Under the pieces are notes generated by a model that had not been told where the DNA came from, ran no database searches, and saw only the letters and a program-made list of their open reading frames with translations. The position numbers and the translations under genes were made by a program. A DNA stretch of 64,000 bases from the NCBI RefSeq assembly GCF_008271695.1, contig NZ_VKKY01000002.1, positions 1,178,001 through 1,242,000 of the forward strand, written 5' to 3'. Shown here piece after piece: positions 1-64,000 of this stretch. Each line of letters opens with the position of its first letter. Positions within the stretch are counted from its first letter, which is position 1. The DNA is from Rufibacter hautae (GTDB lineage: Bacteria > Bacteroidota > Bacteroidia > Cytophagales > Hymenobacteraceae).

Positions 1-280
1 ACGGCTGGAACCAGTGGGTGTAGTGGGTAGCACCACGGCTCAGGGCCCAGGTTTTCATGGCTCCCGCCACGGCATCGGCTAGGTTACGGTCTACTTTGCT
101 GCCGGTTTTAATGGCAAACTGCAGGCGTTTGAAATAATCTCCTGCCAAAGTAGCGCGCATGGCCTCTAAACCGAATACGTTACTTCCATAATAATCAGAG
201 ATTTTGTCAGAAGGTAGCTTCACCTCTACTGGCGTCCGTTGGTTTACCAACTCAAGCGCCTTAAAACGAAGAATGGCCAT
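1..280 (-). CDS. Glutamine synthetase type III, N-terminal 93 residues (runs off the window)
   Basis: The reverse strand encodes a protein starting MAILRFKALELVN from an ATG at 280. It stays open to the window edge, giving 93 residues. The segments TPVEVKLPSDKISDYYGSN and GATHYTHWFQP match the amino-terminal region of the type III glutamine synthetase family, which makes glutamine from glutamate and ammonia using ATP in the cytoplasm and is common in Bacteroidota. Full-length family members are about 700 residues, so the catalytic barrel lies outside the window. The 243 nt upstream are AT-rich and shared with the divergent gene at 524. Family assignment is by recognition of the conserved start and is quite secure; type I or II enzymes begin differently. 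Confidence 0.9.
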   Translation of the reverse strand, partial: MAILRFKALELVNQRTPVEVKLPSDKISDYYGSNVFGLEAMRATLAGDYFKRLQFAIKTGSKVDRNLADAVAGAMKTWALSRGATHYTHWFQP

Positions 281-490
281 GAAATTTGTTTGTGATGAAA
301 AGATGCATCAAATGTAGGGTAGAAAATCATACTTTCAAGCATTGCCCCTATTTTTTTAACTACTTTTTTAAAACTTACCTCTACTTTCAAGAGAACAACC
401 CTCTATTTACACACCTATTTTCCCAAACAAGCATTAGAATTACCTCAACACCCCCTCAAAATACATAGTCTTCTAAAAAGACGCTCTTTT

Positions 491-519
491 TTGCCGATGT
501 CCTTTATGCGGTATATTTG
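491..519 (+). promoter_or_regulatory. Bacteroidota-type promoter for the gene at 524
   Basis: A TTG (491-493) is followed after 18 nt by TATATTTG (512-519), matching the Bacteroidota consensus TTG-N19-TAnnTTTG. The expected transcription start, a few bases past the TTTG, falls on or beside the GTG start codon at 524, so the transcript is probably leaderless. Confidence 0.6.
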
Positions 520-523
520 ACCC

Positions 524-2371
524 GTGAAAAGAATACTATTCAAAGCCTTCGGGTATTTTTTCTTCTGGACTCTCTTATTTGAGATATGCCGGGCAGTTTT
601 CCTCCTCTATCATTCTGCCAAAACCGATGCCTTAACCTCTGGTGAGATCGGGAAAGTGTTCTGGTACGGTCTCCGGATGGACCTTTCCTTCGCCGCTTAC
701 CTGAGTGTGATTCCGTTCCTGCTCTTTTTGAACGAAGTGGCTTTCAGAAAAAGGGTCTTTTTGAAAATTGTCTCTGTTTTCACCTATGTGCTGCTCCCTA
801 TTCTGGTGCTGTTGGTGACCATTGACCTGGAGCTGTATTCGGCCTGGGGTTTTAGGCTGGACTCTACCCCTCTGCAGTACCTTAACACGCCCGCCGAGAT
901 GCTGGCCTCTACGGCATCGGCCCCGGTCTGGCTCTTGGCGCTCCTTTATTTATTGCTGCTGGTAATTGGCGTGGTAGGCTACCGATTCCTCAGCCGGAAT
1001 TGGGCTGTTTCTCCAAAAAGAGGCGTAAAACAACTATCCGGTGAACTTCTGCTCAGTCTGTTTCTGCTTGCGTTGTTGGTGCTGCCTATCCGGGGCGGTT
1101 GGCAGCAGATTCCCCTGAACCAAAGCGACGTTTACTTTTCTTCCAAACTTTTCGCGAACCATGCGGGCGTGAACGTGCCTTGGAACGTGATGCACTCTTT
1201 GCTTAAAAAGAACCACAACACCAAAAACCCTTACCAGTACCTGGACGAGAAACAGGCCCAGGCCATGGTGCAGGAGTTGTACCAGTCCAAAAATGATTCT
1301 GTTCCTTCTTTGCTTCGGGTGAAAAAGCCTAACGTGCTGTTCATCATTCTGGAAAGCTACACCGCCAAGTTCATCGGGGCGCTGGGTGGCCCGGTGGAGG
1401 TGACGCCTAACTTCAACGCATTGGCCAAAGAAGGCATCCTGTTCCAGAACATCTACGCCGCCGGCGACCGAAGCGAGAAAGGCATGGTGGCGCTCCTAAG
1501 CGGCTACCCGGTGCAGACCACCACCTCCATTATCAAAACCCCGAAAAAGACGGAACGCCTGCCCCAATTTGCCTCAGAGCTGAAAAGGCTGGGCTATGGC
1601 ACCAGCTACTACTACGGCGGGGAATTGGCCTTTGCCAACATCAAGTCTTACCTCATCAACGGGCAGTATGACAAGCTGGTGGAGAAGTCTGATTTCCCGA
1701 GCGAGAACTACAACTCCAAGTGGGGTGTGCATGACCATATTCTGTTTGACCGGGTCTTAGCCGAGCACCAAAACCCCAAGCAGCCGTTCTTCACCACCGT
1801 CTATACCCTCAGCAGCCACGAGCCCTATGACATTCCCATTCCGGTCAAGTTCCCGGGCACCGATGAGGAAACCAGGTTCAAGAACGCTTTCTACTACACA
1901 GACTGGGCTTTGGGCCGTTTCCTCTCTGCCGCAAAGAAAATGCCCTGGTGGCAAAACACGCTGGTGGTGCTGGTAGCCGACCATGGGCACCATTTCCCCG
2001 GCCGTGACCAGAACGATGCCCCCAGCAAATTCAGGATTCCCTTGCTCATGACCGGCGGGGCCTTGGCCGTGAAAGATACTGTGGTGACGAACATCGGGTC
2101 CCAAACCGATCTGGTGTCTACCCTTCTGCAGCAGATGGGACAACCCACCCACCAGTTTGCTTGGAGCAAAAACCTGCTGGATGCCAAGGCTACCCCGTTT
2201 GCTTTTTACGTCTTCAACGATGGCTTTGGGATGGTCTCACCGCTAGGCGCCGTCACCTTTGACAACGTCTCCCAAAAACCAATCCTCCGCGACCCTGGAG
2301 TTACAGACAAGCAGGTAGAGCAAGGCAAAGCCTACATGCAAACCAGTTTCGGGGATTTCCTGAAGAAGTAG
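524..2371 (+). CDS. LTA synthase-like sulfatase-fold transferase, membrane-anchored
   Basis: This 615-residue protein has a hydrophobic N-terminal half with about five membrane segments (residues ~5-200). An extracytoplasmic alkaline-phosphatase/sulfatase-fold domain begins near residue 268. NVLFIILES (270-278) supplies the metal-binding Glu. GDRSEKG (314-320) carries the presumed nucleophile Ser317, where Firmicutes LtaS has Thr. ADHGHHFPG near residue 485 supplies metal-binding Asp and His. Family members transfer phosphoglycerol or phosphoethanolamine groups from phospholipids to envelope glycans. Bacteroidota lack lipoteichoic acid, so the acceptor here is unknown. The start is GTG, placed by the promoter just upstream; an ATG is not available nearby. 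The gene is monocistronic, with repeats and a possible hairpin after it. Sulfatase activity is less likely because the Cys/Ser-x-Pro-x-Arg motif is absent. Confidence 0.85.
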   Translation: MKRILFKAFGYFFFWTLLFEICRAVFLLYHSAKTDALTSGEIGKVFWYGLRMDLSFAAYLSVIPFLLFLNEVAFRKRVFLKIVSVFTYVLLPILVLLVTIDLELYSAWGFRLDSTPLQYLNTPAEMLASTASAPVWLLALLYLLLLVIGVVGYRFLSRNWAVSPKRGVKQLSGELLLSLFLLALLVLPIRGGWQQIPLNQSDVYFSSKLFANHAGVNVPWNVMHSLLKKNHNTKNPYQYLDEKQAQAMVQELYQSKNDSVPSLLRVKKPNVLFIILESYTAKFIGALGGPVEVTPNFNALAKEGILFQNIYAAGDRSEKGMVALLSGYPVQTTTSIIKTPKKTERLPQFASELKRLGYGTSYYYGGELAFANIKSYLINGQYDKLVEKSDFPSENYNSKWGVHDHILFDRVLAEHQNPKQPFFTTVYTLSSHEPYDIPIPVKFPGTDEETRFKNAFYYTDWALGRFLSAAKKMPWWQNTLVVLVADHGHHFPGRDQNDAPSKFRIPLLMTGGALAVKDTVVTNIGSQTDLVSTLLQQMGQPTHQFAWSKNLLDAKATPFAFYVFNDGFGMVSPLGAVTFDNVSQKPILRDPGVTDKQVEQGKAYMQTSFGDFLKK

Positions 2372-2401
2372 TGGTTGATGGCTGATTGTTAGTTGCTGAT
2401 T

Positions 2402-2438
2402 GTTTTTAGGCTTGTTTTCTGGAAATCAGCTTAAAAAC
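2402..2438. repeat. Dispersed ~36-nt palindrome (family R1), copy 1
   Basis: Starts GTTTTTAGGCTTG and ends CAGCTTAAAAAC, with a TTTTCTGGAAA centre. This is a member of the degenerate palindrome family found throughout the window's intergenic DNA. Confidence 0.75.
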
Positions 2439-2461
2439 ATCTTCAGACTAATCAGTGATTG

Positions 2462-2491
2462 TTGTAGGGGCACCTCTTGTGGGTGCCCTTT
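2462..2491. repeat. Short dispersed repeat (GTAGGGGCA...GGGTGCCC), copy 1; may also terminate
   Basis: TTGTAGGGGCACC, a short loop, then GGGTGCCC and a TTTT. The stem can work as a terminator for the LTA-synthase-like gene. The reverse complement of 40459-40488 has the same layout (TTGTAGGGGCA... CTTGTGGTTGCCC), so this is also a repeat family. Confidence 0.6.
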
Positions 2492-2558
2492 TGCTTGGGC
2501 AGTCGTATGATAATCTACCTTGAGAATTACTCGCGTGGCATAACGACGCTTGCTCTTG

Positions 2559-2594
2559 GTTTTAGACCTGATTTCCAGAAAACAGCCCTAAAAC
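2559..2594. repeat. Dispersed palindrome R1, copy 2
   Basis: GTTTTAGACCTGATTTC at the left and GAAAACAGCCCTAAAAC at the right, with only CA between the arms. One of the better preserved copies, about 75 nt upstream of mtaB. Confidence 0.8.
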
Positions 2595-2650
2595 AACCTT
2601 CTAACTGACAACTATCAACAGACAACTTATAACTATTTCCCGTTTCTCCG

Positions 2651-2658
2651 TACCTTTG
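2651..2658 (+). promoter_or_regulatory. -7 promoter box of mtaB
   Basis: TACCTTTG matches TAnnTTTG and ends 10 nt before the ATG at 2669, implying a very short leader. No convincing TTG box was found at the usual distance. Confidence 0.45.
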
Positions 2659-2668
2659 TGCCTTGATT

Positions 2669-3988
2669 ATGAAAAAGGTAGCATTCTATACATTAGGCTG
2701 TAAGCTCAATTTCTCTGAGACTTCTACCCTCTCCCGCATTTTCCAGGAGCGTGGGTTTGAGAAGGTGGAGTTTACAGACACCCCAGATATTTACGTCATC
2801 AACACGTGCTCCGTCACCGACAATGCCGACAAGAAATGTCGGAAAGTGGTGAAGGAAGCGCTCAAACACTCGCCTAACGCGTTCATTACCATTGTGGGCT
2901 GCTACGCCCAGCTCAAACCAAAAGAGATTTCCGAGATCCCCGGGGTGGATGCCGTTCTGGGCGCCGCCGAGAAATTTCAGTTGGTAGACATCCTGGAGAC
3001 GTTTGAGAAGAAAGACGCCCCGCAGGTCCACGCCAGCCCGGTATCGGAGGTCAATACCTTCGTGAACGCCTACTCCTTCGGGGACCGCACCCGTACGTTC
3101 CTCAAAGTGCAGGACGGCTGCGATTATTCCTGCACGTTCTGCACCATTCCGCAGGCCCGGGGCAAAAGCCGCAGCAACACCATTGAGAAAGTGGTAGCCG
3201 AGGCCCGCAGCATCGGGGACTCCGGCGTGAAAGAGATTGTGCTCACTGGCGTGAACACCGGCGACTTCGGGTTGCAAGAAGGCGTGCGCGTGGAGAACTT
3301 CTACCAGCTTATCCAGGAACTGGACCAGGTGGAGAACGTAAGCCGCTTCCGGATTTCTTCTATCGAGCCTAATCTTTTGAGTGAGGAGATCATCAATTTT
3401 GTGGCAGGCTCTCAGCGCTTTATGCCGCACTTCCACGTACCGCTGCAGTCGGGTAGTAACAAGGTGCTGAAACTCATGCGCCGCCGTTACCTGCGCGAGC
3501 TGTATGCCCAGCGGGTAGAATGGATCAAGACCGCCATGCCGCACGCCTGCATCGGCGTAGACGTGATCGTGGGCTTCCCCGGTGAGACCGAAGAAGATTT
3601 CCTGGAGACCTACAACTTCCTGAACGGGTTGAACATCAGTTACCTGCACGTGTTCCCGTACTCTGAGCGCGCCAAGACCCTGGCCTTGGATCTGCCGAGC
3701 GTAGTGCCGCAGAAAGAGCGGAACCGCCGCGCCGATATGCTGCGCATCCTGTCTGAGAAGAAAAAGCGCGCCTTCTACGAAAGCCAGATCGGGTACGAAG
3801 GAAAGGTCTTGTTTGAAGCCGATATCACCGATGGCTTTATGGAAGGTTTCACCGAGAACTACGTGCGCGTAGTAGCCAAATATGATCCAGTGCTGGTAAA
3901 CGAGCAGAAACATGTTCGGCTCACGAACATCACGGCTGCCGGATTAATGGAGGCTGAGGAAACGTACCATGAACTGCTGGCGCACTAA
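2669..3988 (+). CDS. mtaB: tRNA t6A37 methylthiotransferase MtaB
   Basis: A 439-residue radical-SAM methylthiotransferase that converts t6A37 to ms2t6A37 in ANN-decoding tRNAs. The N-terminal UPF0004 domain has the cluster-binding context TLGCKLN (Cys11), NTCSVT and VGCYAQ. The radical-SAM motif is DGCDYSCTFC (Cys151, Cys155, Cys158). A C-terminal TRAM-like region follows residue ~370. CKLN rather than CQMN after the first cysteine and the C-terminal ETYHELLAH region separate it from MiaB, encoded at 20970. A TTG at 2663 is in frame, but it sits directly behind the promoter box; ATG 2669 gives the usual MKKVAFYTLGC start. Single gene, flanked upstream by R1 repeats. Confidence 0.93.
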   Translation: MKKVAFYTLGCKLNFSETSTLSRIFQERGFEKVEFTDTPDIYVINTCSVTDNADKKCRKVVKEALKHSPNAFITIVGCYAQLKPKEISEIPGVDAVLGAAEKFQLVDILETFEKKDAPQVHASPVSEVNTFVNAYSFGDRTRTFLKVQDGCDYSCTFCTIPQARGKSRSNTIEKVVAEARSIGDSGVKEIVLTGVNTGDFGLQEGVRVENFYQLIQELDQVENVSRFRISSIEPNLLSEEIINFVAGSQRFMPHFHVPLQSGSNKVLKLMRRRYLRELYAQRVEWIKTAMPHACIGVDVIVGFPGETEEDFLETYNFLNGLNISYLHVFPYSERAKTLALDLPSVVPQKERNRRADMLRILSEKKKRAFYESQIGYEGKVLFEADITDGFMEGFTENYVRVVAKYDPVLVNEQKHVRLTNITAAGLMEAEETYHELLAH

Positions 3989-4103
3989 CGCGCTGCACCT
4001 ACACCATATAATAGAATGAAAATGCCCTGCCGGATTAATCTGGCAGGGCATTTCTGTTTTTGAAGCTGGAAAGATGCTGTTATTGAAATTAAGACACTAA
4101 AAA

Positions 4104-5156
4104 CTAAGCCGAAGAAACCTCTAGGTTGGTCTGCTGCCGCGCCATGCGCTGGGCCAAAATACTGGCGGCGATCAACTGCAGCGCGTGGTACAGCATAAGC
4201 GGCAAAAGGATAATGCCGACGATATTGGCATCGGGGAAAATGACCTTGGACATAACCGTGCCGTGCACCAACGACTTCTTGGAGCCGCAAAAGATGGATG
4301 TGATCCGGTTCTCGCGCGAGAAGCCCAGCAAATTTCCCAGCAGGTGAATCAGCCAGAAAACGAGGAAGAACAACGCCACCATGGCCCCGCCCAGCATCAG
4401 CAACTGCTGGGCACTAAAGCCTTTGAACATCTCCCGCGCGAAGGAATCGCAGAAAGAGGAATAGACGATGAGCAGGATAATGGTCTGGTCAAACAGCCGC
4501 AGCCGGCCCTTCTGCCGCTCGGCAAACGCCCCAAACCGTTTGTTCAGCAGCACGCCCAGCGTGACCGGCAGCAACACCTGCAGCATGAGTTTGAGAATGA
4601 TGCTGCCCAAGTCCATCTCGGCGGCCGAGCTGGTGCTCATGAACAGCCCCATCCAGAGCGGCGTCATAAACACCCCGATGAGGCTGGAGATACTGGCGTT
4701 GAAGATTGCAGACGGGATATTCCCTCCCGCAATGGACACCATCACCACCGAAGAAGACACCGTAGACGGCAGGGCCGCCACGTAAAACACCCCCAGCCAC
4801 AAGAGTTGGTTCTCACCTCTGCCCAGCAGCAGGTTTGCCAGAAACACCAGCATGGGAAACAGCAGGAACGTACTCAGCTGCACCACCAGGTGCAGGCGCC
4901 AATCGCTGAGGCCGGCTTTGAGTTTGGCGGGGCTGAGACGCAGGCCGTAAAAAAAGAATATGAGCGACACGCCATAGGTGGTGATCTCTTCCAGGGGCAA
5001 GGGTCCGTTCTCCTCGCCTACGTGCGGCCACAGGTACGCCAGCAGAATCATAGCCAAGAGCGCCAGCAGGAAATTGTCCAGCCCCAGGCGCTTCATGAAT
5101 TTACTCGCCCGCTCCCGCACCGGAACCAGGGCTACTCCGTTGTTTTCAGTTTCCAA
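4104..5156 (-). CDS. SBF-like (YfeH-type) sodium-dependent transporter
   Basis: A 350-residue polytopic membrane protein with about nine to ten hydrophobic segments (from LDNFLLALLAMILLAYLWP to MLYHALQLIAASILA). The pattern fits the SBF-like branch of the bile acid:sodium symporter superfamily, e.g. IFCGSKKSLVHGTVMSKVIF near the C-terminus and GVSLIFFFYGLRLSP near the N-terminus. The natural substrate of this branch is unknown; bile acid transport should not be assumed. The chosen start is TTG at 5156 because a strong GGAGGAG lies 5 nt upstream. A later Met before KRLGLDNF (codon 21) gives a more typical family length and cannot be excluded. Apparently monocistronic. Confidence 0.8.
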   Translation of the reverse strand: METENNGVALVPVRERASKFMKRLGLDNFLLALLAMILLAYLWPHVGEENGPLPLEEITTYGVSLIFFFYGLRLSPAKLKAGLSDWRLHLVVQLSTFLLFPMLVFLANLLLGRGENQLLWLGVFYVAALPSTVSSSVVMVSIAGGNIPSAIFNASISSLIGVFMTPLWMGLFMSTSSAAEMDLGSIILKLMLQVLLPVTLGVLLNKRFGAFAERQKGRLRLFDQTIILLIVYSSFCDSFAREMFKGFSAQQLLMLGGAMVALFFLVFWLIHLLGNLLGFSRENRITSIFCGSKKSLVHGTVMSKVIFPDANIVGIILLPLMLYHALQLIAASILAQRMARQQTNLEVSSA

Positions 5157-5581
5157 AGCAACTCCTCCGGCTTTAGTACAGGTGATTTTTTAGAACCCGT
5201 TTAAAGCCTTATTTTTAAAATTCAGCCCAAAAATAGAAGTACGAATCCCCGAGCTAAAGTTTTTCTCTATATAATAAAAAGGGTGCCGCTGGAGTTGTCA
5301 TTATTTTAGCCCCCACACTCCTTGTTCTTGCCCAGGCAAATCCTTCTTTGACCAGGCAACCATTCTGGGAGACAGCGCATCTAACCAAAGAAACCAAGTT
5401 GCTTCCTCTTTTTAGGTTTGATGGCCGGGTCAACCAGTATTCCGCTTAGCAAAAGAAGGTGCTTTTGGTCAATGACAGCTGATCAAATTTGGTCATGATT
5501 TTAAGAAACCAGCCTAAAAACGAATTAGATGCACTTCTTGTCACTCATAATAAATATTTTAAAATAATTTGAAACAGTACC
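5157..5581. other. AT-rich intergenic spacer, no gene seen
   Basis: Divergent spacer between the SBF-like transporter and the small gene at 5655. It contains one degenerate R1 copy near its end and no recognisable RNA or reading frame of note. Confidence 0.5.
5487..5521. repeat. Dispersed palindrome R1, copy 3 (left arm degenerate)
   Basis: The right arm AAGAAACCAGCCTAAAAAC is clear; the left arm is eroded. Confidence 0.45.
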
Positions 5582-5612
5582 TTGCTTTACATAGTACCTT
5601 ATTATATCTTTG
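5582..5612 (+). promoter_or_regulatory. Bacteroidota-type promoter for the small gene at 5655
   Basis: TTG at 5582-5584, a 20-nt spacer and TATCTTTG at 5605-5612. The expected start near 5618 gives a leader of about 37 nt before ATG 5655, which supports expression of that short frame. Confidence 0.55.
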
Positions 5613-5654
5613 TTTCATTCTTAGAGAAAAATACAACTTAATCCTTCAATAGCC

Positions 5655-5810
5655 ATGGAAACTTTAACCATCTTTCAGCTGCTCCTACAGGTATTGTGCT
5701 TCCTAGGCTCCTTTACAGCCCTGGTTTTCGCCTATGTGTACCTGTTGTCAGGCCACGGAGCATCTCGCCAGAAGAAAGCGTTTACCTCCCCTGGACCCTT
5801 CCACCTGTAG
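5655..5810 (+). CDS. 51-residue single-span membrane protein, unknown
   Basis: An ATG frame of 51 codons (METLTIFQLLLQVLCF start, SPGPFHL end) has one hydrophobic stretch at residues ~6-31, predicted to cross the inner membrane, and a short basic tail (ASRQKKA). It is supported by a good promoter at 5582-5612 and by occupying the gap before the outer-membrane beta-barrel gene at 5890, 79 nt downstream. There is no signal-peptidase site. I do not recognise a family. Such short membrane frames are often missed by gene callers. It could instead be a chance frame; protein conservation in relatives would settle that. Confidence 0.45.
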   Translation: METLTIFQLLLQVLCFLGSFTALVFAYVYLLSGHGASRQKKAFTSPGPFHL

Positions 5811-5889
5811 CCCTGAGGCTTTTTTTTTCTACATGTACCTTGTATAACCCAGTACTATAAAGTATCCAACTCCCAAAATTCATACCGAT

Positions 5890-8331
5890 ATGAAAAAGTT
5901 TTATCACTTCCTCCTCTTGTTGGCCGCCCTGGCTTTCCTTACCCAGGCTGCCTTGGCCCAAACCCCTGGCACTATCACCGGTTTGGTGGTGGATGAAAAA
6001 GGCGAACCGCTCCCTTACGGCACCGTGGCCCTCCTCAAAGCCGCAGACGCCTCCCTCCTAACCGGCACCGCCATTGAACTGGACGGTACCTTCAAAATGA
6101 AAAGCCCGGCCCCGGGGAAATACCTGCTTCGCATCAGCGCCATGGGTTTCGCCAACAAAGACCTGCCTGTGCTGGAAATAAGCACCGCCGGTTTTTCGCA
6201 TGATTTCGGGAAAATAGCCCTGAAACAGGATTCCAAGGTGTTGAAGGAAGTGACCGTGAACAACCTGCGTCCCGCGGTAGACGTGCAGGCCGATAAGATG
6301 GTGGTGAGTGTGGAGGGAACCGCCATGGCCGCCGGCAACACCGCCTACGAGGTGCTGGCCAAATCGCCGGGCGTGTGGGTAGACCAAGATGGCAACATCC
6401 AGCTGAACGGCAAACAGGGCGTGAAAGTGATGATAGACGGAAAACTGACGTACCTGGACGGCAAACAACTGCAAACCATGCTACAGGGCATGCCCGCTGA
6501 TAACCTGAAGAACCTGGAAATCATCGCCAACCCCTCCTCCAAGTTCGATGCCGAGGGAACCGCCGGCATCATCAACATCAACCTGAAGAAAAATAACTTG
6601 GACGGCCTCAATGGCAGCGTGTACGCCGGTTACCAGAACAACACCAAAACTACGGCCAACGGCGGCCTCAACCTGAACCTGAAACAAGGCAAATGGAGCT
6701 CCTCAGCCACCGTTGACCTGGCCCAGCGCCCTCGCAAAAGAACCTTCTCTATGAACCGCACCTTTGAGCAGGAAGGCGAGAACTCATATTTGAACCAGTC
6801 CGGCAAAGAGGAAGGCACCACCTTCGCTCCTTCCGCACGCCTCACCACCGACTATGACCTGAACAAGAACCACAGCGTAGGCGCTACCCTGGGCTTGTCG
6901 CATTCCCGCACCAACTCCGGCGTGAACACCAGGTCTACCCTGTTGGATCCCAGCGAGGATGGCGCCATCTACAACCAGACCACTACCCACAACAGAGGCA
7001 AATTCTCCAGCGTGTCGGTGAATGCGCACTACGCAGGCAAACTGGACACCCTGGGCACCACCCTCTCGGCCGATGTGGACGTGGCCCGCATCAAAGACAA
7101 CAGCCCCAGCGATTTCCTCAACTACAGAACCCACGCTACTACCGGGGCTATGGAGAGCGAGTACTTTGAGACCCTCAACCCTACCTCTTACCAGATCTAC
7201 TCAGCTAAAATGGACTTTGTGAAGCCTTTCCCTTCCATCAAAGGCAAACTGGAACTGGGCGCCAAGGCCAGCTACGTGGAGTCTGACAACCAGATAGACT
7301 TCTTCACCCTGGAAGGCAGCCAGCGCATCCCCGATGCCAAACGCAAAGGTGATCACTTCATCTATGACGAGAACATCTACGCCGCTTACTCCAACTTCAG
7401 TGCTACGCTCACCCCAAAAGTGACCCTGCAGGCCGGGCTTCGCGCCGAGTACACCGATTCTGAGGGAAACTCCATCCCAGAGCAGAAAGTAACGCCCCGT
7501 TCTTACCTGGATCTGTTCCCTAGCGTGTTTGTGCAGCAGAAAATCTCAGACAACTACACCATCGGGTATAACTACAGCCGCCGCATCTTCCGTCCGCGTT
7601 ACAGCAACCTGAACCCTTTTCGGTTCTACATTGACGCCAACACCTACGCCCAGGGCAACCCGTACCTGAAACCTGAGTACACCAACTCCTTCCAGGTGAC
7701 CCAGACCTTCAGACAGAACTACAACCTGATCTTCGGGTACGCCCACACCAAAGACGATATTTCTGAGGTGCCTGCTTTCTACCCCGAGACCAACACCATG
7801 GTGTTTCAGCAGCGCAACGTGGAAAGCGAGGCCTGGAACGCCACCCTGGTAGCCCCGGTGACCGTTACCTCCAAGTGGAACATGAACAACAACGTGACCA
7901 TCGCTTACCAGATCTTCAACACCCTCGTGGACGAGAGAACCATCCGCAACGCCCAGACCATGGTCATGGCCCAAACCAGCCACAACATCCTATTGCCTAA
8001 GAACTTCAAAATGGAGGTAAACGGCTCATACCGCGGCAAAGGGGTGTTCAACGTGTACAAAACAGACCCGGCCGGTTGGGTAGACGTAGCGGTGAAACGC
8101 TCTTTCCTGAAAGACCAACTGGAAGTGAACCTGGCCGTGACTGATATCTTCCGGACCCAGCGCATGAAAGGAACCTCTGAGGTGAACGGCAACATCAACC
8201 ACATCAACATGTACCAATTTGGCCAGAGCGTGCGTTTGAACCTGCGCTACCGCTTCAACAAAGGCGAGAAATTTGAGATGAAACGCCGCAATGGCAACCT
8301 TGACGAGGTGAACCGGGCCGGCGGAAATTAA
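5890..8331 (+). CDS. Outer-membrane beta-barrel protein with carboxypeptidase-regulatory-like N-domain
   Basis: An 813-residue protein with a signal peptide ending LTQAALA-QTPG (cleavage about residue 23). A CarboxypepD_reg-like domain follows (ITGLVVDEKGEPLPYGTVAL, residues ~28-110). Next come a TonB-plug-like segment (~125-230, including VMIDGKLTYLDGKQL) and a long OMP_b-brl_3-type barrel with alternating aromatic strands to residue ~800. The layout is that of TonB-dependent-receptor relatives lacking a clear TonB box, widespread in Bacteroidota. Substrate is unknown. There is no SusD partner, so a SusCD glycan-uptake role is unlikely. A strong hairpin terminator lies 60 nt downstream. Start ATG 5890 gives a clean signal peptide. 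Confidence 0.85.
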   Translation: MKKFYHFLLLLAALAFLTQAALAQTPGTITGLVVDEKGEPLPYGTVALLKAADASLLTGTAIELDGTFKMKSPAPGKYLLRISAMGFANKDLPVLEISTAGFSHDFGKIALKQDSKVLKEVTVNNLRPAVDVQADKMVVSVEGTAMAAGNTAYEVLAKSPGVWVDQDGNIQLNGKQGVKVMIDGKLTYLDGKQLQTMLQGMPADNLKNLEIIANPSSKFDAEGTAGIININLKKNNLDGLNGSVYAGYQNNTKTTANGGLNLNLKQGKWSSSATVDLAQRPRKRTFSMNRTFEQEGENSYLNQSGKEEGTTFAPSARLTTDYDLNKNHSVGATLGLSHSRTNSGVNTRSTLLDPSEDGAIYNQTTTHNRGKFSSVSVNAHYAGKLDTLGTTLSADVDVARIKDNSPSDFLNYRTHATTGAMESEYFETLNPTSYQIYSAKMDFVKPFPSIKGKLELGAKASYVESDNQIDFFTLEGSQRIPDAKRKGDHFIYDENIYAAYSNFSATLTPKVTLQAGLRAEYTDSEGNSIPEQKVTPRSYLDLFPSVFVQQKISDNYTIGYNYSRRIFRPRYSNLNPFRFYIDANTYAQGNPYLKPEYTNSFQVTQTFRQNYNLIFGYAHTKDDISEVPAFYPETNTMVFQQRNVESEAWNATLVAPVTVTSKWNMNNNVTIAYQIFNTLVDERTIRNAQTMVMAQTSHNILLPKNFKMEVNGSYRGKGVFNVYKTDPAGWVDVAVKRSFLKDQLEVNLAVTDIFRTQRMKGTSEVNGNINHINMYQFGQSVRLNLRYRFNKGEKFEMKRRNGNLDEVNRAGGN

Positions 8332-8391
8332 TCTCTTGCCCTCCACTTTCTCCGGCTTACAATTAATTTTCTTAAATTGAGGCCTAAACCC

Positions 8392-8442
8392 ATGAACATG
8401 GTCCGCGGAAAACCATTCGCGGACCATGTTCATCCCTTTTTA
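8392..8442 (+). terminator. Strong hairpin terminator after the barrel protein gene
   Basis: Perfect 16-bp stem (8392-8407 with 8418-8433), 10-nt loop, followed by CCCTTTTT. Confidence 0.85.
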
Positions 8443-8461
8443 AAACAATTAACTACAGACT

Positions 8462-9112
8462 GTGAGCGTATCTAAAAAGCTTATTTTACTGGCTGTCTTA
8501 TCAGCTTCCTTTGCCGCCTGCAACACCGACAAGGCTCCTAAACAAACCACTGCTGCCACCACGGAGACCACTCCGGCCGCGGCCACCACCGCCACCGAAG
8601 AAGATGAGGACGCCCCTGCCGTGGCAGCGCCTACCGCCGAGATTGTGTTCGTGAACTCAGATACCCTTCTGAACAGATACCAGTACTTCAAAGACGTGAA
8701 AGCCCGCTTGGAGGCCAAAGGCAAGAGAATGGAAACTGACCTGAGAGGCAAAGCAACCAGTTTCCAAAAGGAAGTGGAGCAATACCGCCAGACCGGTGCC
8801 GGCATGACCCAGGAGCAACGCGCCGCCACCGAGCAGCGCCTGGCCCAGAAAGAGCAGCAATTAGCCGCCCAGCAGCAGAGTTCCGGAAACCAACTGGCCA
8901 AAGACGAGAACGATGAGATGAAGAAGATCTACGAGAAAGTAGAGGCGCACCTCAAGAAGATCAGCAAAGACAAAGGCTACAAAATGGTCTTGACGTATAC
9001 CCGCGGTAACAGCGCCATCCTGTACGGAGACGCAGCCCTTGACATCACCGAGGAAACCGTAAGGGGCCTGAACGAGGAATACAAAGCGAACAAACCCGCT
9101 GCGAAGAAGTAA
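8462..9112 (+). CDS. OmpH/Skp-like periplasmic chaperone, lipoprotein
   Basis: A 216-residue protein with a lipoprotein signal (MSVSKKLILLAVLSASFAAC, lipidated Cys20). A low-complexity Ala/Thr/Glu linker (~21-60) leads to an OmpH/Skp domain (EIVFVNSDTLLNRYQYFKD onward) with a long coiled coil (residues ~75-160, rich in Glu/Gln/Lys). The C-terminal strand region KMVLTYTRGNSAILYGDAALDIT closes the fold. Skp-type proteins hold unfolded outer-membrane proteins in the periplasm; the barrel gene directly upstream suggests possible shared function, though each has its own terminator. The start is GTG 8462, chosen because it opens the lipoprotein signal. Lipidation is a common variation in this phylum. 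Confidence 0.85.
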   Translation: MSVSKKLILLAVLSASFAACNTDKAPKQTTAATTETTPAAATTATEEDEDAPAVAAPTAEIVFVNSDTLLNRYQYFKDVKARLEAKGKRMETDLRGKATSFQKEVEQYRQTGAGMTQEQRAATEQRLAQKEQQLAAQQQSSGNQLAKDENDEMKKIYEKVEAHLKKISKDKGYKMVLTYTRGNSAILYGDAALDITEETVRGLNEEYKANKPAAKK

Positions 9113-9133
9113 TCTGTGAAAATTTCAGATAGA

Positions 9134-9161
9134 AAAGCCTGGCTTCGGTCAGGCTTTTTTT
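9134..9161 (+). terminator. Terminator of the OmpH-like gene with TTCG tetraloop
   Basis: AAAGCCTG pairs with CAGGCTTT around a C(TTCG)G tetraloop, followed by a T run. Confidence 0.85.
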
Positions 9162-9183
9162 GTGCCCTTTTCAGAAAACCAGG

Positions 9184-10509
9184 TCAAAAAAGGCGGCGTT
9201 TGATGGCTGCCAATCTTATGCCTGCCTCCCTGGCGTAGTACGGGTGCTTGCTGTTTTCCACCACCTGCGCCCCATAGATGCCCGTGTGCCCCGAGAAAAG
9301 GTAAGCCACGGCACAAGCCAGGCCAGCGTACAAGCCAATGCTCCCGCCGAACAACTCCATGGCCATCAGCAGGCAAGCCAATGGTGTATTGGCTGCGCCC
9401 GCAAAAACCGCTACAAAACCTAACGCAGCCAGCAACTCCAGTGGCAAAGGAAGCCAGGGAAAAAGCGTGTTCCCCAAGGTGGCCCCAATGAAAAACAAAG
9501 GGGTTACCTCGCCACCCTTGAAGCCGCAGCCTAGCGTGAAAGCAGTCAATGCCAGTTTGACCAGAAAATCATGAGAAGGCAACTGGGTTGAAAAGGAAGC
9601 CAGGATAGTAGGAATTCCCAACCCGATGTACTTGGTGGTACCCAGAGACCAGATAACCAAAGCCAATACCAACCCACCCACTACTGGCCTGAGCGGCGGA
9701 TAGGCTACATGTTTCTTGAAAGTGTTTCCCACGGCGTGAGAGGCTACAGAGAAAAGCCGGGCGGCCAGGGCAAAGCAGATGCCTGCCAGCAAGGTAGCCC
9801 CCAGGGTCCAAACGGTCATGGACGGTACTTCCACCACGGGGTACAGGGTATGCCCTACACCCCAGGCTGAGGTCACCGCATCAGCGATGATGGCTGCCAG
9901 GAAAGAAGGCAAAAGCGCATTATACCTGAGTTGCCCCAGCAGGAAAACCTCCAAAGCGAACACTGCCCCCGCCAGCGGCGTCCCGAAAACAGAGGCAAAC
10001 CCGGCACTCACGCCGCAGATCAGGAGCATTTTCCGGTCGCGTGGCCGCAGCTTGAAAACAGTCGTAAGCTGATCGGCGAGGGCGCCGCCCATTTGCACGG
10101 CTGTGCCCTCGCGGCCCGCTGACCCGCCTACCATATGCGTCAGCACGGTAGCCACCAGCACCAACGGTGCCATGACCAGCGGAATCTTTTTAGACGAAGG
10201 CGTTTGGATGGCCTGCAACAGGAGATTATTGCCACCTTCGGCTTCGCGGCCCCACTGGTGATAAACCCAACCCACCAGAAAGCCGCCCGCGGGTAAAAGC
10301 CAGATAATCAAGGGATGGGTTTCCCGGTAGCTGGTTGCCAAATCGAGCAAGACCAAAAACAAGGCCGAGGCGCTGCCCGCCATGACGCCTACCAGCAAGG
10401 CAAGCCCCAACCAGCGGAACAGGTATTTTGAATTCAGGTAAAAATCAAGCGGAAAAGAACTCCTAAAGAAAGCAGAAAAGGAAAATCCAGGCTTCTTGAA
10501 AAAGGACAT
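9184..10509 (-). CDS. CLC-family anion/proton antiporter, fluoride-type motifs
   Basis: A 441-residue polytopic protein of the CLC superfamily. The GREGT motif (132-136) carries the gating Glu. The usual chloride-filter sequence GSGIP on helix D is replaced by GGNNL (92-96). The third motif reads GFKGGEVTP (329-337) instead of GxFxP. As I recall, these substitutions are shared by the CLC-F fluoride/proton antiporters, which protect cells from fluoride, so fluoride export is the favoured role (inference). ATG 10509 (MSFFKKPGF) was chosen; upstream in-frame starts at 10517 and TTG 10536 only add a polar leader. No fluoride riboswitch was found upstream. It follows the MacB-like permease by about 100 nt on the same strand. 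Confidence 0.85.
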   Translation of the reverse strand: MSFFKKPGFSFSAFFRSSFPLDFYLNSKYLFRWLGLALLVGVMAGSASALFLVLLDLATSYRETHPLIIWLLPAGGFLVGWVYHQWGREAEGGNNLLLQAIQTPSSKKIPLVMAPLVLVATVLTHMVGGSAGREGTAVQMGGALADQLTTVFKLRPRDRKMLLICGVSAGFASVFGTPLAGAVFALEVFLLGQLRYNALLPSFLAAIIADAVTSAWGVGHTLYPVVEVPSMTVWTLGATLLAGICFALAARLFSVASHAVGNTFKKHVAYPPLRPVVGGLVLALVIWSLGTTKYIGLGIPTILASFSTQLPSHDFLVKLALTAFTLGCGFKGGEVTPLFFIGATLGNTLFPWLPLPLELLAALGFVAVFAGAANTPLACLLMAMELFGGSIGLYAGLACAVAYLFSGHTGIYGAQVVENSKHPYYAREAGIRLAAIKRRLF

Positions 10510-10611
10510 ACAAATCATTTGCTTCTTCCTTCCCAACGTTTTTAGGGAAAGCGGTGAAAAGGAAGAATTAAAAAGCCTTTGGTCACGAGCAGGTGGCCAA
10601 GACAGGGATTA

Positions 10612-11847
10612 CTATTCGTACCGTAAAGACTCTATAGGGTCCAGTTTAGAGGCTTTGTAGGCAGGGTAATAGCCGGAGAGCAGCCCCACGGAGATACAGA
10701 TCAACATACCCACGATCATCCAAAGCCAAGGCACAAAGAACTCGCCTTTGCCTATGAGCATGGCAATGCCGTTGCCCATGAGAATCCCTAGGACAATCCC
10801 CACAATCCCGCCCAACACGCAGATAACAATGGCCTCAATAAGGAACTGCAGCCTGATTTGCTTGATGGTAGCCCCCAACGCTTTCCGGATACCGATTTCC
10901 CGCGTCCGCTCGGTCACGCTCACCATCATGATGTTCATCAATCCGATAGAGGCACCCAGCAAAGTGATGAAACCCACCAGAAAGCCGCCGGTTTTAAGGT
11001 AGCCCGTGATTTTGTTTAACTCCTGCTCCACAGAATCGCTGCGGGTAATCCGGAAAGAATCTTCCTGGCCCAGTTCATCTTGCCGCACTTTCCGCATAAT
11101 GCCGGTCGCTTCTTCCATGGCAAAGGCCAGGCTGCTCCCGTTCAGGATGGCAGTTTTGATCTCAAAGGTGAGCTGTTCCGGCGTTGGGATTTGGGTGGCG
11201 GTTTCCAGGGGAATGATGATCCGGCGGTTGCTTCCGCCCCCACCCAGGCCACCGCCCTGGCTTTTGATCTTCCCAATGACTTTAAACCTACGGCCCATCA
11301 GCACCATGCTTTTGCCCTCGGGGCTTTGTTTGGGGAACAGTTTGTTGGCTACTTCCTCGCCAATGATGGCCACCGGCGCACCGCTCTCAATCTCCAGGTT
11401 AGAGAAAGGCCGGCCCAGTTCAAGGTCATAGTTTTCGTTGACCAGGTAGTTCTCGTCTCCCCCAATCAGGCTCATGTTGGGGTTGGTTTTGATACTGCCC
11501 GCCTTCACCGAGACGTTTCCGCTCACCCAGGTAGACAAACTCACCCGGGCTTTATCGGCCATCAGGTCTTTGTACTGCCGGGCCTGGAACTCGGTGATGT
11601 TGGGGTACACCTTGTTCTGGCGGCCGCCGCGCTGTCCGCCCCCGTCCCATTTCTTTTCAATGTCAAAAGAATTGGCCCCCAACGTAGAAAATGTGCTGGA
11701 AACGGAATACTTGATGCCTTCAATTGCCGTTAGAATACCTACCAATGACATAATGCCGATGGAGATGATCAGGGCGGTGAGCACCGTCCTTAGCAAATTG
11801 CCCTGAATAGAGCGGAAGCCTTCTTTCGTGTTTTCTACAAGATCCAT
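10612..11847 (-). CDS. MacB/FtsX-type ABC transporter permease
   Basis: A 411-residue permease with an N-terminal membrane segment ([21 protein letters not shown]), a periplasmic MacB core domain (~40-280) and three C-terminal segments of the FtsX domain with the signature [15 protein letters not shown]. MacB-like permeases couple to an ATPase and an efflux partner to export peptides, lipoproteins or drugs without translocating across the inner membrane. No ATPase gene adjoins, so it must pair with one elsewhere. The frame extends upstream to 12024, but that part is polar, overlaps the divergent gene's control region and lacks family similarity. ATG 11847 ([17 protein letters not shown]) is the usual family start. 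Confidence 0.88.
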
Positions 11848-11974
11848 GTTTTCTCTGTAACCAGTACCCAGTCTACTATTTGTCGTACAACTGAGCGCTT
11901 TCTTACTGTTATAAAAGTAATGGTTTTCCCGTTTATTGCCCGATTTTCTTAAATTCGTTCCAAACCGATTACTG

Positions 11975-13246
11975 ATGAAGAATTTGTGCCGGAATTTATT
12001 TCTTCTGCTCCTGCTGCTGGCCATTGCGCCGGCAAGCTGGGCCTCTTACCTGCTCCTGCCCATGGACCAGTCGCAGAAGAACCACTTAAAAGCCTATGGC
12101 GTAGCCTATTGGGCGCTGCAGCGGCAAGTAGAGGTGGAATGGCTCCTGAACTACAAAGGCGGGGCTTTTGCCATGAAGCAGGCCACTCCGCTGGAAAACG
12201 AACTGGTGGTGCGAGGCATCGGCTACCAGACCATCTCAGACGCGCAATACAGCCAGATTCTAAACGAGATTGCCGCCCCGGAGTCTAACATGGACGTGAT
12301 GAAACTGGAGAAGGCGCCCAAGATTGCGGTGTACTCGCCTAAGTCAAAACAGCCCTGGGACGATGCCGTGACGCTGGTGCTCACCTACGCCGAAATCCCC
12401 TATGACATTATCTATGACCCAGACATCTTAGAAGACAAGCTTCCCAAATACGATTGGCTGCACCTGCACCACGAAGATTTTACCGGCCAGCACGGCAAGT
12501 TCTACACCGCTTTCCGCAATGCACCCTGGTACATTGAGCAGAAACGTGAGTCCGAAGCCACGGCCAAGCGGTTTGGGTTTGCCAAGGTGCCGCAGCTGAA
12601 AAGCGCCGTGGCCCAGCGCATCCGGGACTTCTGCGCCGGCGGAGGCTTTATGTTTGCCATGTGCTCCGCCACCGACACCTATGACATCGCCCTGGCCGCC
12701 GTAGGCCTGGACATCACCGAGAGCATGTTTGACGGCGATCCCGCCGATCCTACAGCCCAGCAGAAGCTGAACTTCTCTAACACCTTTGCCTTCAAAGACT
12801 TTACTCTTATCCGAGACCCTTATCATCCGGAGTTCTCCAACATTGACAACTCCCAACTGGAACGCGGCCTGCGCGAGAACAACGATTTCTTCCAGCTCTT
12901 CACCTACTCCGCAAAGTGGGACCCCATTCCTACTATGCTCACCCAAAACCACGTGAAAACCATCAAAGGCTTTATGGGCTTAACTACCGGTTTCAAGAAA
13001 AAGCTGATCAAATCTGAGGTGGTGGTCATGGGCGAGACTAAGTCCATTGACGAGGCCCGCTACATCCATGGCACCTTCGGGAAAGGCACTTGGACTTTCT
13101 ATGGCGGCCATGACCCCGAGGACTACCAGCACTTTGTGGAAGAAGAACCCACCGACCTCGCCCTCTACCCCAACTCCCCTGGTTATCGGCTGATCTTGAA
13201 TAACATCCTGTTCCCGGCGGCCAAGAAGAAGAAACAGAAGACGTGA
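11975..13246 (+). CDS. Secreted conserved protein of unknown function (GATase-like middle)
   Basis: A 423-residue protein with a signal peptide ([16 protein letters not shown], cleavage about residue 22). The mature part begins [20 protein letters not shown] central region ([17 protein letters not shown] to [16 protein letters not shown], ~120-235) looks like the Rossmann-like core and nucleophile elbow of class I glutamine amidotransferase-like folds, with a Cys in the elbow. This family is often labelled asparagine synthetase B in databases, but neither the PurF-type amidotransferase start nor the synthetase P-loop is present, so I would not use that name. ATG 11975 is preferred over the in-frame upstream 11936 because it opens the signal peptide. 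Single gene; function unknown. Confidence 0.75.
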
Positions 13247-13254
13247 TATATAAC

Positions 13255-13416
13255 CTTGTAGCGTCGTTACACCGTAACGACGTGGCTTTGTGAAACTATT
13301 ACCATCATTAAACCAACGGTTTATCTACACAGCAATTTTAACGAAAAAGGAATGTGGAGGGAAGAAACGCTCTAGCTGCGTAGAGCTACGTCGTTACGGT
13401 GTAACGACGCTACAAG
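13255..13416. repeat. 29-bp perfect inverted repeat, each arm itself palindromic
   Basis: 13255-13283 and 13388-13416 are exact reverse complements. Each arm contains CGTCGTTAC and GTAACGACG around 3 nt. They enclose 104 nt between two convergent genes. Related fragments (ATAACGACGC) occur near 2540. Confidence 0.9.
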
Positions 13417-13503
13417 AAGGTGTTTTAAGCCACATTTCAAAATATTAGCCACAATACACCCGGAGCGTTTTTGATGTAGATTTCACTCCATTACTTTTCG
13501 AAA

Positions 13504-14097
13504 TTAATGAATCCTATCGGGCCGGTGTTCCAGGTTGGCGATGATGTCTGCCTCAATTTGCAGGAGCTCCTGCAGGCGGGCATCTACTACATCTTTGGGC
13601 ATGTATTCTTTGGCCAGCTTCACGAAACTCACGTAATGGCCGGCCTCTGAGACCATGAGTTCATAGTAGAACTTCTGCAGGTCCTCGTCTTTGAGGTTCT
13701 TCCAGAGCAGCTTGAATCGCTCGCAGGAACGGGCCTCAATCAGGGCGTTGACCAGAAGGTGGTCCATCAGTTGGCGTTCCCGTCTATCCCCCTTCCGGAT
13801 GTGTTTGCTCAGCTGCACCACGTATTCATCGGGGCGGTTGCGGCCCAACTCATAGCCGCGTTTTTTCAGTTCCTCCAATACCCGCTCAAAGTGGCTCCAC
13901 TCCTCGGCTACCAAGGCCGTCATTTCCTCCACTAACTTGGTCTTATCTGGGTACTTCACAATAAGCGAAATGCCCGAGGTGGCGGCTTTCTGTTCACAGT
14001 ACGCATGGTCCACCAGAATATCCTGGATGTTCATCTCCGCGATGTTCACCCAGCGGGGATCGGTGGGTAGTTGAAGTTTAAGGATTGACTTGGCCAC
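13504..14097 (-). CDS. miaE: tRNA-(ms2io6A37) hydroxylase MiaE
   Basis: A 197-residue ferritin-like non-haem di-iron monooxygenase that hydroxylates the isopentenyl group of ms2i6A37 in tRNA. The expected iron ligands are visible: Glu35, the ExxH pair Glu66/His69, Glu121 and the second ExxH pair Glu151/His154. Other recognisable parts are DPRWVNIAEMN near the start and LIEARSCERF around 119-128. Length matches the family. Its substrate is made by MiaB, encoded in this window at 20970 but not linked to it. The gene ends against an inverted-repeat region and is the last of a same-strand series with the putative porin and lpxK, separated by 256 nt. Confidence 0.9.
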   Translation of the reverse strand: MAKSILKLQLPTDPRWVNIAEMNIQDILVDHAYCEQKAATSGISLIVKYPDKTKLVEEMTALVAEEWSHFERVLEELKKRGYELGRNRPDEYVVQLSKHIRKGDRRERQLMDHLLVNALIEARSCERFKLLWKNLKDEDLQKFYYELMVSEAGHYVSFVKLAKEYMPKDVVDARLQELLQIEADIIANLEHRPDRIH

Positions 14098-14125
14098 TTT
14101 TACAAATTTGAAGATGTGAAGATTA

Positions 14126-14351
14126 GGAAATTTGGAGATTTGGAATGTGTAGATTTAAGGATGTGAGGTTAAATTTAATGCTTATGATGCAGACAGGTTT
14201 AGAAGGTGAAATTGAAAAAAGATGAAGTTACGTTTAGGGGCTAATTTTGAGAAAACTGCTCAAAACGAAAGCTGCTTTTCCGGTCAAATCATTCTCTTCT
14301 TTCCTATTTCCTATTCTTTACATCTTCAAATTTCCAAATCTCCAAATTTCC
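14126..14351. repeat. 20-bp perfect inverted repeat flanking the miaE upstream region
   Basis: 14126-14145 and 14332-14351 are exact reverse complements built on GGAAATTTGGAGATTTGG. A nearby AATTTGAAGATG (14104-14115) also recurs inverted next to the right arm (14321-14331). The enclosed DNA carries an R1 copy. Confidence 0.85.
14232..14266. repeat. Dispersed palindrome R1, copy 4
   Basis: GTTTAGGGGCTAATTTTGAG followed by AAAACTGCTCAAAAC. Confidence 0.7.
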
Positions 14352-14353
14352 TT

Positions 14354-16306
14354 TTAATCATAGAAATTCCACTGCAAACCGAAGATGAAGCTGAACGGGT
14401 TGGCTGGGTAGTAGGGCGTGGTGAAATAACCCGGTTCCCAGGCGCTGGTCACTGCATTGAGGTTGCTCAGTTTCAGGAACAAGTTCACGGTTTTAATATC
14501 CGTGTTCAGGAACAGGTCTAGCGTGGGGTAACGCCTCACCAAGAACCGGTTCTGCAGGTGAAACTGCTGGGTCACGGGCATGTACCCATCGGCGTAGTAG
14601 CTGGAGTGCCAATTCATCTCCACACCGGTCTGCACATTGATGGCTCCTTTAAAGAGCGGACCCTGCAGATAGGCTTTGGAGTTGACGTACCATTCCGGCA
14701 TCCGGATCACATCATTCCCGGTTACTTTGTTGTAGTAGACGGTATTGTCCAGCACGAAGGCCTTTACGTTGAACTTGTAGCGTACACTGGCCTGCACCAG
14801 GTTGATTCCGCCGGTTTCCTGCGCCGGGGTGGCCCAAAGGGTTCGGTTATTGTTTACTGAATCCTGGTAGTAGACGTAATTCTGCAGGTTGGTGTACTGC
14901 ACCTGCGCATGGAGGTAGTGGCTCTTGTAACCCGCCTCTAGTGAAGCGGCCGTTTGGGTGGCCTGGGTATTCTCAAAATCATTGAACCACTCATAATGGT
15001 TACTGATGAACACCCGTTGCAGCAGCGTTGGCGAGTAAGAGGTACGAGTCTGGCGCAGGGTCAGGAACTTGTAGCGGGCTTGGGCATTAAGCCGGTAATC
15101 GCCGCCTCCAATCTGGAACTCGGCATCGGTGGTGACATAGATGTCGTTTTTAAGCCGGAACTGGGCATCGCCGCCGATGAAGTTATCTGCAATGGTTCTT
15201 TTCTCCTGATCCACATAGTACTCCAGGGTATCTTCCTGAGGAGGACGGACCACATTCCTTACACCTTCGGCAGTGACTCTATAAGAGCCATCGCGGCGTT
15301 TGGCGTAGGCCCGGTACACAAACAGTTTGCTGCTGCCCATCACCCCAAAGGTGTTTTCCATCTGTTTGAAGTAGGAATCATCATACGTCCGGGTTGTATC
15401 ACGTAGGGCCTGGGGATAGAATTTCAGAACCTGCTTATTTCCTTCGGTGTCATAAGGCAATTGCTGGTCTGAGTAATCGTTGGTTTGGGTATTCACATCT
15501 ACCGTGTGGTACAGCTGCAGCCCGGCACCCAGGAGCTTGTACCAATGGGTGGCATGGAAATCGGTGCGTTTTTCATTGGAGGCGGCTTTCTGCAACCAAA
15601 CCGGCTCATCACTATAGTCGAACAGGCTGTCTACTGTATCAGTCTCTTTGGGTCTGATGCCGCCGCTTTCAATTTGTTCATGGCTGGTTTGGTTGAAGTT
15701 GGCCATGAACCGATAGCGCTCATTTTTACTAAAATAGTGCGTAAACGCCTGAATGCCGTAGTGGCTGATCATCCCGTTCCGGTTGCTGAAGGCCCCGATT
15801 TGCCGCTCCGCCCCAACGCGTTCGTACCCAATGCCCACGTTCCAATTGGCAGAAACGTTCCGGGTGTGTTTGGCCCGGAAGATGGACTCACCCAGACTCC
15901 CCTGCATGTAGTTCAGAAACGTGAACGGCGACTTGGTGTCATAATAAGGCGCAGTGTTGGGGTTTACCACGTAAGTATCAAAAGCGTTCCGGCCCAGACG
16001 GTTACCCAATTTGGTAGGCATGCGCCAGAAAAGCGGCTGCGAGGCCGTGCCTACATTGCCCAGGTTCTGCTGCAGCGTGGTGTCATAGTACCAGTGCCGG
16101 AAATTCTGCAGGTTGGTTAAGGAGGTGTCTATGCGCGATGCTTTGAGATTACCTTTGAAGATATCAGCCTCATAGATCACATTGGTGGTTGCCGAGCCAT
16201 AGATGGCTTTGGTGGAGTCATTGAGAATTTGCGCAGAAGCCGGGGAAAAGGCACCCAGCCCAACCAGAAAAGCCGCAGCGAAGAGTTTCTTGTAAGTCAC
16301 GTCCAA
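14354..16306 (-). CDS. Putative porin, outer-membrane beta-barrel
   Basis: A 650-residue protein with a signal peptide (LFAAAFLVGLGAFSPASA, cleavage near residue 25). The rest is typical of the Bacteroidota putative porin family (Porin_10-like): alternating aromatic/polar strands and an aromatic C-terminal end (FSFIFGLQWNFYD) suited to barrel insertion. Substrate is unknown. It begins only 2 nt after the lpxK stop codon, so the two are probably co-transcribed, which ties it loosely to outer-membrane construction. An alternative start at codon 5 or later would not change the signal peptide. Confidence 0.8.
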   Translation of the reverse strand: MDVTYKKLFAAAFLVGLGAFSPASAQILNDSTKAIYGSATTNVIYEADIFKGNLKASRIDTSLTNLQNFRHWYYDTTLQQNLGNVGTASQPLFWRMPTKLGNRLGRNAFDTYVVNPNTAPYYDTKSPFTFLNYMQGSLGESIFRAKHTRNVSANWNVGIGYERVGAERQIGAFSNRNGMISHYGIQAFTHYFSKNERYRFMANFNQTSHEQIESGGIRPKETDTVDSLFDYSDEPVWLQKAASNEKRTDFHATHWYKLLGAGLQLYHTVDVNTQTNDYSDQQLPYDTEGNKQVLKFYPQALRDTTRTYDDSYFKQMENTFGVMGSSKLFVYRAYAKRRDGSYRVTAEGVRNVVRPPQEDTLEYYVDQEKRTIADNFIGGDAQFRLKNDIYVTTDAEFQIGGGDYRLNAQARYKFLTLRQTRTSYSPTLLQRVFISNHYEWFNDFENTQATQTAASLEAGYKSHYLHAQVQYTNLQNYVYYQDSVNNNRTLWATPAQETGGINLVQASVRYKFNVKAFVLDNTVYYNKVTGNDVIRMPEWYVNSKAYLQGPLFKGAINVQTGVEMNWHSSYYADGYMPVTQQFHLQNRFLVRRYPTLDLFLNTDIKTVNLFLKLSNLNAVTSAWEPGYFTTPYYPANPFSFIFGLQWNFYD

Positions 16307-16308
16307 AA

Positions 16309-17379
16309 TTAAGAATTAAAATCTGAACCCGGTGGAAGTACCCATTCGCTCATGGTGGCATCAAACGAGGCTTCCTGCGGGGCAAACGTATTGGTAATAG
16401 GCAGGTAGAAAACCGGGAGTTCGCGCCATAGGCTTTCCAATTCAGGTGCCTGCCATTTTACGGCATCTTTCTGCGTCATCAGGATACTTACCTGCGGGTC
16501 CTGCAATGTTCGGTAAAAAGCCACCACCTCTTCTACCCGCTCGCGGGTCACGGCCGCATGGTCTGCCCATTCAAAGTGCCGCACCAGTTCAAATCCTGTG
16601 CGGGACAGGTGCTGCACCAGCGGATGGGCATTGGCGATGCCGGTGACCAGGATCAACCTTTTCCCTAACGATTTTACAAGTCCAACAGGTACAGCCGCAC
16701 CGTAGACTATTTGCGAGAAAAAAATAGGAGTTCCGTGGGAAGTATAACGCTGAATCTGTTTTCGGATAAAGGCTTGTTGCTCAAGGGAAACTTCTCCCGG
16801 GCATTTGGTCACCACCACGGCCTGGGCCCGGTGGGATCCGGTTCTGGGTTCCCGCAATCTACCCATGGGCAGCAGGTAATCCTGGGTGAACAACCGGTTG
16901 AAATCTGTGAGGAGCAGATACTTGGAGGCCTTTACCGCGCGGTGCTGAAAAGCGTCATCCAGTAAAATAACTTCCAGGTCTGGGAAGCGCTTCAACAACT
17001 GTTGGATCCCCACTTTCCGTTTCTCGCAGACTGCCACTAAAACGCCTGGTAAACTTTGGGTATACTGAAACGGCTCATCGCCCAGGGTGGTCGCTGAAGA
17101 ATGGGCATCTGCCAAGACAAACCCTTTGGTGGCGCGTTTATAGCCCCGGCTGAGGATGGCGATCTTACGGGGCTGCAGCAGGCGGGCCAGATATTCTACC
17201 TGCGGAGTTTTGCCGGTACCGCCCACACTCAGGTTCCCCACGCAAATGACCGGAATAGGTGCCTCGTAGACAGAGAACACCTCTTTGTCGTATAGCAGGT
17301 TCCGCAGCCGCACAATGCCGCTGTACACCATCGCGAACGGAGAAAGCAGGAAAGGTAGCAGGTGCGGTATAGCGGGCAT
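16309..17379 (-). CDS. lpxK: Tetraacyldisaccharide 4'-kinase LpxK
   Basis: A 356-residue inner-membrane-associated kinase that phosphorylates the 4' position of the lipid A disaccharide, a late step of lipid A synthesis. The P-loop [12 protein letters not shown] (48-59) is the LpxK version of Walker A. A hydrophobic N-terminal segment ([19 protein letters not shown]) anchors it. [12 protein letters not shown] and [10 protein letters not shown] are family hallmarks. ATG 17379 was chosen because it opens the standard LpxK N-terminus; the frame stays open far upstream but that part overlaps the divergent Nif3 gene. The putative porin gene follows 2 nt after the stop. Confidence 0.93.
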
Positions 17380-17439
17380 AAGGAACAAAAGTACATGAAT
17401 TTTGCCTTTCTTTGCCCTTAACGGCCTTAAACCTAAAGA

Positions 17440-18537
17440 ATGACGAAGATTAAAGAAGTGGTGCAGGTGCTGGAGCGGTACGCGCCCCCCGCCTATCAGG
17501 AATCTTATGACAACGCCTTGCTGCAGATCGGGGATCCCGAGGCAACCGTGACCGGCGTACTGGTTACGTTGGATTGTACCCTGGAGGTAGTGCAGGAAGC
17601 CGTGGACCGCGGCTGCAACCTTATTGTGGCGCACCATCCGGTCATCTTCAAGCCGCTCAAAAGCCTCACCGGCAAAACACCGGTAGAGCGCATCCTGCTC
17701 AAAGCACTGCAGCACCAGGTGGCCATTTTCGCCTGCCATACCAACCTGGACCACGTGCACAACGGCGTCAACGCCAAACTCTGCGAAAAGCTGGGCATCC
17801 AAAACCCCAAAGTGCTTTCGCCTAAAACCCAGCTCCTGACCAAACTGGAGACCTATGTGCCACTTGAAGACACCGAGAAAGTACTGGAGGCGCTCCACCA
17901 GGCGGGCGCCGGACAGATTGGCGAGTACACCGACTGCAGCTTCCGGATAACGGGTACAGGCCGGTTCACGCCTTCGCCCCAGGCCAATCCGCACATCGGC
18001 GAACCCTGCAAAACCGAGGAAACCATTGAGAACAAGATTGAGGTGATCTTCCCCACCTTCAAGCAGAACCAGATCATGCGGGCTTTGCGGAAGGCGCACT
18101 CCTATGAAGAGGTGGCCCATTACCTGGTGACCCTGCAGAACGAGAACCAGGAAGTAGGCGCCGGCATGGTGGGTGAACTAGAGGAAGCGCTCTCGGCCGA
18201 GGAGTTCGTGCGGCACGTGAAAGAGAAGTTACAGATCTCCACTTTTCGGCATACGGCTTGGCCGCAGAAGCCTATCAAGCGGGTGGCTGTTTGTGGTGGG
18301 GCCGGCAGTTTTCTCATCCGGCAGGCCAAAGCGGCCTCCGCCGATGTTTTCCTCACCGCCGACCTGAAGTACCATGAGTTCTTTGAGGCCTCCAGCCAAA
18401 TGGCGTTGGTAGACGTGGGCCACTACGAAAGCGAAGTTTATACGAAGGAGCTTTTTTATGATATACTTACAAAATCTTTTCCTAATTTTGCGGTTGATTT
18501 GTCATACACTGACACAAATCCCGTAAGACACAGCTAA
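17440..18537 (+). CDS. Nif3-like dinuclear metal centre protein (YqfO/YbgI family)
   Basis: A 365-residue member of the NIF3 family, often labelled GTP cyclohydrolase I type 2 although activity is uncertain. Metal ligands are visible in VAHHPVIF (His65, His66) and ACHTNLDHVHNG (His107, Asp112), with a C-terminal DVGHYESE. The length of 365 matches the long form with an inserted PII/CutA-like domain (~130-235, ETYVPLEDTEKVLEALHQAGAGQIGEYTDCSF). It is cytoplasmic. The zinc-ribbon coiled-coil gene starts 7 nt downstream, an arrangement conserved in many bacteria, so the two probably form an operon. Divergent from lpxK with a 60-nt spacer. Confidence 0.9.
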   Translation: MTKIKEVVQVLERYAPPAYQESYDNALLQIGDPEATVTGVLVTLDCTLEVVQEAVDRGCNLIVAHHPVIFKPLKSLTGKTPVERILLKALQHQVAIFACHTNLDHVHNGVNAKLCEKLGIQNPKVLSPKTQLLTKLETYVPLEDTEKVLEALHQAGAGQIGEYTDCSFRITGTGRFTPSPQANPHIGEPCKTEETIENKIEVIFPTFKQNQIMRALRKAHSYEEVAHYLVTLQNENQEVGAGMVGELEEALSAEEFVRHVKEKLQISTFRHTAWPQKPIKRVAVCGGAGSFLIRQAKAASADVFLTADLKYHEFFEASSQMALVDVGHYESEVYTKELFYDILTKSFPNFAVDLSYTDTNPVRHS

Positions 18538-18544
18538 ATTATAC

Positions 18545-19279
18545 ATGGAAAGTACTGTAGCAAGTAAGTTAGATGCACTTCTAAGACTTCAGAGCTTAGA
18601 TTCTCAATTGGACAAGATTCTACAAATTAGAGGCGACCTTCCGGAAGAGGTTCGTGACCTGGAAGATGAGATTGCCGGCTACCAAGTACGCGTAAGCAAA
18701 TTTGATGACGAGATCGCTGAGTTGCAACAAGCCATCGCCAACCGCAAACAAGGCATCAAAGACGCTGAGAAACTGATCAAGAAATACGAAGAGCAACAGG
18801 AGAATGTGCGTAACAACCGCGAGTTTGACGCCATCACCAAAGAGATTGAACTTCAGAAACTGGAAATCCAGATCAACGAGAAAAAAATTCGTGAGGCTAA
18901 TTTCCAGATAGAGCAGAAAAACCAGGAAATCCAGGAAACCAAAAACCGCCTGGAAGAGCGCCAGAAAGACCTCAACACCAAGAATGCCGAGTTGCAGGTG
19001 ATGGTGAACGAGAGCGAGGCAGACGAGCGCAAGCTCAACGAGGAGAAGGAAGAAGCCATGACGCACATTGAAGAGCGCCTTCTTTTCGCCTACAACAGAA
19101 TCCGCAAGAACGTACGCAATGGCCTGGCTGTGGTAACCGTTAAGCGCGATGCCTGCGGCGGATGCTTCAACACCGTTCCCCCACAGCGTCAGTCTGACAT
19201 TGCTGCCCACAAAAAAATCACCGTATGTGAGCACTGCGGCCGTATTCTGGCCGATGTGGAGCAGAAAGCTATCGTGTAA
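18545..19279 (+). CDS. C4-type zinc-ribbon coiled-coil protein (DUF164/CdsZ-like)
   Basis: A 244-residue protein with an almost continuous antiparallel coiled coil (residues ~5-185, rich in Glu, Lys, Gln) and a C-terminal zinc ribbon with CGGC (203-206) and CEHC (228-231). This is the classic DUF164 architecture. Related proteins have been implicated in nucleic-acid or ribosome-linked functions, but the role here is unknown. It directly follows the Nif3-like gene and is followed by a good terminator, so the pair forms a two-gene operon. Confidence 0.88.
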   Translation: MESTVASKLDALLRLQSLDSQLDKILQIRGDLPEEVRDLEDEIAGYQVRVSKFDDEIAELQQAIANRKQGIKDAEKLIKKYEEQQENVRNNREFDAITKEIELQKLEIQINEKKIREANFQIEQKNQEIQETKNRLEERQKDLNTKNAELQVMVNESEADERKLNEEKEEAMTHIEERLLFAYNRIRKNVRNGLAVVTVKRDACGGCFNTVPPQRQSDIAAHKKITVCEHCGRILADVEQKAIV

Positions 19280-19303
19280 ACAGACAAATAGGTTTATATA
19301 GTG

Positions 19304-19334
19304 AAAAGGATGGTGTGACTACCATCCTTTTTTT
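19304..19334 (+). terminator. Terminator of the nif3/zinc-ribbon operon
   Basis: AAAAGGATGGT pairs with ACCATCCTTTT around a 6-nt loop, with a T run. Confidence 0.85.
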
Positions 19335-19389
19335 ATGCCTGTTCCTTTGTCTCTTTCAGGTGGACGACTTGCGTTTGTCTCTTGTATCC

Positions 19390-19424
19390 GATTTTAGCTC
19401 GTTTTTGAAAAATAGCCTTGAAAC
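19390..19424. repeat. Dispersed palindrome R1, copy 5
   Basis: GATTTTAGCTCGTTTTTG then AAAAATAGCCTTGAAAC. Confidence 0.65.
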
Positions 19425-19481
19425 GGCAGTAAGGTTATCCTACCGCCAACTCAAACTACAAATCCCCAGGTAGAAACTCCT

Positions 19482-19489
19482 TATATTTG
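19482..19489 (+). promoter_or_regulatory. -7 promoter box of pabB
   Basis: TATATTTG matches TAnnTTTG 28 nt before ATG 19518. The upstream TTG box is not clear. Confidence 0.45.
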
Positions 19490-19517
19490 TCGCCTGATTT
19501 CTCTTTCAGTTGCCGCC

Positions 19518-20810
19518 ATGCGCCAATTCACCTTGCCCTTTGCCTCGCTCCCGGTTTCTGTTCTTCTCTGGAAACAGCAGGCCTTGGCATGGGCAACCCA
19601 GCAGCACGAGGTAGTGGCCTACTATGAACCCAATAACATTGCCTACCGCCACCGCCCCTTCACCAACATGTTGGGCCTTCGCCGCCGGAGAAGCCCGGAG
19701 GACATTACCTCTTGGACTGCGCTGCAGGAAAATTTGCGCCTCAAACGGGAAACGCCCTTATTCGGATTTCTGACCTATGACCTTAAAAATGGCTTGGAGC
19801 AACTGCACAGCCAGCACCCAGATTACGTAGGCTTTCCTGAACTGTACTTCTTCCAGCCCGAGACCTGGCTCCTCTGGACTGAGGATACCGTTACCATCCA
19901 CTCCAGCGTGGAAGATCCGGAGGTGATTGCCAAAGCCATCGAAAGCACCCCGATTTCAGCCTCCTTTTCCCAAAACAGTATCAAAACGCAGCCGCGGGTT
20001 TCTAGGGAAGTTTACCTGCAGGACGTGGAAAGTCTTCGGCAGCACATTTTGGAGGGCGATGTGTACGAGGTGAATTATTGCCAGGAGTTCTACGCCGAAG
20101 CTGTTTCGCTGGACCCGCTCCCACTCTTCTGGAAACTGAATGCCGCCTCTCCCACCCCATTTGCAGGATTTCTTAAGCTAGAAGGTCATTACTTGGTGTG
20201 TGCCAGCCCGGAAAGGTTCTTGAAGAAAGAGGGCAACCTGCTCATTTCTCAGCCAATCAAAGGCACTATTCGGCGCGGCAAAACTCCTGAAGAAGACCAA
20301 AGCCAGAGGACTGAACTGGCAACCAGTGAGAAGGAACAGGCCGAGAACATGATGATCGTGGACCTGGTGCGGAATGACTTGAACCGGGTGGCCGAAACCG
20401 GTACGGTACAGGTGGAGGAACTGTTTGGTTTGTACGGATTCCAGTACGTATGGCAGATGATCTCCACTGTTACCGGCCAGATTCCGGAAGGTGTGAAGGA
20501 AGTAGAAATCCTGAAGGCCACCTTCCCGATGGGCAGTATGACAGGCGCGCCTAAAATTAGGGCACTGGAGTTGATTGAACAATACGAGAAAACCAAACGC
20601 GGCCTCTACTCCGGCTCTTTCGGGTACTTCCTGCCCAACGGTGACTTTGACTTCAACGTGGTAATCCGCAGTTTGCAGTACAACGGTCAGACGGGCTATC
20701 TCTCTTTTGAGGTAGGCAGTGCCATCACCTATGACTCAGACCCCGAGCAGGAGTACCAGGAATGCCTATTGAAAGCCGCCGCTATTAAGAACGTGCTGGA
20801 AAACCTGTAA
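19518..20810 (+). CDS. pabB: Aminodeoxychorismate synthase component I (PabB-like)
   Basis: A 430-residue chorismate-binding enzyme. The motif PIKGT (Lys near 246) is characteristic of aminodeoxychorismate synthases, in which the Lys acts as nucleophile; anthranilate synthases have PIAGT. Other landmarks are YEVNYCQEF (substrate-binding region), EKEQAENMMIVDLVRNDL and FPMGSMTGAPKIRALELI. The enzyme adds ammonia to chorismate on the way to p-aminobenzoate and folate. No PabA amidotransferase gene or PabC lyase gene adjoins, so the partner is elsewhere. Monocistronic with its own promoter. The N-terminal ~100 residues are less conserved, as usual. Confidence 0.85.
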   Translation: MRQFTLPFASLPVSVLLWKQQALAWATQQHEVVAYYEPNNIAYRHRPFTNMLGLRRRRSPEDITSWTALQENLRLKRETPLFGFLTYDLKNGLEQLHSQHPDYVGFPELYFFQPETWLLWTEDTVTIHSSVEDPEVIAKAIESTPISASFSQNSIKTQPRVSREVYLQDVESLRQHILEGDVYEVNYCQEFYAEAVSLDPLPLFWKLNAASPTPFAGFLKLEGHYLVCASPERFLKKEGNLLISQPIKGTIRRGKTPEEDQSQRTELATSEKEQAENMMIVDLVRNDLNRVAETGTVQVEELFGLYGFQYVWQMISTVTGQIPEGVKEVEILKATFPMGSMTGAPKIRALELIEQYEKTKRGLYSGSFGYFLPNGDFDFNVVIRSLQYNGQTGYLSFEVGSAITYDSDPEQEYQECLLKAAAIKNVLENL

Positions 20811-20859
20811 CCACAGCTGGTACTTACGCAGTTTCTTGCCTAGAATTTTCCAGGCTGGC

Positions 20860-20894
20860 ATTTAGCGGCTGTTTTTAAGAAACAAGCCTCTTTT
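20860..20894. repeat. Dispersed palindrome R1, copy 6
   Basis: ATTTAGCGGCTGTTTTTAAG, then AAACAAGCCTC; right arm eroded after that. Confidence 0.6.
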
Positions 20895-20943
20895 TGCCTT
20901 TAAAATATTACCTGCCATTCTGTCACAAACGGGTGAATATGCT

Positions 20944-20951
20944 TATCTTTG
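20944..20951 (+). promoter_or_regulatory. -7 promoter box of miaB
   Basis: TATCTTTG ends 18 nt before ATG 20970. An alternative TTG start at 20949 lies inside this box and is therefore unlikely. Confidence 0.5.
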
Positions 20952-20969
20952 TGTTTTTACTTGCAAGCT

Positions 20970-22403
20970 ATGCACGCACCCATTCTGGACTTAGACTTCA
21001 TTGATAACCGCACGCCGGAACAAGCTGCCGCGTGTGACACCAAAGTAACGGTTGATTCCAACACCGGACGCCAGCGGAAACTCTACATAGAGAGCTACGG
21101 CTGCCAGATGAATTTCTCTGACAGTGAGATCGTTTCCTCTATTTTGTTTGAAGCCGGCTTTGACACAACGTCAGAGGTGACCAACGCTGACCTGGTGTTG
21201 CTGAACACCTGCTCCATCAGGGAGAAGGCCGAACAGACCGTGCGGCACCGTCTTACGCAGCTGCAACATTTGAAGAAGAAGAAACCAGGCTTGGTGGTAG
21301 GTGTGCTGGGTTGTATGGCCGAGCGCCTGAAAAAGAACCTGCTGGAAGAAGAGAAAATGGTGGACCTGGTGGTAGGCCCTGACGCGTACCGCGACCTTCC
21401 CTCTCTTATCAATGAGGTAGACGGCGGCCAGAAAGCGGTGAACGTGCTGCTCTCCCGCGAGGAAACCTACGCCGACATCAACCCGATCCGTTTGAACAGC
21501 AACGGTGTGAGCGCCTTCGTGTCTATCATGCGGGGTTGCGACAACATGTGCTCTTTCTGCGTGGTACCGTTCACCCGGGGCCGCGAACGCTCCCGCGATG
21601 CCCATTCCATCGTACGCGAGGCCCAAGAACTGGTGAACCAGGGCTACAAAGAAGTGACCCTGTTGGGCCAGAACGTGGACTCCTACAAATGGGCCTCCGA
21701 GGATGGTTTAGAGCGCGTGAACTTCGCCCAACTCTTGGAGATGGTAGCGTTGATTAGCCCAGATCTGCGGGTAAGGTTCTCTACCTCCCACCCCAAAGAC
21801 ATTACAGATGACGTGCTGTACACCATGAAGAAGTACGACAACATCTGCAAATACATCCACTTGCCGGCCCAGAGTGGCAACTCGCGCGTGCTGGAGCTCA
21901 TGAACCGCACCTATGACCGTGCCTGGTACATGGAGCGCATAGACGCCATTCGGCGGATTTTGGGCGTGGAATGCGGAATTTCCACGGATATGATCTCTGG
22001 TTTCTGCTCTGAAACCGAAGAAGAGCATCAGGACACCCTGTCGCTTATTGATTACGTGCAGTATGACTACGCCTACATGTTTTTCTACTCCGAGCGCCCC
22101 GGCACGTTGGCGGCCCGAAAGCTGAAGGACGATGTTCCTTTAGAGACGAAGAAGCGTCGACTGCAGGAGATAATTGACAAGCAGCGCTTCTACTCGTTGG
22201 AGCGGAATAAACTGGATGTAGGCAAGGTGTCAAAAGTGCTGGTTGAAAACTTCTCCAAGCGTTCAGACGACATGCTCAGCGGCCGCAACGACCAGAACAA
22301 AGTGGTGATCTTCCCCAAGATGCACTTCCAGAAAGGCGACTACGTGAACGTGCTCATCACTGACTGCTCCGTAGGTACCTTGTTCGGGGAACCCGTTTTA
22401 TAA
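20970..22403 (+). CDS. miaB: tRNA-2-methylthio-N6-dimethylallyladenosine synthase MiaB
   Basis: A 477-residue radical-SAM methylthiotransferase that turns i6A37 into ms2i6A37 in UNN-decoding tRNAs. The N-terminal domain has [12 protein letters not shown] and NTCSIRE. The radical-SAM motif is [10 protein letters not shown] (Cys190, Cys194, Cys197). The C-terminal TRAM domain ([14 protein letters not shown] onward) is present. GCQMN and the TRAM sequence distinguish it from MtaB at 2669. ATG 20970 is chosen over the in-frame TTG 20949, which overlaps the promoter. It heads the conserved order miaB / sigma-54 activator / lptE / TPR / secG / groESL. MiaE at 13504 acts on its product. Confidence 0.95.
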
Positions 22404-22480
22404 TGTGCTAATTATTAATTTATTAGTGTGCTATTCTTAAACCTTAATAGCACATCGGCACATTCAACCATTAGCACATT
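22402..22480. repeat. Nested inverted repeats based on TGTGCTAAT
   Basis: Outer arms AATGTGCTAAT (22402-22412) and ATTAGCACATT (22470-22480). Inner arms TGTGCTATT (22427-22435) and AATAGCACA (22446-22454). They fill the miaB-activator gap and start inside the miaB stop codon. Confidence 0.85.
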
Positions 22481-22485
22481 AACGA

Positions 22486-23754
22486 ATGCGTGATATTGAG
22501 ATACAATCGGTGAAGCAGCGGTTTGGCATCATCGGGAACTCACCTTTGCTAAACTACGCCATCCAGGTGGCGGTGCAGGTGGCTCCTACTGACATGACCG
22601 TGCTCATTACCGGTGAAAGCGGCAGCGGGAAAGAATCCTTCTCCAAAATTATTCATCACCTGAGCCCGCGCAAGCACGGCCAGTTCATCGCCATTAACTG
22701 CGGCGCCATCCCAGAGGGCACCATCGATTCAGAATTGTTCGGGCACGAGAAAGGCTCCTTCACTGGGGCCGCTGAAGCCCGGAAAGGGTATTTTGAGGTG
22801 ACCAACGGCGGGACCATCTTTTTGGATGAGATCGGGGAAATGCCCCTGGGAACGCAGGCCCGTTTGCTGCGCGTGCTGGAGAACGGCGAGTTCATCAAGG
22901 TAGGTTCTTCCAAAGTGCAGAAGACCGATGTACGCGTGGTGGCGGCTACGAACGTAAACCTGATGCAGGCCGTGGAGCGGGGTCAGTTCCGTGAGGACCT
23001 TTATTACCGCCTTAATACCGTGCCTATCACGGTACCACCATTGCGCGAACGCGGCGAGGACACGCACCTCCTGTTCCGTAAATTTGCCAGCGATTTTGCC
23101 GAGCGTTACCATGTAAAGCCCATCACCTTGCAACCCGATGCGGTGCAGGAATTGCTGCGTTACCGCTTTCCGGGCAACATCAGGCAGCTGAAGAACATCG
23201 TGGAGCAGATTTCGGTGTTGGAGTACGAGCGCGAGATCAATGGCGCTACCCTGCGCAAATACCTCCCGCAGGAACAGCAGAACCAATTGCCCGCCCTCTT
23301 CCACCCCAACGCACCGGCAGACGGCGCTGGCGGAATCTCTGAGCGGGACCTGCTTTACAAGGTCTTGTTTGACATGCGCAAAGACATGAACGACCTGAAG
23401 CAGGTGGTGTTTGACCTGCTCTCGCACCAGCAAGAGGATGCGGAACTTCTCAAGAACAATCGGCATTTGTTTGAGGAGATGGGGCCGTACGAGCAACCCG
23501 TGTACCGCGCCCCAGACCGCCGCGACGGTTACATGCTCTCCGTAGACGAACCAGAGGAATACGAGGACAAAGTAGAAGACATCTCCCATGAGACCGAAGA
23601 AGAAAGTCTTTCTTTGGAGCACAAGGAAAAGGAAATGATCTTGAAAGCGTTAAAGAAGCATGGGAACAAACGGAAATACGCCGCCAAAGACCTGGGCATC
23701 TCAGAACGCACCTTGTACCGAAAATTAAAACAATACGACCTTGAAGACCTATAA
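22486..23754 (+). CDS. Sigma-54-dependent activator without receiver domain (AAA+/Fis)
   Basis: A 422-residue NtrC-like activator. The AAA+ domain starts almost at once: Walker A GESGSGKE (44-51), the sigma-54 contact loop GSFTGA (90-95, usually GAFTGA) and Walker B IFLDEIGEM near 110-118. A linker with a helical segment (ERDLLYKVLFDMRKDMNDLKQVVFDLL, ~285-325) precedes a Fis-type helix-turn-helix (GNKRKYAAKDLGISERTLYRKL, ~390-418). There is no receiver, PAS or GAF domain, so its activity is controlled by abundance or a partner rather than phosphorylation. Its last 14 nt overlap the proposed lptE start, indicating translational coupling. A matching sigma-54-like site lies upstream of groES. 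Targets are unproven. Confidence 0.9.
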   Translation: MRDIEIQSVKQRFGIIGNSPLLNYAIQVAVQVAPTDMTVLITGESGSGKESFSKIIHHLSPRKHGQFIAINCGAIPEGTIDSELFGHEKGSFTGAAEARKGYFEVTNGGTIFLDEIGEMPLGTQARLLRVLENGEFIKVGSSKVQKTDVRVVAATNVNLMQAVERGQFREDLYYRLNTVPITVPPLRERGEDTHLLFRKFASDFAERYHVKPITLQPDAVQELLRYRFPGNIRQLKNIVEQISVLEYEREINGATLRKYLPQEQQNQLPALFHPNAPADGAGGISERDLLYKVLFDMRKDMNDLKQVVFDLLSHQQEDAELLKNNRHLFEEMGPYEQPVYRAPDRRDGYMLSVDEPEEYEDKVEDISHETEEESLSLEHKEKEMILKALKKHGNKRKYAAKDLGISERTLYRKLKQYDLEDL

Positions 23755-24277
23755 CCCTTTGAAGTACCTTCTCCTGCTCTGCCTGCCATTGCTGCTGAGC
23801 GGCTGCTATTCTTTTACAGGCACCAACATCTCGCCGGAGGTGAAAAGCATTTCCATCACCAACTTCAACAACGCCTCCGGTCAGGGACCATCTAACCTAC
23901 AGCAGTTTGTAACCGAGGACTTCAAGGATTACTTCCAGCGGAACACCAACCTGCGGATTTTGCCACAAGCCGGCGACCTGCAGATTGAAGGCCAGATCCT
24001 GAGCTATACCTTCAGCCCGGCGGCTATCCAGCGCAGCGATATCCCTACCGGGAGCAACATCGGGTTGGACCAGGCCGGTGCTAACCGTCTGACTATTGTC
24101 GTGCAGATCAACTACACCGACACCAAGAACCCCACGAACAACTTTGACCAAAGCTTCTCCGGTTTCGCCGATTTTCCTCCTTCCCTGGATATCAACCAGA
24201 TAAGCCAGGCGCAGATCAGGCAAATCACAGAACGCATTATCTACAGCGTTTTTACCAAAACGGTAGCAAATTGGTAA
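23741..24277 (+). CDS. lptE: LPS-assembly lipoprotein LptE
   Basis: A 178-residue lipoprotein with signal YLLLLCLPLLLSGC and lipidation at the Cys of LSGC. The mature domain (SFTGTNISPEVKSISITNFNN, LQQFVTEDFKDYFQRNTNLRIL, GQILSYTFSPAAIQ) matches the Bacteroidota LptE family, which plugs the LptD barrel and helps insert LPS into the outer leaflet. The start is a TTG, either 23741 (overlapping the activator gene) or 23759 (4 nt after its stop); both leave the signal intact. Lies between the activator and the TPR gene. lptD is not in the window. Confidence 0.85.
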   Translation: MKTYNPLKYLLLLCLPLLLSGCYSFTGTNISPEVKSISITNFNNASGQGPSNLQQFVTEDFKDYFQRNTNLRILPQAGDLQIEGQILSYTFSPAAIQRSDIPTGSNIGLDQAGANRLTIVVQINYTDTKNPTNNFDQSFSGFADFPPSLDINQISQAQIRQITERIIYSVFTKTVANW

Positions 24278-24278
24278 G

Positions 24279-24286
24279 TATCTTTG
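24279..24286 (+). promoter_or_regulatory. -7 box candidate for the TPR/secG unit
   Basis: TATCTTTG directly after the lptE stop, 111 nt before ATG 24398. A hairpin (CACTGAAA 24302-24309 with TTTCAGTG 24317-24324) in the would-be leader may be an attenuator or part of an lptE terminator. Confidence 0.35.
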
Positions 24287-24397
24287 CAGAACCAAAAAAG
24301 GCACTGAAAACATAAATTTCAGTGTCTTTGTCCTGTATTTCCCTAATAACTAGTAATTTGAGCTTGCCGGCTTCTCGGCAGTGCATCCACAAGTTTC

Positions 24398-25978
24398 ATG
24401 AACAAAGCGGCGTTTTTAAATATTGTCCGGCAGGTTGCCCCTATCCAGGACCAGGAAGTTGATGACCTGGAGCGCTTGGTGGTGTCTTTCCCGTACTGCC
24501 AGACCGCCCATGTTCTGCTGGCCAAGGCGGCCCATGACCGGGGCAGCATGCTCTCAACCCAGAAACTGAGAAGAGCCGCCGCTCATGTTTCTAACCGGCA
24601 GTTACTGAAGCAATTGGTATACGCCACCCCTTCGGTAGAGGAAACTCCTACCTATGTAGAAGAGGAACTGGAGACTTCTAACCATTCTGTTTCTGGTCAG
24701 ATTTTAGAAAATGAGCCACAAAACGAGGTGTTGGCTTATGAGGAAGAACCTGAAGTACTTGCTGCTGAGCCTGAAACCGATGCCGTAGAAACTCCTCTCC
24801 TTCTAAATGAGGAGTTGGAGGAGTCAATTGTTGACCTTGCGCCAGTTGCAGAGGAGACCTTTGATGCGCTTGCAGTAGAGGAACCAGCGTTAGACTTCAC
24901 TGAAGCTGAGCAAGAATCAGTTTATGTTCCTGTACCGGATGAGGCAAATGAACCTAGGCCTGAGCAACCAGAAATTGAGCTAGAGGCACCTGTTATTAAA
25001 GAGGAATCAGCGCTCGTAGAAGAAATCACTTCAGAAGACAATGTGTCTGAACCTGAGGCTTCGTTGGTTGAAGAACCAGAAATGGCCTTCGAGTCAGAAG
25101 CCATAGCAACTTCTGCAGAGGTGGAAGAAGACATTGAGGTGGACGTAGACGTGGATGTTTCTCTCTCTGAGGAAGAAGACAATTTGGATGAGTTGCTGGA
25201 GCTGATTCAGATCAGTAGCCTTGCCTCTTTCAGTGCGCCCATACCCAGCGTAGACCTTTCGCATGAAGAAATTGTCTCAGAGCTAACCTCGACCGGAGAC
25301 ACTTCCTATACTGAAGAAGAGACTGCCTTACTGGCCGCTACCTTGCCTCCGCATGGCGTGGCCCTCACCGGCAAAGAAGAGGATAAAGGCTTAAGCGCTT
25401 ACCTGGAGATTGCCGAACTGGACTCCTTGTATGATACCTCGGGCTATGAGTTTCCTACCTTGAAACTGCCGGAGGTAATCCAGAACCCTGCCGCCCAGGA
25501 GAACCAGGATCCTTACTTGTCCATCTTCACCCAGAACAACTTGGCCTACTGGATGGGCTCCAGCCGTCTGGGAGAGAGTATCCAACTCAAGGATGACCTC
25601 ACCTCGGTAACGCCCTTCTACTTCCAGCCCGAATTGATTCTGGAGCATGTGAAGGAAAAGAACGCGCCGGCACCGGCACCTGAGGTGAGCCCTACCGCCA
25701 AGTTGGACATGCAGCTGGACATCATCAACCAGTTCCTGAAGGCTACGCCCAAGCGGAAAACCCTGGCCAACGCGCAACTCAGCCAGGAGCCGCAGGAAGA
25801 TTTGTCTGCCAAGAGCTCCAAGATCAAGAAGAACCTGGTGTCTGAAAACCTTGCCCTCATCCTCATTAAACAGGGAAAAGGCAAGAAAGCCATCAAAATT
25901 TATGAACAACTTATAGTGAAGTTTCCCGAAAAAAAGAGTTACTTTGCTGAACAAATTGAAAAATTAAGAAACGAATAG
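24398..25978 (+). CDS. TPR-containing protein with long acidic linker, unknown role
   Basis: A 526-residue protein. The N-terminal helical region (FLNIVRQVAPIQDQEVDDLERLV, FPYCQTAHVLLAKAA, ~1-75) is conserved in Bacteroidota. A strongly acidic low-complexity segment (~80-300, rich in Glu, Val, Pro, with an EDIEVDVDVDVSL run) follows. The C-terminal part holds a basic patch (ATPKRKTLANAQ) and one clear TPR unit (ENLALILIKQGKGKKAIKIYEQLIVKFPEK, ~484-513). No signal peptide, so probably cytoplasmic. Codon use in the acidic segment is visibly more AT-rich than around it, as expected for a fast-evolving linker. secG starts 8 nt downstream, suggesting one transcript. Function unknown. Confidence 0.7.
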   Translation: MNKAAFLNIVRQVAPIQDQEVDDLERLVVSFPYCQTAHVLLAKAAHDRGSMLSTQKLRRAAAHVSNRQLLKQLVYATPSVEETPTYVEEELETSNHSVSGQILENEPQNEVLAYEEEPEVLAAEPETDAVETPLLLNEELEESIVDLAPVAEETFDALAVEEPALDFTEAEQESVYVPVPDEANEPRPEQPEIELEAPVIKEESALVEEITSEDNVSEPEASLVEEPEMAFESEAIATSAEVEEDIEVDVDVDVSLSEEEDNLDELLELIQISSLASFSAPIPSVDLSHEEIVSELTSTGDTSYTEEETALLAATLPPHGVALTGKEEDKGLSAYLEIAELDSLYDTSGYEFPTLKLPEVIQNPAAQENQDPYLSIFTQNNLAYWMGSSRLGESIQLKDDLTSVTPFYFQPELILEHVKEKNAPAPAPEVSPTAKLDMQLDIINQFLKATPKRKTLANAQLSQEPQEDLSAKSSKIKKNLVSENLALILIKQGKGKKAIKIYEQLIVKFPEKKSYFAEQIEKLRNE

Positions 25979-25985
25979 TCCAATT

Positions 25986-26369
25986 ATGTACCTTGCTCTG
26001 ATCAGCGTTATTATTTTCCTGTGCGTGCTGTTGGTTTTGGTGGTATTGTCCCAGAACTCCAAAGGCGGCGGATTATCCAGCCAGTTTGGCGGCGGCGGCA
26101 CCAGCCAATTAATGGGTGTGAAACGCACCGGTGACCTTCTTGAGAAGCTTACCTGGGGTTTCGCGATCGGGATCATTGTATTGACTTTGGCTTCTCATAC
26201 TATTGTCAAGGATGGCGCGGGTGCAGATAACCGCACAATCAACGAGCAACGTGCTGGGCAGGCGGCCCCTGCTCCTGCCGCTCCGGCTATCCCGCAGCAA
26301 AACGCTACTCCGGGTACAGCCACCCCTGCTCCGGCAGCTGCCCCAACAGGAGACTCGGCAAATCAATAA
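25986..26369 (+). CDS. secG: Preprotein translocase subunit SecG
   Basis: A 127-residue protein with the SecG fold: first membrane segment ALISVIIFLCVLLVLVVL (~3-20), the conserved cytoplasmic loop QNSKGGGLSSQFGG with TSQLMGVKRT, second segment WGFAIGIIVLTLASH (~59-73), and a Pro/Ala-rich periplasmic tail (~95-127). SecG assists SecYEG in protein export across the inner membrane. Co-transcribed with the TPR gene (8-nt gap) and followed by a terminator, so groESL is separately expressed. Confidence 0.93.
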   Translation: MYLALISVIIFLCVLLVLVVLSQNSKGGGLSSQFGGGGTSQLMGVKRTGDLLEKLTWGFAIGIIVLTLASHTIVKDGAGADNRTINEQRAGQAAPAPAAPAIPQQNATPGTATPAPAAAPTGDSANQ

Positions 26370-26397
26370 CAAAGCCGATACTGACAACCCTTTATTT

Positions 26398-26434
26398 GGA
26401 GTCCGTACCTTCACTGGTTCGGACTCTTTTTTTT
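26398..26434 (+). terminator. Terminator after secG
   Basis: GAGTCCG (26399-26405) pairs with CGGACTC (26420-26426), followed by a run of Ts. Confidence 0.8.
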
Positions 26435-26440
26435 ACCTCC

Positions 26441-26476
26441 GTTTGAAGGCGCTTTTACCAAAAACAGGCTTAAAAC
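26441..26476. repeat. Dispersed palindrome R1, copy 7
   Basis: GTTTGAAGGCGCTTTTACC then AAAAACAGGCTTAAAAC, 36 nt, between secG terminator and the groES control region. Confidence 0.65.
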
Positions 26477-26497
26477 ATTTTTTCGCCTACCGGCATT

Positions 26498-26588
26498 CTG
26501 ACAAAATTGAGGTTTCTGCCAACGCACGTGTCAGGGTAAGTGAAAGCCTGACAGCCTTCCGCCTGCCACAATACGGCAAGTTTGGCAG
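26498..26588 (+). promoter_or_regulatory. Clustered CTGnCA half-sites upstream of groES
   Basis: CTGACA (26498-26503), CTGCCA (26516-26521), the pair TGTCAGG/CCTGACA (26529-26535 and 26547-26553) and the pair CTGCCA/TGGCAG (26563-26568 and 26583-26588). Six related half-sites in 91 nt suggest a regulator binding region. Confidence 0.5.
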
Positions 26589-26599
26589 ATATGCGCAAT

Positions 26600-26615
26600 T
26601 GGCACAAGAATCGCT
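26600..26615 (+). promoter_or_regulatory. Sigma-54-like promoter of groESL
   Basis: TGGCAC, 5 nt, TCGCT fits the -24/-12 consensus TGGCAC-N5-TTGCW with correct GG-to-GC spacing and one mismatch in the invariant part of the -12 box. It lies about 74 nt before ATG 26689. No TAnnTTTG box was seen in this gap. Confidence 0.45.
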
Positions 26616-26688
26616 AATAGGCTAACCGTCCCGGACAGGCTTGCTGCCGGGCGTAATCGTTAACTTAATCTAATCTTATAACAAACCT

Positions 26689-26979
26689 ATGGCCTTAGAT
26701 CTAAAACCATTGGCAGACAGAGTAATTGTGTTACCTGCTGCGGCTGAAGAAAAAACCAAGTCTGGTATCATCATCCCGGATACTGCCAAAGAAAAACCAC
26801 AACGCGGCGAAGTAGTAGCCGTAGGAGAAGGCAAAATCTCCGATCAAGGTGTTTTAGTAAAGTCACAGTTAAAAGTTGGCGACCAGGTATTATACGGCAA
26901 ATACGCCGGCACCGAAATCTCCCTGGATGGCGCAGATTACCTGATCATGCGTGAATCTGACATCCTGGCGGTTCTTTAA
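26689..26979 (+). CDS. groES: Co-chaperonin GroES
   Basis: A 96-residue co-chaperonin. [12 protein letters not shown] at the start, the mobile-loop region [30 protein letters not shown] and the C-terminal [16 protein letters not shown] are diagnostic. It caps the GroEL ring for ATP-driven folding in the cytoplasm. groEL follows after 42 nt, forming the usual operon. Control probably acts through the region at 26498-26615. Confidence 0.97.
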
Positions 26980-27021
26980 TCATTCAATCTAATCATCAAC
27001 CATAATCTATCATAAGAAGCT

Positions 27022-28665
27022 ATGGCATCTAAAAACATCACTTTCGACGTAGACGCGCGCAATAAGATTAAAAAAGGCGTGGACACTCTGGCGAACGCCG
27101 TGAAAGTAACTTTAGGCCCTAAAGGCCGCAACGTAATTATCGATAAGAAATTCGGTGCTCCTAGCATCACCAAAGACGGTGTTACGGTTGCCAAAGAAAT
27201 TGAACTGAAAGACGCCGTGGAGAACATGGGTGCTCAGTTGGTGAAAGAAGTAGCTTCCAAAACCGCTGATATGGCCGGTGACGGAACTACCACTGCTACT
27301 GTATTAGCCCAGGCTATCTACACAGCCGGTTCTAAAAACGTAGCGGCAGGTGCCAACCCAATGGACCTGAAGCGCGGTATTGACAAAGCCGTTCACAAAG
27401 TGGTTGAGAACCTGAAAGCTCAGTCCAAGAAAATCGAGAACTCTTCTGAAATCGCTCAGGTAGGTACTATCTCTGCCAACAATGACAGCGAAATCGGGCA
27501 GATGATCGCCGATGCCATGGACAAAGTGGGTAAAGACGGCGTAATCACCGTAGAAGAGGCAAAAGGTACTGAGACCGAAGTGAAGACTGTAGAAGGTATG
27601 CAGTTTGACCGCGGTTACCTGTCTCCTTACTTCGTGACCAACCCAGAGAAAATGGAAGCCGAGTTTGAGAACGCGTACATTTTGATCTATGACAAGAAAG
27701 TTTCTACCATGAAAGAATTGCTTCCGGTATTGGAGCAAGTGGTACAAACTGGAAAAGCGTTGGTAATCATCTCTGAAGATGTAGACGGCGAAGCTTTGGC
27801 TACCCTGGTAGTAAACAAACTGCGTGGATCTTTGAAAATCGCGGCGGTCAAAGCCCCAGGTTTTGGTGACCGCAGAAAAGCTATGTTGGAAGACATCGCT
27901 ATCCTGACAGGTGGTACCGTGATCTCTGAAGAGCGTGGTTACAAACTGGACAACGCTACCCTGGACTACTTAGGTCAGGCGGAGCGCATCATCATTGACA
28001 AAGACAACACTACTATCGTGAACGGTCGTGGTGAGAAAGACGGCATCACCGCCCGTGTGAACGAGATCAAGTCTCAGATTGAGAAAACCACTTCTGACTA
28101 CGACAGAGAAAAACTGCAAGAGCGTTTGGCTAAACTGTCTGGCGGTGTGGCTATTCTTTACATTGGTGCCTCTACTGAGGTGGAAATGAAAGAGAAGAAA
28201 GACCGTGTGGACGATGCCTTGCACGCGACAAGAGCTGCCGTGGAAGAAGGTATCGTCGCTGGTGGTGGTGTGGCCCTCATCCGTGCTATTGAAGCCCTGA
28301 GCGAAGTGGATACCCGCAACGAAGATGAGAAAACAGGTGTGCAGATTATCCGCACAGCTTTGGAGTCTCCTTTGAGAACGATTGTAGCTAACGCCGGTGG
28401 TGAAGGTTCTGTGATTGTAAACGAAGTACGTGCCGGTAAAGCTGATTTCGGTTACAATGCCCGTGACGACAAGTTTGAGAATATGTTCGCGGCTGGTATC
28501 ATTGACCCAACCAAAGTTACCCGTCTGGCCCTGGAGAACGCTGCTTCTGTAGCCTCTCTGTTGCTGACTACTGAGTGTGTGATTGCTGACGAGCCTGAAG
28601 AAGGTGGTGCTGCAGCCGGTGGCGGAATGCCAGGTGGTATGGGCGGCATGGGTGGCATGATGTAA
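27022..28665 (+). CDS. groEL: Chaperonin GroEL
   Basis: A 547-residue 60-kDa chaperonin of normal length. Hallmarks include [21 protein letters not shown], the ATP-site sequence [15 protein letters not shown], and the [18 protein letters not shown] region. The flexible tail ends in repeated GGM units (residues ~530-547). Forms the double ring that folds proteins with GroES. Codon use is richer in T at third positions than neighbouring genes, in keeping with high expression. Strong terminator follows. Confidence 0.98.
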
Positions 28666-28696
28666 TCTGTCCCTCAGCGTACGCTGAACATATAAG

Positions 28697-28731
28697 AAAG
28701 GCCCCGGTTGTTGAACCGGGGCCTTTTCTTT
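28697..28731 (+). terminator. Terminator of groESL
   Basis: AAGGCCCCGGTT pairs perfectly with AACCGGGGCCTT around GTTG, then TTCTTTTT. Confidence 0.9.
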
Positions 28732-28740
28732 TTACTATCC

Positions 28741-28774
28741 ATTTAGGTCTGATTTTCTAAAAACAAGCCTAAAA
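28741..28774. repeat. Dispersed palindrome R1, copy 8
   Basis: ATTTAGGTCTGATTTTCT then AAAAACAAGCCTAAAAG. Confidence 0.65.
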
Positions 28775-28781
28775 GAAAAGA

Positions 28782-29375
28782 CTATTTCACGACTTTGATC
28801 TTGATCTTGATTTCATGTGGCGCCGTCTCATCTCCCCCGAAATACGGGTACAGCTGGTAGCCTTTTCCTTCTCCGGTGCAAGCCCGGTCATGCTCTACCG
28901 TCTTTTCTCCCACCTTGTAGATGTACTTGGTATCGGTGAGGGTAAGTTCGCAGGTATAAGTTTTCTTCAGGTCAATGGCCGTGATGAAGGTGGAGGTGTT
29001 CTTGCTTCCTTTGTAAGAGTAAGCGTGCAGCTCCAGTTTGTTTTTGTACCAGCGCCAGCCAAAGCGCGCACTGTTATCATGGTGGAACGTACCGCAGTCT
29101 GACATACCGAATAGTTTGTTTATGTCGGCCTGGTTGTTGGGGTCTTTGGTGCTGTAAATGGCGGTAGAGTCAAAAGCCACCTCAAACCTCATAGTATTGG
29201 CGGTGATCAGTTTCAGAGGATTGGTTGTTTCATGTCCGCCCATGTTGATTACGTAGGTGGTACCTTCTTCTACCTCGGGGTTTTGGGGTTTTATAGCATC
29301 TTCCACTACTTCACAGGACAAAAGCAGGAAGGGCATTGCCAGCAGCAATGGTACTTTGTTAACAATGGATTTCAT
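28782..29375 (-). CDS. Lipoprotein of unknown function, probable beta-sandwich
   Basis: A 197-residue lipoprotein: signal VPLLLAMPFLLLSC with lipidated Cys21. The mature part alternates short strand-like segments (MRFEVAFDSTAIY, KLELHAYSYKG, CELTLTDTKYIYKVG, PHEIKIKIKVVK) with GGDETAPH before the last strand. This suggests a jelly-roll or concanavalin-like sandwich, but no catalytic residues can be named. Cys96, Cys142 and Cys165 could give a disulfide. Monocistronic, converging on groEL. I do not recognise the family. Confidence 0.65.
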   Translation of the reverse strand: MKSIVNKVPLLLAMPFLLLSCEVVEDAIKPQNPEVEEGTTYVINMGGHETTNPLKLITANTMRFEVAFDSTAIYSTKDPNNQADINKLFGMSDCGTFHHDNSARFGWRWYKNKLELHAYSYKGSKNTSTFITAIDLKKTYTCELTLTDTKYIYKVGEKTVEHDRACTGEGKGYQLYPYFGGDETAPHEIKIKIKVVK

Positions 29376-29492
29376 GGGTTTAGATAGGTTGTCGCAATTT
29401 ATGCAAGCGCAACCGCATCTAAAGGCTTATGGTTCGGTTTTCTTTGAACTTAGCTAAGATTCAGGTTTAAGTGAAATGTAAGGAAAGATAGG

Positions 29493-30335
29493 TTACATGT
29501 TTTCCGGCTCGTAGCACATATTGTACAGATCTTCCATGGTGCCGTTGAAAACGTTCAGGTCCAGGTTGCCCTTCACACCTTTTAGCTTGCCCCTCTCCGT
29601 ATGCTGCCAGAAGACCCACTTGTGGTCGGCCACCTGGTGGCTCTTGTCTGGGTTGTAATGCGCAATCCAGAGAGGGTAATCGTCAAAATGGCCCGCCAGG
29701 TGCTTTTCATAAAAAGCGTAATTGGTGTAGATGATAGGCTTGAGATCATACTTCTCCTCTACTACATCCAACCAGAGCTGCACCCCGGCCCGTATCTCCT
29801 CGTCTGACTGGTGGTTCGTGACCTCCACATCCAGTACCGGTGGTAAGTCGCCGGCTTCCAGCTTTACTTTTTTCAAAAAGCTTCTGGCCTGCTCCTCGGC
29901 ATCGCGGGCGGGCAGAAAGAAATGGTAAGCCCCCCTGAGCACATCGTGCTTCTTGGCCTGTCGCCAGTGCCTGGCGAAGTACCGGTCCTGGTGGGTGATT
30001 CCTTCGGTGGCCTTGATGAAGGCAAATTTGATCTTCTGGGACTTAACCGCTTTCCAGTCTATCTGCTGCTGGTGATGTGAAATATCCAAGCCTGTCACCT
30101 CGTACCCCGCCGGGCTGAAGGTTGACATGGTATTGGTCTGAGTGGCCTCCTCCACCTTGTGGCGCAGGAACGCCAACCGGCCCCCTTCCTTGAAGTATTC
30201 AATGCCCAGGCACAGCACCAGAAAGGCCCCTACTCCCAAAGACAGCGGCTTCCACCAGGTACCGGAGGGCGTCTGCTTTTTGCGGGTGTTTGCTTTAGCG
30301 GTTCGTTTACGTGGGGCCACAGGCTCTTTCTTCAT
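29493..30335 (-). CDS. GH25-family lysozyme with N-terminal membrane anchor
   Basis: A 280-residue protein. A basic N-terminus (KRTAKANTRKKQ) is followed by one membrane segment (WKPLSLGVGAFLVLCLGIEYF, ~28-48) and a glycoside hydrolase 25 domain from ~80. GLDISHHQ gives the conserved Asp84. FAFIKATEG and GAYHFF are family motifs. PPVLDVEV supplies the catalytic Asp169-x-Glu171 pair. PIIYTNYAFY and LWIAHY follow. GH25 enzymes cut the N-acetylmuramic acid-N-acetylglucosamine bond of peptidoglycan. The anchor places the enzyme on the periplasmic face, suggesting cell-wall turnover rather than attack. No phage genes nearby. Confidence 0.88.
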   Translation of the reverse strand: MKKEPVAPRKRTAKANTRKKQTPSGTWWKPLSLGVGAFLVLCLGIEYFKEGGRLAFLRHKVEEATQTNTMSTFSPAGYEVTGLDISHHQQQIDWKAVKSQKIKFAFIKATEGITHQDRYFARHWRQAKKHDVLRGAYHFFLPARDAEEQARSFLKKVKLEAGDLPPVLDVEVTNHQSDEEIRAGVQLWLDVVEEKYDLKPIIYTNYAFYEKHLAGHFDDYPLWIAHYNPDKSHQVADHKWVFWQHTERGKLKGVKGNLDLNVFNGTMEDLYNMCYEPENM

Positions 30336-30423
30336 TTCCCAACTACTAGATCAAGGCACAAGATGTGCTGCTTTCTACTCTCTACAAATTTACCAATTTC
30401 TTCTCACCAATATGGCCTCACAT

Positions 30424-30458
30424 AAAAAAGCCTTTGCCGCTTTTGGCGGCAAAGGCTT
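30424..30458 (-). terminator. Hairpin terminator of the POT transporter gene
   Basis: GCCTTTGCCGC pairs with GCGGCAAAGGC around a 5-nt loop. Read on the minus strand it ends in a T run (the AAAAAA at 30424-30429), downstream of the gene at 30480. Confidence 0.85.
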
Positions 30459-30479
30459 TCAGATCACAGTGGGTTACTG

Positions 30480-32063
30480 TTATTGGATACCGTGCATTTT
30501 CTTTTTCAGGGTTCCGTTCAGGCCCAGCATAACAAGCCCGGCCAGCATTGGAAGAATGGTGAAAATGAGGAAAAACACGGTGATGGAATAGTTCTCAATG
30601 ATTGGGTCAATGAAGGAACCGGTCAAACCTGCCAGGTAGTTGGCCACGAAGTTGGCGATAAACCAGATCCCGAACATCAAACCTACCAGTTTGGGAGGTG
30701 ACAGCTTACTCACGTAAGACAAGCCTACCGGAGAGATGCAGAGTTCACCCATAGTATGGAAAAAATAGGCCAGAATCAGCCAGATCATACTCACTGATGC
30801 GGTCTTGGCACCCTGCGGAATAGAAAGGCCACCATAGGCTAGAATCCCGAAACCTAGGCCTAACAGGAACAAGCCAATCGCAAACTTCACCGGACCGGAC
30901 GGGTTGAAACGGCTTTCCCAGATTTTAGAGAAGATAGGTGCGCAGGAAATGATAAAGAACGAGTTCAGAATCTGGAACCAGGAAGCAGGCACCTCTGTGG
31001 CATCTGAGCTGAATTCACGTTGCAGCATCCAGATGATGATACCCCAGATAATCACAAAGCTTAGGCCCAGGAACAGGTTGGAAAAAGGAATGCTCTTATA
31101 GGTTTGTTTGAAGAGGTTACCCAGCACTAAGGTTAAGATCAACATAGGCACCACCACCAAAGTGGCGTTGGCCCACTTGAAGATAGTACCACTACTGCCT
31201 ACCAACACCCGATTGGTGTAATCTGCGGCAAAAATGGTCATAGAACCACCCGCCTGCTCAAACGCCATCCAGAAGAAAATCACAAAGAATGCCAGAACCG
31301 AGATCACAATGATTCTGTCTCTTACTACATGTGCCGGCTCTTCAACCGTTTTCACCTCGGTTTCGGCTCCAGTGTTTATCTGGTTTTTAGTGGCCAAGCC
31401 AATGTTCCCGAAGAGTTTTTTAGAGAAGGCAAACTGCAGCATGCCAAACAGCATGAAGATACCCGCCAGGCCAAAGCCCCAGCTCCAGCCTACTTTCTCC
31501 CCAATGTACCCGCAAAGCAGAATTCCAAGGAAAGCCCCTGAGTTGATGCCCATATAGAAGATAGTGTAGGCAGCATCTTTTTTAGCCGGGTTCTTGGCGT
31601 ACAGCTGACCCACCATGGAAGAGATATTTGGTTTAAACAACCCGTTCCCCAGAATGATAAGCCCCAGACCTATATAAAAGAACATCTCAGACTCCATGGC
31701 CATACTGGCGTGGCCCAAGGTCATGAGCAAAGCCCCAAAGATGATAGATTTGCGGTAACCCAGGAAACGGTCTGCTATGTAACCACCCGCAATTGGGGTA
31801 AGGTACACCAGACCGGTATAGATACCATAAAGTTGCAAGGCCTCATCACGCTGCCAGGCCCAGCCCCCATTGGTGAGGGAAGACGTTAAGAAGAGCACGA
31901 AAAGCGCCCGCATCCCATAATAACTAAAGCGCTCCCACATCTCGGTGAAGAAGAGCACAAACAACCCGGGAGGATGCCCGCTCTCTAGTTCCACCGGATG
32001 CTCTCCGTAGGGAATGTTATGCTTACTGACTTGGTCATTAAGCGGATGAACTCTCTGAGACAT
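30480..32063 (-). CDS. POT-family proton-dependent di/tripeptide transporter
   Basis: A 527-residue major-facilitator protein with about 13-14 membrane segments. The POT motif EMWERFSYYG (41-50), the signature around GGYIADRFLGYRKSIIFGA and a later CISPVGLSYVSKLSP are diagnostic. It imports di- and tripeptides with protons across the inner membrane. The frame is open upstream to 32243, but that part is not conserved; ATG 32063 (MSQRVHPLNDQ) opens the family's normal polar leader. Monocistronic, divergent from pckA. Confidence 0.9.
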   Translation of the reverse strand: MSQRVHPLNDQVSKHNIPYGEHPVELESGHPPGLFVLFFTEMWERFSYYGMRALFVLFLTSSLTNGGWAWQRDEALQLYGIYTGLVYLTPIAGGYIADRFLGYRKSIIFGALLMTLGHASMAMESEMFFYIGLGLIILGNGLFKPNISSMVGQLYAKNPAKKDAAYTIFYMGINSGAFLGILLCGYIGEKVGWSWGFGLAGIFMLFGMLQFAFSKKLFGNIGLATKNQINTGAETEVKTVEEPAHVVRDRIIVISVLAFFVIFFWMAFEQAGGSMTIFAADYTNRVLVGSSGTIFKWANATLVVVPMLILTLVLGNLFKQTYKSIPFSNLFLGLSFVIIWGIIIWMLQREFSSDATEVPASWFQILNSFFIISCAPIFSKIWESRFNPSGPVKFAIGLFLLGLGFGILAYGGLSIPQGAKTASVSMIWLILAYFFHTMGELCISPVGLSYVSKLSPPKLVGLMFGIWFIANFVANYLAGLTGSFIDPIIENYSITVFFLIFTILPMLAGLVMLGLNGTLKKKMHGIQ

Positions 32064-32215
32064 AAATAAAGGATTAAAGTATTGTTTGTTTAAGAAGAGG
32101 GTTTTACCACAAAAGGTAAATATACCATAATCGCGCCAGAAGGGCAAACCTCCCCCGGGGCCAACCCCCATTTCAATTAATTTTGCAAAAAGGATAACAT
32201 ACGTTAGTTTTTTTA

Positions 32216-32223
32216 TAATTTTG
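32216..32223 (+). promoter_or_regulatory. Possible -7 box for pckA
   Basis: TAATTTTG 60 nt before ATG 32283; a second TAATTTTG at 32178-32185. Neither has a convincing upstream TTG. Confidence 0.25.
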
Positions 32224-32282
32224 AAAATCAAAATTCTTATCAACTCTTCCGTTTTGAAAATTTAAAAATTAAACCTTCCTTT

Positions 32283-33896
<1,614 letters not shown>

Positions 33897-33923
33897 GATC
33901 TTAATTATTTCCTTCACCTTATT

Positions 33924-33955
33924 AAAGCCTTCCATCCTATGGAAGGCTTTTTTTA
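33924..33955 (+). terminator. Terminator of pckA
   Basis: AAAGCCTTCC pairs with GGAAGGCTTT around 7 nt, followed by a T run. Confidence 0.9.
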
Positions 33956-33971
33956 TTTACCGCGTCACCCT

Positions 33972-34011
33972 GAAAGTTTTTGCCGTATTTTTGAGAAATC
34001 GGCTCTTAAAC
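33972..34011. repeat. Dispersed palindrome R1, copy 9, overlapping a promoter box
   Basis: GAAAGTTTTTGCC at the left, GGCTCTTAAAC at the right. The TATTTTTG at 33986-33993 lies in its centre. Confidence 0.5.
33986..33993 (+). promoter_or_regulatory. -7 box candidate for rsmE
   Basis: TATTTTTG, 28 nt before ATG 34021, inside an R1 repeat copy. Confidence 0.4.
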
Positions 34012-34020
34012 TTTACCCTA

Positions 34021-34734
34021 ATGCACCTCTTCTTCACCCCAGACCTGCAACCCACAAACACGTCTTACACCTTGTCTGGGGAGGAGTCCAAGCATTGCGC
34101 GCGGGTGTTGAGATTGGGCCAGGGCGATGCGGTGACACTGGTAGACGGCCGGGGCGGATTATTTGAAGCGGAGATTGCAGAGGCTAACCCTAAGAAGACC
34201 AAATTAAGCATTTTACAAGTTCACTCAGAGTACCAGAAGCGGGGCTATAGCATCCATGTGGCGGTGGCGCCCACCAAGAACATGGACCGCATGGAGTGGT
34301 TCGTGGAAAAGGCCGTGGAGATGGGCATTGACGAGATCACCTTCCTGCAATGCGCCCGTTCTGAACGCAAAAACCTTAATCTAGAGAGGCTGGAGAAAAT
34401 TGCCATCAGCGCCATGAAGCAATCGGTGAAAGCGTATCTGCCTACCCTGCACCCGTTGACCCGCTACGCGGATTTCCTGCAGCAGCCCATTGCTGGACAA
34501 CCGTTCATCGCGCACCTGGTGGAAGGCCAGGAACGACACTCGTTGGCTAAAAGCGTTTCCGGACAGGATACGTACACCATTTTAATAGGCCCGGAAGGGG
34601 ACTTCAGTCCGGAGGAAGTGGCGCAGGCATTGGAGGCCGGTTATAAACCCGTTACATTGGGCCAAAGTCGGTTACGGACCGAAACCGCGGCCTTGGCCGC
34701 CTGCCATACCATTCACGTGCTTCTAGACGTTTAA
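34021..34734 (+). CDS. rsmE: 16S rRNA (uracil1498-N3)-methyltransferase RsmE
   Basis: A 237-residue SPOUT-class methyltransferase that methylates U1498 of 16S rRNA using S-adenosylmethionine. The N-terminal PUA-like part (SGEESKHCARVLRLGQGDAVTLVDG) and the C-terminal knot with IGPEGDFSPEEV and LGQSRLRTETAALAA are diagnostic. Homodimer in the family. ATG 34021 gives the usual MHLFFTPDL start; the open frame extends further upstream only because pckA overlaps it in another frame. The DUF4159 gene starts 27 nt downstream. Confidence 0.93.
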   Translation: MHLFFTPDLQPTNTSYTLSGEESKHCARVLRLGQGDAVTLVDGRGGLFEAEIAEANPKKTKLSILQVHSEYQKRGYSIHVAVAPTKNMDRMEWFVEKAVEMGIDEITFLQCARSERKNLNLERLEKIAISAMKQSVKAYLPTLHPLTRYADFLQQPIAGQPFIAHLVEGQERHSLAKSVSGQDTYTILIGPEGDFSPEEVAQALEAGYKPVTLGQSRLRTETAALAACHTIHVLLDV

Positions 34735-34761
34735 TGTTTTAAGCTTCTTTTCTGAAATACC
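34735..34761. repeat. Dispersed palindrome R1, copy 10 (left half)
   Basis: GTTTTAAGCTTCTTTTCTGAAA, ending at the start codon of the DUF4159 gene; the right arm is replaced by coding sequence. Confidence 0.5.
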
Positions 34762-35427
34762 ATGCAAAAACGGCTTCTTCTCTGGTGTTTGCTTTTCCTA
34801 CTGGCTGCCGGCACATCCTGGGCCCAACGCCCTAGTTTCCGGATTGCCCGCCTCAAGTACGGCGGCGGCGGCGACTGGTACGCCAACAAAACCTCCTTGC
34901 CCAACCTGATCTCTTTCTGCAACCGAGAGCTGAAGGCCAACATCGCGCCGCAGGAAGAGACCGTGGAGCCCGGCAGCCCCGAGTTGCTGGACTATCCTTT
35001 CGTGCATATGACGGGCCACGGCAACGTGATCTTTACGGAGGCCGAGGTCCAGAACCTGAGGAAGTATCTCACCGGCGGCGGCTTCCTGCACATAGATGAC
35101 AACTACGGCTTGGACAAGTTCGCGCGCCGCGAAATGAAGAAAGTCTTCCCCGAACTTGATTTTATTGAGTTGCCCTTCAACCACCCTGTTTATCACCAGA
35201 AATTCGATTTTCCCAGAGGTCTGCCCAAAATCCATGAGCACGACAACAAACCGCCGCAGGGTTTCGGGATTATCTACCAGGGCAGATTGGTGTGTTACTA
35301 TTCTTATGAGTGTGATTTAGGAAACGGTTGGGAAGACCAGTCGGTGCACAATGACCCGGCCGAAAAGCACCAGGCTGCCCTGCGCATGGGCGCTAACCTG
35401 ATCTCGTACGCCTTGACTAATTTTTAG
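34762..35427 (+). CDS. DUF4159 domain protein, secreted
   Basis: A 221-residue protein with signal peptide LLLWCLLFLLAAGTSWA (cleavage before QRPSF, residue ~21). The DUF4159 domain covers the rest: RIARLKYGGGGDWYANKTSLPNL, PFVHMTGHGNVIFTEAEV, GGGFLHIDDNYGLD, and IYQGRLVCYYSYECDLGNGWED. The fold resembles class I glutamine amidotransferase/trehalose-utilisation-like domains, but the function is unknown. In other Bacteroidota, DUF4159 genes lie near MoxR/von Willebrand factor-type envelope gene sets; that context is absent here. Probably read through from rsmE. Confidence 0.85.
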   Translation: MQKRLLLWCLLFLLAAGTSWAQRPSFRIARLKYGGGGDWYANKTSLPNLISFCNRELKANIAPQEETVEPGSPELLDYPFVHMTGHGNVIFTEAEVQNLRKYLTGGGFLHIDDNYGLDKFARREMKKVFPELDFIELPFNHPVYHQKFDFPRGLPKIHEHDNKPPQGFGIIYQGRLVCYYSYECDLGNGWEDQSVHNDPAEKHQAALRMGANLISYALTNF

Positions 35428-35521
35428 CGTAAACGACTATCAACTAGTTATTTATTAGCTAACAGGTTTTTACAAACTTTAAGTGCGTTTCGCATAATTC
35501 AACCGTTTTTAAAATCATAAA

Positions 35522-35562
35522 TAGAAAAGGGCCAGTTGCAAAAAGCAGCTGGCCCTTTTCTA
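35522..35562. terminator. Bidirectional hairpin terminator between DUF4159 gene and wrbA
   Basis: AAAAGGGCCAG...TGC pairs with GCA...CTGGCCCTTTT; A-rich left and T-rich right flanks serve both convergent genes. Confidence 0.8.
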
Positions 35563-35585
35563 TTATAGGTCTTGGCTTGTTCAGG

Positions 35586-36212
35586 TTAGCCTTGCACGCC
35601 TTGTGTTAAGCCTTGTTTCACCCAGGAGGCAACCATTACCGTACGTCTGGCTTGGTGCTCTACAGCGCCGCGGGCGTCTGGAGAGATGCTTCCGTCCTGC
35701 CCTACCGTAACACTGGTGCCATAAGGGTTACCGCCCGCCGGGAAAAGCGACTGATCGGTGTAGCCGGGTGCGGCGATGATGGCTCCCCAGTGGTACATGG
35801 TCGTGTACAGGGCCAGCGTAGTAGCCTCTTGCCCGCCGTGCGGGTTCTGGGCGGAGGTCATGGCGCTCACCACTTTGTTAGCCAGTTTGCCATGGAACCA
35901 CAAGCCGCCGGTACTGTCCAGAAATTCTTTCAGCTGCGCCGGCACGTTTCCGTAACGCGTGGGCATACTGAAGATGATGGCATCGGCCCATTCTAGATCA
36001 TCCAGTGATACCACCGGTACATCTCTAACGGCCTCAGTATGCGCTTTCCAGGCTGGGTTCTTTTCAATGGCCTCGGGCGGAGCCAATTCCTGAATCCGGA
36101 GAACCTTCGCCTCGGCGCCGGCGGCTTTGGCACTTTCCGCGGCCCACTGAGCCAGTTGGAAATTTGTACCGGTAGCGCTATAATAGATGACCGCTAATTT
36201 TACATTTGCCAT
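35586..36212 (-). CDS. wrbA: NAD(P)H:quinone oxidoreductase, WrbA type
   Basis: A 208-residue flavodoxin-like protein. The FMN phosphate loop YYSATGTNFQLAQWA (10-24), the segment SMPTRYGNVPAQLKEFLDSTGGLW (~82-105) with the family's PTRYGN, and SAQNPHGGQEAT (~117-128) are WrbA hallmarks. The enzyme reduces quinones by two electrons, a protective role in the cytoplasm. ATG 36212 (MANVKLAVIYYSATG) is chosen; the open frame continues upstream to 36371 without similarity to the family. Monocistronic. Confidence 0.9.
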   Translation of the reverse strand: MANVKLAVIYYSATGTNFQLAQWAAESAKAAGAEAKVLRIQELAPPEAIEKNPAWKAHTEAVRDVPVVSLDDLEWADAIIFSMPTRYGNVPAQLKEFLDSTGGLWFHGKLANKVVSAMTSAQNPHGGQEATTLALYTTMYHWGAIIAAPGYTDQSLFPAGGNPYGTSVTVGQDGSISPDARGAVEHQARRTVMVASWVKQGLTQGVQG

Positions 36213-36590
36213 AATTATATATAAATGGTTAGAAAATGTGAATGCACTTCCTGAGTCCTGGCTTCTCGCCAGCACATGTCGTTTTCTATACGGGGTTATG
36301 TACCTACAGTTATTTTGAATCAGGTTTAAACTGGTCATACTCTTATAGTTGCAACCAAGCAGGTCTTGCAAGCGAGCGGTGACTGAACACTTTCGCCGAT
36401 CTCAGGGTTATGTCTTCCAACTTAGGTGGACATAGAAGGCAGGAAGATAAGTTGGTACAAGGAGGTTTAAGGACGAGGTTCTGCCGGCCCAATTGATTTC
36501 TGATTTGAAGCTAGTTTCCGGAAAATGGCCCTAAAACAAACATCCTCCTCAATCCAGCTCCTGAATTGTTTAACTCAACACTCTTTTTTG
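36213..36590. other. Intergenic spacer between wrbA and smc, no gene seen
   Basis: About 410 nt between divergent genes. It holds one R1 copy near 36502 and no frame longer than about 20 codons with a credible start. Confidence 0.5.
36502..36537. repeat. Dispersed palindrome R1, copy 11
   Basis: GATTTGAAGCTAGTTTCC then GGAAAATGGCCCTAAAAC, 36 nt with a perfect TTTCC/GGAAA centre. Confidence 0.75.
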
Positions 36591-36598
36591 TATTTTTG
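36591..36598 (+). promoter_or_regulatory. -7 box candidate for smc
   Basis: TATTTTTG, 26 nt before ATG 36624. A TTG at 36566-36568 is 22 nt upstream, slightly too far. Confidence 0.4.
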
Positions 36599-36623
36599 AA
36601 GTTGGGGTCGGGTTTTCTGGCCG

Positions 36624-39600
36624 ATGCGTATGGAATTAGCAAGATTAGAGATCAAAGGCTTCAAGAGTTTCGGCGACAAAGTCACCATCAACTTTGACAG
36701 CGGCATTACGGGAATCGTAGGGCCCAACGGCTGTGGCAAGTCCAACATCGTGGATGCCATCCGGTGGGTGCTGGGCGAGCAGAAGACCCGGAACCTACGC
36801 TCCGACAAAATGGAGAGCGTGATTTTCAACGGGACCAAAAACCGGAAGCCGCAGCAGATGGCCGAGGTGTCGCTCACGTTCAACAACAACAAGGGCATCC
36901 TGCCCACCGAGTACTCGCAGGTGACCATCACCCGCCGCTACTACCGGTCCGGAGAGAGCGAATACCTACTCAACAACGTCACCTGTCGCCTTAAAGACAT
37001 CAACGACCTGTTCCTGGACACTGGGATCGGCTCTGACTCCTACGCCATTATCGAGCTCAAGATGGTGGATGACATCCTCACCGACAAAGACAACTCGCGC
37101 CGGAACCTGTTTGAGGAAGCCGCCGGTATCTCTAAGTTCAAGGTGCGGAAAAAACAGACCCTAAAAAAGCTGGAGGAGACCGATGCTGACCTGGAGCGCG
37201 TGGAAGACGTGTTGTTTGAGATTGGCAAAAACCTCAAGAGTCTGGAGCGCCAAGCCAAAACAGCCGAGCGTTACCTCAACCTCAAAGACGAATACAAAAA
37301 ATTGAGCCTGGAGTACGCCCGCCGCAACATAGGCCACCACCAGGAAGCCTTGGAGCGGCTGGAAAACGAACTCCAGAAAGAAACTGACCGCAAAGGCTCC
37401 TATTCTGAGGAATTGGCTATTCTGGAAGATACCCTGCAGGAGCAGAAAACCCTACTAGACCGCACCCAGCACGAGCTGCAGAACAAGCAGAAAGAAGTCA
37501 ACGACCATACCAGCCAACTGCGCCAACTGGAGAACGACATCAAGCTCAAGAGCGAGCGCAACATGTACTTGCAGGAGCGCGTGAAAACCCTCCACACCCA
37601 GATCAACCAGGACACCACCAACATCAACCAGACCGAGCAAAGCCTGGGCCAACTGCAGAACGATTTGGAGCAGATCCAGGAAGAACTGCTGATTTCAGAG
37701 GAACAGCTGGGCCTGACCAAAAAAGAGCTGGAGCATGTGAACCAGCAGAAAGCCGATCTGAACAAGCAGCTGCAGGAGAAAACCATGGCCCAGCGCCAGG
37801 TGCAGAACGAGGCGTTCACGGTAAACAAAAGCATTGAGATTACGCAAGTGCAGATCCAGAGCCACCGTCTGGAGCTGGAGCGCCTGCAGGAAATGGAAGG
37901 CCACGAGAACGAAATCGCGCAGCAGCACGAAGCCTCTCTCGCCGACACCAAGATCCTACTGGAAGAGGCCCAGGAAAACCTGGCCGAGCTGCAGGAAGCG
38001 GAAAACCAGCTGCGGGCGGAGATGACCCAGACGGAGGAGACGCTGCACGAGCATCGGCAGCACCTCATTGACCTGAACCGCGAGCACGACGCCAAGAAAA
38101 ACCAGTACAACCTGATGAAGTCGCTGGTGGACAACCTGGAAGGTTTCCCCGAGGCCATCAAATTCCTTTATAAATCTGAGAACTGGGAAAAACCTGCCCC
38201 GCTCCTCTCCGACATCATCTCCTGCGACCCCGAGTACAAAAACCTCATTGAGACGTACCTGGAGCCGTACATGAACTTCTTCGTGGTAGACTCGCCGGAG
38301 GAAGCCGTGGAAGCCATTGAACTTTTGAAGGAGCAGAACAAGGGCCGCGCCAGCTTCATCATCCTCTCAGAGGTAGAGGAAATGGAGATCCCGGATACTA
38401 TCAGCACCCCTAAGTACAAAGCTGCCTTAGAAGTGGTGGCCGCCGAGGAGAAGTACCATTCCCTCCTGCGCTTCATGCTGAGCGAAGTCTACCTCACGGA
38501 TTCCGCTGAAACCGAGCTTTACCTGAACGACGGCCGCACCTACATTCTCACCGATGGCACCGCCATTAAGAAGCCACTGAGCTTAGCAGGCGGATCTGTG
38601 GGCTTGTTTGACGGAAACCGGCTGGGCCGCAAGCAGAACCTGGAGCAGTTGGCCGAGGAACTGGAAGAGCTGCAGGAAGAGCAGGAAAAGATCAAGTTGA
38701 AGATCACTACGCTGCAGCAGGTGCTCCAAAACCAGAAGGAATCTACCCAACAGGAACAAATCAGGCTGCAAGAGCGCGACATCAACAACCTGCAGCAGGA
38801 ACTGGTGAGCCATAAGGTACGGTATGAGCAATTCCTGTTGAACCAGCAGAACCAAGCCAGCAAGAAAGACGAGCTCTTCGAGAAAATTCAGGACCTGGGC
38901 GACAAGCTCGCCGACCTGATGCCTGATGCCGAGAGCAAGAACCTGGCCTTGAAAAGCTTTGAGCAAGAGCTTTCCGGTTTAAGCCAGGTTTTGGAAAAAC
39001 AGAACGAAATCATCACCGAGGTGAGCGGAATCTTCAACCAGGAGAACATCAAGTTCCACCAGTTAAAGAACCGCCTGCAAAGCATTCAGCAGGAATTAGC
39101 CTACAAGCAGAAGACCGTCATGAACCACCAGGAACGACTGGTGCAACTGCAGGACGAGTTGAACCGCGCCGAAGACGAGACCGTTTCCCTGGACCAGTTT
39201 GTGGAAGACCAGAACCACCTTCTGGAGGAAGGTATGGTAGCCCGCAAGGAAATGGCCCGCGAGCTGGAGGAGATTGAGAAAACCTATTTCATACTGCGCG
39301 GCGAGATTGACGAGAAAGAGAAGAATATCCGGGAGCTGCAGCGCAAAAAGCAGAACACTGATGAGGTCTTCCAGTCCATGAACCAGGCCATCACCGATAC
39401 CCGCATCAAACTGGTGGCGGTGATTGAGCGCTTGTCCGCGGAATTCAACATGAATCCCGACGACCTGGCCGAAGCCCCTACCGAGAAACTGGACATCAGC
39501 AACGAGGAACTGAGCCAGCAGGTGCATGCGGTGAAACAGAAACTGGAGAACATCGGGCCGGTGAACCCGATGGCCGCCGAGGCTTACCAGGAAATCGACA

Positions 39601-40190
39601 CCCGCAATCAGTTCATCCTTACCCAGAAAAATGACCTGCTGGATGCCAAGACCCAGCTAATGGACACCATCGCGGAGATTGACTCTGTGGCGAAGGAGAA
39701 ATACCTGGCTGCCTTTGACCAGATCAAGGAGAACTTCATGCGCGTGTTCCGGTCGCTCTTCTCTGATGAAGACACCTGTGACCTGTACATCGCGGACCCC
39801 AGCAACCCGCTGGAATCGAAGATCGAGATCATGGCTCGTCCGAAGGGCAAGCGTCCGTTGACCATCAATCAGTTGTCGGGTGGGGAGAAAACGTTGACGG
39901 CCATTTCGCTGCTGTTCGCCATCTACCTGCTCAAGCCGGCGCCTTTCTGTATCTTTGATGAGGTAGACGCCCCGCTGGACGATGCCAACATTGACAAGTT
40001 CAACAACATCGTGAAGAAGTTCTCCAATGACTCGCAGTTCATTGTGGTGACGCACAACAAACGCACCATGGTCTCCACGGATGTGATCTACGGTATCACC
40101 ATGCTGGAAGTGGGCGTGTCGCGGGTAATCCCCGTTGATTTACGAGACCTGGCTCCAGAACCTGAGACTGAAGCGGCCTTATCTGCCTAG
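36624..40190 (+). CDS. smc: Chromosome segregation ATPase SMC
   Basis: An 1188-residue SMC protein of standard length. The N-terminal ATPase head has Walker A GPNGCGKSN (~33-41). Two long coiled-coil arms (~165-500 and ~675-1020) flank the hinge (~505-665, GFPEAIKFLYKSENWEKPAP to SVGLFDGNRLGRK). The C-terminal head carries the signature LSGGEKTLTA (~1085) and Walker B FCIFDEVDAPLDDANID (~1110). SMC dimers extrude DNA loops and organise chromosome segregation. The partner genes scpA and scpB are not in the window. Monocistronic. Confidence 0.96.
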   Translation: MRMELARLEIKGFKSFGDKVTINFDSGITGIVGPNGCGKSNIVDAIRWVLGEQKTRNLRSDKMESVIFNGTKNRKPQQMAEVSLTFNNNKGILPTEYSQVTITRRYYRSGESEYLLNNVTCRLKDINDLFLDTGIGSDSYAIIELKMVDDILTDKDNSRRNLFEEAAGISKFKVRKKQTLKKLEETDADLERVEDVLFEIGKNLKSLERQAKTAERYLNLKDEYKKLSLEYARRNIGHHQEALERLENELQKETDRKGSYSEELAILEDTLQEQKTLLDRTQHELQNKQKEVNDHTSQLRQLENDIKLKSERNMYLQERVKTLHTQINQDTTNINQTEQSLGQLQNDLEQIQEELLISEEQLGLTKKELEHVNQQKADLNKQLQEKTMAQRQVQNEAFTVNKSIEITQVQIQSHRLELERLQEMEGHENEIAQQHEASLADTKILLEEAQENLAELQEAENQLRAEMTQTEETLHEHRQHLIDLNREHDAKKNQYNLMKSLVDNLEGFPEAIKFLYKSENWEKPAPLLSDIISCDPEYKNLIETYLEPYMNFFVVDSPEEAVEAIELLKEQNKGRASFIILSEVEEMEIPDTISTPKYKAALEVVAAEEKYHSLLRFMLSEVYLTDSAETELYLNDGRTYILTDGTAIKKPLSLAGGSVGLFDGNRLGRKQNLEQLAEELEELQEEQEKIKLKITTLQQVLQNQKESTQQEQIRLQERDINNLQQELVSHKVRYEQFLLNQQNQASKKDELFEKIQDLGDKLADLMPDAESKNLALKSFEQELSGLSQVLEKQNEIITEVSGIFNQENIKFHQLKNRLQSIQQELAYKQKTVMNHQERLVQLQDELNRAEDETVSLDQFVEDQNHLLEEGMVARKEMARELEEIEKTYFILRGEIDEKEKNIRELQRKKQNTDEVFQSMNQAITDTRIKLVAVIERLSAEFNMNPDDLAEAPTEKLDISNEELSQQVHAVKQKLENIGPVNPMAAEAYQEIDTRNQFILTQKNDLLDAKTQLMDTIAEIDSVAKEKYLAAFDQIKENFMRVFRSLFSDEDTCDLYIADPSNPLESKIEIMARPKGKRPLTINQLSGGEKTLTAISLLFAIYLLKPAPFCIFDEVDAPLDDANIDKFNNIVKKFSNDSQFIVVTHNKRTMVSTDVIYGITMLEVGVSRVIPVDLRDLAPEPETEAALSA

Positions 40191-40207
40191 AATATCAGTA
40201 TAGATTT

Positions 40208-40267
40208 AAACGCGTCTGCCGTTTAGGGCCTGGTTTGTGAAAACAGGTTCTAAACGGCAGTCGCGTT
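40208..40267. repeat. Dispersed palindrome R1, copy 12, extended to 60 nt
   Basis: Outer arms AAACGCG and CGCGTTT plus CTGCCGTTTAG and CTAAACGGCAG surround the R1 core CCTGGTTTGTGAAAACAGG. Sits 17 nt after smc and could act as its terminator. Confidence 0.85.
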
Positions 40268-40380
40268 TTTAGTGGAATAGAGTTTCAAGATGCATTTTAC
40301 TTTCTGCCCTCTTGTTCTTCCCTCTTTGTCATCTTAGTTTGGTACCTAGAATAACGTAGAGGAAAACTTATAGCCGTTGT

Positions 40381-40405
40381 GCGCAAGATTCTTCCAGAAT
40401 GACAT
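40381..40405. repeat. Short repeat GATTCTTCCAGAATGACA, copy 1
   Basis: AAGATTCTTCCAGAATGACA; 63261-63286 holds the similar GATCCTTTCAGGATGACA. Contains the small palindrome TTCTTCCAGAA. Confidence 0.5.
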
Positions 40406-40458
40406 GGACGGGAAAAGGTTAGGTTATCTCCGGCAATCTAAGCGGCGGAGGCAAGCGC

Positions 40459-40488
40459 AAGGGCAACCACAAGGGATTGCCCCTACAA
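40459..40488. repeat. Short dispersed repeat (GTAGGGGCA family), copy 2, inverted
   Basis: AAGGGCAACCACAAGGG followed by ATTGCCCCTACAA; the reverse complement matches the layout at 2462-2491. Confidence 0.6.
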
Positions 40489-40510
40489 AAGATAAATCCT
40501 TAAAATAAAA

Positions 40511-40555
40511 AAGTGTTTTCAGACCGATTTATATAAAACAGTCTAAAAACACTTT
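40511..40555. repeat. Dispersed palindrome R1, copy 13
   Basis: AAGTGTTTTCAGACCG then TATATAAAACAGTCT and AAAAACACTT; the arms extend to 45 nt. It lies 20 nt past the end of the minus-strand acyltransferase gene. Confidence 0.75.
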
Positions 40556-40574
40556 CCTTATTTCTGTAGCATGT

Positions 40575-41123
40575 TTACCGAACGCCTTGGCTCGGGAATT
40601 TAGGAGTCACGGTGCGGTAGAACGCCAAGATTTTTTGCATGTCGGCGTCAAAGTCTCCGGTGGGGTAAATGGTTGGCCCGATGCCGGCCTCTTTTTTGGC
40701 GTAGTCCAGGTAACCAAGCATAATGGGAACACCAGCGCCTACGGCTGTGTGGTAAAAGCCTTTTTTCCAACGAGGTTGATACTTTCTAGTTCCTTCTGGC
40801 GTGACCATCATCACCATCTCCTCATGTTCTTTGAAGATGTCAATCATGGCGGCGACCAGGTTGTTGTTCTTTTTCCGGTCTACGGGCACGGCGCCCATGG
40901 AGCGCAACAAAGCACCCATCGGGAAAAAGAAGGCTTCCTTTTTAATGGTGAGCTTTACCGGAACATCCATGAGGTAAAAAGCGGCGCGGGCGTAGACAAA
41001 ATCCCAGTTACTGGTGTGCGGGGCGGCCACCATAATGGCTTGTCTCAACCCGGGAGGCATGGCTCCTTTCAACTTCCAACCTGCAACTCTAAAGATGACC
41101 TTTGCTAAAGCCTTTCCAAACAT
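40575..41123 (-). CDS. Lysophospholipid acyltransferase-like protein (PlsC family)
   Basis: A 182-residue acyltransferase. Motif I is HTSNWD (HxxxxD, catalytic His36 and Asp41). VPVDRKKN matches motif II. The motif III substrate site is TPEGTRKYQPRWKKGF. The family transfers acyl chains to lysophospholipids such as 1-acylglycerol-3-phosphate. This short, 1-acyl-G3P-acyltransferase-like branch often has an undetermined acceptor. A weakly hydrophobic segment suggests peripheral association with the inner membrane. Monocistronic. Confidence 0.82.
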   Translation of the reverse strand: MFGKALAKVIFRVAGWKLKGAMPPGLRQAIMVAAPHTSNWDFVYARAAFYLMDVPVKLTIKKEAFFFPMGALLRSMGAVPVDRKKNNNLVAAMIDIFKEHEEMVMMVTPEGTRKYQPRWKKGFYHTAVGAGVPIMLGYLDYAKKEAGIGPTIYPTGDFDADMQKILAFYRTVTPKFPSQGVR

Positions 41124-41153
41124 AACTTATAAGTGAGTCCAACAACAATATTA

Positions 41154-41183
41154 CAAAAAAACCAGCCGTTCAGCTGGTTTTCC
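41154..41183 (-). terminator. Hairpin terminator of the outer-membrane protein gene at 41203
   Basis: AAAACCAGC (41158-41166) pairs with GCTGGTTTT (41173-41181). The A run at the left is a T run on the minus strand. Confidence 0.75.
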
Positions 41184-41202
41184 TTTATATTATGTTTACC
41201 GA

Positions 41203-41820
41203 TTACCGGGTCAACTGAAACTTTCGCTCCCTGAACAGGTACACCTGCAGGCCTACGTTCACCGATGGTCCCCATTCCGTCACCTTGCGGTTCGCCTCGG
41301 CGGGTCTTTTTTCCTGGTAGTAAGAAAACATGAGGGCCGGCTCCACGGCTACTTTGGGGTTAATGAAAATGATGTACCCCACGCCGCCTCTGTATTCCGC
41401 TAAATCTGTTTTGTTCACGTTAGGCCGGTTGTTAATTCCTATGGCGGCGCTGGCCTCTCCAAAAAGTCCGTTGTTCAGGTAATAGCGCACGAACGGACCA
41501 GCCAGGATGTTGGTAGACTGGGTAGGCACCTGGCCAGACATCTTCTCTTTGTAATGGTAAACAGATCCTTTAAGTCCCACTGCAAAATCGCTCAGCACAA
41601 AGTACCCTACCTTGGCATCCATGTCATACTGCTGCCGGTGCCCCGAGATGGGTTCACTGTTACTGGTAATGTTGATTCGTTTATAGGAACCAGACACACT
41701 TCCGCCCAACATGAGGGAGCGCTGGAAAATTTTGGCGGGCACCAAGGTACCCCGGTTTTCCTGGGCCCAGGCCTGCGTAAATACCAGAAGGAGAGCACTT
41801 AAGTAGAGGAACTTTCTCAT
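41203..41820 (-). CDS. Small outer-membrane beta-barrel protein
   Basis: A 205-residue protein with signal peptide FLYLSALLLVFTQAWA (cleavage before QENRG, residue ~20). About eight amphipathic strands follow (e.g. SLMLGGSVSGSYKRINI, AKVGYFVLSDFAVGLKGSVYHY, GPSVNVGLQVYLF), typical of OmpA/OmpX-like eight-stranded barrels, with no OmpA C-terminal peptidoglycan domain. Role unknown; probably structural or adhesive. Monocistronic with its own terminator. Confidence 0.8.
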   Translation of the reverse strand: MRKFLYLSALLLVFTQAWAQENRGTLVPAKIFQRSLMLGGSVSGSYKRINITSNSEPISGHRQQYDMDAKVGYFVLSDFAVGLKGSVYHYKEKMSGQVPTQSTNILAGPFVRYYLNNGLFGEASAAIGINNRPNVNKTDLAEYRGGVGYIIFINPKVAVEPALMFSYYQEKRPAEANRKVTEWGPSVNVGLQVYLFRERKFQLTR

Positions 41821-41953
41821 ATAGTCAAATAAGGTGGAACCTAATACCCTTAAAACGGGCGAACCTATCCTTTATTTTGACTAATACGGAGGAGCACCTT
41901 TAAGAAATTTGATAATTCAAACTATCTTGTAGGATTATAAAAATATATAAATT

Positions 41954-42721
41954 TTATATTTTTATCCCTAAAACCGCCTCTATTTCAGGTTGTAAGCCCA
42001 AGGTATACTCGTAGCCTACGTTGTACAATTCTTTGGCTTTTTTCAGGTCATAAATATGGAACCCACTAAGTTTTGGTGGCTCCAGCAGCAGGTCACAGAG
42101 GGCAATACGGCTTTGAATATTGGCATGTAGCGCCAAGTTAAAGATTCGTTCGGTCACCTGTTTAATGCTGTTGATCTCGGCATGGTGTGGTGGAGGGTTC
42201 ACGTGCACCCCGATGATTTTATCGCATTCGCCAGTAATGCACTCCACTGGTAGGTTATTGACGATGCCCCCGTCTACCAACAGCCTTTTCTCCAATTGCA
42301 TAGGCCTGAACAGCACCGGCACCGCTGATGTAGCTTTCAAGGCATCTACCAGCGATCCCTGCGTGAAATAGACTGTGCTGCCTTCAACCAAATCCAACGC
42401 CGAGATGATGAGTTTGACGGGGAGTTCCTCAAAGGTGCGCCCTCGCAGGTGCTCCTCGAAAATCCGGTGCAGGGCTTGGGTGTGGAGAATACCCCGGTTC
42501 AGGGCCGGTCTGATCAACCTGGGCAGCGGCAACCCGCAGACCATTTCCAATACTTCGGTTGGTGCGTAGCCGGCCGCAAAAAAAGCCCCGGCTATGGCCC
42601 CGGAGCTAACCCCTGAGATGGCGTGAATGGGAATCTTCATTTCGGCAAATGCCTGCAAAACCCCTAAATGGGCTACTCCCCTGGCGGCCCCACCAGACAA
42701 ACATAGTCCTAATCTGTGCAT
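41954..42721 (-). CDS. Patatin-like phospholipase (RssA type)
   Basis: A 255-residue patatin. The oxyanion hole is GGAARG (10-15), the nucleophile elbow GVSSG (37-41, Ser39), and the catalytic Asp150 lies in DGG. Together they form the Ser-Asp dyad that hydrolyses acyl ester bonds of membrane lipids. No signal peptide, so cytoplasmic. It starts 3 nt after the metallo-hydrolase gene ends, so the two form an operon. The ester substrate is not known. Confidence 0.9.
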   Translation of the reverse strand: MHRLGLCLSGGAARGVAHLGVLQAFAEMKIPIHAISGVSSGAIAGAFFAAGYAPTEVLEMVCGLPLPRLIRPALNRGILHTQALHRIFEEHLRGRTFEELPVKLIISALDLVEGSTVYFTQGSLVDALKATSAVPVLFRPMQLEKRLLVDGGIVNNLPVECITGECDKIIGVHVNPPPHHAEINSIKQVTERIFNLALHANIQSRIALCDLLLEPPKLSGFHIYDLKKAKELYNVGYEYTLGLQPEIEAVLGIKI

Positions 42722-42724
42722 TCT

Positions 42725-43573
42725 TTACAAAGCCGACAAAGGGAAAACCTGGTCTACCCTTACTCCTTTGTCGGTATGCTGTACGGTGCAGCACTCGTTT
42801 TGGACATCGTGCTCAAAAAATAAAACCCACTTTTCATCGGCGGCCTGCTTCAGGAATGCTTCCTTTTCCTGCAACGTCAGCAGTGGCCGAGTGTCATACC
42901 CCATTACGTAAGGCAACGGCAAGTGCCCCACTGAGGGCAACAAATCGGCGGCAAATACCAGGGTATGGCCTTTGTACTGGAGCTTGGGGAGCATCATTTT
43001 GTCGGTGTGGCCATCGGCGTAGAGCACGTCAAAGCCGGGCAAAAACTTTTCCTGGCCCACGGTCAGAAACTCCAGTTGGCCGCTCTGCTCAATGGGCAAG
43101 ATGTTCTCTTTGATGAAACTTGCCTTTTCCCTGGGGTTGGGCTGGGTGGCCCAGTGCCAATGGTCCTTGTTGCTCCAGTAGCGGGCTGTAGGGAAAACCG
43201 TTTCCAGGGTGCTGCCGTCTTTGCCGTAGCGCACAGATCCGCCGCAGTGGTCAAAGTGCAGGTGCGTGAGAAAAACATCGGTGATGTCTGAAAACCCGAA
43301 GCCGGCTTCTTTCAGGGACTTCTCTAAGGAGTAATCGCCGTGCAGGTAATAGTGGCTGAAGAACTTGGCGTCTTGCTTGTCCCCGATGCCGTTGTCAATC
43401 AATACCAACCGGTCACCGGTCTCCACCAAAAGGCAGCGCATGGCCCAGGAACAGAGGTTGTTTTCGTCTGCCGGGTTCGTGCGCTGCCAGATGGATTTTG
43501 GCACCACCCCAAACATGGCGCCGCCGTCTAATTTAAAATTACCGGTATGGATGGGGTAAAGCGTCAATGCCAT
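42725..43573 (-). CDS. Metallo-beta-lactamase-fold hydrolase
   Basis: A 282-residue MBL-fold enzyme. The metal motif LTHLHFDHCGG (HxHxDH) is clear, a further His ligand lies in the YADGHTD region, and a C-terminal EHD follows. The sequence resembles the AHL-lactonase/hydroxyacylglutathione-hydrolase-like branch (LIDNGIGDK, HFDHCGGSVRY), but substrate cannot be told from sequence; quorum-signal cleavage is only one option. No signal peptide. Same operon as the downstream patatin. Confidence 0.85.
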   Translation of the reverse strand: MALTLYPIHTGNFKLDGGAMFGVVPKSIWQRTNPADENNLCSWAMRCLLVETGDRLVLIDNGIGDKQDAKFFSHYYLHGDYSLEKSLKEAGFGFSDITDVFLTHLHFDHCGGSVRYGKDGSTLETVFPTARYWSNKDHWHWATQPNPREKASFIKENILPIEQSGQLEFLTVGQEKFLPGFDVLYADGHTDKMMLPKLQYKGHTLVFAADLLPSVGHLPLPYVMGYDTRPLLTLQEKEAFLKQAADEKWVLFFEHDVQNECCTVQHTDKGVRVDQVFPLSAL

Positions 43574-43581
43574 GCAAGGTG

Positions 43582-43617
43582 GTTTTATAGCCTGTTTTTA
43601 GAAAAGAGCCTGTAAAC
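43582..43617. repeat. Dispersed palindrome R1, copy 14
   Basis: GTTTTATAGCCTGTTTTTAG then AAAAGAGCCTGTAAAC, 36 nt, filling the 48-nt gap between accA and the MBL gene. Confidence 0.75.
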
Positions 43618-43621
43618 GGAA

Positions 43622-44569
43622 TTACTCAGATACCACGCCCATCTCCCCGAACTTCTCAATGCGTTGCATGATGCGTTCTTCCGAAGAAAGGGCCTCCAGT
43701 TCTTCCAGGGTGGAAAGGATCTTTTTCTGCAGGGTTCTCACCATCTTCTCTGGGTTCACGTGCGCGCCTCCCAGTGGTTCTTTGATGATGCCATCCACCA
43801 GCTTATTGCCCAGCATGTCTTTGGCGGTAAGTTTAAGGGCCTCTGCGGCCTGCTCTTTGTAGTTCCAGCTGCGCCATAAAATAGAAGAGCACGACTCCGG
43901 CGAGATCACCGAGTACCAGGTGTTCTCCAGCATGTAGACTCTATCCCCAATGCCAATCCCCAGGGCTCCACCCGAGGCGCCTTCCCCAATGATAATGCAG
44001 ATTACGGGTACTTTGAGCATGAACATCTCTTTCAGGTTACGGGCGATGGCCTCTCCCTGGCCTCTTTCCTCGGCTTCTAGTCCTGGGAATGCGCCGGGCG
44101 TGTCAATGAAGGTGATGATGGGCTTGTTGAATTTCTCGGCGAGTTTCATCAGGCGCAGCGCCTTGCGGTACCCCTCGGGGTTGGCCATCCCGAAATTCCG
44201 GTACTGACGCTCTTTGGTGTTGCGGCCTTTCTGCTGGCCAATGAACATGACGGTTTTTCCGTTGATCTCGCCAAACCCGCCCACCATGGCTTTGTCATCG
44301 CGCACGTTGCGGTCGCCGTGCAGTTCCACGAAGGTGGAAGACAGTCCTTTGATATAATCCAGGGTGTAAGGTCTTTCAATGTGACGGGAAAGCTGCACCC
44401 GCTGCCACCGGGTAAGGTTGGCGTAGGTTTCTTTCTTCAGAGACTTTATTTTTTCCTCCAGAGCTACAACTGCCTCGCTTACGTCTACCTGGCTCTCAGA
44501 GGCCAGTTTCTTCATTTCGGCTAGTTTCCCTTCCAGAGAAGCAATAGGTTGTTCAAAATCTAACAGCAT
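43622..44569 (-). CDS. accA: Acetyl-CoA carboxylase carboxyltransferase subunit alpha
   Basis: A 315-residue subunit that, with AccD, transfers carboxyl from biotin to acetyl-CoA, making malonyl-CoA for fatty-acid synthesis. Hallmarks are [17 protein letters not shown] at the start, [32 protein letters not shown] and the oxyanion segment [12 protein letters not shown]. Length is normal. accD is not adjacent, as is common in this phylum. Confidence 0.96.
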
Positions 44570-44733
44570 AGTAATGCCCCTTACGTTTAGCTAAAGTGTG
44601 ACTACAAAGGTAAACGAAACTTGCAAAGTTTAGTAGCACCAGTTTTTTCAAGTTTAGATGAATTTTTTTCGTTTGAAAATGAACCCGTTACCTCCAAAAG
44701 CGGTTTTCTTTTGCTCTTTTTTAGGAAAGGCTG

Positions 44734-44764
44734 TTGTGTGGTAACATTCTGCCCCCCATATTTG
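44734..44764 (+). promoter_or_regulatory. Promoter of the first tRNA-Asp gene
   Basis: TTG (44734-44736), 20 nt, CATATTTG (44757-44764); one mismatch to TAnnTTTG. The same boxes and spacing recur before the second copy. Confidence 0.55.
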
Positions 44765-44802
44765 CATCATCAAACGGGGACAATAGGTCTCCAGAAGATG
44801 TT

Positions 44803-44876
44803 GGTCCGGTAGTTCAGTTGGTTAGAATGCCGCCCTGTCACGGCGGAGGTCGCGGGTTCGAGTCCCGTCCGGACCG
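44803..44876 (+). tRNA. tRNA-Asp (GTC), copy 1
   Basis: A 74-nt cloverleaf. Acceptor GGTCCGG pairs with CCGGACC. D arm GTTC/GAAT. Anticodon stem CCGCC/GGCGG with loop CTGTCAC (anticodon GTC). T arm GCGGG/CCCGT with loop TTCGAGT. Discriminator G; the CCA end is not encoded. The sequence is identical to the copy at 46107. Confidence 0.97.
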
Positions 44877-44877
44877 C

Positions 44878-44910
44878 AAAAGCCCCTCAAAAACTTGAGG
44901 GGCTTTTTTT
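44878..44910 (+). terminator. Terminator of tRNA-Asp copy 1
   Basis: AAAGCCCCTCAA pairs with TTGAGGGGCTTT around a short A/C loop, followed by TTTT. Confidence 0.88.
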
Positions 44911-45215
44911 ATGCTTTGGAATGTTTGATTGCTGCTTCCTTTTCCTTTGCAACTCCTTCTACCGCTTCACTTACCTTTTTATCAATTCTATTCTGGCGGC
45001 CTTTTTAACGTTGTTCTTCATTAGGTAGTCAAAGTCCTCCTAAGGGTAATAAGTCAGGAAATTGGTTTCCACCAAGACGCCGGCGTTATTAATGAAATGT
45101 AGGAGAGCATATAAGCTAAACCTCAATATTTAGGTAATGAAAATGGTAGAAGTACTTTGTTTGTTTTCATCTATATTAAACTTCTACATGGCTTATAGAA
45201 ACTCAGAAATAAGCA
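44911..45215. other. AT-rich spacer after tRNA-Asp copy 1
   Basis: No convincing gene. A 57-codon frame begins at 45137 but overlaps the promoter-like box at 45216, so it was not called. Confidence 0.45.
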
Positions 45216-45223
45216 TATCTTTG
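45216..45223 (+). promoter_or_regulatory. -7 box candidate for the orphan gene at 45343
   Basis: TATCTTTG, 119 nt before ATG 45343. The TTG partner is not obvious. Confidence 0.3.
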
Positions 45224-45342
45224 TCATACAGTAAATCAGCACCCTTTCTCCCCCAAGTAACTGCCGATCAACTAGTAGCAAATCTCTTCCTGATTAGAAA
45301 AGATATTTGACATATAACCTCAAAACAGAATTGTACAAGGCA

Positions 45343-45672
45343 ATGGAAACACAGGAGAAAAGCTTAGAGGAGTTGCAGGAGATTCTGGCAAAGCTGAATT
45401 TATTGAAGGCGGAGGAAGCAGAAACGGCATCGATGCTACTGGCATATCTGCATAATTCCTTGGATGTATTCAAGTACATGTTCCGAAACGGGTATACTGA
45501 GGAACAACCCAGCCACGTGATCAATTACTGCATCATGAAACTTGAGTTCGCCAAAAAGCAGATTGAGAACGAAGAGGTGGAAGAAGGGCTTGCCTTCACC
45601 AAATCTGTAATCATGTTCTTCATAAAAGAAACTACTTTGGCAGAACTTACCGAAGAGCCAGAAACCTTCTAA
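45343..45672 (+). CDS. Orphan helical protein between the two tRNA-Asp genes
   Basis: A 109-residue, largely acidic, soluble protein predicted to be all-helical (KSLEELQEILAKLNLLKAEEAETAS, LAYLHNSLDVFKYMF, INYCIMKLEFAKKQIENEEVEEGL). No signal peptide, membrane segment or known motif. I do not recognise a family. It is more AT-rich than the window's core genes and stands alone in a gene-poor stretch between duplicated tRNA-Asp genes, suggesting accessory DNA (inference). Start ATG 45343 is chosen over the in-frame TTG 45307, which sits in an AT-rich untranslated-looking stretch. Confidence 0.6.
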   Translation: METQEKSLEELQEILAKLNLLKAEEAETASMLLAYLHNSLDVFKYMFRNGYTEEQPSHVINYCIMKLEFAKKQIENEEVEEGLAFTKSVIMFFIKETTLAELTEEPETF

Positions 45673-46035
45673 GCACCACTATTAGCACCATCACCAACCC
45701 TCCTCCTTCTTATTACAACAACTATATTCTAGGCAGTAAAGAGTAGCTTAAATAGGCCAAAGCCATCTTAGAACTATATGGCCGGTAAATCTGCTAGTAA
45801 CTAGGCAGTTTGTATTCCTAATTTATTGTTGGCTTTATTTCCCATTATATATAGAGAAGGAAGAGTAATCCTTGTTGATGGTTTGGCTTTTTTATTAATA
45901 TGGAGTGAATTCACCTTTGATTGAGTTAGAACCAGTTACAAAGTAGCAAGGTGAATAAGGCATACTTTTATAAAAGAACGCTTAAAACAGAAACTAAAAG
46001 GTGATGGATAAATTTTAACGTTTTAGAAACTTTCG
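45673..46035. other. AT-rich spacer before tRNA-Asp copy 2, nothing identified
   Basis: No open frame, RNA signature or repeat that I can support. Confidence 0.45.
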
Positions 46036-46067
46036 TTTGCATCGTAAAATATAAACCTACATATTTG
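46036..46067 (+). promoter_or_regulatory. Promoter of the second tRNA-Asp gene
   Basis: TTTG (46036-46039), 20 nt, CATATTTG (46060-46067), the same arrangement as the first copy. Confidence 0.55.
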
Positions 46068-46106
46068 CAGCATCAAAACGGAGACAGCTGGTCTTCAGAA
46101 GATGTT

Positions 46107-46180
46107 GGTCCGGTAGTTCAGTTGGTTAGAATGCCGCCCTGTCACGGCGGAGGTCGCGGGTTCGAGTCCCGTCCGGACCG
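46107..46180 (+). tRNA. tRNA-Asp (GTC), copy 2
   Basis: Identical over all 74 nt to the copy at 44803. The 47 nt upstream are also similar (GCAGCATCAAAACGGAGAC against GCATCATCAAACGGGGAC, then TTCAGAAGATGTT against CCAGAAGATGTT). The following terminator differs in sequence. Confidence 0.97.
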
Positions 46181-46191
46181 CAGTTTACAAG

Positions 46192-46228
46192 AAAAGCTCC
46201 TTTGCTACATGCAGAGGGGCTTTTTTGT
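46192..46228 (+). terminator. Terminator of tRNA-Asp copy 2
   Basis: AAAAGCTCCTTTGC pairs imperfectly with GCAGAGGGGCTTTT, then TTTTG. Confidence 0.75.
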
Positions 46229-46722
46229 TTTAAGGCATTTCCCTCCTATCAATATCCTTTGCCAACGATTAACTTTCCTTAATCACTAAGCCACACTACT
46301 TGGAATTTGTCTTCATCCTTTTGAGCCTCTTTTCTAAATAACTGCTCAAAACAGCTATTCATGCTAAAACCTACGATAGGTAATTAATAAGGACAGAGTT
46401 TCTGCTTCCTCAATTTCAATAGCTTACTGAAAGACCATTCTAATCACTCAATTTACAACTTGAAGTAAAATAATTAGGAAACCGAACAGAGAAGGTGGGT
46501 GAAACCAAAAGTGCAAGCAAATCAGCTTTGACTAACCCACTGTTAATTTAAGACCCTTTCACATAAGTAAACAGGAAACTTCAGGAAAGAAGCACTTTGA
46601 CCTTCCTAAGTTGTTATAATGATAAAGGGCAATCAAATTAGGTTAACAATCTTTTTCTATTTCGATATAGGAAAATGCCTTCAATTAAAAGGGCCGCCCA
46701 AATACTCCCTTGGTTTTTACAA
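46229..46722. other. AT-rich spacer downstream of tRNA-Asp copy 2
   Basis: Holds one R1 copy (46319-46352) and no gene I can support. Confidence 0.45.
46319..46352. repeat. Dispersed palindrome R1, copy 15
   Basis: TTTTGAGCCTCTTTTCT then AAATAACTGCTCAAAAC. Confidence 0.65.
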
Positions 46723-47163
46723 TCAAGAAGGTTCGTAACTCTCAAAACTTCCATCTGAGTAGAGCAGCATCACCTTTACTACTTCCCTCTTTGGTGAAAA
46801 GAGGATTTCATCCTGTACTTTTTTCATCACATCCGACTTTTGCACTTCATGCTTTATTTGTCCAATTCTCGAGGTTTTCACTTCGTGAGCATCGAGGAAA
46901 GGTTGCACTTTTCTTTCCTGGGAAGATCCTGGATCCATTGCTAATCCATTTAGCATCTCTCCTTCCCCAGAGATTAACCAAAGCGCCGATACTTCAGGGA
47001 ATCGGCTTAGGATTTTCTGGACTACCTCTAGACTGGCTTTGTTCCTGGCAGAAAGTATATGGCTGATGACAGGACGACCCACTTCAATCTCATCGGCAAA
47101 AGCAGCGGGGCCTAAAGCACACCAGCTGATAACTTCCTGAATTCTTGTTAACAGATCAGACAC
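46723..47163 (-). CDS. XRE-family helix-turn-helix regulator
   Basis: A 146-residue regulator. The N-terminal HTH_XRE domain (residues ~5-60) shows AFADEIEVGRPVISHILSARNKASLEVVQKIL with recognition helix RPVISHILSARN, and PEVSALWLISGEGEML closes the domain. The C-terminal half (~75-146) is unrecognised, lysine/glutamate-rich, and ends in a strand-like VVKVMLLYSDGSFESYE. Similar proteins are common on Bacteroidota chromosomes and in mobile elements; no phage or transposition genes accompany it. A 45-bp imperfect direct repeat with a palindrome lies 190-280 nt upstream and may be its operator (inference). Confidence 0.8.
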   Translation of the reverse strand: MSDLLTRIQEVISWCALGPAAFADEIEVGRPVISHILSARNKASLEVVQKILSRFPEVSALWLISGEGEMLNGLAMDPGSSQERKVQPFLDAHEVKTSRIGQIKHEVQKSDVMKKVQDEILFSPKREVVKVMLLYSDGSFESYEPS

Positions 47164-47726
47164 TTATTAAGAGTAAAATGGTGAAACAACTGTAACAGCA
47201 ATCTTTTACATTGATATAGATTTTGGATAACTGTACCTAAAACATTCCCCTATCATACATTTTCGGATTACCTATTTATCGCAATAAGCTACCAGCTAAA
47301 AGCTATGTAATTATGCTTAAGCTACAGGCAGTATTTACAAGCACTAATATACAAAAGTAAACTAAATTTCACATTTTACAATTGTATATTAAGTTTACAA
47401 AAGTAACTTAAAGGCAAAATTTACAATTGTTGTATCCTAAATATTGACTATTTACATAATGCCCCTATTTAGTTTATCCACCTAGTTCAAATAAGGATTT
47501 TATGCAGTATGCACATTGTTGCAGGCTCTATATTCTAGTAAATTATTTATAATCAATTCTGTATAACCAAGGAGATTTCCACTATTTATCTGATCTTCTA
47601 ACAGGCTTGTAGTTTATCTTTCAACTACATACCATGGCCTGGAGACCTACATCATGTGCTGTTCTTATTCTACTCTACATTTTAGTAGTTGCACAAAACC
47701 TGTACTACCAAATTGTAAAGTACCCT
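47164..47726. other. Long AT-rich intergenic region
   Basis: About 650 nt between the XRE gene and the L,D-transpeptidase gene, including the direct repeat at 47351-47441. No open frame with support. Confidence 0.5.
47351..47441. repeat. Imperfect 45-bp tandem repeat, two units
   Basis: Both units begin ACAAAAGTAA (47351 and 47397) and contain TTTACAATTGT (47375 and 47420). Unit 1 includes the perfect palindrome TACAATTGTA. Candidate regulator-binding array. Confidence 0.7.
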
Positions 47727-47785
47727 AAAAGTAAGAAGCCCCGGGGCTGCTCAAAGTTTGAGCAGCCCCGGGGCTTCTTACTTTT
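47727..47785. terminator. Perfect 29-bp-stem hairpin, probable terminator
   Basis: 47727-47755 and 47757-47785 are exact reverse complements with a 1-nt centre. The stem contains the self-complementary GCCCCGGGGC. It lies 29 nt past the L,D-transpeptidase stop codon, with TTTT at either end. Confidence 0.8.
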
Positions 47786-47813
47786 GCTAGGCTTAGTTTA
47801 AGCCTTATAGAGA

Positions 47814-49487
47814 TTATCTAAAATAAGCCATTTCTAAATCACGGTCATGGCCGTAGATATCATCACGGAAATTCACGACTCCTTTGTCATCTACCCACGC
47901 GGTGAAGTACACAATGTACACCGGCACCTTAGCCGATAAGTTCACGTACTTTTCCTGACCTCCGTGCATGGCGGCATTGATGGTAGAGGGAGTCCATTGT
48001 TTCTGATCCTTCAACAGGTACTGAGCCAGCTCAAAAGGCTTTTCAATCCGGATACAGCCATGGCTGAACCCGCGCTCCGTTTGGTTGAACAAATGGTCGG
48101 CGGGGGTGTCATGCAGGTACACGTTGTGCTCATTCGGGAAAATGAACTTCACGAAGCCTAAGGGGTTCTTCTTGCCCGGACGTTGACGCACCCGATATTT
48201 GAAATCCTTGTCAACAGAATACCAATCTACGGATGACGGGGACACCACTTCTACTTTATTGTTCCCTATATCTTTCACCAACTCCATGTCGTTTTTGGCT
48301 AAGTAATTAGGGTTGTTTGCCTGGGCAGGGGCGATCTCCTCTTCCAGGATTTGCGGCGTGATGTTCCAATAAGGATAGAACACAATGTACTCTAACTTAT
48401 CACTAAAGACAGGGGTGGCGTGCATCTCTTTCCCTACCACTACTTTCATGTTCATGACATCCTTGCCTTTCTCCACCACGTGCAGCATGTATTCCGGAAT
48501 GTTGATGAACAGGTAACGGTCCTCGAACCGTTTGGGTACCCAACGCCACCGCTCCATGTTCACGATGATCTGGTCAATTCTTTCCTCTATAGGAATGTTC
48601 ATGACGCGCAGGGTCTCTCCTCCTACCACCGCGTCTGGTTTCAAGCCATGACGAATCTGGAAGTTCTTTACCGCAGTAGCCAGGGCATTGTCATACATTC
48701 TGCTTTGGGGAGTATTCTCGGCTGGTTTGCCCAGGATTCTGTGCCGAAGAGTGAGTACCGCGGCAGCGGAATCCCCAGGTTTGATCATTTTAGAAGCCAA
48801 CTCAATCTTAGGCCAGCCTCCTTGCTGTTTCACCTGACGGTATTGTTTTAAGGCATCGCGCAAACGAATGTAGTCGGGGTGCAAAGCCTCAAACTCGTAG
48901 TAAGGGTAGCGGCTTTCGCGCTCCTTTAAAATAGTTTGCAGGGCCTTGTTCAGCTTGATTTTATTTTTCTTCACCTCCCATTCAATGTTATCCATGCTGC
49001 GCGGGTCCACCGTGCCGCGGTAGAAGTCGCTGGCATAAGTGAAGTAAGAGGCCGTAAGGGTCACATCCAGTTCCTCTTGGAGTTTATGGCGCACCGAGTC
49101 ATTCTTCGCCTGCTCCAGGTTCTGGAACATCTGCTTCAAATCTTTTCTGGCGTAATCTTGAGGGTTCAAACCCTCTTCGTGGGCCTTGTTCAGAACCTCC
49201 ACAAATTTGAAGGCCTGCGGCACTAACTGGCCGTCTTTAAACCAGGCAAAACGGTATTGCCGCTCCCGGTAGAAAAGCTTCATCAGGTCCAGGTGTTTCT
49301 TGAATTCAGCATCGCTTCTGGTGAAAGACACCACGTACACGCTATCGGTTTGCTGCGGGAAATCTTTGGCCGCCGCCAAGGCTACCTTCTTCTGCTGTTT
49401 ATCTCCAGACTTGGCACAGGCGGTCATCACCAGCAGGCCAACAAGGAAAAACAGGAAAAGAGGTAAAACAGGTCTATTTGATTTCAT
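47814..49487 (-). CDS. L,D-transpeptidase (YcbB/LdtD-like), lipoprotein
   Basis: A 557-residue protein with a lipoprotein-type signal (FLFFLVGLLVMTAC, lipidated Cys near 24). A peptidoglycan-binding-like domain (~285-320, NALATAVKNFQIRHGLKPDAVVGGETL) precedes a YkuD catalytic domain. The motif FSHGCIRIE gives catalytic Cys478 with His476. HDTPADHLFNQ is the upstream conserved His region. LdtD-type enzymes form 3-3 cross-links in peptidoglycan. An in-frame ATG at 49505 adds six residues; ATG 49487 gives the cleaner signal. Followed by a perfect hairpin. Confidence 0.9.
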   Translation of the reverse strand: MKSNRPVLPLFLFFLVGLLVMTACAKSGDKQQKKVALAAAKDFPQQTDSVYVVSFTRSDAEFKKHLDLMKLFYRERQYRFAWFKDGQLVPQAFKFVEVLNKAHEEGLNPQDYARKDLKQMFQNLEQAKNDSVRHKLQEELDVTLTASYFTYASDFYRGTVDPRSMDNIEWEVKKNKIKLNKALQTILKERESRYPYYEFEALHPDYIRLRDALKQYRQVKQQGGWPKIELASKMIKPGDSAAAVLTLRHRILGKPAENTPQSRMYDNALATAVKNFQIRHGLKPDAVVGGETLRVMNIPIEERIDQIIVNMERWRWVPKRFEDRYLFINIPEYMLHVVEKGKDVMNMKVVVGKEMHATPVFSDKLEYIVFYPYWNITPQILEEEIAPAQANNPNYLAKNDMELVKDIGNNKVEVVSPSSVDWYSVDKDFKYRVRQRPGKKNPLGFVKFIFPNEHNVYLHDTPADHLFNQTERGFSHGCIRIEKPFELAQYLLKDQKQWTPSTINAAMHGGQEKYVNLSAKVPVYIVYFTAWVDDKGVVNFRDDIYGHDRDLEMAYFR

Positions 49488-49765
49488 AAGGGTTGTTCCT
49501 ATCATTGAATTGTAGTACTTATACTTGCCTGGCCCAGAAAAGTTAAGCGCAGGAAACCTAATAAAATTGGATAAAATCAATAAAGATGTACTTACATATA
49601 AGTGGCACCAGATAGTCACGTGGTGCATCTCTAAACCGGATTCAAACGCGAAACATGAAACACCAAAGCTCCTTCACATTTCTCTGGTGCTCCTACATAA
49701 AACAGGCGCTTACCATTTGAAAAGCTCCGTATGTCTATGATCAACCTTGAACTAAACTTCTAAAA

Positions 49766-51574
49766 ATGGATTTTAGCAATAACCTTACCAATCCCTTCCC
49801 TGAAGATCCGCACAGCTTCTCTACCCCCAATGCGGCCCATATGCACCATGTAGATTGGGACCTGCAGGTTGATTTCATGCAGAAGAAGATCACGGGCAGC
49901 GGCGTGTACCACATAAGGCATCAACAAGCCCCGGAGGTCATATTTGACGTGCACCACCTTAAGATTACGGGTGTTTGGCTGGAGGATGAACCGCAAGCTG
50001 TGGATTTCTCCTTCACCCAGGAAAAACCGTTTTTGGGCCAGGGTTTGAAAATCCCGCTAAAACCAGGCACACAGAAAATCAGGATTGCGTTTGAGACTAC
50101 CGCCGAGGCAGCGGCCTTGCAGTGGCTGGAGCCTGAACAGACAACCGGTAAAAAGGAGCCTTTTCTTTTCACGCAGTCGCAGGCGATTCTGGCCAGAACC
50201 TGGCTCCCCTGCCAGGACAGCCCCAGTGTCAGGTTCACCTATACGGCCCGGGTGCAGGTTCCGCCGCACCTTTTGCCCCTGATGTCCGCCGATAATCCGC
50301 AGGAGAAAAACGAGGACGGGGTGTACTTCTTCCGGATGGACCAGCCCATTCCCTCTTACCTTCTATCATTGGCGGTGGGCGACTTGGCCTTCGCGCCTTT
50401 GGGCGAGCGTTGCGGGGTGTATGCGGAGCCCGGTAGCCTGAAGGCCGCCGCCTATGAATTCGCCGAAACGGAACAAATGCTGCTGGCCGCCGAGAACCTG
50501 TACGGACCTTACCGCTGGGGACGCTATGACCTGCTGGTGCTTCCGCCTAGTTTCCCCTTCGGGGGCATGGAGAACCCTAAACTCACCTTCGCCACGCCTA
50601 CCATCATTGCCGGAGACCGTTCGCTGACCAGCCTGGTCGCGCATGAACTAGCCCACTCCTGGTCGGGGAACCTGGTGACTAATGCCACTTGGAACGATTT
50701 CTGGCTCAACGAGGGCTTCACCGTGTACTTTGAGCGCCGCATCATGGAAGCGCTGTACGGCCCTGAGTACGCCCAAATGCTCCACACCCTAGGCTACCAG
50801 GATTTACAGCACACGTTGGAAGAACTGAGCCAAAAACCGCAAGACACCTGTCTGAAACTGAACCTGGAGAACCGTGATCCGGACGAAGGCCTGACGGAGA
50901 TCGCCTACGAGAAAGGCAACCTGTTCCTGTGCCGGCTCGAGGCGCTGGTAGGCCGCGCCCGCTTTGATGCCTTCGTGAACAAGTATTTCGGCACGTTTCA
51001 ATTCACGTCTATGGACACAGATCGTTTTGAGCAGTTTTTGGAAAAGGAGCTCCTAAACGGAGACGATGCGGTAAAGCAACAGCTAAACGCCGAAGCCTGG
51101 ATCCACTCCCCGGGTATTCCCGAAGGCATTGTTCCTTTACAGGCCAGGCTCTTTGAGAAAGTGGCCGCTGAACTACAGCGATGGGAAACCGGGACCCCAG
51201 CCAACCAACTCGCAACTGAAAACTGGAGTACCCATGAGTGGCTGTACTTCCTGAGCAACTTACCCAAGACCCTTGCCCATGCCAAAATGCGTGAACTAGA
51301 CAATGCTTTTGGCTTCACCGCCTCGGGCAACGCCGAGATCCAGGCTGAGTGGCTGAGGCATTCCATAAAGCACGGGTACAAAGAGGCCTATCCGGCGCTG
51401 GAGGCTTTTCTGGTGCGGGTAGGTCGCCGTAAATTCTTGATGCCGCTGTACAAGGCCTTGCTGGAGACTGAAAGTGGAACTGACTTGGCCCGGGAGATAT
51501 ACCGGAAGGCTCGCCCCAACTACCATTCCGTATCCACCAGCTCCCTGGATGCGCTGATCCAGGCTACACCATAA
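49766..51574 (+). CDS. M1-family aminopeptidase (LTA4 hydrolase-like)
   Basis: A 602-residue zinc metallopeptidase. The exopeptidase motif GGMEN is at 266-270. The zinc site HELAH (293-297) has the third ligand Glu316 in NEGF, exactly 19 residues on. The length and C-terminal helical domain (~450-602) resemble leukotriene A4 hydrolase/cold-active aminopeptidases. It removes N-terminal residues from peptides. No signal peptide is seen, so probably cytoplasmic. Monocistronic. Confidence 0.93.
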   Translation: MDFSNNLTNPFPEDPHSFSTPNAAHMHHVDWDLQVDFMQKKITGSGVYHIRHQQAPEVIFDVHHLKITGVWLEDEPQAVDFSFTQEKPFLGQGLKIPLKPGTQKIRIAFETTAEAAALQWLEPEQTTGKKEPFLFTQSQAILARTWLPCQDSPSVRFTYTARVQVPPHLLPLMSADNPQEKNEDGVYFFRMDQPIPSYLLSLAVGDLAFAPLGERCGVYAEPGSLKAAAYEFAETEQMLLAAENLYGPYRWGRYDLLVLPPSFPFGGMENPKLTFATPTIIAGDRSLTSLVAHELAHSWSGNLVTNATWNDFWLNEGFTVYFERRIMEALYGPEYAQMLHTLGYQDLQHTLEELSQKPQDTCLKLNLENRDPDEGLTEIAYEKGNLFLCRLEALVGRARFDAFVNKYFGTFQFTSMDTDRFEQFLEKELLNGDDAVKQQLNAEAWIHSPGIPEGIVPLQARLFEKVAAELQRWETGTPANQLATENWSTHEWLYFLSNLPKTLAHAKMRELDNAFGFTASGNAEIQAEWLRHSIKHGYKEAYPALEAFLVRVGRRKFLMPLYKALLETESGTDLAREIYRKARPNYHSVSTSSLDALIQATP

Positions 51575-51577
51575 CCT

Positions 51578-51628
51578 AAAAAACAGCGCAGCCCGCTGGT
51601 TTTGAACCAACGGCCTGCGCTGTTTTGG
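51578..51628. terminator. Bidirectional hairpin terminator between M1 peptidase and YciE genes
   Basis: AAAACAGCGCAG (51580-51591) pairs with CTGCGCTGTTTT (51615-51626), with an inner GCTGGTT/AACCAAC helix. Confidence 0.8.
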
Positions 51629-51658
51629 TGAGGTGTTTTTGGTGTGTGTAAGGGATGA

Positions 51659-52153
51659 TTAGTGGTTTTCGGCTCTCCGGTTCACGGCGGTTTCCGCAAT
51701 CATGGTCAGCTTCTCATCGGTCATTTTCTCCTCGTTCAGGATTTCCTTCAGGTGGTTCAGGACCTCAGTATGGCCCAGGAATTTGGCGTAGGTGCAGGCG
51801 GTTCCGTAACCGGCAATCTCATAGTGCTCCACGCGCTGGGCGCAGGCGATGATTCCGGCATCCATTACTTCCTGATCGGCGTCATGTTTCATGAACTCAC
51901 GGGCTTCTTTGATGATACCCTCCATGGCCATGCATTTTTCACCACCGCCGCTGATACCCAGAATCTGGAAACAGTTCTCCAACCGGGCTATCTGCTGCTC
52001 TGTCTCCCGCATGTGGGTTTCCAGGGCATTGGCCAGCTCGGGGCTAGAAACCATTTCCATCATTTCGGGCATTGCCTTCAACAGTTGCTGCTCAGCATTA
52101 TAGAGATCCTTCATCTGGTGGATGAACAAGTCATTCAAGGATGTTAATTTCAT
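51659..52153 (-). CDS. YciE/DUF892 ferritin-like protein
   Basis: A 164-residue four-helix ferritin-like protein. LNDLFIHQMKDLYNAEQQLLKAMPEM opens the family, with metal-ligand-type residues in YNAEQQ, HMRETEQQ, DAGIIACAQRVEHYEIAGYGTA and LNEEKMTDEKLT. YciE proteins bind iron or manganese and are usually stress-induced; the reaction is not established. Cytoplasmic. Monocistronic. Confidence 0.9.
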   Translation of the reverse strand: MKLTSLNDLFIHQMKDLYNAEQQLLKAMPEMMEMVSSPELANALETHMRETEQQIARLENCFQILGISGGGEKCMAMEGIIKEAREFMKHDADQEVMDAGIIACAQRVEHYEIAGYGTACTYAKFLGHTEVLNHLKEILNEEKMTDEKLTMIAETAVNRRAENH

Positions 52154-52331
52154 AGCTCTTCTATTTAGTTAAAAAATCAAGCGTGTCATTTTTATACGGT
52201 CTTGGAGAAGGGTAGTTCAGTGGATGGGAGAAGATTCTAGGCTTATTTATGTACCTTGGCTTAGTCTGTCCGTTACCAGCAGTACACCGTATAAGCAGCA
52301 ATCAAAGCTTTACCAGTAAATAGTAGCATAC

Positions 52332-53213
52332 ATGACCAAACTTGAGCTAGCCCCCAAAGGCATTCTCATCGCCGTAGGCGGAAACGAAGACAAAGGCACC
52401 TACCCTCGAGATAAAAAGCAGTTTCACCTCAATTTCTTTGAACTGGGCATTCTAAAGCGCATTATTGATGCCATGGGTGGCCACGAGGCGCAGGTAGAGA
52501 TTATTACCACCGCGTCTATGATCCCCGAGGAGTTGGGCGCCCTTTACCTGCATGCGTTTGAGGTGTTGGGCTGCAAGAAAGTGAGCGTTATGGACATACG
52601 GGAGGAAATTGACGCCCAAAAGCCCGAGTACCTGGAGCGGCTGAAAAAAGCCAGCGGCGTCATGTTCACCGGCGGCGACCAGTCCCGCCTGTTCCGGATC
52701 TTCTCAGGCACGGCCTTTCACCACATTCTGCTGCACCGCTACCACCACGAGAAAGGCTTTGTCATTGCCGGCACCAGCGCGGGCGCCATGGCCATGTCAG
52801 ACATCATGATCAAGGGAGGCAGCAGCCAACGCTCCCTTTTAAAAGGCTCGGTGAAACTTGACCGCGGACTGGCCTTTCAGGAAAACGTCATTTTTGACTC
52901 CCATTTTGTAAAACGGGGTAGATTCGGGCGGCTGATGGAGGCTGTGGCCACGCACCCGTTCAAGATCGGCATCGGGCTGGGGGAAGATACCGGCGTCATG
53001 ATCACACAGGGCAATGTCATTGAAACCATCGGCAGTAATCTGGTCATTGTGGTGGATGGGCATCACATCAAGCACAACAACGCCTCTTACGCCGCTCCGG
53101 GTACGCCCCTCTCCATTGAGAACTTCCGGATGCACGTACTGGCCTTCGGGAATTACTATGATATCCGGGAGCGCCGCTTCTTTGTGGGGGCGAAGCAACT
53201 GGCCAATGAATAG
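52332..53213 (+). CDS. cphB: Cyanophycinase
   Basis: A 293-residue serine peptidase of the S51-like family. GILIAVGGNEDKG at the start, FTGGDQSRLFRIF and the nucleophile elbow GTSAGA with Ser149 identify cyanophycinase. DSHFVKRGRFGRLMEAV and GIGLGEDTGVMI follow. The enzyme cleaves cyanophycin (multi-L-arginyl-poly-L-aspartate) to beta-Asp-Arg dipeptides. No signal peptide, so it acts on intracellular granules. The convergent neighbour at 53265 is an isoaspartyl peptidase that could hydrolyse those dipeptides. Cyanophycin synthetase is not in the window. Confidence 0.9.
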   Translation: MTKLELAPKGILIAVGGNEDKGTYPRDKKQFHLNFFELGILKRIIDAMGGHEAQVEIITTASMIPEELGALYLHAFEVLGCKKVSVMDIREEIDAQKPEYLERLKKASGVMFTGGDQSRLFRIFSGTAFHHILLHRYHHEKGFVIAGTSAGAMAMSDIMIKGGSSQRSLLKGSVKLDRGLAFQENVIFDSHFVKRGRFGRLMEAVATHPFKIGIGLGEDTGVMITQGNVIETIGSNLVIVVDGHHIKHNNASYAAPGTPLSIENFRMHVLAFGNYYDIRERRFFVGAKQLANE

Positions 53214-53224
53214 GCGACTACATA

Positions 53225-53260
53225 GTTTTAAAGCCGATTTTAAAAAATTAGCCTTGAAAC
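53225..53260. repeat. Dispersed palindrome R1, copy 16
   Basis: AGTTTTAAAGCCGATTTT then AAAAAATTAGCCTTGAAAC, in the 51-nt gap between the two convergent genes. Confidence 0.7.
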
Positions 53261-53264
53261 AGCG

Positions 53265-54206
53265 TCAGTCCTGGTAAATGGCCACGACCGGCTCTTGGCC
53301 AGCCACCCAACTGCCGCGGTACATGCCTTCTGAGTTGAAGGGCAGCGCCACGTTTCCTTTGGCATCCACAGCGATGAGCCCGCCTTCTCCGCCCATCTTT
53401 TTGAGTTTGTCCATCACCACCAATTCAGAGGCTTGGGTCAGCGACAGCCCTTTGTATTCCATGAGGCAGGAAATGTCATAAGCTACCACGCTGCGCATGA
53501 AGAACTCGCCGTGGCCGGTACAGGAGACAGCGCAGGTGCGGTTGTTGGCGTAGGTTCCTGCCCCTATAATAGGAGTATCCCCGATGCGGTTGAAGTTCTT
53601 ATTGGTCATGCCGCCGGTAGAAGTAGCCGCCGCTAGGTTGCCGTGTAGGTCCACCGCCACGGCCCCTACCGTCCCGAATTTTTTCTCTTTCGCCTGGGAA
53701 TGGTCCAGCATGTACACGTCCGAATCTCGCAGGGCTTGCCACTGGTCATAGCGCTGCTGGGTGAAAAAGTACTCATCCGGTTCAAAGGCGATGCCCCGGT
53801 TCCGGGCAAATTCCTCGGCGCCTTGCTGGCACAGCAGCACGTGGTCTGAATGGCGCATGACCTCATTGGCCAGCCTAATGGGGTTGCGTACATTCCTCAC
53901 CCCGGTGATGGCCCCGGCCCCCAGGGTTTTGCCGTCCATGATGGCGGCGTCCATCTCGTGGGTACCGCGCTTGTTGAACACAGAACCCCTCCCGGCATTG
54001 AACAAGGGACAATCCTCCAGCGAGACCACGATGGCTTCCACGGCCGCCAAGGCAGATCCTCCCTTCTGCAGAATGGCATGGCCTATGGCCAAAGCTTCGT
54101 GTAAAGCCAGCCGGTACTCCTGGTCCATTTGCTGGGTTAAGGAGGCTCTGGTGATGGTTCCGGCGCCGCCGTGCAGGGCAAGGGCAAATCTTTGCTTGTT
54201 CTCCAT
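53265..54206 (-). CDS. Isoaspartyl peptidase/L-asparaginase (IaaA-like)
   Basis: A 313-residue Ntn-hydrolase made as a precursor that self-cleaves before the catalytic Thr179 in GTVGAVAVD. ALHGGAGTI at the start and NAGRGSVFNKRGTHEMDA and IGDTPIIGAGTYA are hallmarks. It hydrolyses beta-aspartyl dipeptides and asparagine. Next to the cyanophycinase gene (51-nt gap, convergent), it would complete cyanophycin breakdown to Asp and Arg (inference). No signal peptide. An alternative role in clearing isoaspartyl damage fits too. Confidence 0.9.
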   Translation of the reverse strand: MENKQRFALALHGGAGTITRASLTQQMDQEYRLALHEALAIGHAILQKGGSALAAVEAIVVSLEDCPLFNAGRGSVFNKRGTHEMDAAIMDGKTLGAGAITGVRNVRNPIRLANEVMRHSDHVLLCQQGAEEFARNRGIAFEPDEYFFTQQRYDQWQALRDSDVYMLDHSQAKEKKFGTVGAVAVDLHGNLAAATSTGGMTNKNFNRIGDTPIIGAGTYANNRTCAVSCTGHGEFFMRSVVAYDISCLMEYKGLSLTQASELVVMDKLKKMGGEGGLIAVDAKGNVALPFNSEGMYRGSWVAGQEPVVAIYQD

Positions 54207-54348
54207 ATTTCTGGTGTCCTTTGGTTCAGGGAGTTATGAATCAGACTTAAAAAACTATCCTTTACAGCCCCAGGCGCGCCCTAAAGAAGGCCCCGGATGG
54301 TTGATAAATTTAAGTCCGGCTGGTGGAATCTTAACCCCCTATTCTTTG

Positions 54349-54356
54349 TATATTTG
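54349..54356 (+). promoter_or_regulatory. -7 promoter box of the DUF3127 gene
   Basis: TATATTTG, 36 nt before ATG 54393. Confidence 0.5.
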
Positions 54357-54392
54357 TATAGTTACTTTACTAATCTATTAAAACTATCACCT

Positions 54393-54782
54393 ATGTCTTT
54401 TGATGTACAAGGAAGATTGCACGAAATCTTTGACGAAACCCAAGTGAGCGAAAAATTCCGTAAACGCGAATTCGTTTTGGAGATCCCAGACGGCTCTTAT
54501 ACGCAATATGCCAAGTTTCAGCTTACCCAAGACAAGTGCGGTATTCTTGACAACTACAAAACAGGCGATGAAGTGAAGGTTGCCTTCAACCTGAGCGGGA
54601 AACCCTTCACCAAGAACGGTACCACCATGTACTTCACCAACCTGCAGGCCTGGAGAGTAGAGCACGCCGGAAGCGCCGCCCAGCCGCAAGCGTCAGGAGG
54701 AAACCCTTACGCCGCTCAGCAGCCGGTTAAATCCAGCTCGTCTTTCATCAGCGATGACATGGACAACGATCTTCCTTTCTAA
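54393..54782 (+). CDS. DUF3127 protein with SSB-like acidic tail
   Basis: A 129-residue protein. The N-terminal domain (~1-95, FDVQGRLHEIF, KREFVLEIPDG, FQLTQDKCGILDNYKTGDEVKVAFNLSGKPF) matches DUF3127, which looks like an OB fold. A Gln/Ser-rich linker leads to the end DDMDNDLPF, much like the DDDIPF tip of single-stranded DNA-binding protein. DNA binding is therefore plausible but unproven. ATG 54393 is chosen because it lies behind the promoter box; the open frame starting at 54297 overlaps that promoter. Monocistronic with terminator. Confidence 0.85.
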   Translation: MSFDVQGRLHEIFDETQVSEKFRKREFVLEIPDGSYTQYAKFQLTQDKCGILDNYKTGDEVKVAFNLSGKPFTKNGTTMYFTNLQAWRVEHAGSAAQPQASGGNPYAAQQPVKSSSSFISDDMDNDLPF

Positions 54783-54808
54783 GTTTGATCCTTCGTTAAA
54801 ATCTATAG

Positions 54809-54839
54809 AATGCGGCCTCCCAAAGGGCCGCATTTTTTA
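54809..54839 (+). terminator. Terminator of the DUF3127 gene
   Basis: AATGCGGCC pairs with GGCCGCATT around 8 nt, then TTTT. Confidence 0.87.
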
Positions 54840-54928
54840 TGCCCTCAGGATTCCTTTCCCGGAAGACAGCGAAAAGTAGGTTTTTTCCGTAGTGCCCAAT
54901 ATCCAGGTAAACTGGAGCAGCAGCGCAC

Positions 54929-55777
54929 ATGGCAACAGACAAAGAAACGAAGGTAATGATAGTCACCGGGGCAAGCTCCGGAATTGGGAAGGCCACCGCA
55001 GAAGCATTGGCCAAAGAAGGCGCTCAGGTGGTGATGGTCTGCCGGAACGCTCAAAAAGGGGAACAGGCCATTGCCGACATCAAAAAGAAGGTGCCCGATG
55101 CCTCCCTTGACCTCTACCTGGCGGACCTTTCTTCCTTAGAAGAGGTAAGACGCGTAGCCCAGGACCTGAAGGAGAACTACCCGGTCATTGATGTGCTCAT
55201 CAACAACGCCGGCCTCATTCCCGGTCACCAGGAAACCACGCCAGACGGTTGGGAAATGGCTTGGGCCACAAACCACCTGGCTCCTTTCCTGCTCACCAAC
55301 CTGCTCATGGACTCTCTTTTGGCTTCTGAGCAGGGCCGCGTGATCAACGTGACCTCAGAGGCGCACCGCTTGGGCCAGATAGATTTTGAACACGCAGGCA
55401 AACCCGTGAAGTACAGCGCCATCACCGCCTACGCAGACTCCAAGCTGGCCAACATCCATTTCACTTATGAGCTGGCGCGCCGCACCGAGTTCACCAACCT
55501 GACCGTCAACTGCCTGCACCCGGGCGTGGTAGCCACCAATTTCGGGAGCAACAGCAATTTCTTTATCAGGAGCCTCTTTCGGTTTAGCCGGCTTTTCATG
55601 AAAACGCCCGAAAAAGGTGCCCAGACCACCGTGTACCTGGCCACTTCTCCGTATCTTAAGTTTATAAGCGGCAAATACTTCAAGAACAGCAAACAGGTGA
55701 ATTCAGCCGCCGATTCCAACAACGCGCACGTAGCCCGCCGCCTGTGGGACCTTAGTGCCGAACAAACCGGCTTTTAG
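54929..55777 (+). CDS. Short-chain dehydrogenase/reductase (retinol-dehydrogenase-like)
   Basis: A 282-residue classical SDR. The cofactor motif TGASSGIG (13-20), the NNAG segment (INNAGLIPGH), and the catalytic YADSK (Tyr168, Lys172) with an upstream Ser (NVTSEAHR) are all present. The C-terminal half resembles retinol/WW-domain oxidoreductases, a label with no substrate information in bacteria. Cytoplasmic. Its stop codon lies inside an R1 repeat. Confidence 0.9.
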   Translation: MATDKETKVMIVTGASSGIGKATAEALAKEGAQVVMVCRNAQKGEQAIADIKKKVPDASLDLYLADLSSLEEVRRVAQDLKENYPVIDVLINNAGLIPGHQETTPDGWEMAWATNHLAPFLLTNLLMDSLLASEQGRVINVTSEAHRLGQIDFEHAGKPVKYSAITAYADSKLANIHFTYELARRTEFTNLTVNCLHPGVVATNFGSNSNFFIRSLFRFSRLFMKTPEKGAQTTVYLATSPYLKFISGKYFKNSKQVNSAADSNNAHVARRLWDLSAEQTGF

Positions 55778-55805
55778 CCTGTTTTTGATAAATCACCGCT
55801 AAACC
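55769..55805. repeat. Dispersed palindrome R1, copy 17, includes an SDR stop codon
   Basis: GGCTTTTAGCCTGTTTTTG then ATAAATCACCGCTAAACC. The TAG at 55775-55777 is the stop codon of the SDR gene. Confidence 0.7.
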
Positions 55806-55819
55806 AACACGTCGGTTAC

Positions 55820-56443
55820 ATGCAGGAAATGTATCTGTTGATTCTTCAGGGCGAAGGCGAGAAATTGGAGTTCAAGAAAACCATCACCCACCCGGCCCGT
55901 ATCGCGCGTACCTTGGTTTCCTTCGCCAATACCCGCGGCGGCCAGATTCTGGTAGGCGTGCAGGACGACGGCACCATCTGCGGCGCCGATCCCGAGGAGG
56001 AAAAATACACGCTGGACAAGGCCATCCATTCTTTCTGTGAACCGCCGGTACAGGTGATCTACGAAGAAGTGGATATGGACGAGGGCACCATCCTGAAAGT
56101 CATCATCCCGGAGAGCGACACCAAACCGCATTTGGCCAAGGTGAAGGAAGACGACTGGCGCAGCTACATCAGGGTCAAGGACGAGAGCGTGCAAACCAGC
56201 AAAATGGTAGAGAAATCGCTCACGCTGGAACCCGCCACCGAGAGCATTGAAGACGTGGTGGACCACCAGCAGCAGCGCATCCTGGAGTTACTCAAAAAGT
56301 ACCGCAAACTCACCATCAAGGATTTCATGCACATGGCCAACCTTTCCAAACAGCGAGCCCGCCGCCTATTGGTGTACATGGTGCTGCAGGGCCAGATAAG
56401 GATGCACGACAAGGAAAAAGAGCCGTTCTACACCTTAAGCTAG
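55820..56443 (+). CDS. AlbA_2-domain (Schlafen-like) protein
   Basis: A 207-residue protein. The N-terminal AlbA_2 domain (~10-130) shows EGEKLEFKKTITHPARIARTLVSFANTRGGQILVGVQDDGTICG, the expected start of this nucleic-acid-linked fold. A C-terminal part (~150-207, QQQRILELLKKYRKLTIKDFMHMANLSKQRARRLLVYMVLQGQI) looks like a winged helix. Proteins of this type are usually regulators or defence-associated, but a role here cannot be assigned. Weakly linked to the SDR gene (42-nt gap). Confidence 0.8.
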   Translation: MQEMYLLILQGEGEKLEFKKTITHPARIARTLVSFANTRGGQILVGVQDDGTICGADPEEEKYTLDKAIHSFCEPPVQVIYEEVDMDEGTILKVIIPESDTKPHLAKVKEDDWRSYIRVKDESVQTSKMVEKSLTLEPATESIEDVVDHQQQRILELLKKYRKLTIKDFMHMANLSKQRARRLLVYMVLQGQIRMHDKEKEPFYTLS

Positions 56444-56460
56444 ACTTTCAATATATTGCC

Positions 56461-56649
56461 TCAAGGCCACACGAAGGAGAAGAAGCCACTGGTCTCCACC
56501 TCCTCTACTTTTTGCGTGAGGTCTGCCAGGTACATGGACTCGTTTACTTTTTCCTGGTGCAGCTCCAGCGCCAACTGGCCGTCTGGGTCAAACCACGCGG
56601 AGGCCCAACCTACCACCACTCCTATCCCAAGCGTAAATAAAACCTTCAT
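56461..56649 (-). CDS. 62-residue membrane-anchored protein after the ABC permease
   Basis: A short frame with an N-terminal hydrophobic segment (VLFTLGIGVVVGWASAWF, ~3-20), then a mixed acidic helix (LALELHQEKVNESMYLADLTQKVEEVE) and an aromatic tail (FFSFVWP). It could be a signal anchor with an extracytoplasmic helix. It follows the ABC permease by 43 nt on the same strand, with an R1 copy between, so it may be the last gene of that operon. Unknown family; short enough that chance cannot be excluded. Confidence 0.5.
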   Translation of the reverse strand: MKVLFTLGIGVVVGWASAWFDPDGQLALELHQEKVNESMYLADLTQKVEEVETSGFFSFVWP

Positions 56650-56657
56650 AGCTGTCT

Positions 56658-56693
56658 GTTTTTAAGCTGATTTAAGGAAAACAAGGCATAAAC
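56658..56693. repeat. Dispersed palindrome R1, copy 18, touching the permease stop
   Basis: GTTTTTAAGCTGATTTAAG then GAAAACAAGGCATAAAC; the last base is in the permease stop codon. Confidence 0.7.
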
Positions 56694-57469
56694 TACCGGA
56701 CCTCGCGGCGACAGGAATCCCACAGTCCCACCAGGAAAACCAACCCGCTGGCGGCCAGGCTGTACCACATCTGCGGCACGAACCACGCGGATCCTTTCGC
56801 TTGGAAAGCCGCCGCCGAGAACGTGGGCCAGCTGTACGGATAGTACCCGATGTGCTCCCAACGCGACCCAATCAGGAAAGCGAGCGTGAACAGAATGCCT
56901 AAGCCAATGCTCAAAGCGATACTCTTGAACCGGAAACTAAGGCAGAACTGCAGTGTGAAGATGCAAAGGGAGCCCACCAGAATCCGGAAAGCCCCCAGGC
57001 TGATGCTCTGCACGTGGTGGAAGTTCTGGAAACCCAACTCCGGCCGAAGCCAGCCCAGCAGGTAACCGCCTCCCAGCATGCCCAGCCAGAAAGTACCATA
57101 AGCCAGGATTACCAGCGCCAGCAACAGCAGGTACTTGTTCAGAAACACCGTCCACCGGGGCACGGGCAGCGCGTACAACTGCTTCCACCCCCCAGATTGG
57201 TGCTCAGTGCCGTTCACCAGGGCCGTGAGCAAGGCCAGAAACAACGGAACGAGCAGCTGCGCCGTGGCCAGGAAATTGTTCGTTGCCCAAACTAACCAAG
57301 GATCAGAATTAGACTTCAGGAACAGGTGTCCCTTGAAGAAAAACACCAGGAACGTCATGCCTACTATTGAGAGCGGCGCCAGCAAAGCCAGCCACAGCGC
57401 CCAGGTGTGTTTGATTTTCAAGGCTTCCGCCGACAAGCCTCGGCTTGCAAAAGTGAGTGCGGTGTTCAT
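56693..57469 (-). CDS. ABC-2-type transporter permease
   Basis: A 258-residue permease with six hydrophobic segments (e.g. WALWLALLAPLSIVGMTFLVFF, LLVPLFLALLTALVNGTE, LLLLALVILAYGTFWLGML, SIALSIGLGILFTLAFLIG). The NGTEHQSGGWKQLYALPVPR loop is typical of bacitracin/lantibiotic-immunity-type permeases. It pairs with the ATPase at 57472, which ends 2 nt before it. Likely role: export or membrane removal of a hydrophobic or antimicrobial molecule (inference). Confidence 0.85.
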   Translation of the reverse strand: MNTALTFASRGLSAEALKIKHTWALWLALLAPLSIVGMTFLVFFFKGHLFLKSNSDPWLVWATNNFLATAQLLVPLFLALLTALVNGTEHQSGGWKQLYALPVPRWTVFLNKYLLLLALVILAYGTFWLGMLGGGYLLGWLRPELGFQNFHHVQSISLGAFRILVGSLCIFTLQFCLSFRFKSIALSIGLGILFTLAFLIGSRWEHIGYYPYSWPTFSAAAFQAKGSAWFVPQMWYSLAASGLVFLVGLWDSCRREVR

Positions 57470-57471
57470 GG

Positions 57472-58434
57472 TTAGGCTTGCAGGAATGGTTGAAGATGGA
57501 GGCTGGCGGAAGAATCAAAGGCGGGAAGCTCTGTCATGGAAAGGAACACTTCCTCCAGGCTTTGGGCGGAAAACGCCAGGTTATATACCGCCACGCCGCC
57601 TTCTACCAGAAACTGGTTCAAGGCCGCAGCCTCTTCTTTTTCCTGCACCGCTACCCGCAGTCTTTGGTTGTCCAGGGTTTCTACGGCGTGGCCTAAGTAA
57701 AGCAATATCTCTTTCGCCAGCAGCACGTTACCCACTTCCACCTCAACGGTTCTGGCTTGCTGCGTGGCTTTCTGCAGTTCCTGTATCCTTCCCTGGAACC
57801 TGAGTTGCCCCTGGTGGAGAATGCCCACGTGCGTCACCGTTTTCTCCATCTCGCTGAGCAAGTGGCTGGACAAAAAAATGGTTTTACCGTGCTCCTGGTT
57901 TAGGTCTTTGAGCAGTTCCCGCATCTCCCTGATGCCGCTGGGGTCCAAGCCGTTTGTGGGCTCGTCCAGAATCAACAACTCGGGGTCAGGAAGCAAGGCC
58001 AGTGCAATGCCCAGCCGCTGGCACATTCCTAGCGAGTACTGTTTTACCGGTCGGTGGGCGTCTTGCCGCAGGCGAACAATCTCCAGCACCTCGTCTATGC
58101 GGCTTTTCTTCAAACCAAGCATTCTGCGCATGACCTCCAGGTTGTCTCTTCCCGAGAGATGCCTGTACAGGCTGGGCGTTTCTATCAAGGCCCCTACCCG
58201 CTGTAATACCTGCACCCGATTGCGCTCCAACTCCATCCCAAATAACCGGATGGTTCCGGCAGTTGGTTTTAACAGTCCTAAAAGCAACCGAATGGTAGTT
58301 GTCTTGCCGGCGCCGTTGGGTCCCAGGAAACCGTAGATGCTACCCTCCGGAATGTCAAGGTCCAGGTCTTTGAGTATCTCCAGAGCGCCGTAGCGGCAGT
58401 GAAGCTGGTGGGTGGATATGAGCGGTTCTTTCAT
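57472..58434 (-). CDS. ABC transporter ATPase (BcrA/lantibiotic-immunity type)
   Basis: A 320-residue ATPase. Walker A GPNGAGKTT (~39-47), signature YSLGMCQRLG, Walker B LLILDEPTNGLDP and the switch His (SSHLL) are complete. A ~100-residue C-terminal extension is typical of the BcrA/LanF branch. ATG 58434 (MKEPLISTHQLHCRYG) is the family-like start; a small upstream in-frame extension (to 58458) is not conserved. Drives the permease just downstream. Divergent from the kinase/regulator pair, which may control it (inference). Confidence 0.9.
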   Translation of the reverse strand: MKEPLISTHQLHCRYGALEILKDLDLDIPEGSIYGFLGPNGAGKTTTIRLLLGLLKPTAGTIRLFGMELERNRVQVLQRVGALIETPSLYRHLSGRDNLEVMRRMLGLKKSRIDEVLEIVRLRQDAHRPVKQYSLGMCQRLGIALALLPDPELLILDEPTNGLDPSGIREMRELLKDLNQEHGKTIFLSSHLLSEMEKTVTHVGILHQGQLRFQGRIQELQKATQQARTVEVEVGNVLLAKEILLYLGHAVETLDNQRLRVAVQEKEEAAALNQFLVEGGVAVYNLAFSAQSLEEVFLSMTELPAFDSSASLHLQPFLQA

Positions 58435-58612
58435 GGTCTTGCGGGTTGGATAGTCCAAATGAACACCTTCCCTTCGCCTGCTGCAACTAAACTATACCAA
58501 CGGCCCGTCCACCGGGACCAACCCCGGGATTCTCCCCCTCAACCCTTTCGTCGATACAAAACCAGGCTTGGTCTAGTTCTTGGGAAATGTGCAGGATAAG
58601 CTCCGCTGAATG

Positions 58613-58651
58613 GTTAGTTTTGGGCTCGTTTCTAAGAAAATGATGAAAAAA
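58613..58651. repeat. Dispersed palindrome R1, copy 19, overlapping the kinase start
   Basis: AGTTTTGGGCTCGTTTCTAAG at the left, then AAAATGATGAAAAAAC. The kinase ATG codons at 58640 and 58643 lie in the right arm. Confidence 0.5.
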
Positions 58652-59689
58652 CGGCTTCCGGTTCTATTGCACCTGTTACTTTGGTTTGCCCTGTTGGCAT
58701 TCGCCCTCTGGGTGCATTTCAGGGTAGACCGATTGGATTTGCCTTTGTCCTGGGTGGCTATGGACGTGGTGCAGACCTTTGCGTTTCACCTGGCGCTCTT
58801 TTACTTCAATTGGTTTGTATTGCTCAGGATTTTGGCCAAAGGCAACGTGCTAGGGTATGCTCTAGCGGTGGTTTCTACCATCGCCCTTTTCGCGGCGGTG
58901 CGCAGCCCCATTGAGGTGTTCCAGATCACGCAGGAGGCGAGCGTAACCCCCAAAATGGCCGAGCAGATTGCCAAGCACCCCAGCATGCTGGACTTCAAAA
59001 CTCAAATGATGCAACTGGGCGTCATGGGCCTGATGAACGTCTTTTTAAGCTCGGCTCTTAAAGTAACCGGAGACTATCTGCGCACGGAGCGGCGGCGCAA
59101 GGAACTGGAACTGCAGCATACCACCACCGAGCTGGATCTGCTCAAGGCGCAGGTAAACCCCCACTTCCTATTTAACACGCTAAATAACATCTACTCACTC
59201 GCTTACCAGAACGCACCCTCAACGCCAGATGCCATTCTCAAGCTCTCTCTCCTACTCCGGTACCAGCTCTATGAAACCAACACGCCCGTGGTACCGCTGG
59301 CCCGCGAGTTGGAGCACGTTGAACACCTCCTTGACCTGCACCGCCTCCGGCTCACCCAACCAGAGTTGCTCACGCTGGAGGTTCAGGGAGACATCTCAGG
59401 GCTTTTACTGCCGCCCATGCTCCTGATGCCGCTGGTGGAGAACATGTTCAAGCATGGCCTTTCCTCGGCACCCATGCAGGTGCACCTGTCAGCCCAAAAC
59501 GGAGCGCTGACCTTTACCACCAGAAACCGAATCAAAGCCCTAGCCGGTACCCAGGACAACTACGGCGGCATAGGATTGCAGAACCTAAAGCGCCGACTAG
59601 AACTGCTGTACCCCGGAGCCCACACCATTTCTACCTGGCAGGAGGACCAGGATTATATCGCGGAGCTTTCCTTGACCAGACTTTCCTAA
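58643..59689 (+). CDS. Sensor histidine kinase, PF06580/LytS type
   Basis: A 348-residue kinase with four hydrophobic segments (~5-145: LLHLLLWFALLAFALWV, VVQTFAFHLALFYFNWFVLL, GYALAVVSTIALFAA, MGLMNVFLSSAL). The His_kinase domain carries His174 in QVNPHFLFNTLNNIYSL. A HATPase region follows (LPPMLLMPLVENMFKHGL, GGIGLQNLKRRLELLY). No long sensory loop is visible, so it may sense within the membrane or via the adjacent ABC transporter, as in bacitracin-type systems (inference). ATG 58643 is preferred because the frame from 58610 lies in an R1 repeat; ATG 58640 is equally possible. The response regulator follows by 17 nt. Confidence 0.88.
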   Translation: MKKRLPVLLHLLLWFALLAFALWVHFRVDRLDLPLSWVAMDVVQTFAFHLALFYFNWFVLLRILAKGNVLGYALAVVSTIALFAAVRSPIEVFQITQEASVTPKMAEQIAKHPSMLDFKTQMMQLGVMGLMNVFLSSALKVTGDYLRTERRRKELELQHTTTELDLLKAQVNPHFLFNTLNNIYSLAYQNAPSTPDAILKLSLLLRYQLYETNTPVVPLARELEHVEHLLDLHRLRLTQPELLTLEVQGDISGLLLPPMLLMPLVENMFKHGLSSAPMQVHLSAQNGALTFTTRNRIKALAGTQDNYGGIGLQNLKRRLELLYPGAHTISTWQEDQDYIAELSLTRLS

Positions 59690-59706
59690 ACCGCTACCTT
59701 CACCAG

Positions 59707-60435
59707 ATGCAACTGACCTGCCTCGCCATTGACGATGAACCGCTCGCGCTGGACATCATGCGCTCCTACATCGGGAAGATTCCTTTTCTACAGTTGGTGC
59801 AGACCTGTTCCAGTGCCCTGGAGGCCATGGCGGTTTTGCAGCGGCAACCGGTAGACTTGCTGTTCCTGGACATTGAGATGCCTGAGATCACCGGCGTGCA
59901 GTTTGTGCAGTCGCTCTCGCACCGGCCAGCGGTCATCTTCACTACGGCCTATCCGCAGTATGCCCTGGACGGTTTCACCCTGGATGCGGTGGATTACTTG
60001 CTCAAGCCCATCCCCTTTGACCGGTTCTTCAAGGCGGTGAACAAAGTCTACGAGCGGGCCCAACTGCAAGCCGCCACTCCCTCACCTTCTTTGCCAGTTC
60101 TGCCCCAGACAGACACCGAGGATTTCATCTTTGTGAAGGCAGATTACAAGACCTTGCGGGTAAACCTGAAAGACATTCTTTTCATTGAAGGTTTGAAGGA
60201 CTACGTGATCATCCACACGGTAAGTCGCAAGATTATCACGCTGTTATCCATGAACAAGATCATGGAGAAAATACCCGAGCAGGACTTCGCGCGCGTGCAC
60301 CGGTCCTATATCGTGTCGCTGGCGCACATTGAGAGCATTGAGAAAGGCCGGCTCAAGATCAAGGACCAGGAAATCCCTATTGGCGACAGCTACAAAGAGG
60401 TTTTCATGCGCTGGGTGGAAAGCAAGAACCTTTAA
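59707..60435 (+). CDS. LytTR-family response regulator
   Basis: A 242-residue regulator. The receiver domain (1-115) has the acidic pair DDEPLALD, phosphoacceptor Asp55 in LFLDIEMP, and Lys in LLKPIPF. The C-terminal LytTR DNA-binding domain (~135-242) shows DFIFVKADYKTLRVNLKDILFIEGLKDYVIIHT and FARVHRSYIVSLAHIESIEKGRLKI. Cognate partner of the kinase at 58643 (17 nt apart). The divergent ABC transporter is a natural target (inference). Confidence 0.93.
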   Translation: MQLTCLAIDDEPLALDIMRSYIGKIPFLQLVQTCSSALEAMAVLQRQPVDLLFLDIEMPEITGVQFVQSLSHRPAVIFTTAYPQYALDGFTLDAVDYLLKPIPFDRFFKAVNKVYERAQLQAATPSPSLPVLPQTDTEDFIFVKADYKTLRVNLKDILFIEGLKDYVIIHTVSRKIITLLSMNKIMEKIPEQDFARVHRSYIVSLAHIESIEKGRLKIKDQEIPIGDSYKEVFMRWVESKNL

Positions 60436-60445
60436 CAGACCGTTT

Positions 60446-60480
60446 GTTTTAGGTGTGTTTTCCCAAAATCAGTCCTAAAA
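60446..60480. repeat. Dispersed palindrome R1, copy 20
   Basis: GTTTTAGGTGTGTTTTCCC then AAAATCAGTCCTAAAA, 10 nt after the response regulator stop. Confidence 0.75.
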
Positions 60481-60556
60481 AGACTTTTCTAACCAAGGGT
60501 AAAAGGTGACCATTCTGGCTGGATTTCTGTAGCATCAGCGCTGTTTTCAAGATTTC

Positions 60557-60592
60557 GATTTAGGGCCTCTTTTCTGAAAACAGGAGCTAAAC
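60557..60592. repeat. Dispersed palindrome R1, copy 21
   Basis: GATTTAGGGCCTCTTTTC then TGAAAACAGGAGCTAAAC, 36 nt; one of the clearest copies. Confidence 0.8.
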
Positions 60593-60653
60593 GGCTCTTC
60601 CATAAGTCCTGAACAAACGTTTGTCACTCGTACGGATTACCGATGCAATCCTG

Positions 60654-60661
60654 TATCTTTG
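60654..60661 (+). promoter_or_regulatory. -7 promoter box of dapA
   Basis: TATCTTTG, 32 nt before ATG 60694; the TTG box is not clear at the normal distance. Confidence 0.45.
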
Positions 60662-60693
60662 GGCGCTTTTAAAAATCCTTCAAAACAACAGAC

Positions 60694-61572
60694 ATGCAAG
60701 CATTAAGAGGAACAGGTGTGGCCTTGGTAACTCCCTTCCAAGCCGATCTTTCCGTAGACATTGAAGCCTTCGGGCGCCTGATTGATTTCAACATTGAGAA
60801 TGGCGTGGATTACCTAGTGGTGAACGGCACCACCGGCGAATCGGTGACCACCTCACCCGAAGAAAAAACCCAGCTACTGGCTTTTGCTAAGGAACGCATT
60901 GCCGGCCGCAAACCACTGGTATATGGCCTGGGCAGCAATGACACGCACTATGTGCTGGAGCAACTCAAAAAAATAGATTTCACCGGCGTAGACGCCATTT
61001 TGTCGGTTTGCCCTTATTATAACAAACCCTCGCAGGAAGGGGTGTTCCTGCATTACACCGCCATTGCCGATGCCTCTCCCGTGCCGGTGATTTTGTACAA
61101 CGTGCCCGGCAGAACCGGCATCAACATCTCCGCGGCTACTACCCTGCGCCTGGCCAAGCATCCCAATATCATCGGGACCAAAGACGCCAGCGCCAACATG
61201 GAACAGTATATGACCATTCTGGAGGAAAGACCAGAGGGGTTCCTGGTGATCTCCGGCGATGATATGCACACCGTTCCGTTGATCTCCGTGGGCGGGGATG
61301 GCATTATCTCCGTGTTGGGCAATGCGTTTCCAGAACGGTTCAGCCGTATGACGCGCCTGGCCCTGGAAGGCAACTTCACCGAGGCCGGGGCGCTACAACG
61401 TTCCTTCGGGAAAATCAACCCGCTTATGTACGAAGAGGCGAACCCTGTGGGCATTAAACTGGCCTTGAAGGAAGCCGGTATCTGCGAGCCCTTCGTTCGC
61501 CTACCCCTGGCTCCTGCCTCTGCCAGCCTGGTGGAACGCGTGCAGGTTGCGGCGGCTCCTCTATTACGGTAA
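60694..61572 (+). CDS. dapA: 4-hydroxy-tetrahydrodipicolinate synthase
   Basis: A 292-residue class I aldolase that condenses pyruvate and aspartate semialdehyde on the path to lysine and diaminopimelate. Landmarks: GTGVALVTPF at the start, NGTTGES (pyruvate site), Tyr135 in YNVPGRTG, and the Schiff-base Lys163 in GTKDAS. Length is normal. Expressed from its own promoter; the next gene starts 32 nt downstream. Confidence 0.96.
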   Translation: MQALRGTGVALVTPFQADLSVDIEAFGRLIDFNIENGVDYLVVNGTTGESVTTSPEEKTQLLAFAKERIAGRKPLVYGLGSNDTHYVLEQLKKIDFTGVDAILSVCPYYNKPSQEGVFLHYTAIADASPVPVILYNVPGRTGINISAATTLRLAKHPNIIGTKDASANMEQYMTILEERPEGFLVISGDDMHTVPLISVGGDGIISVLGNAFPERFSRMTRLALEGNFTEAGALQRSFGKINPLMYEEANPVGIKLALKEAGICEPFVRLPLAPASASLVERVQVAAAPLLR

Positions 61573-61577
61573 GCTTA

Positions 61578-61613
61578 GTTTTAAGCCCATTTTTCAGGAA
61601 ACAGATGAAAAAC
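61578..61613. repeat. Dispersed palindrome R1, copy 22, covering a start codon
   Basis: GTTTTAAGCCCATTTTTC then AGGAAACAGATGAAAAAC. The ATG at 61605 of the next gene lies in the right arm, and AGGAAACAG might double as a weak ribosome-binding site. Confidence 0.6.
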
Positions 61614-62561
61614 CCTCTGCTGCTGGCGCTTATGCTATTTTGGCTAGTGACCAAATCCTATGGTCAAACGGAAGCGCCAGCCGTTGGGGCGCCAATTGAC
61701 CTGGAAACCCAGAAAGGCACCATCAAAGGCACCTTGCTCCTGCCCGCCACGGCCGGAAAGATGCCGGTGGTGCTGCTTATTTCAGGCTCCGGTCCCACCG
61801 ACCGCGATGGCAACAATCCCGCCATGAAAAACAACAGCCTGAAAATGGTGGCCGAGGCCTTTTACGCGCAGGGAATCGCCTCGGTACGATTTGACAAACG
61901 CGGAATTGCAGCCAGTAAAGAAGCGGCCCTGTCAGAGTTCGATCTCCGGTTCGATCATTACGTGCAGGATGCCGTCGCTTGGATCCAGAAGCTGAAAGGC
62001 GACCCGCGGTTCAGCAAAGTAGTGGTGCTGGGCCACAGCGAGGGTTCTCTTATTGGCATGGTCGCTGCCCGCCAAGCGCAAGCCGATGCCTTCATCTCTG
62101 TTTCCGGCGCCGGCCAATCCGCCGATAAGGTCCTCCGGCATCAATTGCAGGGTCAGCCACCCATGGTGAAGGAAGCCGCTTTCCCTATCCTGGACCAACT
62201 GGCGCAGGGCAAAGCCGTGCCGGAAGTTACCCCCATGCTGGCCTCGCTGTTTCGGCCCAGCGTGCAGCCGTATCTTATCTCATGGTTCAAGTTTGATCCG
62301 CAGGTAGAGCTGGCCAAATTAAAGATTCCAGTGTTGGTGGTACAAGGAACGGCAGATCTGCAGGTGAGTGTGCAGGACGCCCATTATCTTATGGGTGCAG
62401 CAGGCAAAGGCCAACTCGTTCTCCTTGACAACATGAACCATGTGCTCAAGGAAACCACCTCTGACCGCAACGCCAACCTCAGCACCTACTCCAATCCTTC
62501 TTTGCCGCTGGCCGCTGGCCTCACGCCCGCACTGGTGACGTTTGTGAAGGCTGTTAAGTAG
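61605..62561 (+). CDS. Secreted alpha/beta-hydrolase
   Basis: A 318-residue hydrolase with a signal peptide (LLLALMLFWLVTKSYG, cleavage before QTEAP, ~21). The mature part has the alpha/beta-hydrolase core: VVLLISGSGPTDRDGN (oxyanion region, ~47-62), nucleophile elbow GHSEGS with Ser145, and a late LVVQGTADLQV (catalytic Asp region) and NMNHVLKE (His). Likely an esterase acting in the periplasm or outside; the substrate is not known. Possibly co-expressed with dapA, though that link is weak. Confidence 0.85.
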   Translation: MKNPLLLALMLFWLVTKSYGQTEAPAVGAPIDLETQKGTIKGTLLLPATAGKMPVVLLISGSGPTDRDGNNPAMKNNSLKMVAEAFYAQGIASVRFDKRGIAASKEAALSEFDLRFDHYVQDAVAWIQKLKGDPRFSKVVVLGHSEGSLIGMVAARQAQADAFISVSGAGQSADKVLRHQLQGQPPMVKEAAFPILDQLAQGKAVPEVTPMLASLFRPSVQPYLISWFKFDPQVELAKLKIPVLVVQGTADLQVSVQDAHYLMGAAGKGQLVLLDNMNHVLKETTSDRNANLSTYSNPSLPLAAGLTPALVTFVKAVK

Positions 62562-62574
62562 AGGAAATCAGGCA

Positions 62575-63096
62575 GTGAGAAGACTATTCAGAACTTACCA
62601 CAGGCAATTCACCTTCGAGTTTCACCAACCGAGGAAACTGATTCGAGAGTATATCTTACACCAAAAGCACCGAAACAAAAGCTTACTAGACGCGCTCACC
62701 GCCTTTCCGCTCGTCTACAGCCAGGTCACCATTACCGGAGACAACCTATTGGAGATCAGTATTCCTCAAAAAGGGAGGATTGTGATTTCCCTAATCAGCA
62801 ACCAAGATAAGTTGAGCACTCGAATGGATTGCGAGATCATTCCCTACTTTAACGGGAACATCTATGGGTTTTACTTCTTTAATATCTTTCTCACCCTACT
62901 ATCAGCCATCGGTCTTCTCCTACAAACCAACTGGTTTATGGTGACTGGGCTTATATGCACTTGGGGTTTACCCTTTATAATCTTCCACTTGACGAGAAAA
63001 TGGAACATAGACCAACTAAGGGAGGAGTTGGAGGGCTTTGTAAAAGATATTAGCCTGCAGACAAGCAAAAAGAAATCTAGCTACAGGTCCTCCTGA
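62575..63096 (+). CDS. Membrane protein of unknown function
   Basis: A 173-residue protein starting with GTG at 62575, 13 nt after the hydrolase gene. A basic N-terminal domain (~1-95) is followed by two adjacent membrane segments (YGFYFFNIFLTLLSAIGLLL and WFMVTGLICTWGLPFIIFHL, ~97-139) and a cytoplasmic tail ending KKKSSYRSS. No known motif. Same-strand closeness suggests co-transcription with the hydrolase gene. Less GC-rich than its neighbours. It could be a recent acquisition or simply fast-evolving. Confidence 0.65.
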   Translation: MRRLFRTYHRQFTFEFHQPRKLIREYILHQKHRNKSLLDALTAFPLVYSQVTITGDNLLEISIPQKGRIVISLISNQDKLSTRMDCEIIPYFNGNIYGFYFFNIFLTLLSAIGLLLQTNWFMVTGLICTWGLPFIIFHLTRKWNIDQLREELEGFVKDISLQTSKKKSSYRSS

Positions 63097-63162
63097 AAAG
63101 ATCTTGTGGGCTAACGTTTATTGCTTTTCTCCAGGTCTTCTGAATTCAGCGCCACCGTTTTA

Positions 63163-63222
63163 ACAAGTCTGCCCGATTAGGGGCTGTTTAATTGAAAACA
63201 GCCCCTAATCGGGCAGACTTGT
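63163..63222. repeat. Perfect 27-bp hairpin around an R1 core, likely bidirectional terminator
   Basis: 63163-63189 and 63196-63222 are exact reverse complements around a 6-nt loop (AATTGA). The core GGGGCTGTTT/AAACAGCCCC follows the R1 pattern. It lies between two convergent genes. Confidence 0.9.
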
Positions 63223-63260
63223 GTTTGGGGCAACGTTTAGCTAAAGCACACTTAATTCGC

Positions 63261-63286
63261 CCTCACGATCCTTTCAGGATGACAAA
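63261..63286. repeat. Short repeat GATTCTTCCAGAATGACA family, copy 2
   Basis: CGATCCTTTCAGGATGACAAA, similar to 40381-40405, with the same internal palindrome pattern. Confidence 0.4.
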
Positions 63287-63334
63287 AATCAGGGAACACC
63301 TATAAATAGTAGGTAACCAGATTAGGAGGACTAT

Positions 63335-64000
63335 CTACCAGCCGCTGGTCAACACATCAGCGATGTGGAGGACTTTGATGGGCTTGCCTTGTTTGCGGCT
63401 GTAGGCGTCCAGGTGCATGAGGCAGCTGGTATCGGTAGAGACAATGTACTCGGCGCCGGTGCTGAGGGCGTTCTCTACCTTCTGTTCTCCCATGGCCACG
63501 GAGATGGATTCAAACTTCGTGGCGAAAGTGCCCCCGAAGCCACAGCAGGTCTCGGTGTCTCGCATTTCGGTCAGTTCCAGGCCTTGCACCATGCCCAAAA
63601 GTCGGCGCGGACCTTCTTTGATGCTGCACTCGCGCAGGGCGCTGCAGGAATCATGGTAGGTGACTTTGGCATCCAGGCGGGCACCGGGGATTTCCTGCAC
63701 TTGCAGCACATCGGTGAGGAACTCGGTTAACTCCAAGACTTTGCGCTCCATGGCGCGGTACCGCACGAAGTTGGAAGAGGTCATGAAGATGTTGGAGTAG
63801 GCGTTCCGGATCATGCCCACGCAGGAGGCCGAGGGCGCCACAATGTAGTCGCTGTCCTCTGAGGAGAAGTCTTCCAGGAACTTGTCTGCCACCTGGCGGC
63901 ACTCTTTTTGGTAACCGGCGTTGTAAGCGGGCTGTCCGCAGCAGGTCTGGTTAGTGTTGTAGCGCACGGTGCAACCCAAAGACTCTAACAGTTTCACCAT
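63335..64000 (-). CDS. LutA/YkgE-like iron-sulfur protein (5' end outside window)
   Basis: The last 222 codons of a CCG-domain protein. Two cysteine-rich domains are seen: TCCGQPAYNAGYQ (~19-31 of the visible part), and SCSALREC then ETCCGFGGTFATKF. A matching SCVG lies in the first domain and DTSCLMHLDAY in the second. This is the LutA/GlpC-like arrangement of two CCG domains, used in lactate utilisation with LutB and LutC, which are not in the window. The visible frame begins at the window edge; family members start about 20 residues earlier. Confidence 0.87.
   Translation of the reverse strand: MVKLLESLGCTVRYNTNQTCCGQPAYNAGYQKECRQVADKFLEDFSSEDSDYIVAPSASCVGMIRNAYSNIFMTSSNFVRYRAMERKVLELTEFLTDVLQVQEIPGARLDAKVTYHDSCSALRECSIKEGPRRLLGMVQGLELTEMRDTETCCGFGGTFATKFESISVAMGEQKVENALSTGAEYIVSTDTSCLMHLDAYSRKQGKPIKVLHIADVLTSGW

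What the first reader, a model, noticed from the sequence alone, without database searches (positions are those of the whole stretch)
2402..63222. A degenerate ~36-nt palindrome (R1) repeated about 22 times in intergenic DNA
Seen directly: copies such as 2559-2594, 36502-36537, 40208-40267, 43582-43617, 60557-60592 and 63163-63222 share arms like GTTTTAGGCCTGTTTTC / GAAAACAGGCCTAAAAC. Copies occur about every 3 kb. Nearly all lie between genes, some covering stop codons (55775, 56693) or start codons (58643, 61605). Most lack a T run, so simple termination does not explain them all. Inference: a REP/MITE-like family, a nucleoid-protein or RNA-processing site, or a mobilised element. I know no name for it.
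Basis: partly seen in the sequence, partly recalled or inferred. Interest (0 to 1): 0.72.

Follow-up and report, generated by a model that had tools for sequence, protein, structure and literature searches.

The report
Genus-wide evenly spaced chromosomal palindromic site
Bacteria of the genus Rufibacter carry a 38-letter mirror-symmetric DNA site at an estimated 1,700 to 3,200 places on the chromosome, largely at the same positions in related species and rare on plasmids, which looks like the docking site of an unknown protein that marks or folds the chromosome.

Summary
R1 is a 38-bp dyad-symmetric site: two 18-bp half-sites (consensus CGTTTTAGGCCTGTTTTC) around a 2-bp centre. The window has 35 copies; 464 kb of this genome has 254, against a mean of 0.25 for permuted controls. 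All 16 Rufibacter genomes searched hold 186-1561 exact copies of the skeleton GTTT-N9-TTT-N4-AAA-N9-AAAC; 134 other genomes of the family hold 0-3. It does not behave as a RAYT/REP or MITE: most sites stay at orthologous positions across species, some inside genes; the skeleton is conserved while positions between drift; half-sites are nearly always paired; and arms covary clearly only between convergent genes, where some copies double as hairpins. Species have their own "dialects". Spacing is more regular than gene layout predicts in five of seven genomes. Sites are about 6- to 20-fold rarer on plasmid contigs, and the two longest site-free stretches sampled are ribosomal operons. The best reading is the double-strand binding site of an unidentified symmetric protein that marks or organises the chromosome. 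A DNA-uptake-type self-mark kept by drive is the main rival; a transcription-unit boundary is third. No candidate protein was found, nor any description in print in the library searched.

The parts
995..1032 (.). R1 site, inside sulfatase-family gene
   Evidence: 27.3 bits; kept in G014
2402..2439 (.). R1 site, co-directional intergenic
   Evidence: 36.5 bits; R1 in the same intergenic region of G014
2558..2595 (.). R1 site, co-directional intergenic
   Evidence: 42.8 bits
5198..5235 (.). R1 site, divergent intergenic
   Evidence: 33.2 bits
5485..5522 (.). R1 site, divergent intergenic
   Evidence: 27.6 bits
6190..6227 (.). R1 site inside a gene; differs by one base in G014
   Evidence: 36.1 bits
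9155..9192 (.). R1 site, convergent intergenic, next to an intrinsic-terminator-like hairpin
   Evidence: 29.3 bits; only 15.3 bits in G014
11930..11967 (.). R1 site, divergent intergenic
   Evidence: 25.1 bits
13421..13458 (.). R1 site, convergent intergenic
   Evidence: 25.7 bits
14231..14268 (.). R1 site, co-directional intergenic
   Evidence: 29.8 bits
19389..19425 (.). R1 site, co-directional intergenic
   Evidence: 36.3 bits
19951..19988 (.). R1 site inside chorismate-binding-enzyme gene
   Evidence: 29.3 bits; present in G014 and G003, the two mapped relatives
24688..24725 (.). R1 site inside a gene
   Evidence: 32.9 bits
26440..26477 (.). R1 site, co-directional intergenic
   Evidence: 35.6 bits
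28739..28776 (.). R1 site, convergent intergenic after Cpn60-family gene
   Evidence: 31.6 bits
33165..33202 (.). R1 site inside a gene
   Evidence: 25.6 bits; absent in 3 of 5 mapped relatives
33975..34012 (.). R1 site inside a gene
   Evidence: 30.2 bits; present in 5 of 5 mapped relatives
34735..34772 (.). R1 site at the junction of two co-directional genes
   Evidence: 29.0 bits; present in 4 of 5 mapped relatives
36501..36538 (.). R1 site, divergent, upstream of SMC gene
   Evidence: 34.3 bits
38975..39012 (.). R1 site inside the SMC gene
   Evidence: 27.4 bits; orthologous site >=18 bits in 6 of 9 mapped relatives
40208..40268 (.). R1 site 40220-40256 with extended hairpin arms, convergent intergenic
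   Evidence: 35.6 bits; inverted repeat I10; >=18 bits in 9 of 9 mapped relatives
40514..40551 (.). R1 site, convergent intergenic
   Evidence: 33.4 bits; footprint across relatives
43582..43618 (.). R1 site between co-directional genes, beside the acetyl-CoA carboxylase alpha gene
   Evidence: 33.0 bits; >=18 bits in 11 of 11 mapped relatives
45952..45989 (.). R1 site (weak), between two tRNA genes
   Evidence: 22.5 bits
46317..46353 (.). R1 site after second tRNA gene
   Evidence: 25.8 bits
51023..51059 (.). R1 site inside M1 peptidase gene
   Evidence: 26.2 bits; 18-33 bits in 15 of 15 Rufibacter orthologues shown, at most 0.1 in 9 of 9 outgroup orthologues
53224..53261 (.). R1 site, convergent intergenic
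   Evidence: 35.1 bits
55580..55617 (.). R1 site (weak) inside SDR-family gene
   Evidence: 24.4 bits
55769..55806 (.). R1 site over a stop codon
   Evidence: 29.6 bits
56657..56694 (.). R1 site reaching into a stop codon
   Evidence: 33.7 bits
58616..58653 (.). R1 site over a possible start codon (histidine kinase gene)
   Evidence: 26.5 bits
60445..60482 (.). R1 site, co-directional intergenic
   Evidence: 35.8 bits
60556..60593 (.). R1 site, co-directional intergenic
   Evidence: 31.8 bits
61577..61614 (.). R1 site over a start codon
   Evidence: 30.8 bits
63163..63222 (.). R1 site 63174-63211 with perfect 27-bp extended hairpin arms, convergent intergenic
   Evidence: 32.5 bits; inverted repeat I9

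Best explanation
R1 is the double-stranded binding site of an as yet unidentified, abundant, symmetric (dimeric or tetrameric) DNA-binding protein that arose in, or is peculiar to, the genus Rufibacter. Each 18-bp half-site carries two T-tract elements (consensus GTTTT) 11 bp apart, about one helical turn, and the second half is the mirror image across a 2-bp centre. A protein with two recognition modules per subunit, bound as a dimer over 38 bp, would fit (inferred). I propose that its main job is chromosome-wide: it marks or folds the chromosome at quasi-regular intervals of about 2 kb. Sites are placed where they disturb genes least, chiefly a little downstream of stop codons and between convergent genes, and between convergent genes some copies were additionally co-opted as bidirectional hairpin terminators (inferred from covariation). 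Shown: the site, its symmetry, its nearly obligate pairing, its skeleton conservation, its placement, its regular spacing in most genomes tested and its rarity on plasmids. Inferred: that a protein binds it, and that the role is chromosome organisation.
For: Half-sites are nearly always paired: halves >=18 bits in pairs and alone are 81 and 0 (G013), 72 and 0 (G005), 78 and 0 (G012), 78 and 1 (G006), 96 and 2 (G004), 69 and 2 (G009), 183 and 7 (G000). The spacer is 2 bp in 42 of 42, 43 of 44, 46 of 47 and 45 of 45 sites in four species with strict copies. In G000 arms do not covary in coding, co-directional or divergent sites (z 0.1, 0.4, -0.4), so strand pairing is not what is selected there. 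In aligned intergenic orthologues the skeleton is 87-94% identical, against 60-74% for other site positions and 77-83% for TTT/AAA elsewhere, with four reference genomes. Sites persist in place in 18 of 21, 19 of 21, 32 of 33 and 13 of 14 mapped cases. A site inside the M1 peptidase gene is present in 15 of 15 Rufibacter orthologues shown and 0 of 9 outgroups. Intergenic sites are more evenly spaced than when occupancy is permuted among intergenic regions of the same type and length: CV 0.68 vs 0.81 (0 of 500), 0.47 vs 0.71 (0 of 500), 0.55 vs 0.80 (0.006), 0.66 vs 0.83 (0.012), 0.59 vs 0.72 (0.044), 0.67 vs 0.85 (0.066). Twenty 20-kb samples round the G013 chromosome hold 4-12 sites each. Plasmids are poor in it: 2 sites in 100 kb of the named R. 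tibetensis plasmid, 13-16 in 40 kb of the G008 chromosome.
Against: No binding protein was identified. HU and HTH_ParB show no genus-wide gain; resolvases are present in every genome of the genus and in sister genera, without a visible gain, but orthology was not examined. The window genome G000 does not show the extra regularity (CV 0.85 vs 0.79), and with coding sites included only four of seven genomes stay below 0.05. Lone half-sites slightly exceed the permuted control in G000, G004 and G009 (7 vs 0.7, 2 vs 0.3, 2 vs 0.6). The spacer is looser in degenerate genomes (235 of 260 in G000, 8 of 16 in G008). The information in the sites (31-52 bits) far exceeds the about 11 bits needed to find that many sites, which simple binding would not require. 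The bias towards gene 3' ends and the ribosomal-operon gaps could also mean a transcription role.
Confidence: 0.45

Rival explanations
1. R1 is a DNA-uptake-like self-mark: a receptor of Rufibacter prefers DNA carrying R1, and biased uptake plus recombination (molecular drive) spreads and sharpens the sites, giving species dialects.
For: Same outward signs as DUS in Neisseriaceae: thousands of copies, dialects, permissive intergenic positions, inverted pairs tied to terminators, and dyad-symmetric overlapping DUS noted in Simonsiella (passages of PMC3630211). R1 has dialects, high information, even spacing and is poor on plasmids.
Against: Half-sites rarely occur alone, whereas DUS are described as units that also act singly. 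The site is 38 bp. Only 46 of 254 (G000) and 13 of 214 (G013) sites are coding. Competence in Rufibacter was not examined.
Confidence: 0.25
2. R1 is a bidirectional transcription-unit boundary: a bound protein acts as a roadblock for RNA polymerase from either side, with a hairpin in some convergent regions.
For: Of 200 site centres within 200 bp after a stop codon in G000, 100 lie at 20-60 bp; mean relative position is 0.29-0.36 of the way from stop to next start in four genomes. Convergent regions >=60 bp carry a site in 49 of 57 (G000) and 48 of 65 (G013). The two longest R1-free stretches of the G000 sample are ribosomal operons. Arms covary in convergent regions, z 6.6 in G000 and 2.5 in G013.
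Against: Plasmid genes mostly do without it. It also sits in divergent regions and inside genes. It does not replace intrinsic terminators: co-directional regions with R1 have terminator-like hairpins at least as often as those without (24/84 vs 13/67, 20/99 vs 17/83, 12/36 vs 7/24, 6/24 vs 5/24).
Confidence: 0.14
3. R1 is a REP/MITE-type mobile repeat spread by a RAYT or another transposase.
For: High copy number; intergenic preference; copies close to consensus in some species; RAYT genes are present.
Against: The two RAYT genes of G000 over the cut-off carry their own different REP on both sides; a pattern for it matched once in the 464-kb sample. G006 has no RAYT over the cut-off but full R1; G021 has 17 RAYT matches and no skeleton match. 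Orthologous positions are mostly filled. Arms mostly do not covary. The M1-peptidase site lies in alignable coding sequence, so it arose by substitution, not insertion.
Confidence: 0.06
4. R1 copies are relics without present function, or a compositional artefact.
For: In G000 the copies are degenerate (15 bits per half).
Against: Position-specific conservation of the skeleton in orthologues; permuted, shuffled and sister-genus controls.
Confidence: 0.02

Closest known systems
DNA uptake sequences (DUS/USS) of Neisseriaceae and Pasteurellaceae
   Same: Thousands of copies, taxon-restricted, species dialects, permissive intergenic positions, some inverted pairs tied to terminators (PMC3630211 passages); used to spot integrative elements by their distribution (PMC7371117, title and start of abstract in a search listing).
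   Different: R1 is a 38-bp dyad with a mostly fixed 2-bp centre; lone halves are rare; Bacteroidota; no uptake system shown.
HIP1 (highly iterated palindrome) of cyanobacteria
   Same: Highly iterated palindrome limited to one group, with alternates in some members (abstract of PMC4390886).
   Different: HIP1 is 8 bp and linked to methyltransferases; R1 is 38 bp with T-tracts and a free centre; methyltransferases were not searched.
REP/BIME elements and RAYT transposases
   Same: Intergenic palindromes in many copies, also between convergent genes (recalled for BIME).
   Different: R1 arms mostly do not covary, positions are conserved across species, and the two local RAYTs examined use another REP.
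Chromosome-organising site systems (parS/ParB, Noc, matS/MatP; recalled)
   Same: Symmetric chromosomal protein sites.
   Different: R1 has an estimated 1,700-3,200 copies per genome; no second HTH_ParB gene in any of 16 Rufibacter genomes; MatP was not searched.
Intrinsic bidirectional terminators
   Same: R1 sites in convergent regions of G000 covary.
   Different: 217 of 254 sites have no T run, and the other classes show no covariation in G000.

Membership tests
REP element of a RAYT | Repeat flanks the RAYT gene as its REP | tested here: not met
   Both G000 RAYT genes over the cut-off (2 of 6 matches) are flanked by an AAGTT...AACTT REP; one has an R1 after it, as many genes do.
REP element of a RAYT | Copy number follows RAYT presence | tested here: not met
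   G006 without RAYT over cut-off has 607 skeleton sites; G021 with 17 matches has 0.
REP element of a RAYT | Arms pair (single-strand hairpin) | tested here: not met
   In G000 no covariation in coding, co-directional or divergent sites; only convergent ones covary.
MITE or other insertion | Filled and empty sites between relatives | tested here: not met
   Sites kept in 18/21, 19/21 and 32/33 mapped cases; aligned spans within 3 bp in 12 of the 14 G013-G006 pairs printed, 5 of 14 for G005-G009. The few absent cases were not inspected base by base.
Intrinsic terminator | Covarying hairpin followed by a T run | tested here: not met
   37 of 254 have a T run; covariation in convergent regions only.
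DUS/USS | Taxon-restricted, thousands of copies, dialects | tested here: met
   copy numbers are extrapolated.
DUS/USS | Short unit that acts singly | tested here: not met
   Lone half-sites are 0-7 per sample against 69-183 paired.
DUS/USS | Enhances DNA uptake | not testable with these tools
   Needs a transformation assay.
HIP1 | 8-bp palindrome tied to methyltransferases | tested here: not met
   R1 is 38 bp with free central positions; methyltransferases not searched.
Protein-binding dyad site | Fixed spacing, independent halves, conserved contacts | tested here: met
Protein-binding dyad site | A protein that binds it | not testable with these tools
   Not found; counts of HU, HTH_ParB and Resolvase domains show no genus-wide gain.
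Rfam RNA family | Match to a covariance model | tested here: not met
   Only two tRNAs matched in the window at gathering scores.

The most novel reading that the evidence does not exclude
Rufibacter has a sequence-encoded chromosome ruler: a genus-specific symmetric protein docks at about 2-kb intervals on thousands of 38-bp dyad sites, kept by selection even inside genes, and packages or identifies the chromosome as self. I know of no bacterial chromosome organised by a long, high-information site at that density (recalled, not searched exhaustively).
Probability: 0.35. Interest if true: 0.92.

Novelty: categorically new. Interest (0 to 1): 0.8.

Why it matters
A whole genus carries thousands of conserved, mostly evenly spaced, symmetric sites that its sister genera lack, and at least one coding sequence keeps such a site throughout the genus. 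Either there is an unknown abundant chromosome-organising protein, or DNA self-marking occurs in Bacteroidota in a new dyad form. Both can be tested in cultured soil bacteria. The set of dialects gives a natural experiment on how a protein and thousands of its sites change together.

Tried and rejected
RAYT/REP: rejected on flanks, distribution and covariation. HU as a genus-specific factor: one strong match in each of 16 Rufibacter genomes and in the relatives, a weak second one in some of both. Noc-like ParB paralogue: exactly one HTH_ParB match in each of 16 Rufibacter genomes, 0-3 in the relatives. Serine recombinase, suggested by the 2-bp centre: 1-10 matches in Rufibacter and 1-7 in the nine other family members searched, no visible gain, orthology not examined, so not strictly excluded. 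Replacement of intrinsic terminators: no anticorrelation. Rfam: only tRNAs. Ends of a transposon: the 13 lone half-sites >=16 bits of G000 show no flanked pair that I could see (that script stopped with an error after G000 and was not rerun for the other four genomes).

Own errors corrected: I first took a 15-kb R1-free stretch of G000 for a prophage because of its many small genes; Pfam shows L3, SecY, a M24 peptidase and RpoA, i.e. the S10-spc-alpha operon. In one search genes on the minus strand were read in the wrong frames; one search replaces that part. A 16-species tree of one gene was too poorly resolved to place the dialects.

Limits: genes were called by a simple hexamer method of my own, so context counts are approximate. 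Matrix and hits come from the same data in each genome, which inflates bit scores; the controls are permuted matrices and other species. The spacing null permutes occupancy over the whole sample and does not keep local gene density; only one site per intergenic region was used. Arm covariation was split by gene context only in G000 and G013. One search used only sites with a 2-bp centre. Of 29 genomes, the 24 with a close orthologue went into; G001 (match in pieces) and four distant genomes were left out. Two 7.5-kb contigs (G000:C6, G008:C3) with 3 sites each were taken as chromosomal from their gene content and not counted as plasmids; G000:C7 and C8 (5.3 and 0.8 kb) had none.


Full report
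What is there. The window lies in a 5.84-Mb genome (G000) of a genus that named GTDB contigs identify as Rufibacter (Hymenobacteraceae): an exact palindromic pattern of 32 fixed bases found 23 stretches in a collection of 84,980 species' genomes, all 23 from Rufibacter records. Starting from the listed copies I learned a symmetric weight matrix. It converges on two 18-bp halves, CGTTTTAGGCCTGTTTTC and its mirror, with 2 bp between. In 464 kb of this genome there are 254 sites >=20 bits, against a mean of 0.25 in 20 column-permuted matrices, so about 3,200 per genome by extrapolation. Twenty 20-kb samples round the G013 chromosome hold 155 sites, 4-12 each, about 1,690 per genome by extrapolation. 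The window has 35 sites.

Anatomy. Each half has two near-invariant T-tracts. In G000 the T's at half-positions 3, 4, 14 and 15 (counted from 0) are 96-98% conserved, while the commonest base at positions 5-13 reaches 36-70%. The consensus reads as GTTTT twice, 11 bp apart. The spacer between halves is 2 bp in nearly all sites of the strict species; it is looser in degenerate ones, 235 of 260 in G000 and 8 of 16 in G008. Dialects differ by species: cGtTTaggggCtstTTTT in G004, cGTTTTyGGscTcaTTTc in G012, CGTTTTTgGccTgTTTtC in G013 and much the same in G006. Information is 31 bits per site in G000 and 52 in G013, against about 11 bits needed to pick out that many sites.

Distribution among genomes. 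The skeleton GTTT-N9-TTT-N4-AAA-N9-AAAC occurs 186-1561 times in 16 of 16 Rufibacter genomes; its reversed control occurs 0-2 times there. In 134 genomes of other genera of the family it occurs 0-3 times, and in 394 other genomes of the phylum sample 0-4 times. A dyad search without any matrix finds the element in G000 and G013 and nothing comparable in 200, 100 and 100 kb of three sister genera, where the matrix has 0, 1 and 0 hits >=18 bits. One contig of a 2.9-million-contig viral collection has an exact match to a looser pattern.

It behaves as a double-strand protein site, not a hairpin or a mobile repeat. Half-sites are nearly always paired: halves >=18 bits in pairs and alone are 81 and 0 in G013, 72 and 0 in G005, 78 and 0 in G012, 78 and 1 in G006, 96 and 2 in G004, 69 and 2 in G009, 183 and 7 in G000; the permuted control is 0.2-0.7, so G000, G004 and G009 have a small excess of lone halves. 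If strand pairing mattered, the two arms of a copy would resemble each other more than arms of different copies. They do not in coding (z 0.1), co-directional (0.4) or divergent (-0.4) sites of G000; they do in convergent regions (z 6.6). In G013 the values are -0.4, 1.2, -2.8 and 2.5. Without splitting by context, positive values appear in G000, G005 and G009 (z 3.8, 3.1, 3.5) and none clear in G013, G006, G012 and G004 (-0.9, -1.4, 1.8, 1.4); G005 and G009 were not split. So some convergent copies probably double as terminator hairpins, as at 40208-40268 and 63163-63222.

Conservation in place. Of 39 window sites >=14 bits, 38 could be mapped to the close relative G014: 33 have an orthologous site >=18 bits, 4 a weaker one, 1 none. 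Among species pairs the site is kept in 18 of 21 (G013-G006), 17 of 18 (G006-G013), 6 of 7 (G013-G012), 6 of 7 (G012-G006), 19 of 21 (G005-G009), 32 of 33 (G000-G014) and 13 of 14 (G005-G004) mapped cases; 2-18 further sites per pair could not be mapped. Further relatives of the window keep fewer, for example 10 of 18 in G008 and 4 of 8 in G001 at >=18 bits. Spans between aligned flanks agree within 3 bp in 12 of the 14 G013-G006 pairs printed and 5 of 14 for G005-G009. In aligned intergenic DNA the skeleton is 87%, 93%, 90% and 94% identical with G000, G013, G005 and G004 as reference, other site positions 65%, 74%, 62% and 60%, TTT/AAA elsewhere 83%, 82%, 78% and 77%, and other intergenic bases 76%, 72%, 72% and 74%. 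This is the footprint of selection on the T-tracts with drift between them. A site inside the M1 peptidase gene scores 18-33 bits in 15 of 15 Rufibacter orthologues shown (lowest in G013 and G006, where one T-tract is broken) and at most 0.1 in 9 of 9 orthologues from other genera, in alignable sequence. That coding site therefore arose by substitution.

Placement. By my gene calls the 254 sites of G000 fall in co-directional (110), convergent (59), divergent (37) and coding (46) positions, 2 at edges; per kb about 2.9, 4.7, 1.8 and 0.1. In G013, at >=18 bits: 116, 59, 26 and 13. In co-directional regions the site lies nearer the upstream stop codon (mean relative position 0.29-0.36 in four genomes). 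Six stretches over 5 kb in the G000 sample have no site >=16 bits. The two longest, 15.2 and 9.1 kb, hold L3, SecY and RpoA genes (S10-spc-alpha operon) and EF-Tu, NusG, L11, L1, L10 and RpoB genes; the proteins checked in the other four, 5.3-6.2 kb, are a TonB receptor, an LptD/OstA-type protein, a ComA-type enzyme and an oxidoreductase. Plasmids are poor in sites: 2 in 100 kb of R. tibetensis plasmid NZ_CP012644.1, which has the length of contig C2 of G008 (235,438 bp), against 13-16 in 40 kb of the G008 chromosome; 3-5 in 60 kb of G012:C2 and 1 in 20 kb each of G000:C4 and C5, which carry TraM-type or Rep3 genes.

Spacing. Against random placement within coding and non-coding DNA, gaps are more even: CV 0.97 vs 1.13 in G000 and 0.67-0.89 vs 1.11-1.19 in six others; close pairs are clearly fewer in G000, G013, G006, G005 and G004, slightly in G009 and not in G012 (12 vs 12.1). 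The stricter null permutes occupancy among intergenic regions of the same orientation and length, one site each. Intergenic sites are still more even in G013 and G012 (0 of 500), G004 (0.006), G006 (0.012) and G009 (0.044), borderline in G005 (0.066), and not in G000 (0.878). With coding sites added the fractions are 0.000, 0.002, 0.012, 0.002, 0.100, 0.102 and 0.916. So gene layout does not fully explain the spacing in most genomes tested.

Mechanism. The facts call for a symmetric protein with two recognition modules per subunit on 38 bp. For its role I weigh three readings. Chromosome organisation explains even spacing, chromosome-wide presence, in-place selection and rarity on plasmids. 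A DNA-uptake-type self-mark explains the same and, through drive, the excess information and dialects; dyad-symmetric overlapping DUS pairs have been noted in Simonsiella (passages of PMC3630211). But R1 seldom occurs as a single half and is rare in genes. A transcription boundary explains the 3'-end bias, the convergent regions and the ribosomal-operon gaps, but plasmid genes mostly do without it and it does not replace terminators. I put these at 0.45, 0.25 and 0.14.

The factor. RAYT genes are excluded as above. HU and HTH_ParB show no gain in Rufibacter; resolvase counts show none either, though orthology was not examined. I could not compare whole gene sets here.

Literature. Searches for Rufibacter with palindrom, Bacteroidetes with intergenic palindromic and repeat, uptake signal sequence with Bacteroidetes and overrepresented, Rufibacter with genome and repeat and Hymenobacteraceae with palindromic, in the held open-access library, gave no title or listed abstract start describing such an element; I opened none of those papers. 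For comparison I saw passages of PMC3630211, the abstract and outline of PMC4390886 and the start of the abstract of PMC7371117 in a listing. Statements on parS, Noc, matS and BIME are recalled.

Noticed in passing
L017:1195-2178 and L018:1054-1840 (G000:C1 ~1.296 Mb, C2 ~0.189 Mb): Two REP-associated tyrosine transposase genes, each flanked by a second palindrome AAGTT(T/A)..GCG..TAACTT; a pattern for it matched once in the 464-kb sample.
   Followed up: partly
G000:C3:296.7-312.0 kb and 279.3-288.4 kb: The longest R1-free stretches sampled hold L3/SecY/RpoA and EF-Tu/NusG/L11/L1/L10/RpoB genes.
   Followed up: partly
window 44772-44878 and 46076-46182: Two 95% identical 107-bp copies each holding a tRNA gene, 1.3 kb apart; in G014 about 13 kb of extra DNA, with genes that look like sugar utilisation, lies in this region.
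   Followed up: no
window 47727-47785: Perfect 29-bp inverted repeat with a 1-nt loop, not of the R1 family.
   Followed up: no
window 13255-13416: 44-nt inverted repeat arms, 86% complementary, 74 nt apart; not R1.
   Followed up: no
L212:1275-1310 (IMGVR_UViG_2839759663_000002): A single viral contig in IMG/VR carries one strong R1 (46 bits) next to an unrelated terminator-like hairpin; possibly host flank.
   Followed up: partly
G000, G014, G003, G008, G015 against G013, G006, G012, G005, G004: Rufibacter genomes differ in how strictly R1 copies follow the consensus (12.6-15 against 20-26 bits per half); the cause is unknown.
   Followed up: partly
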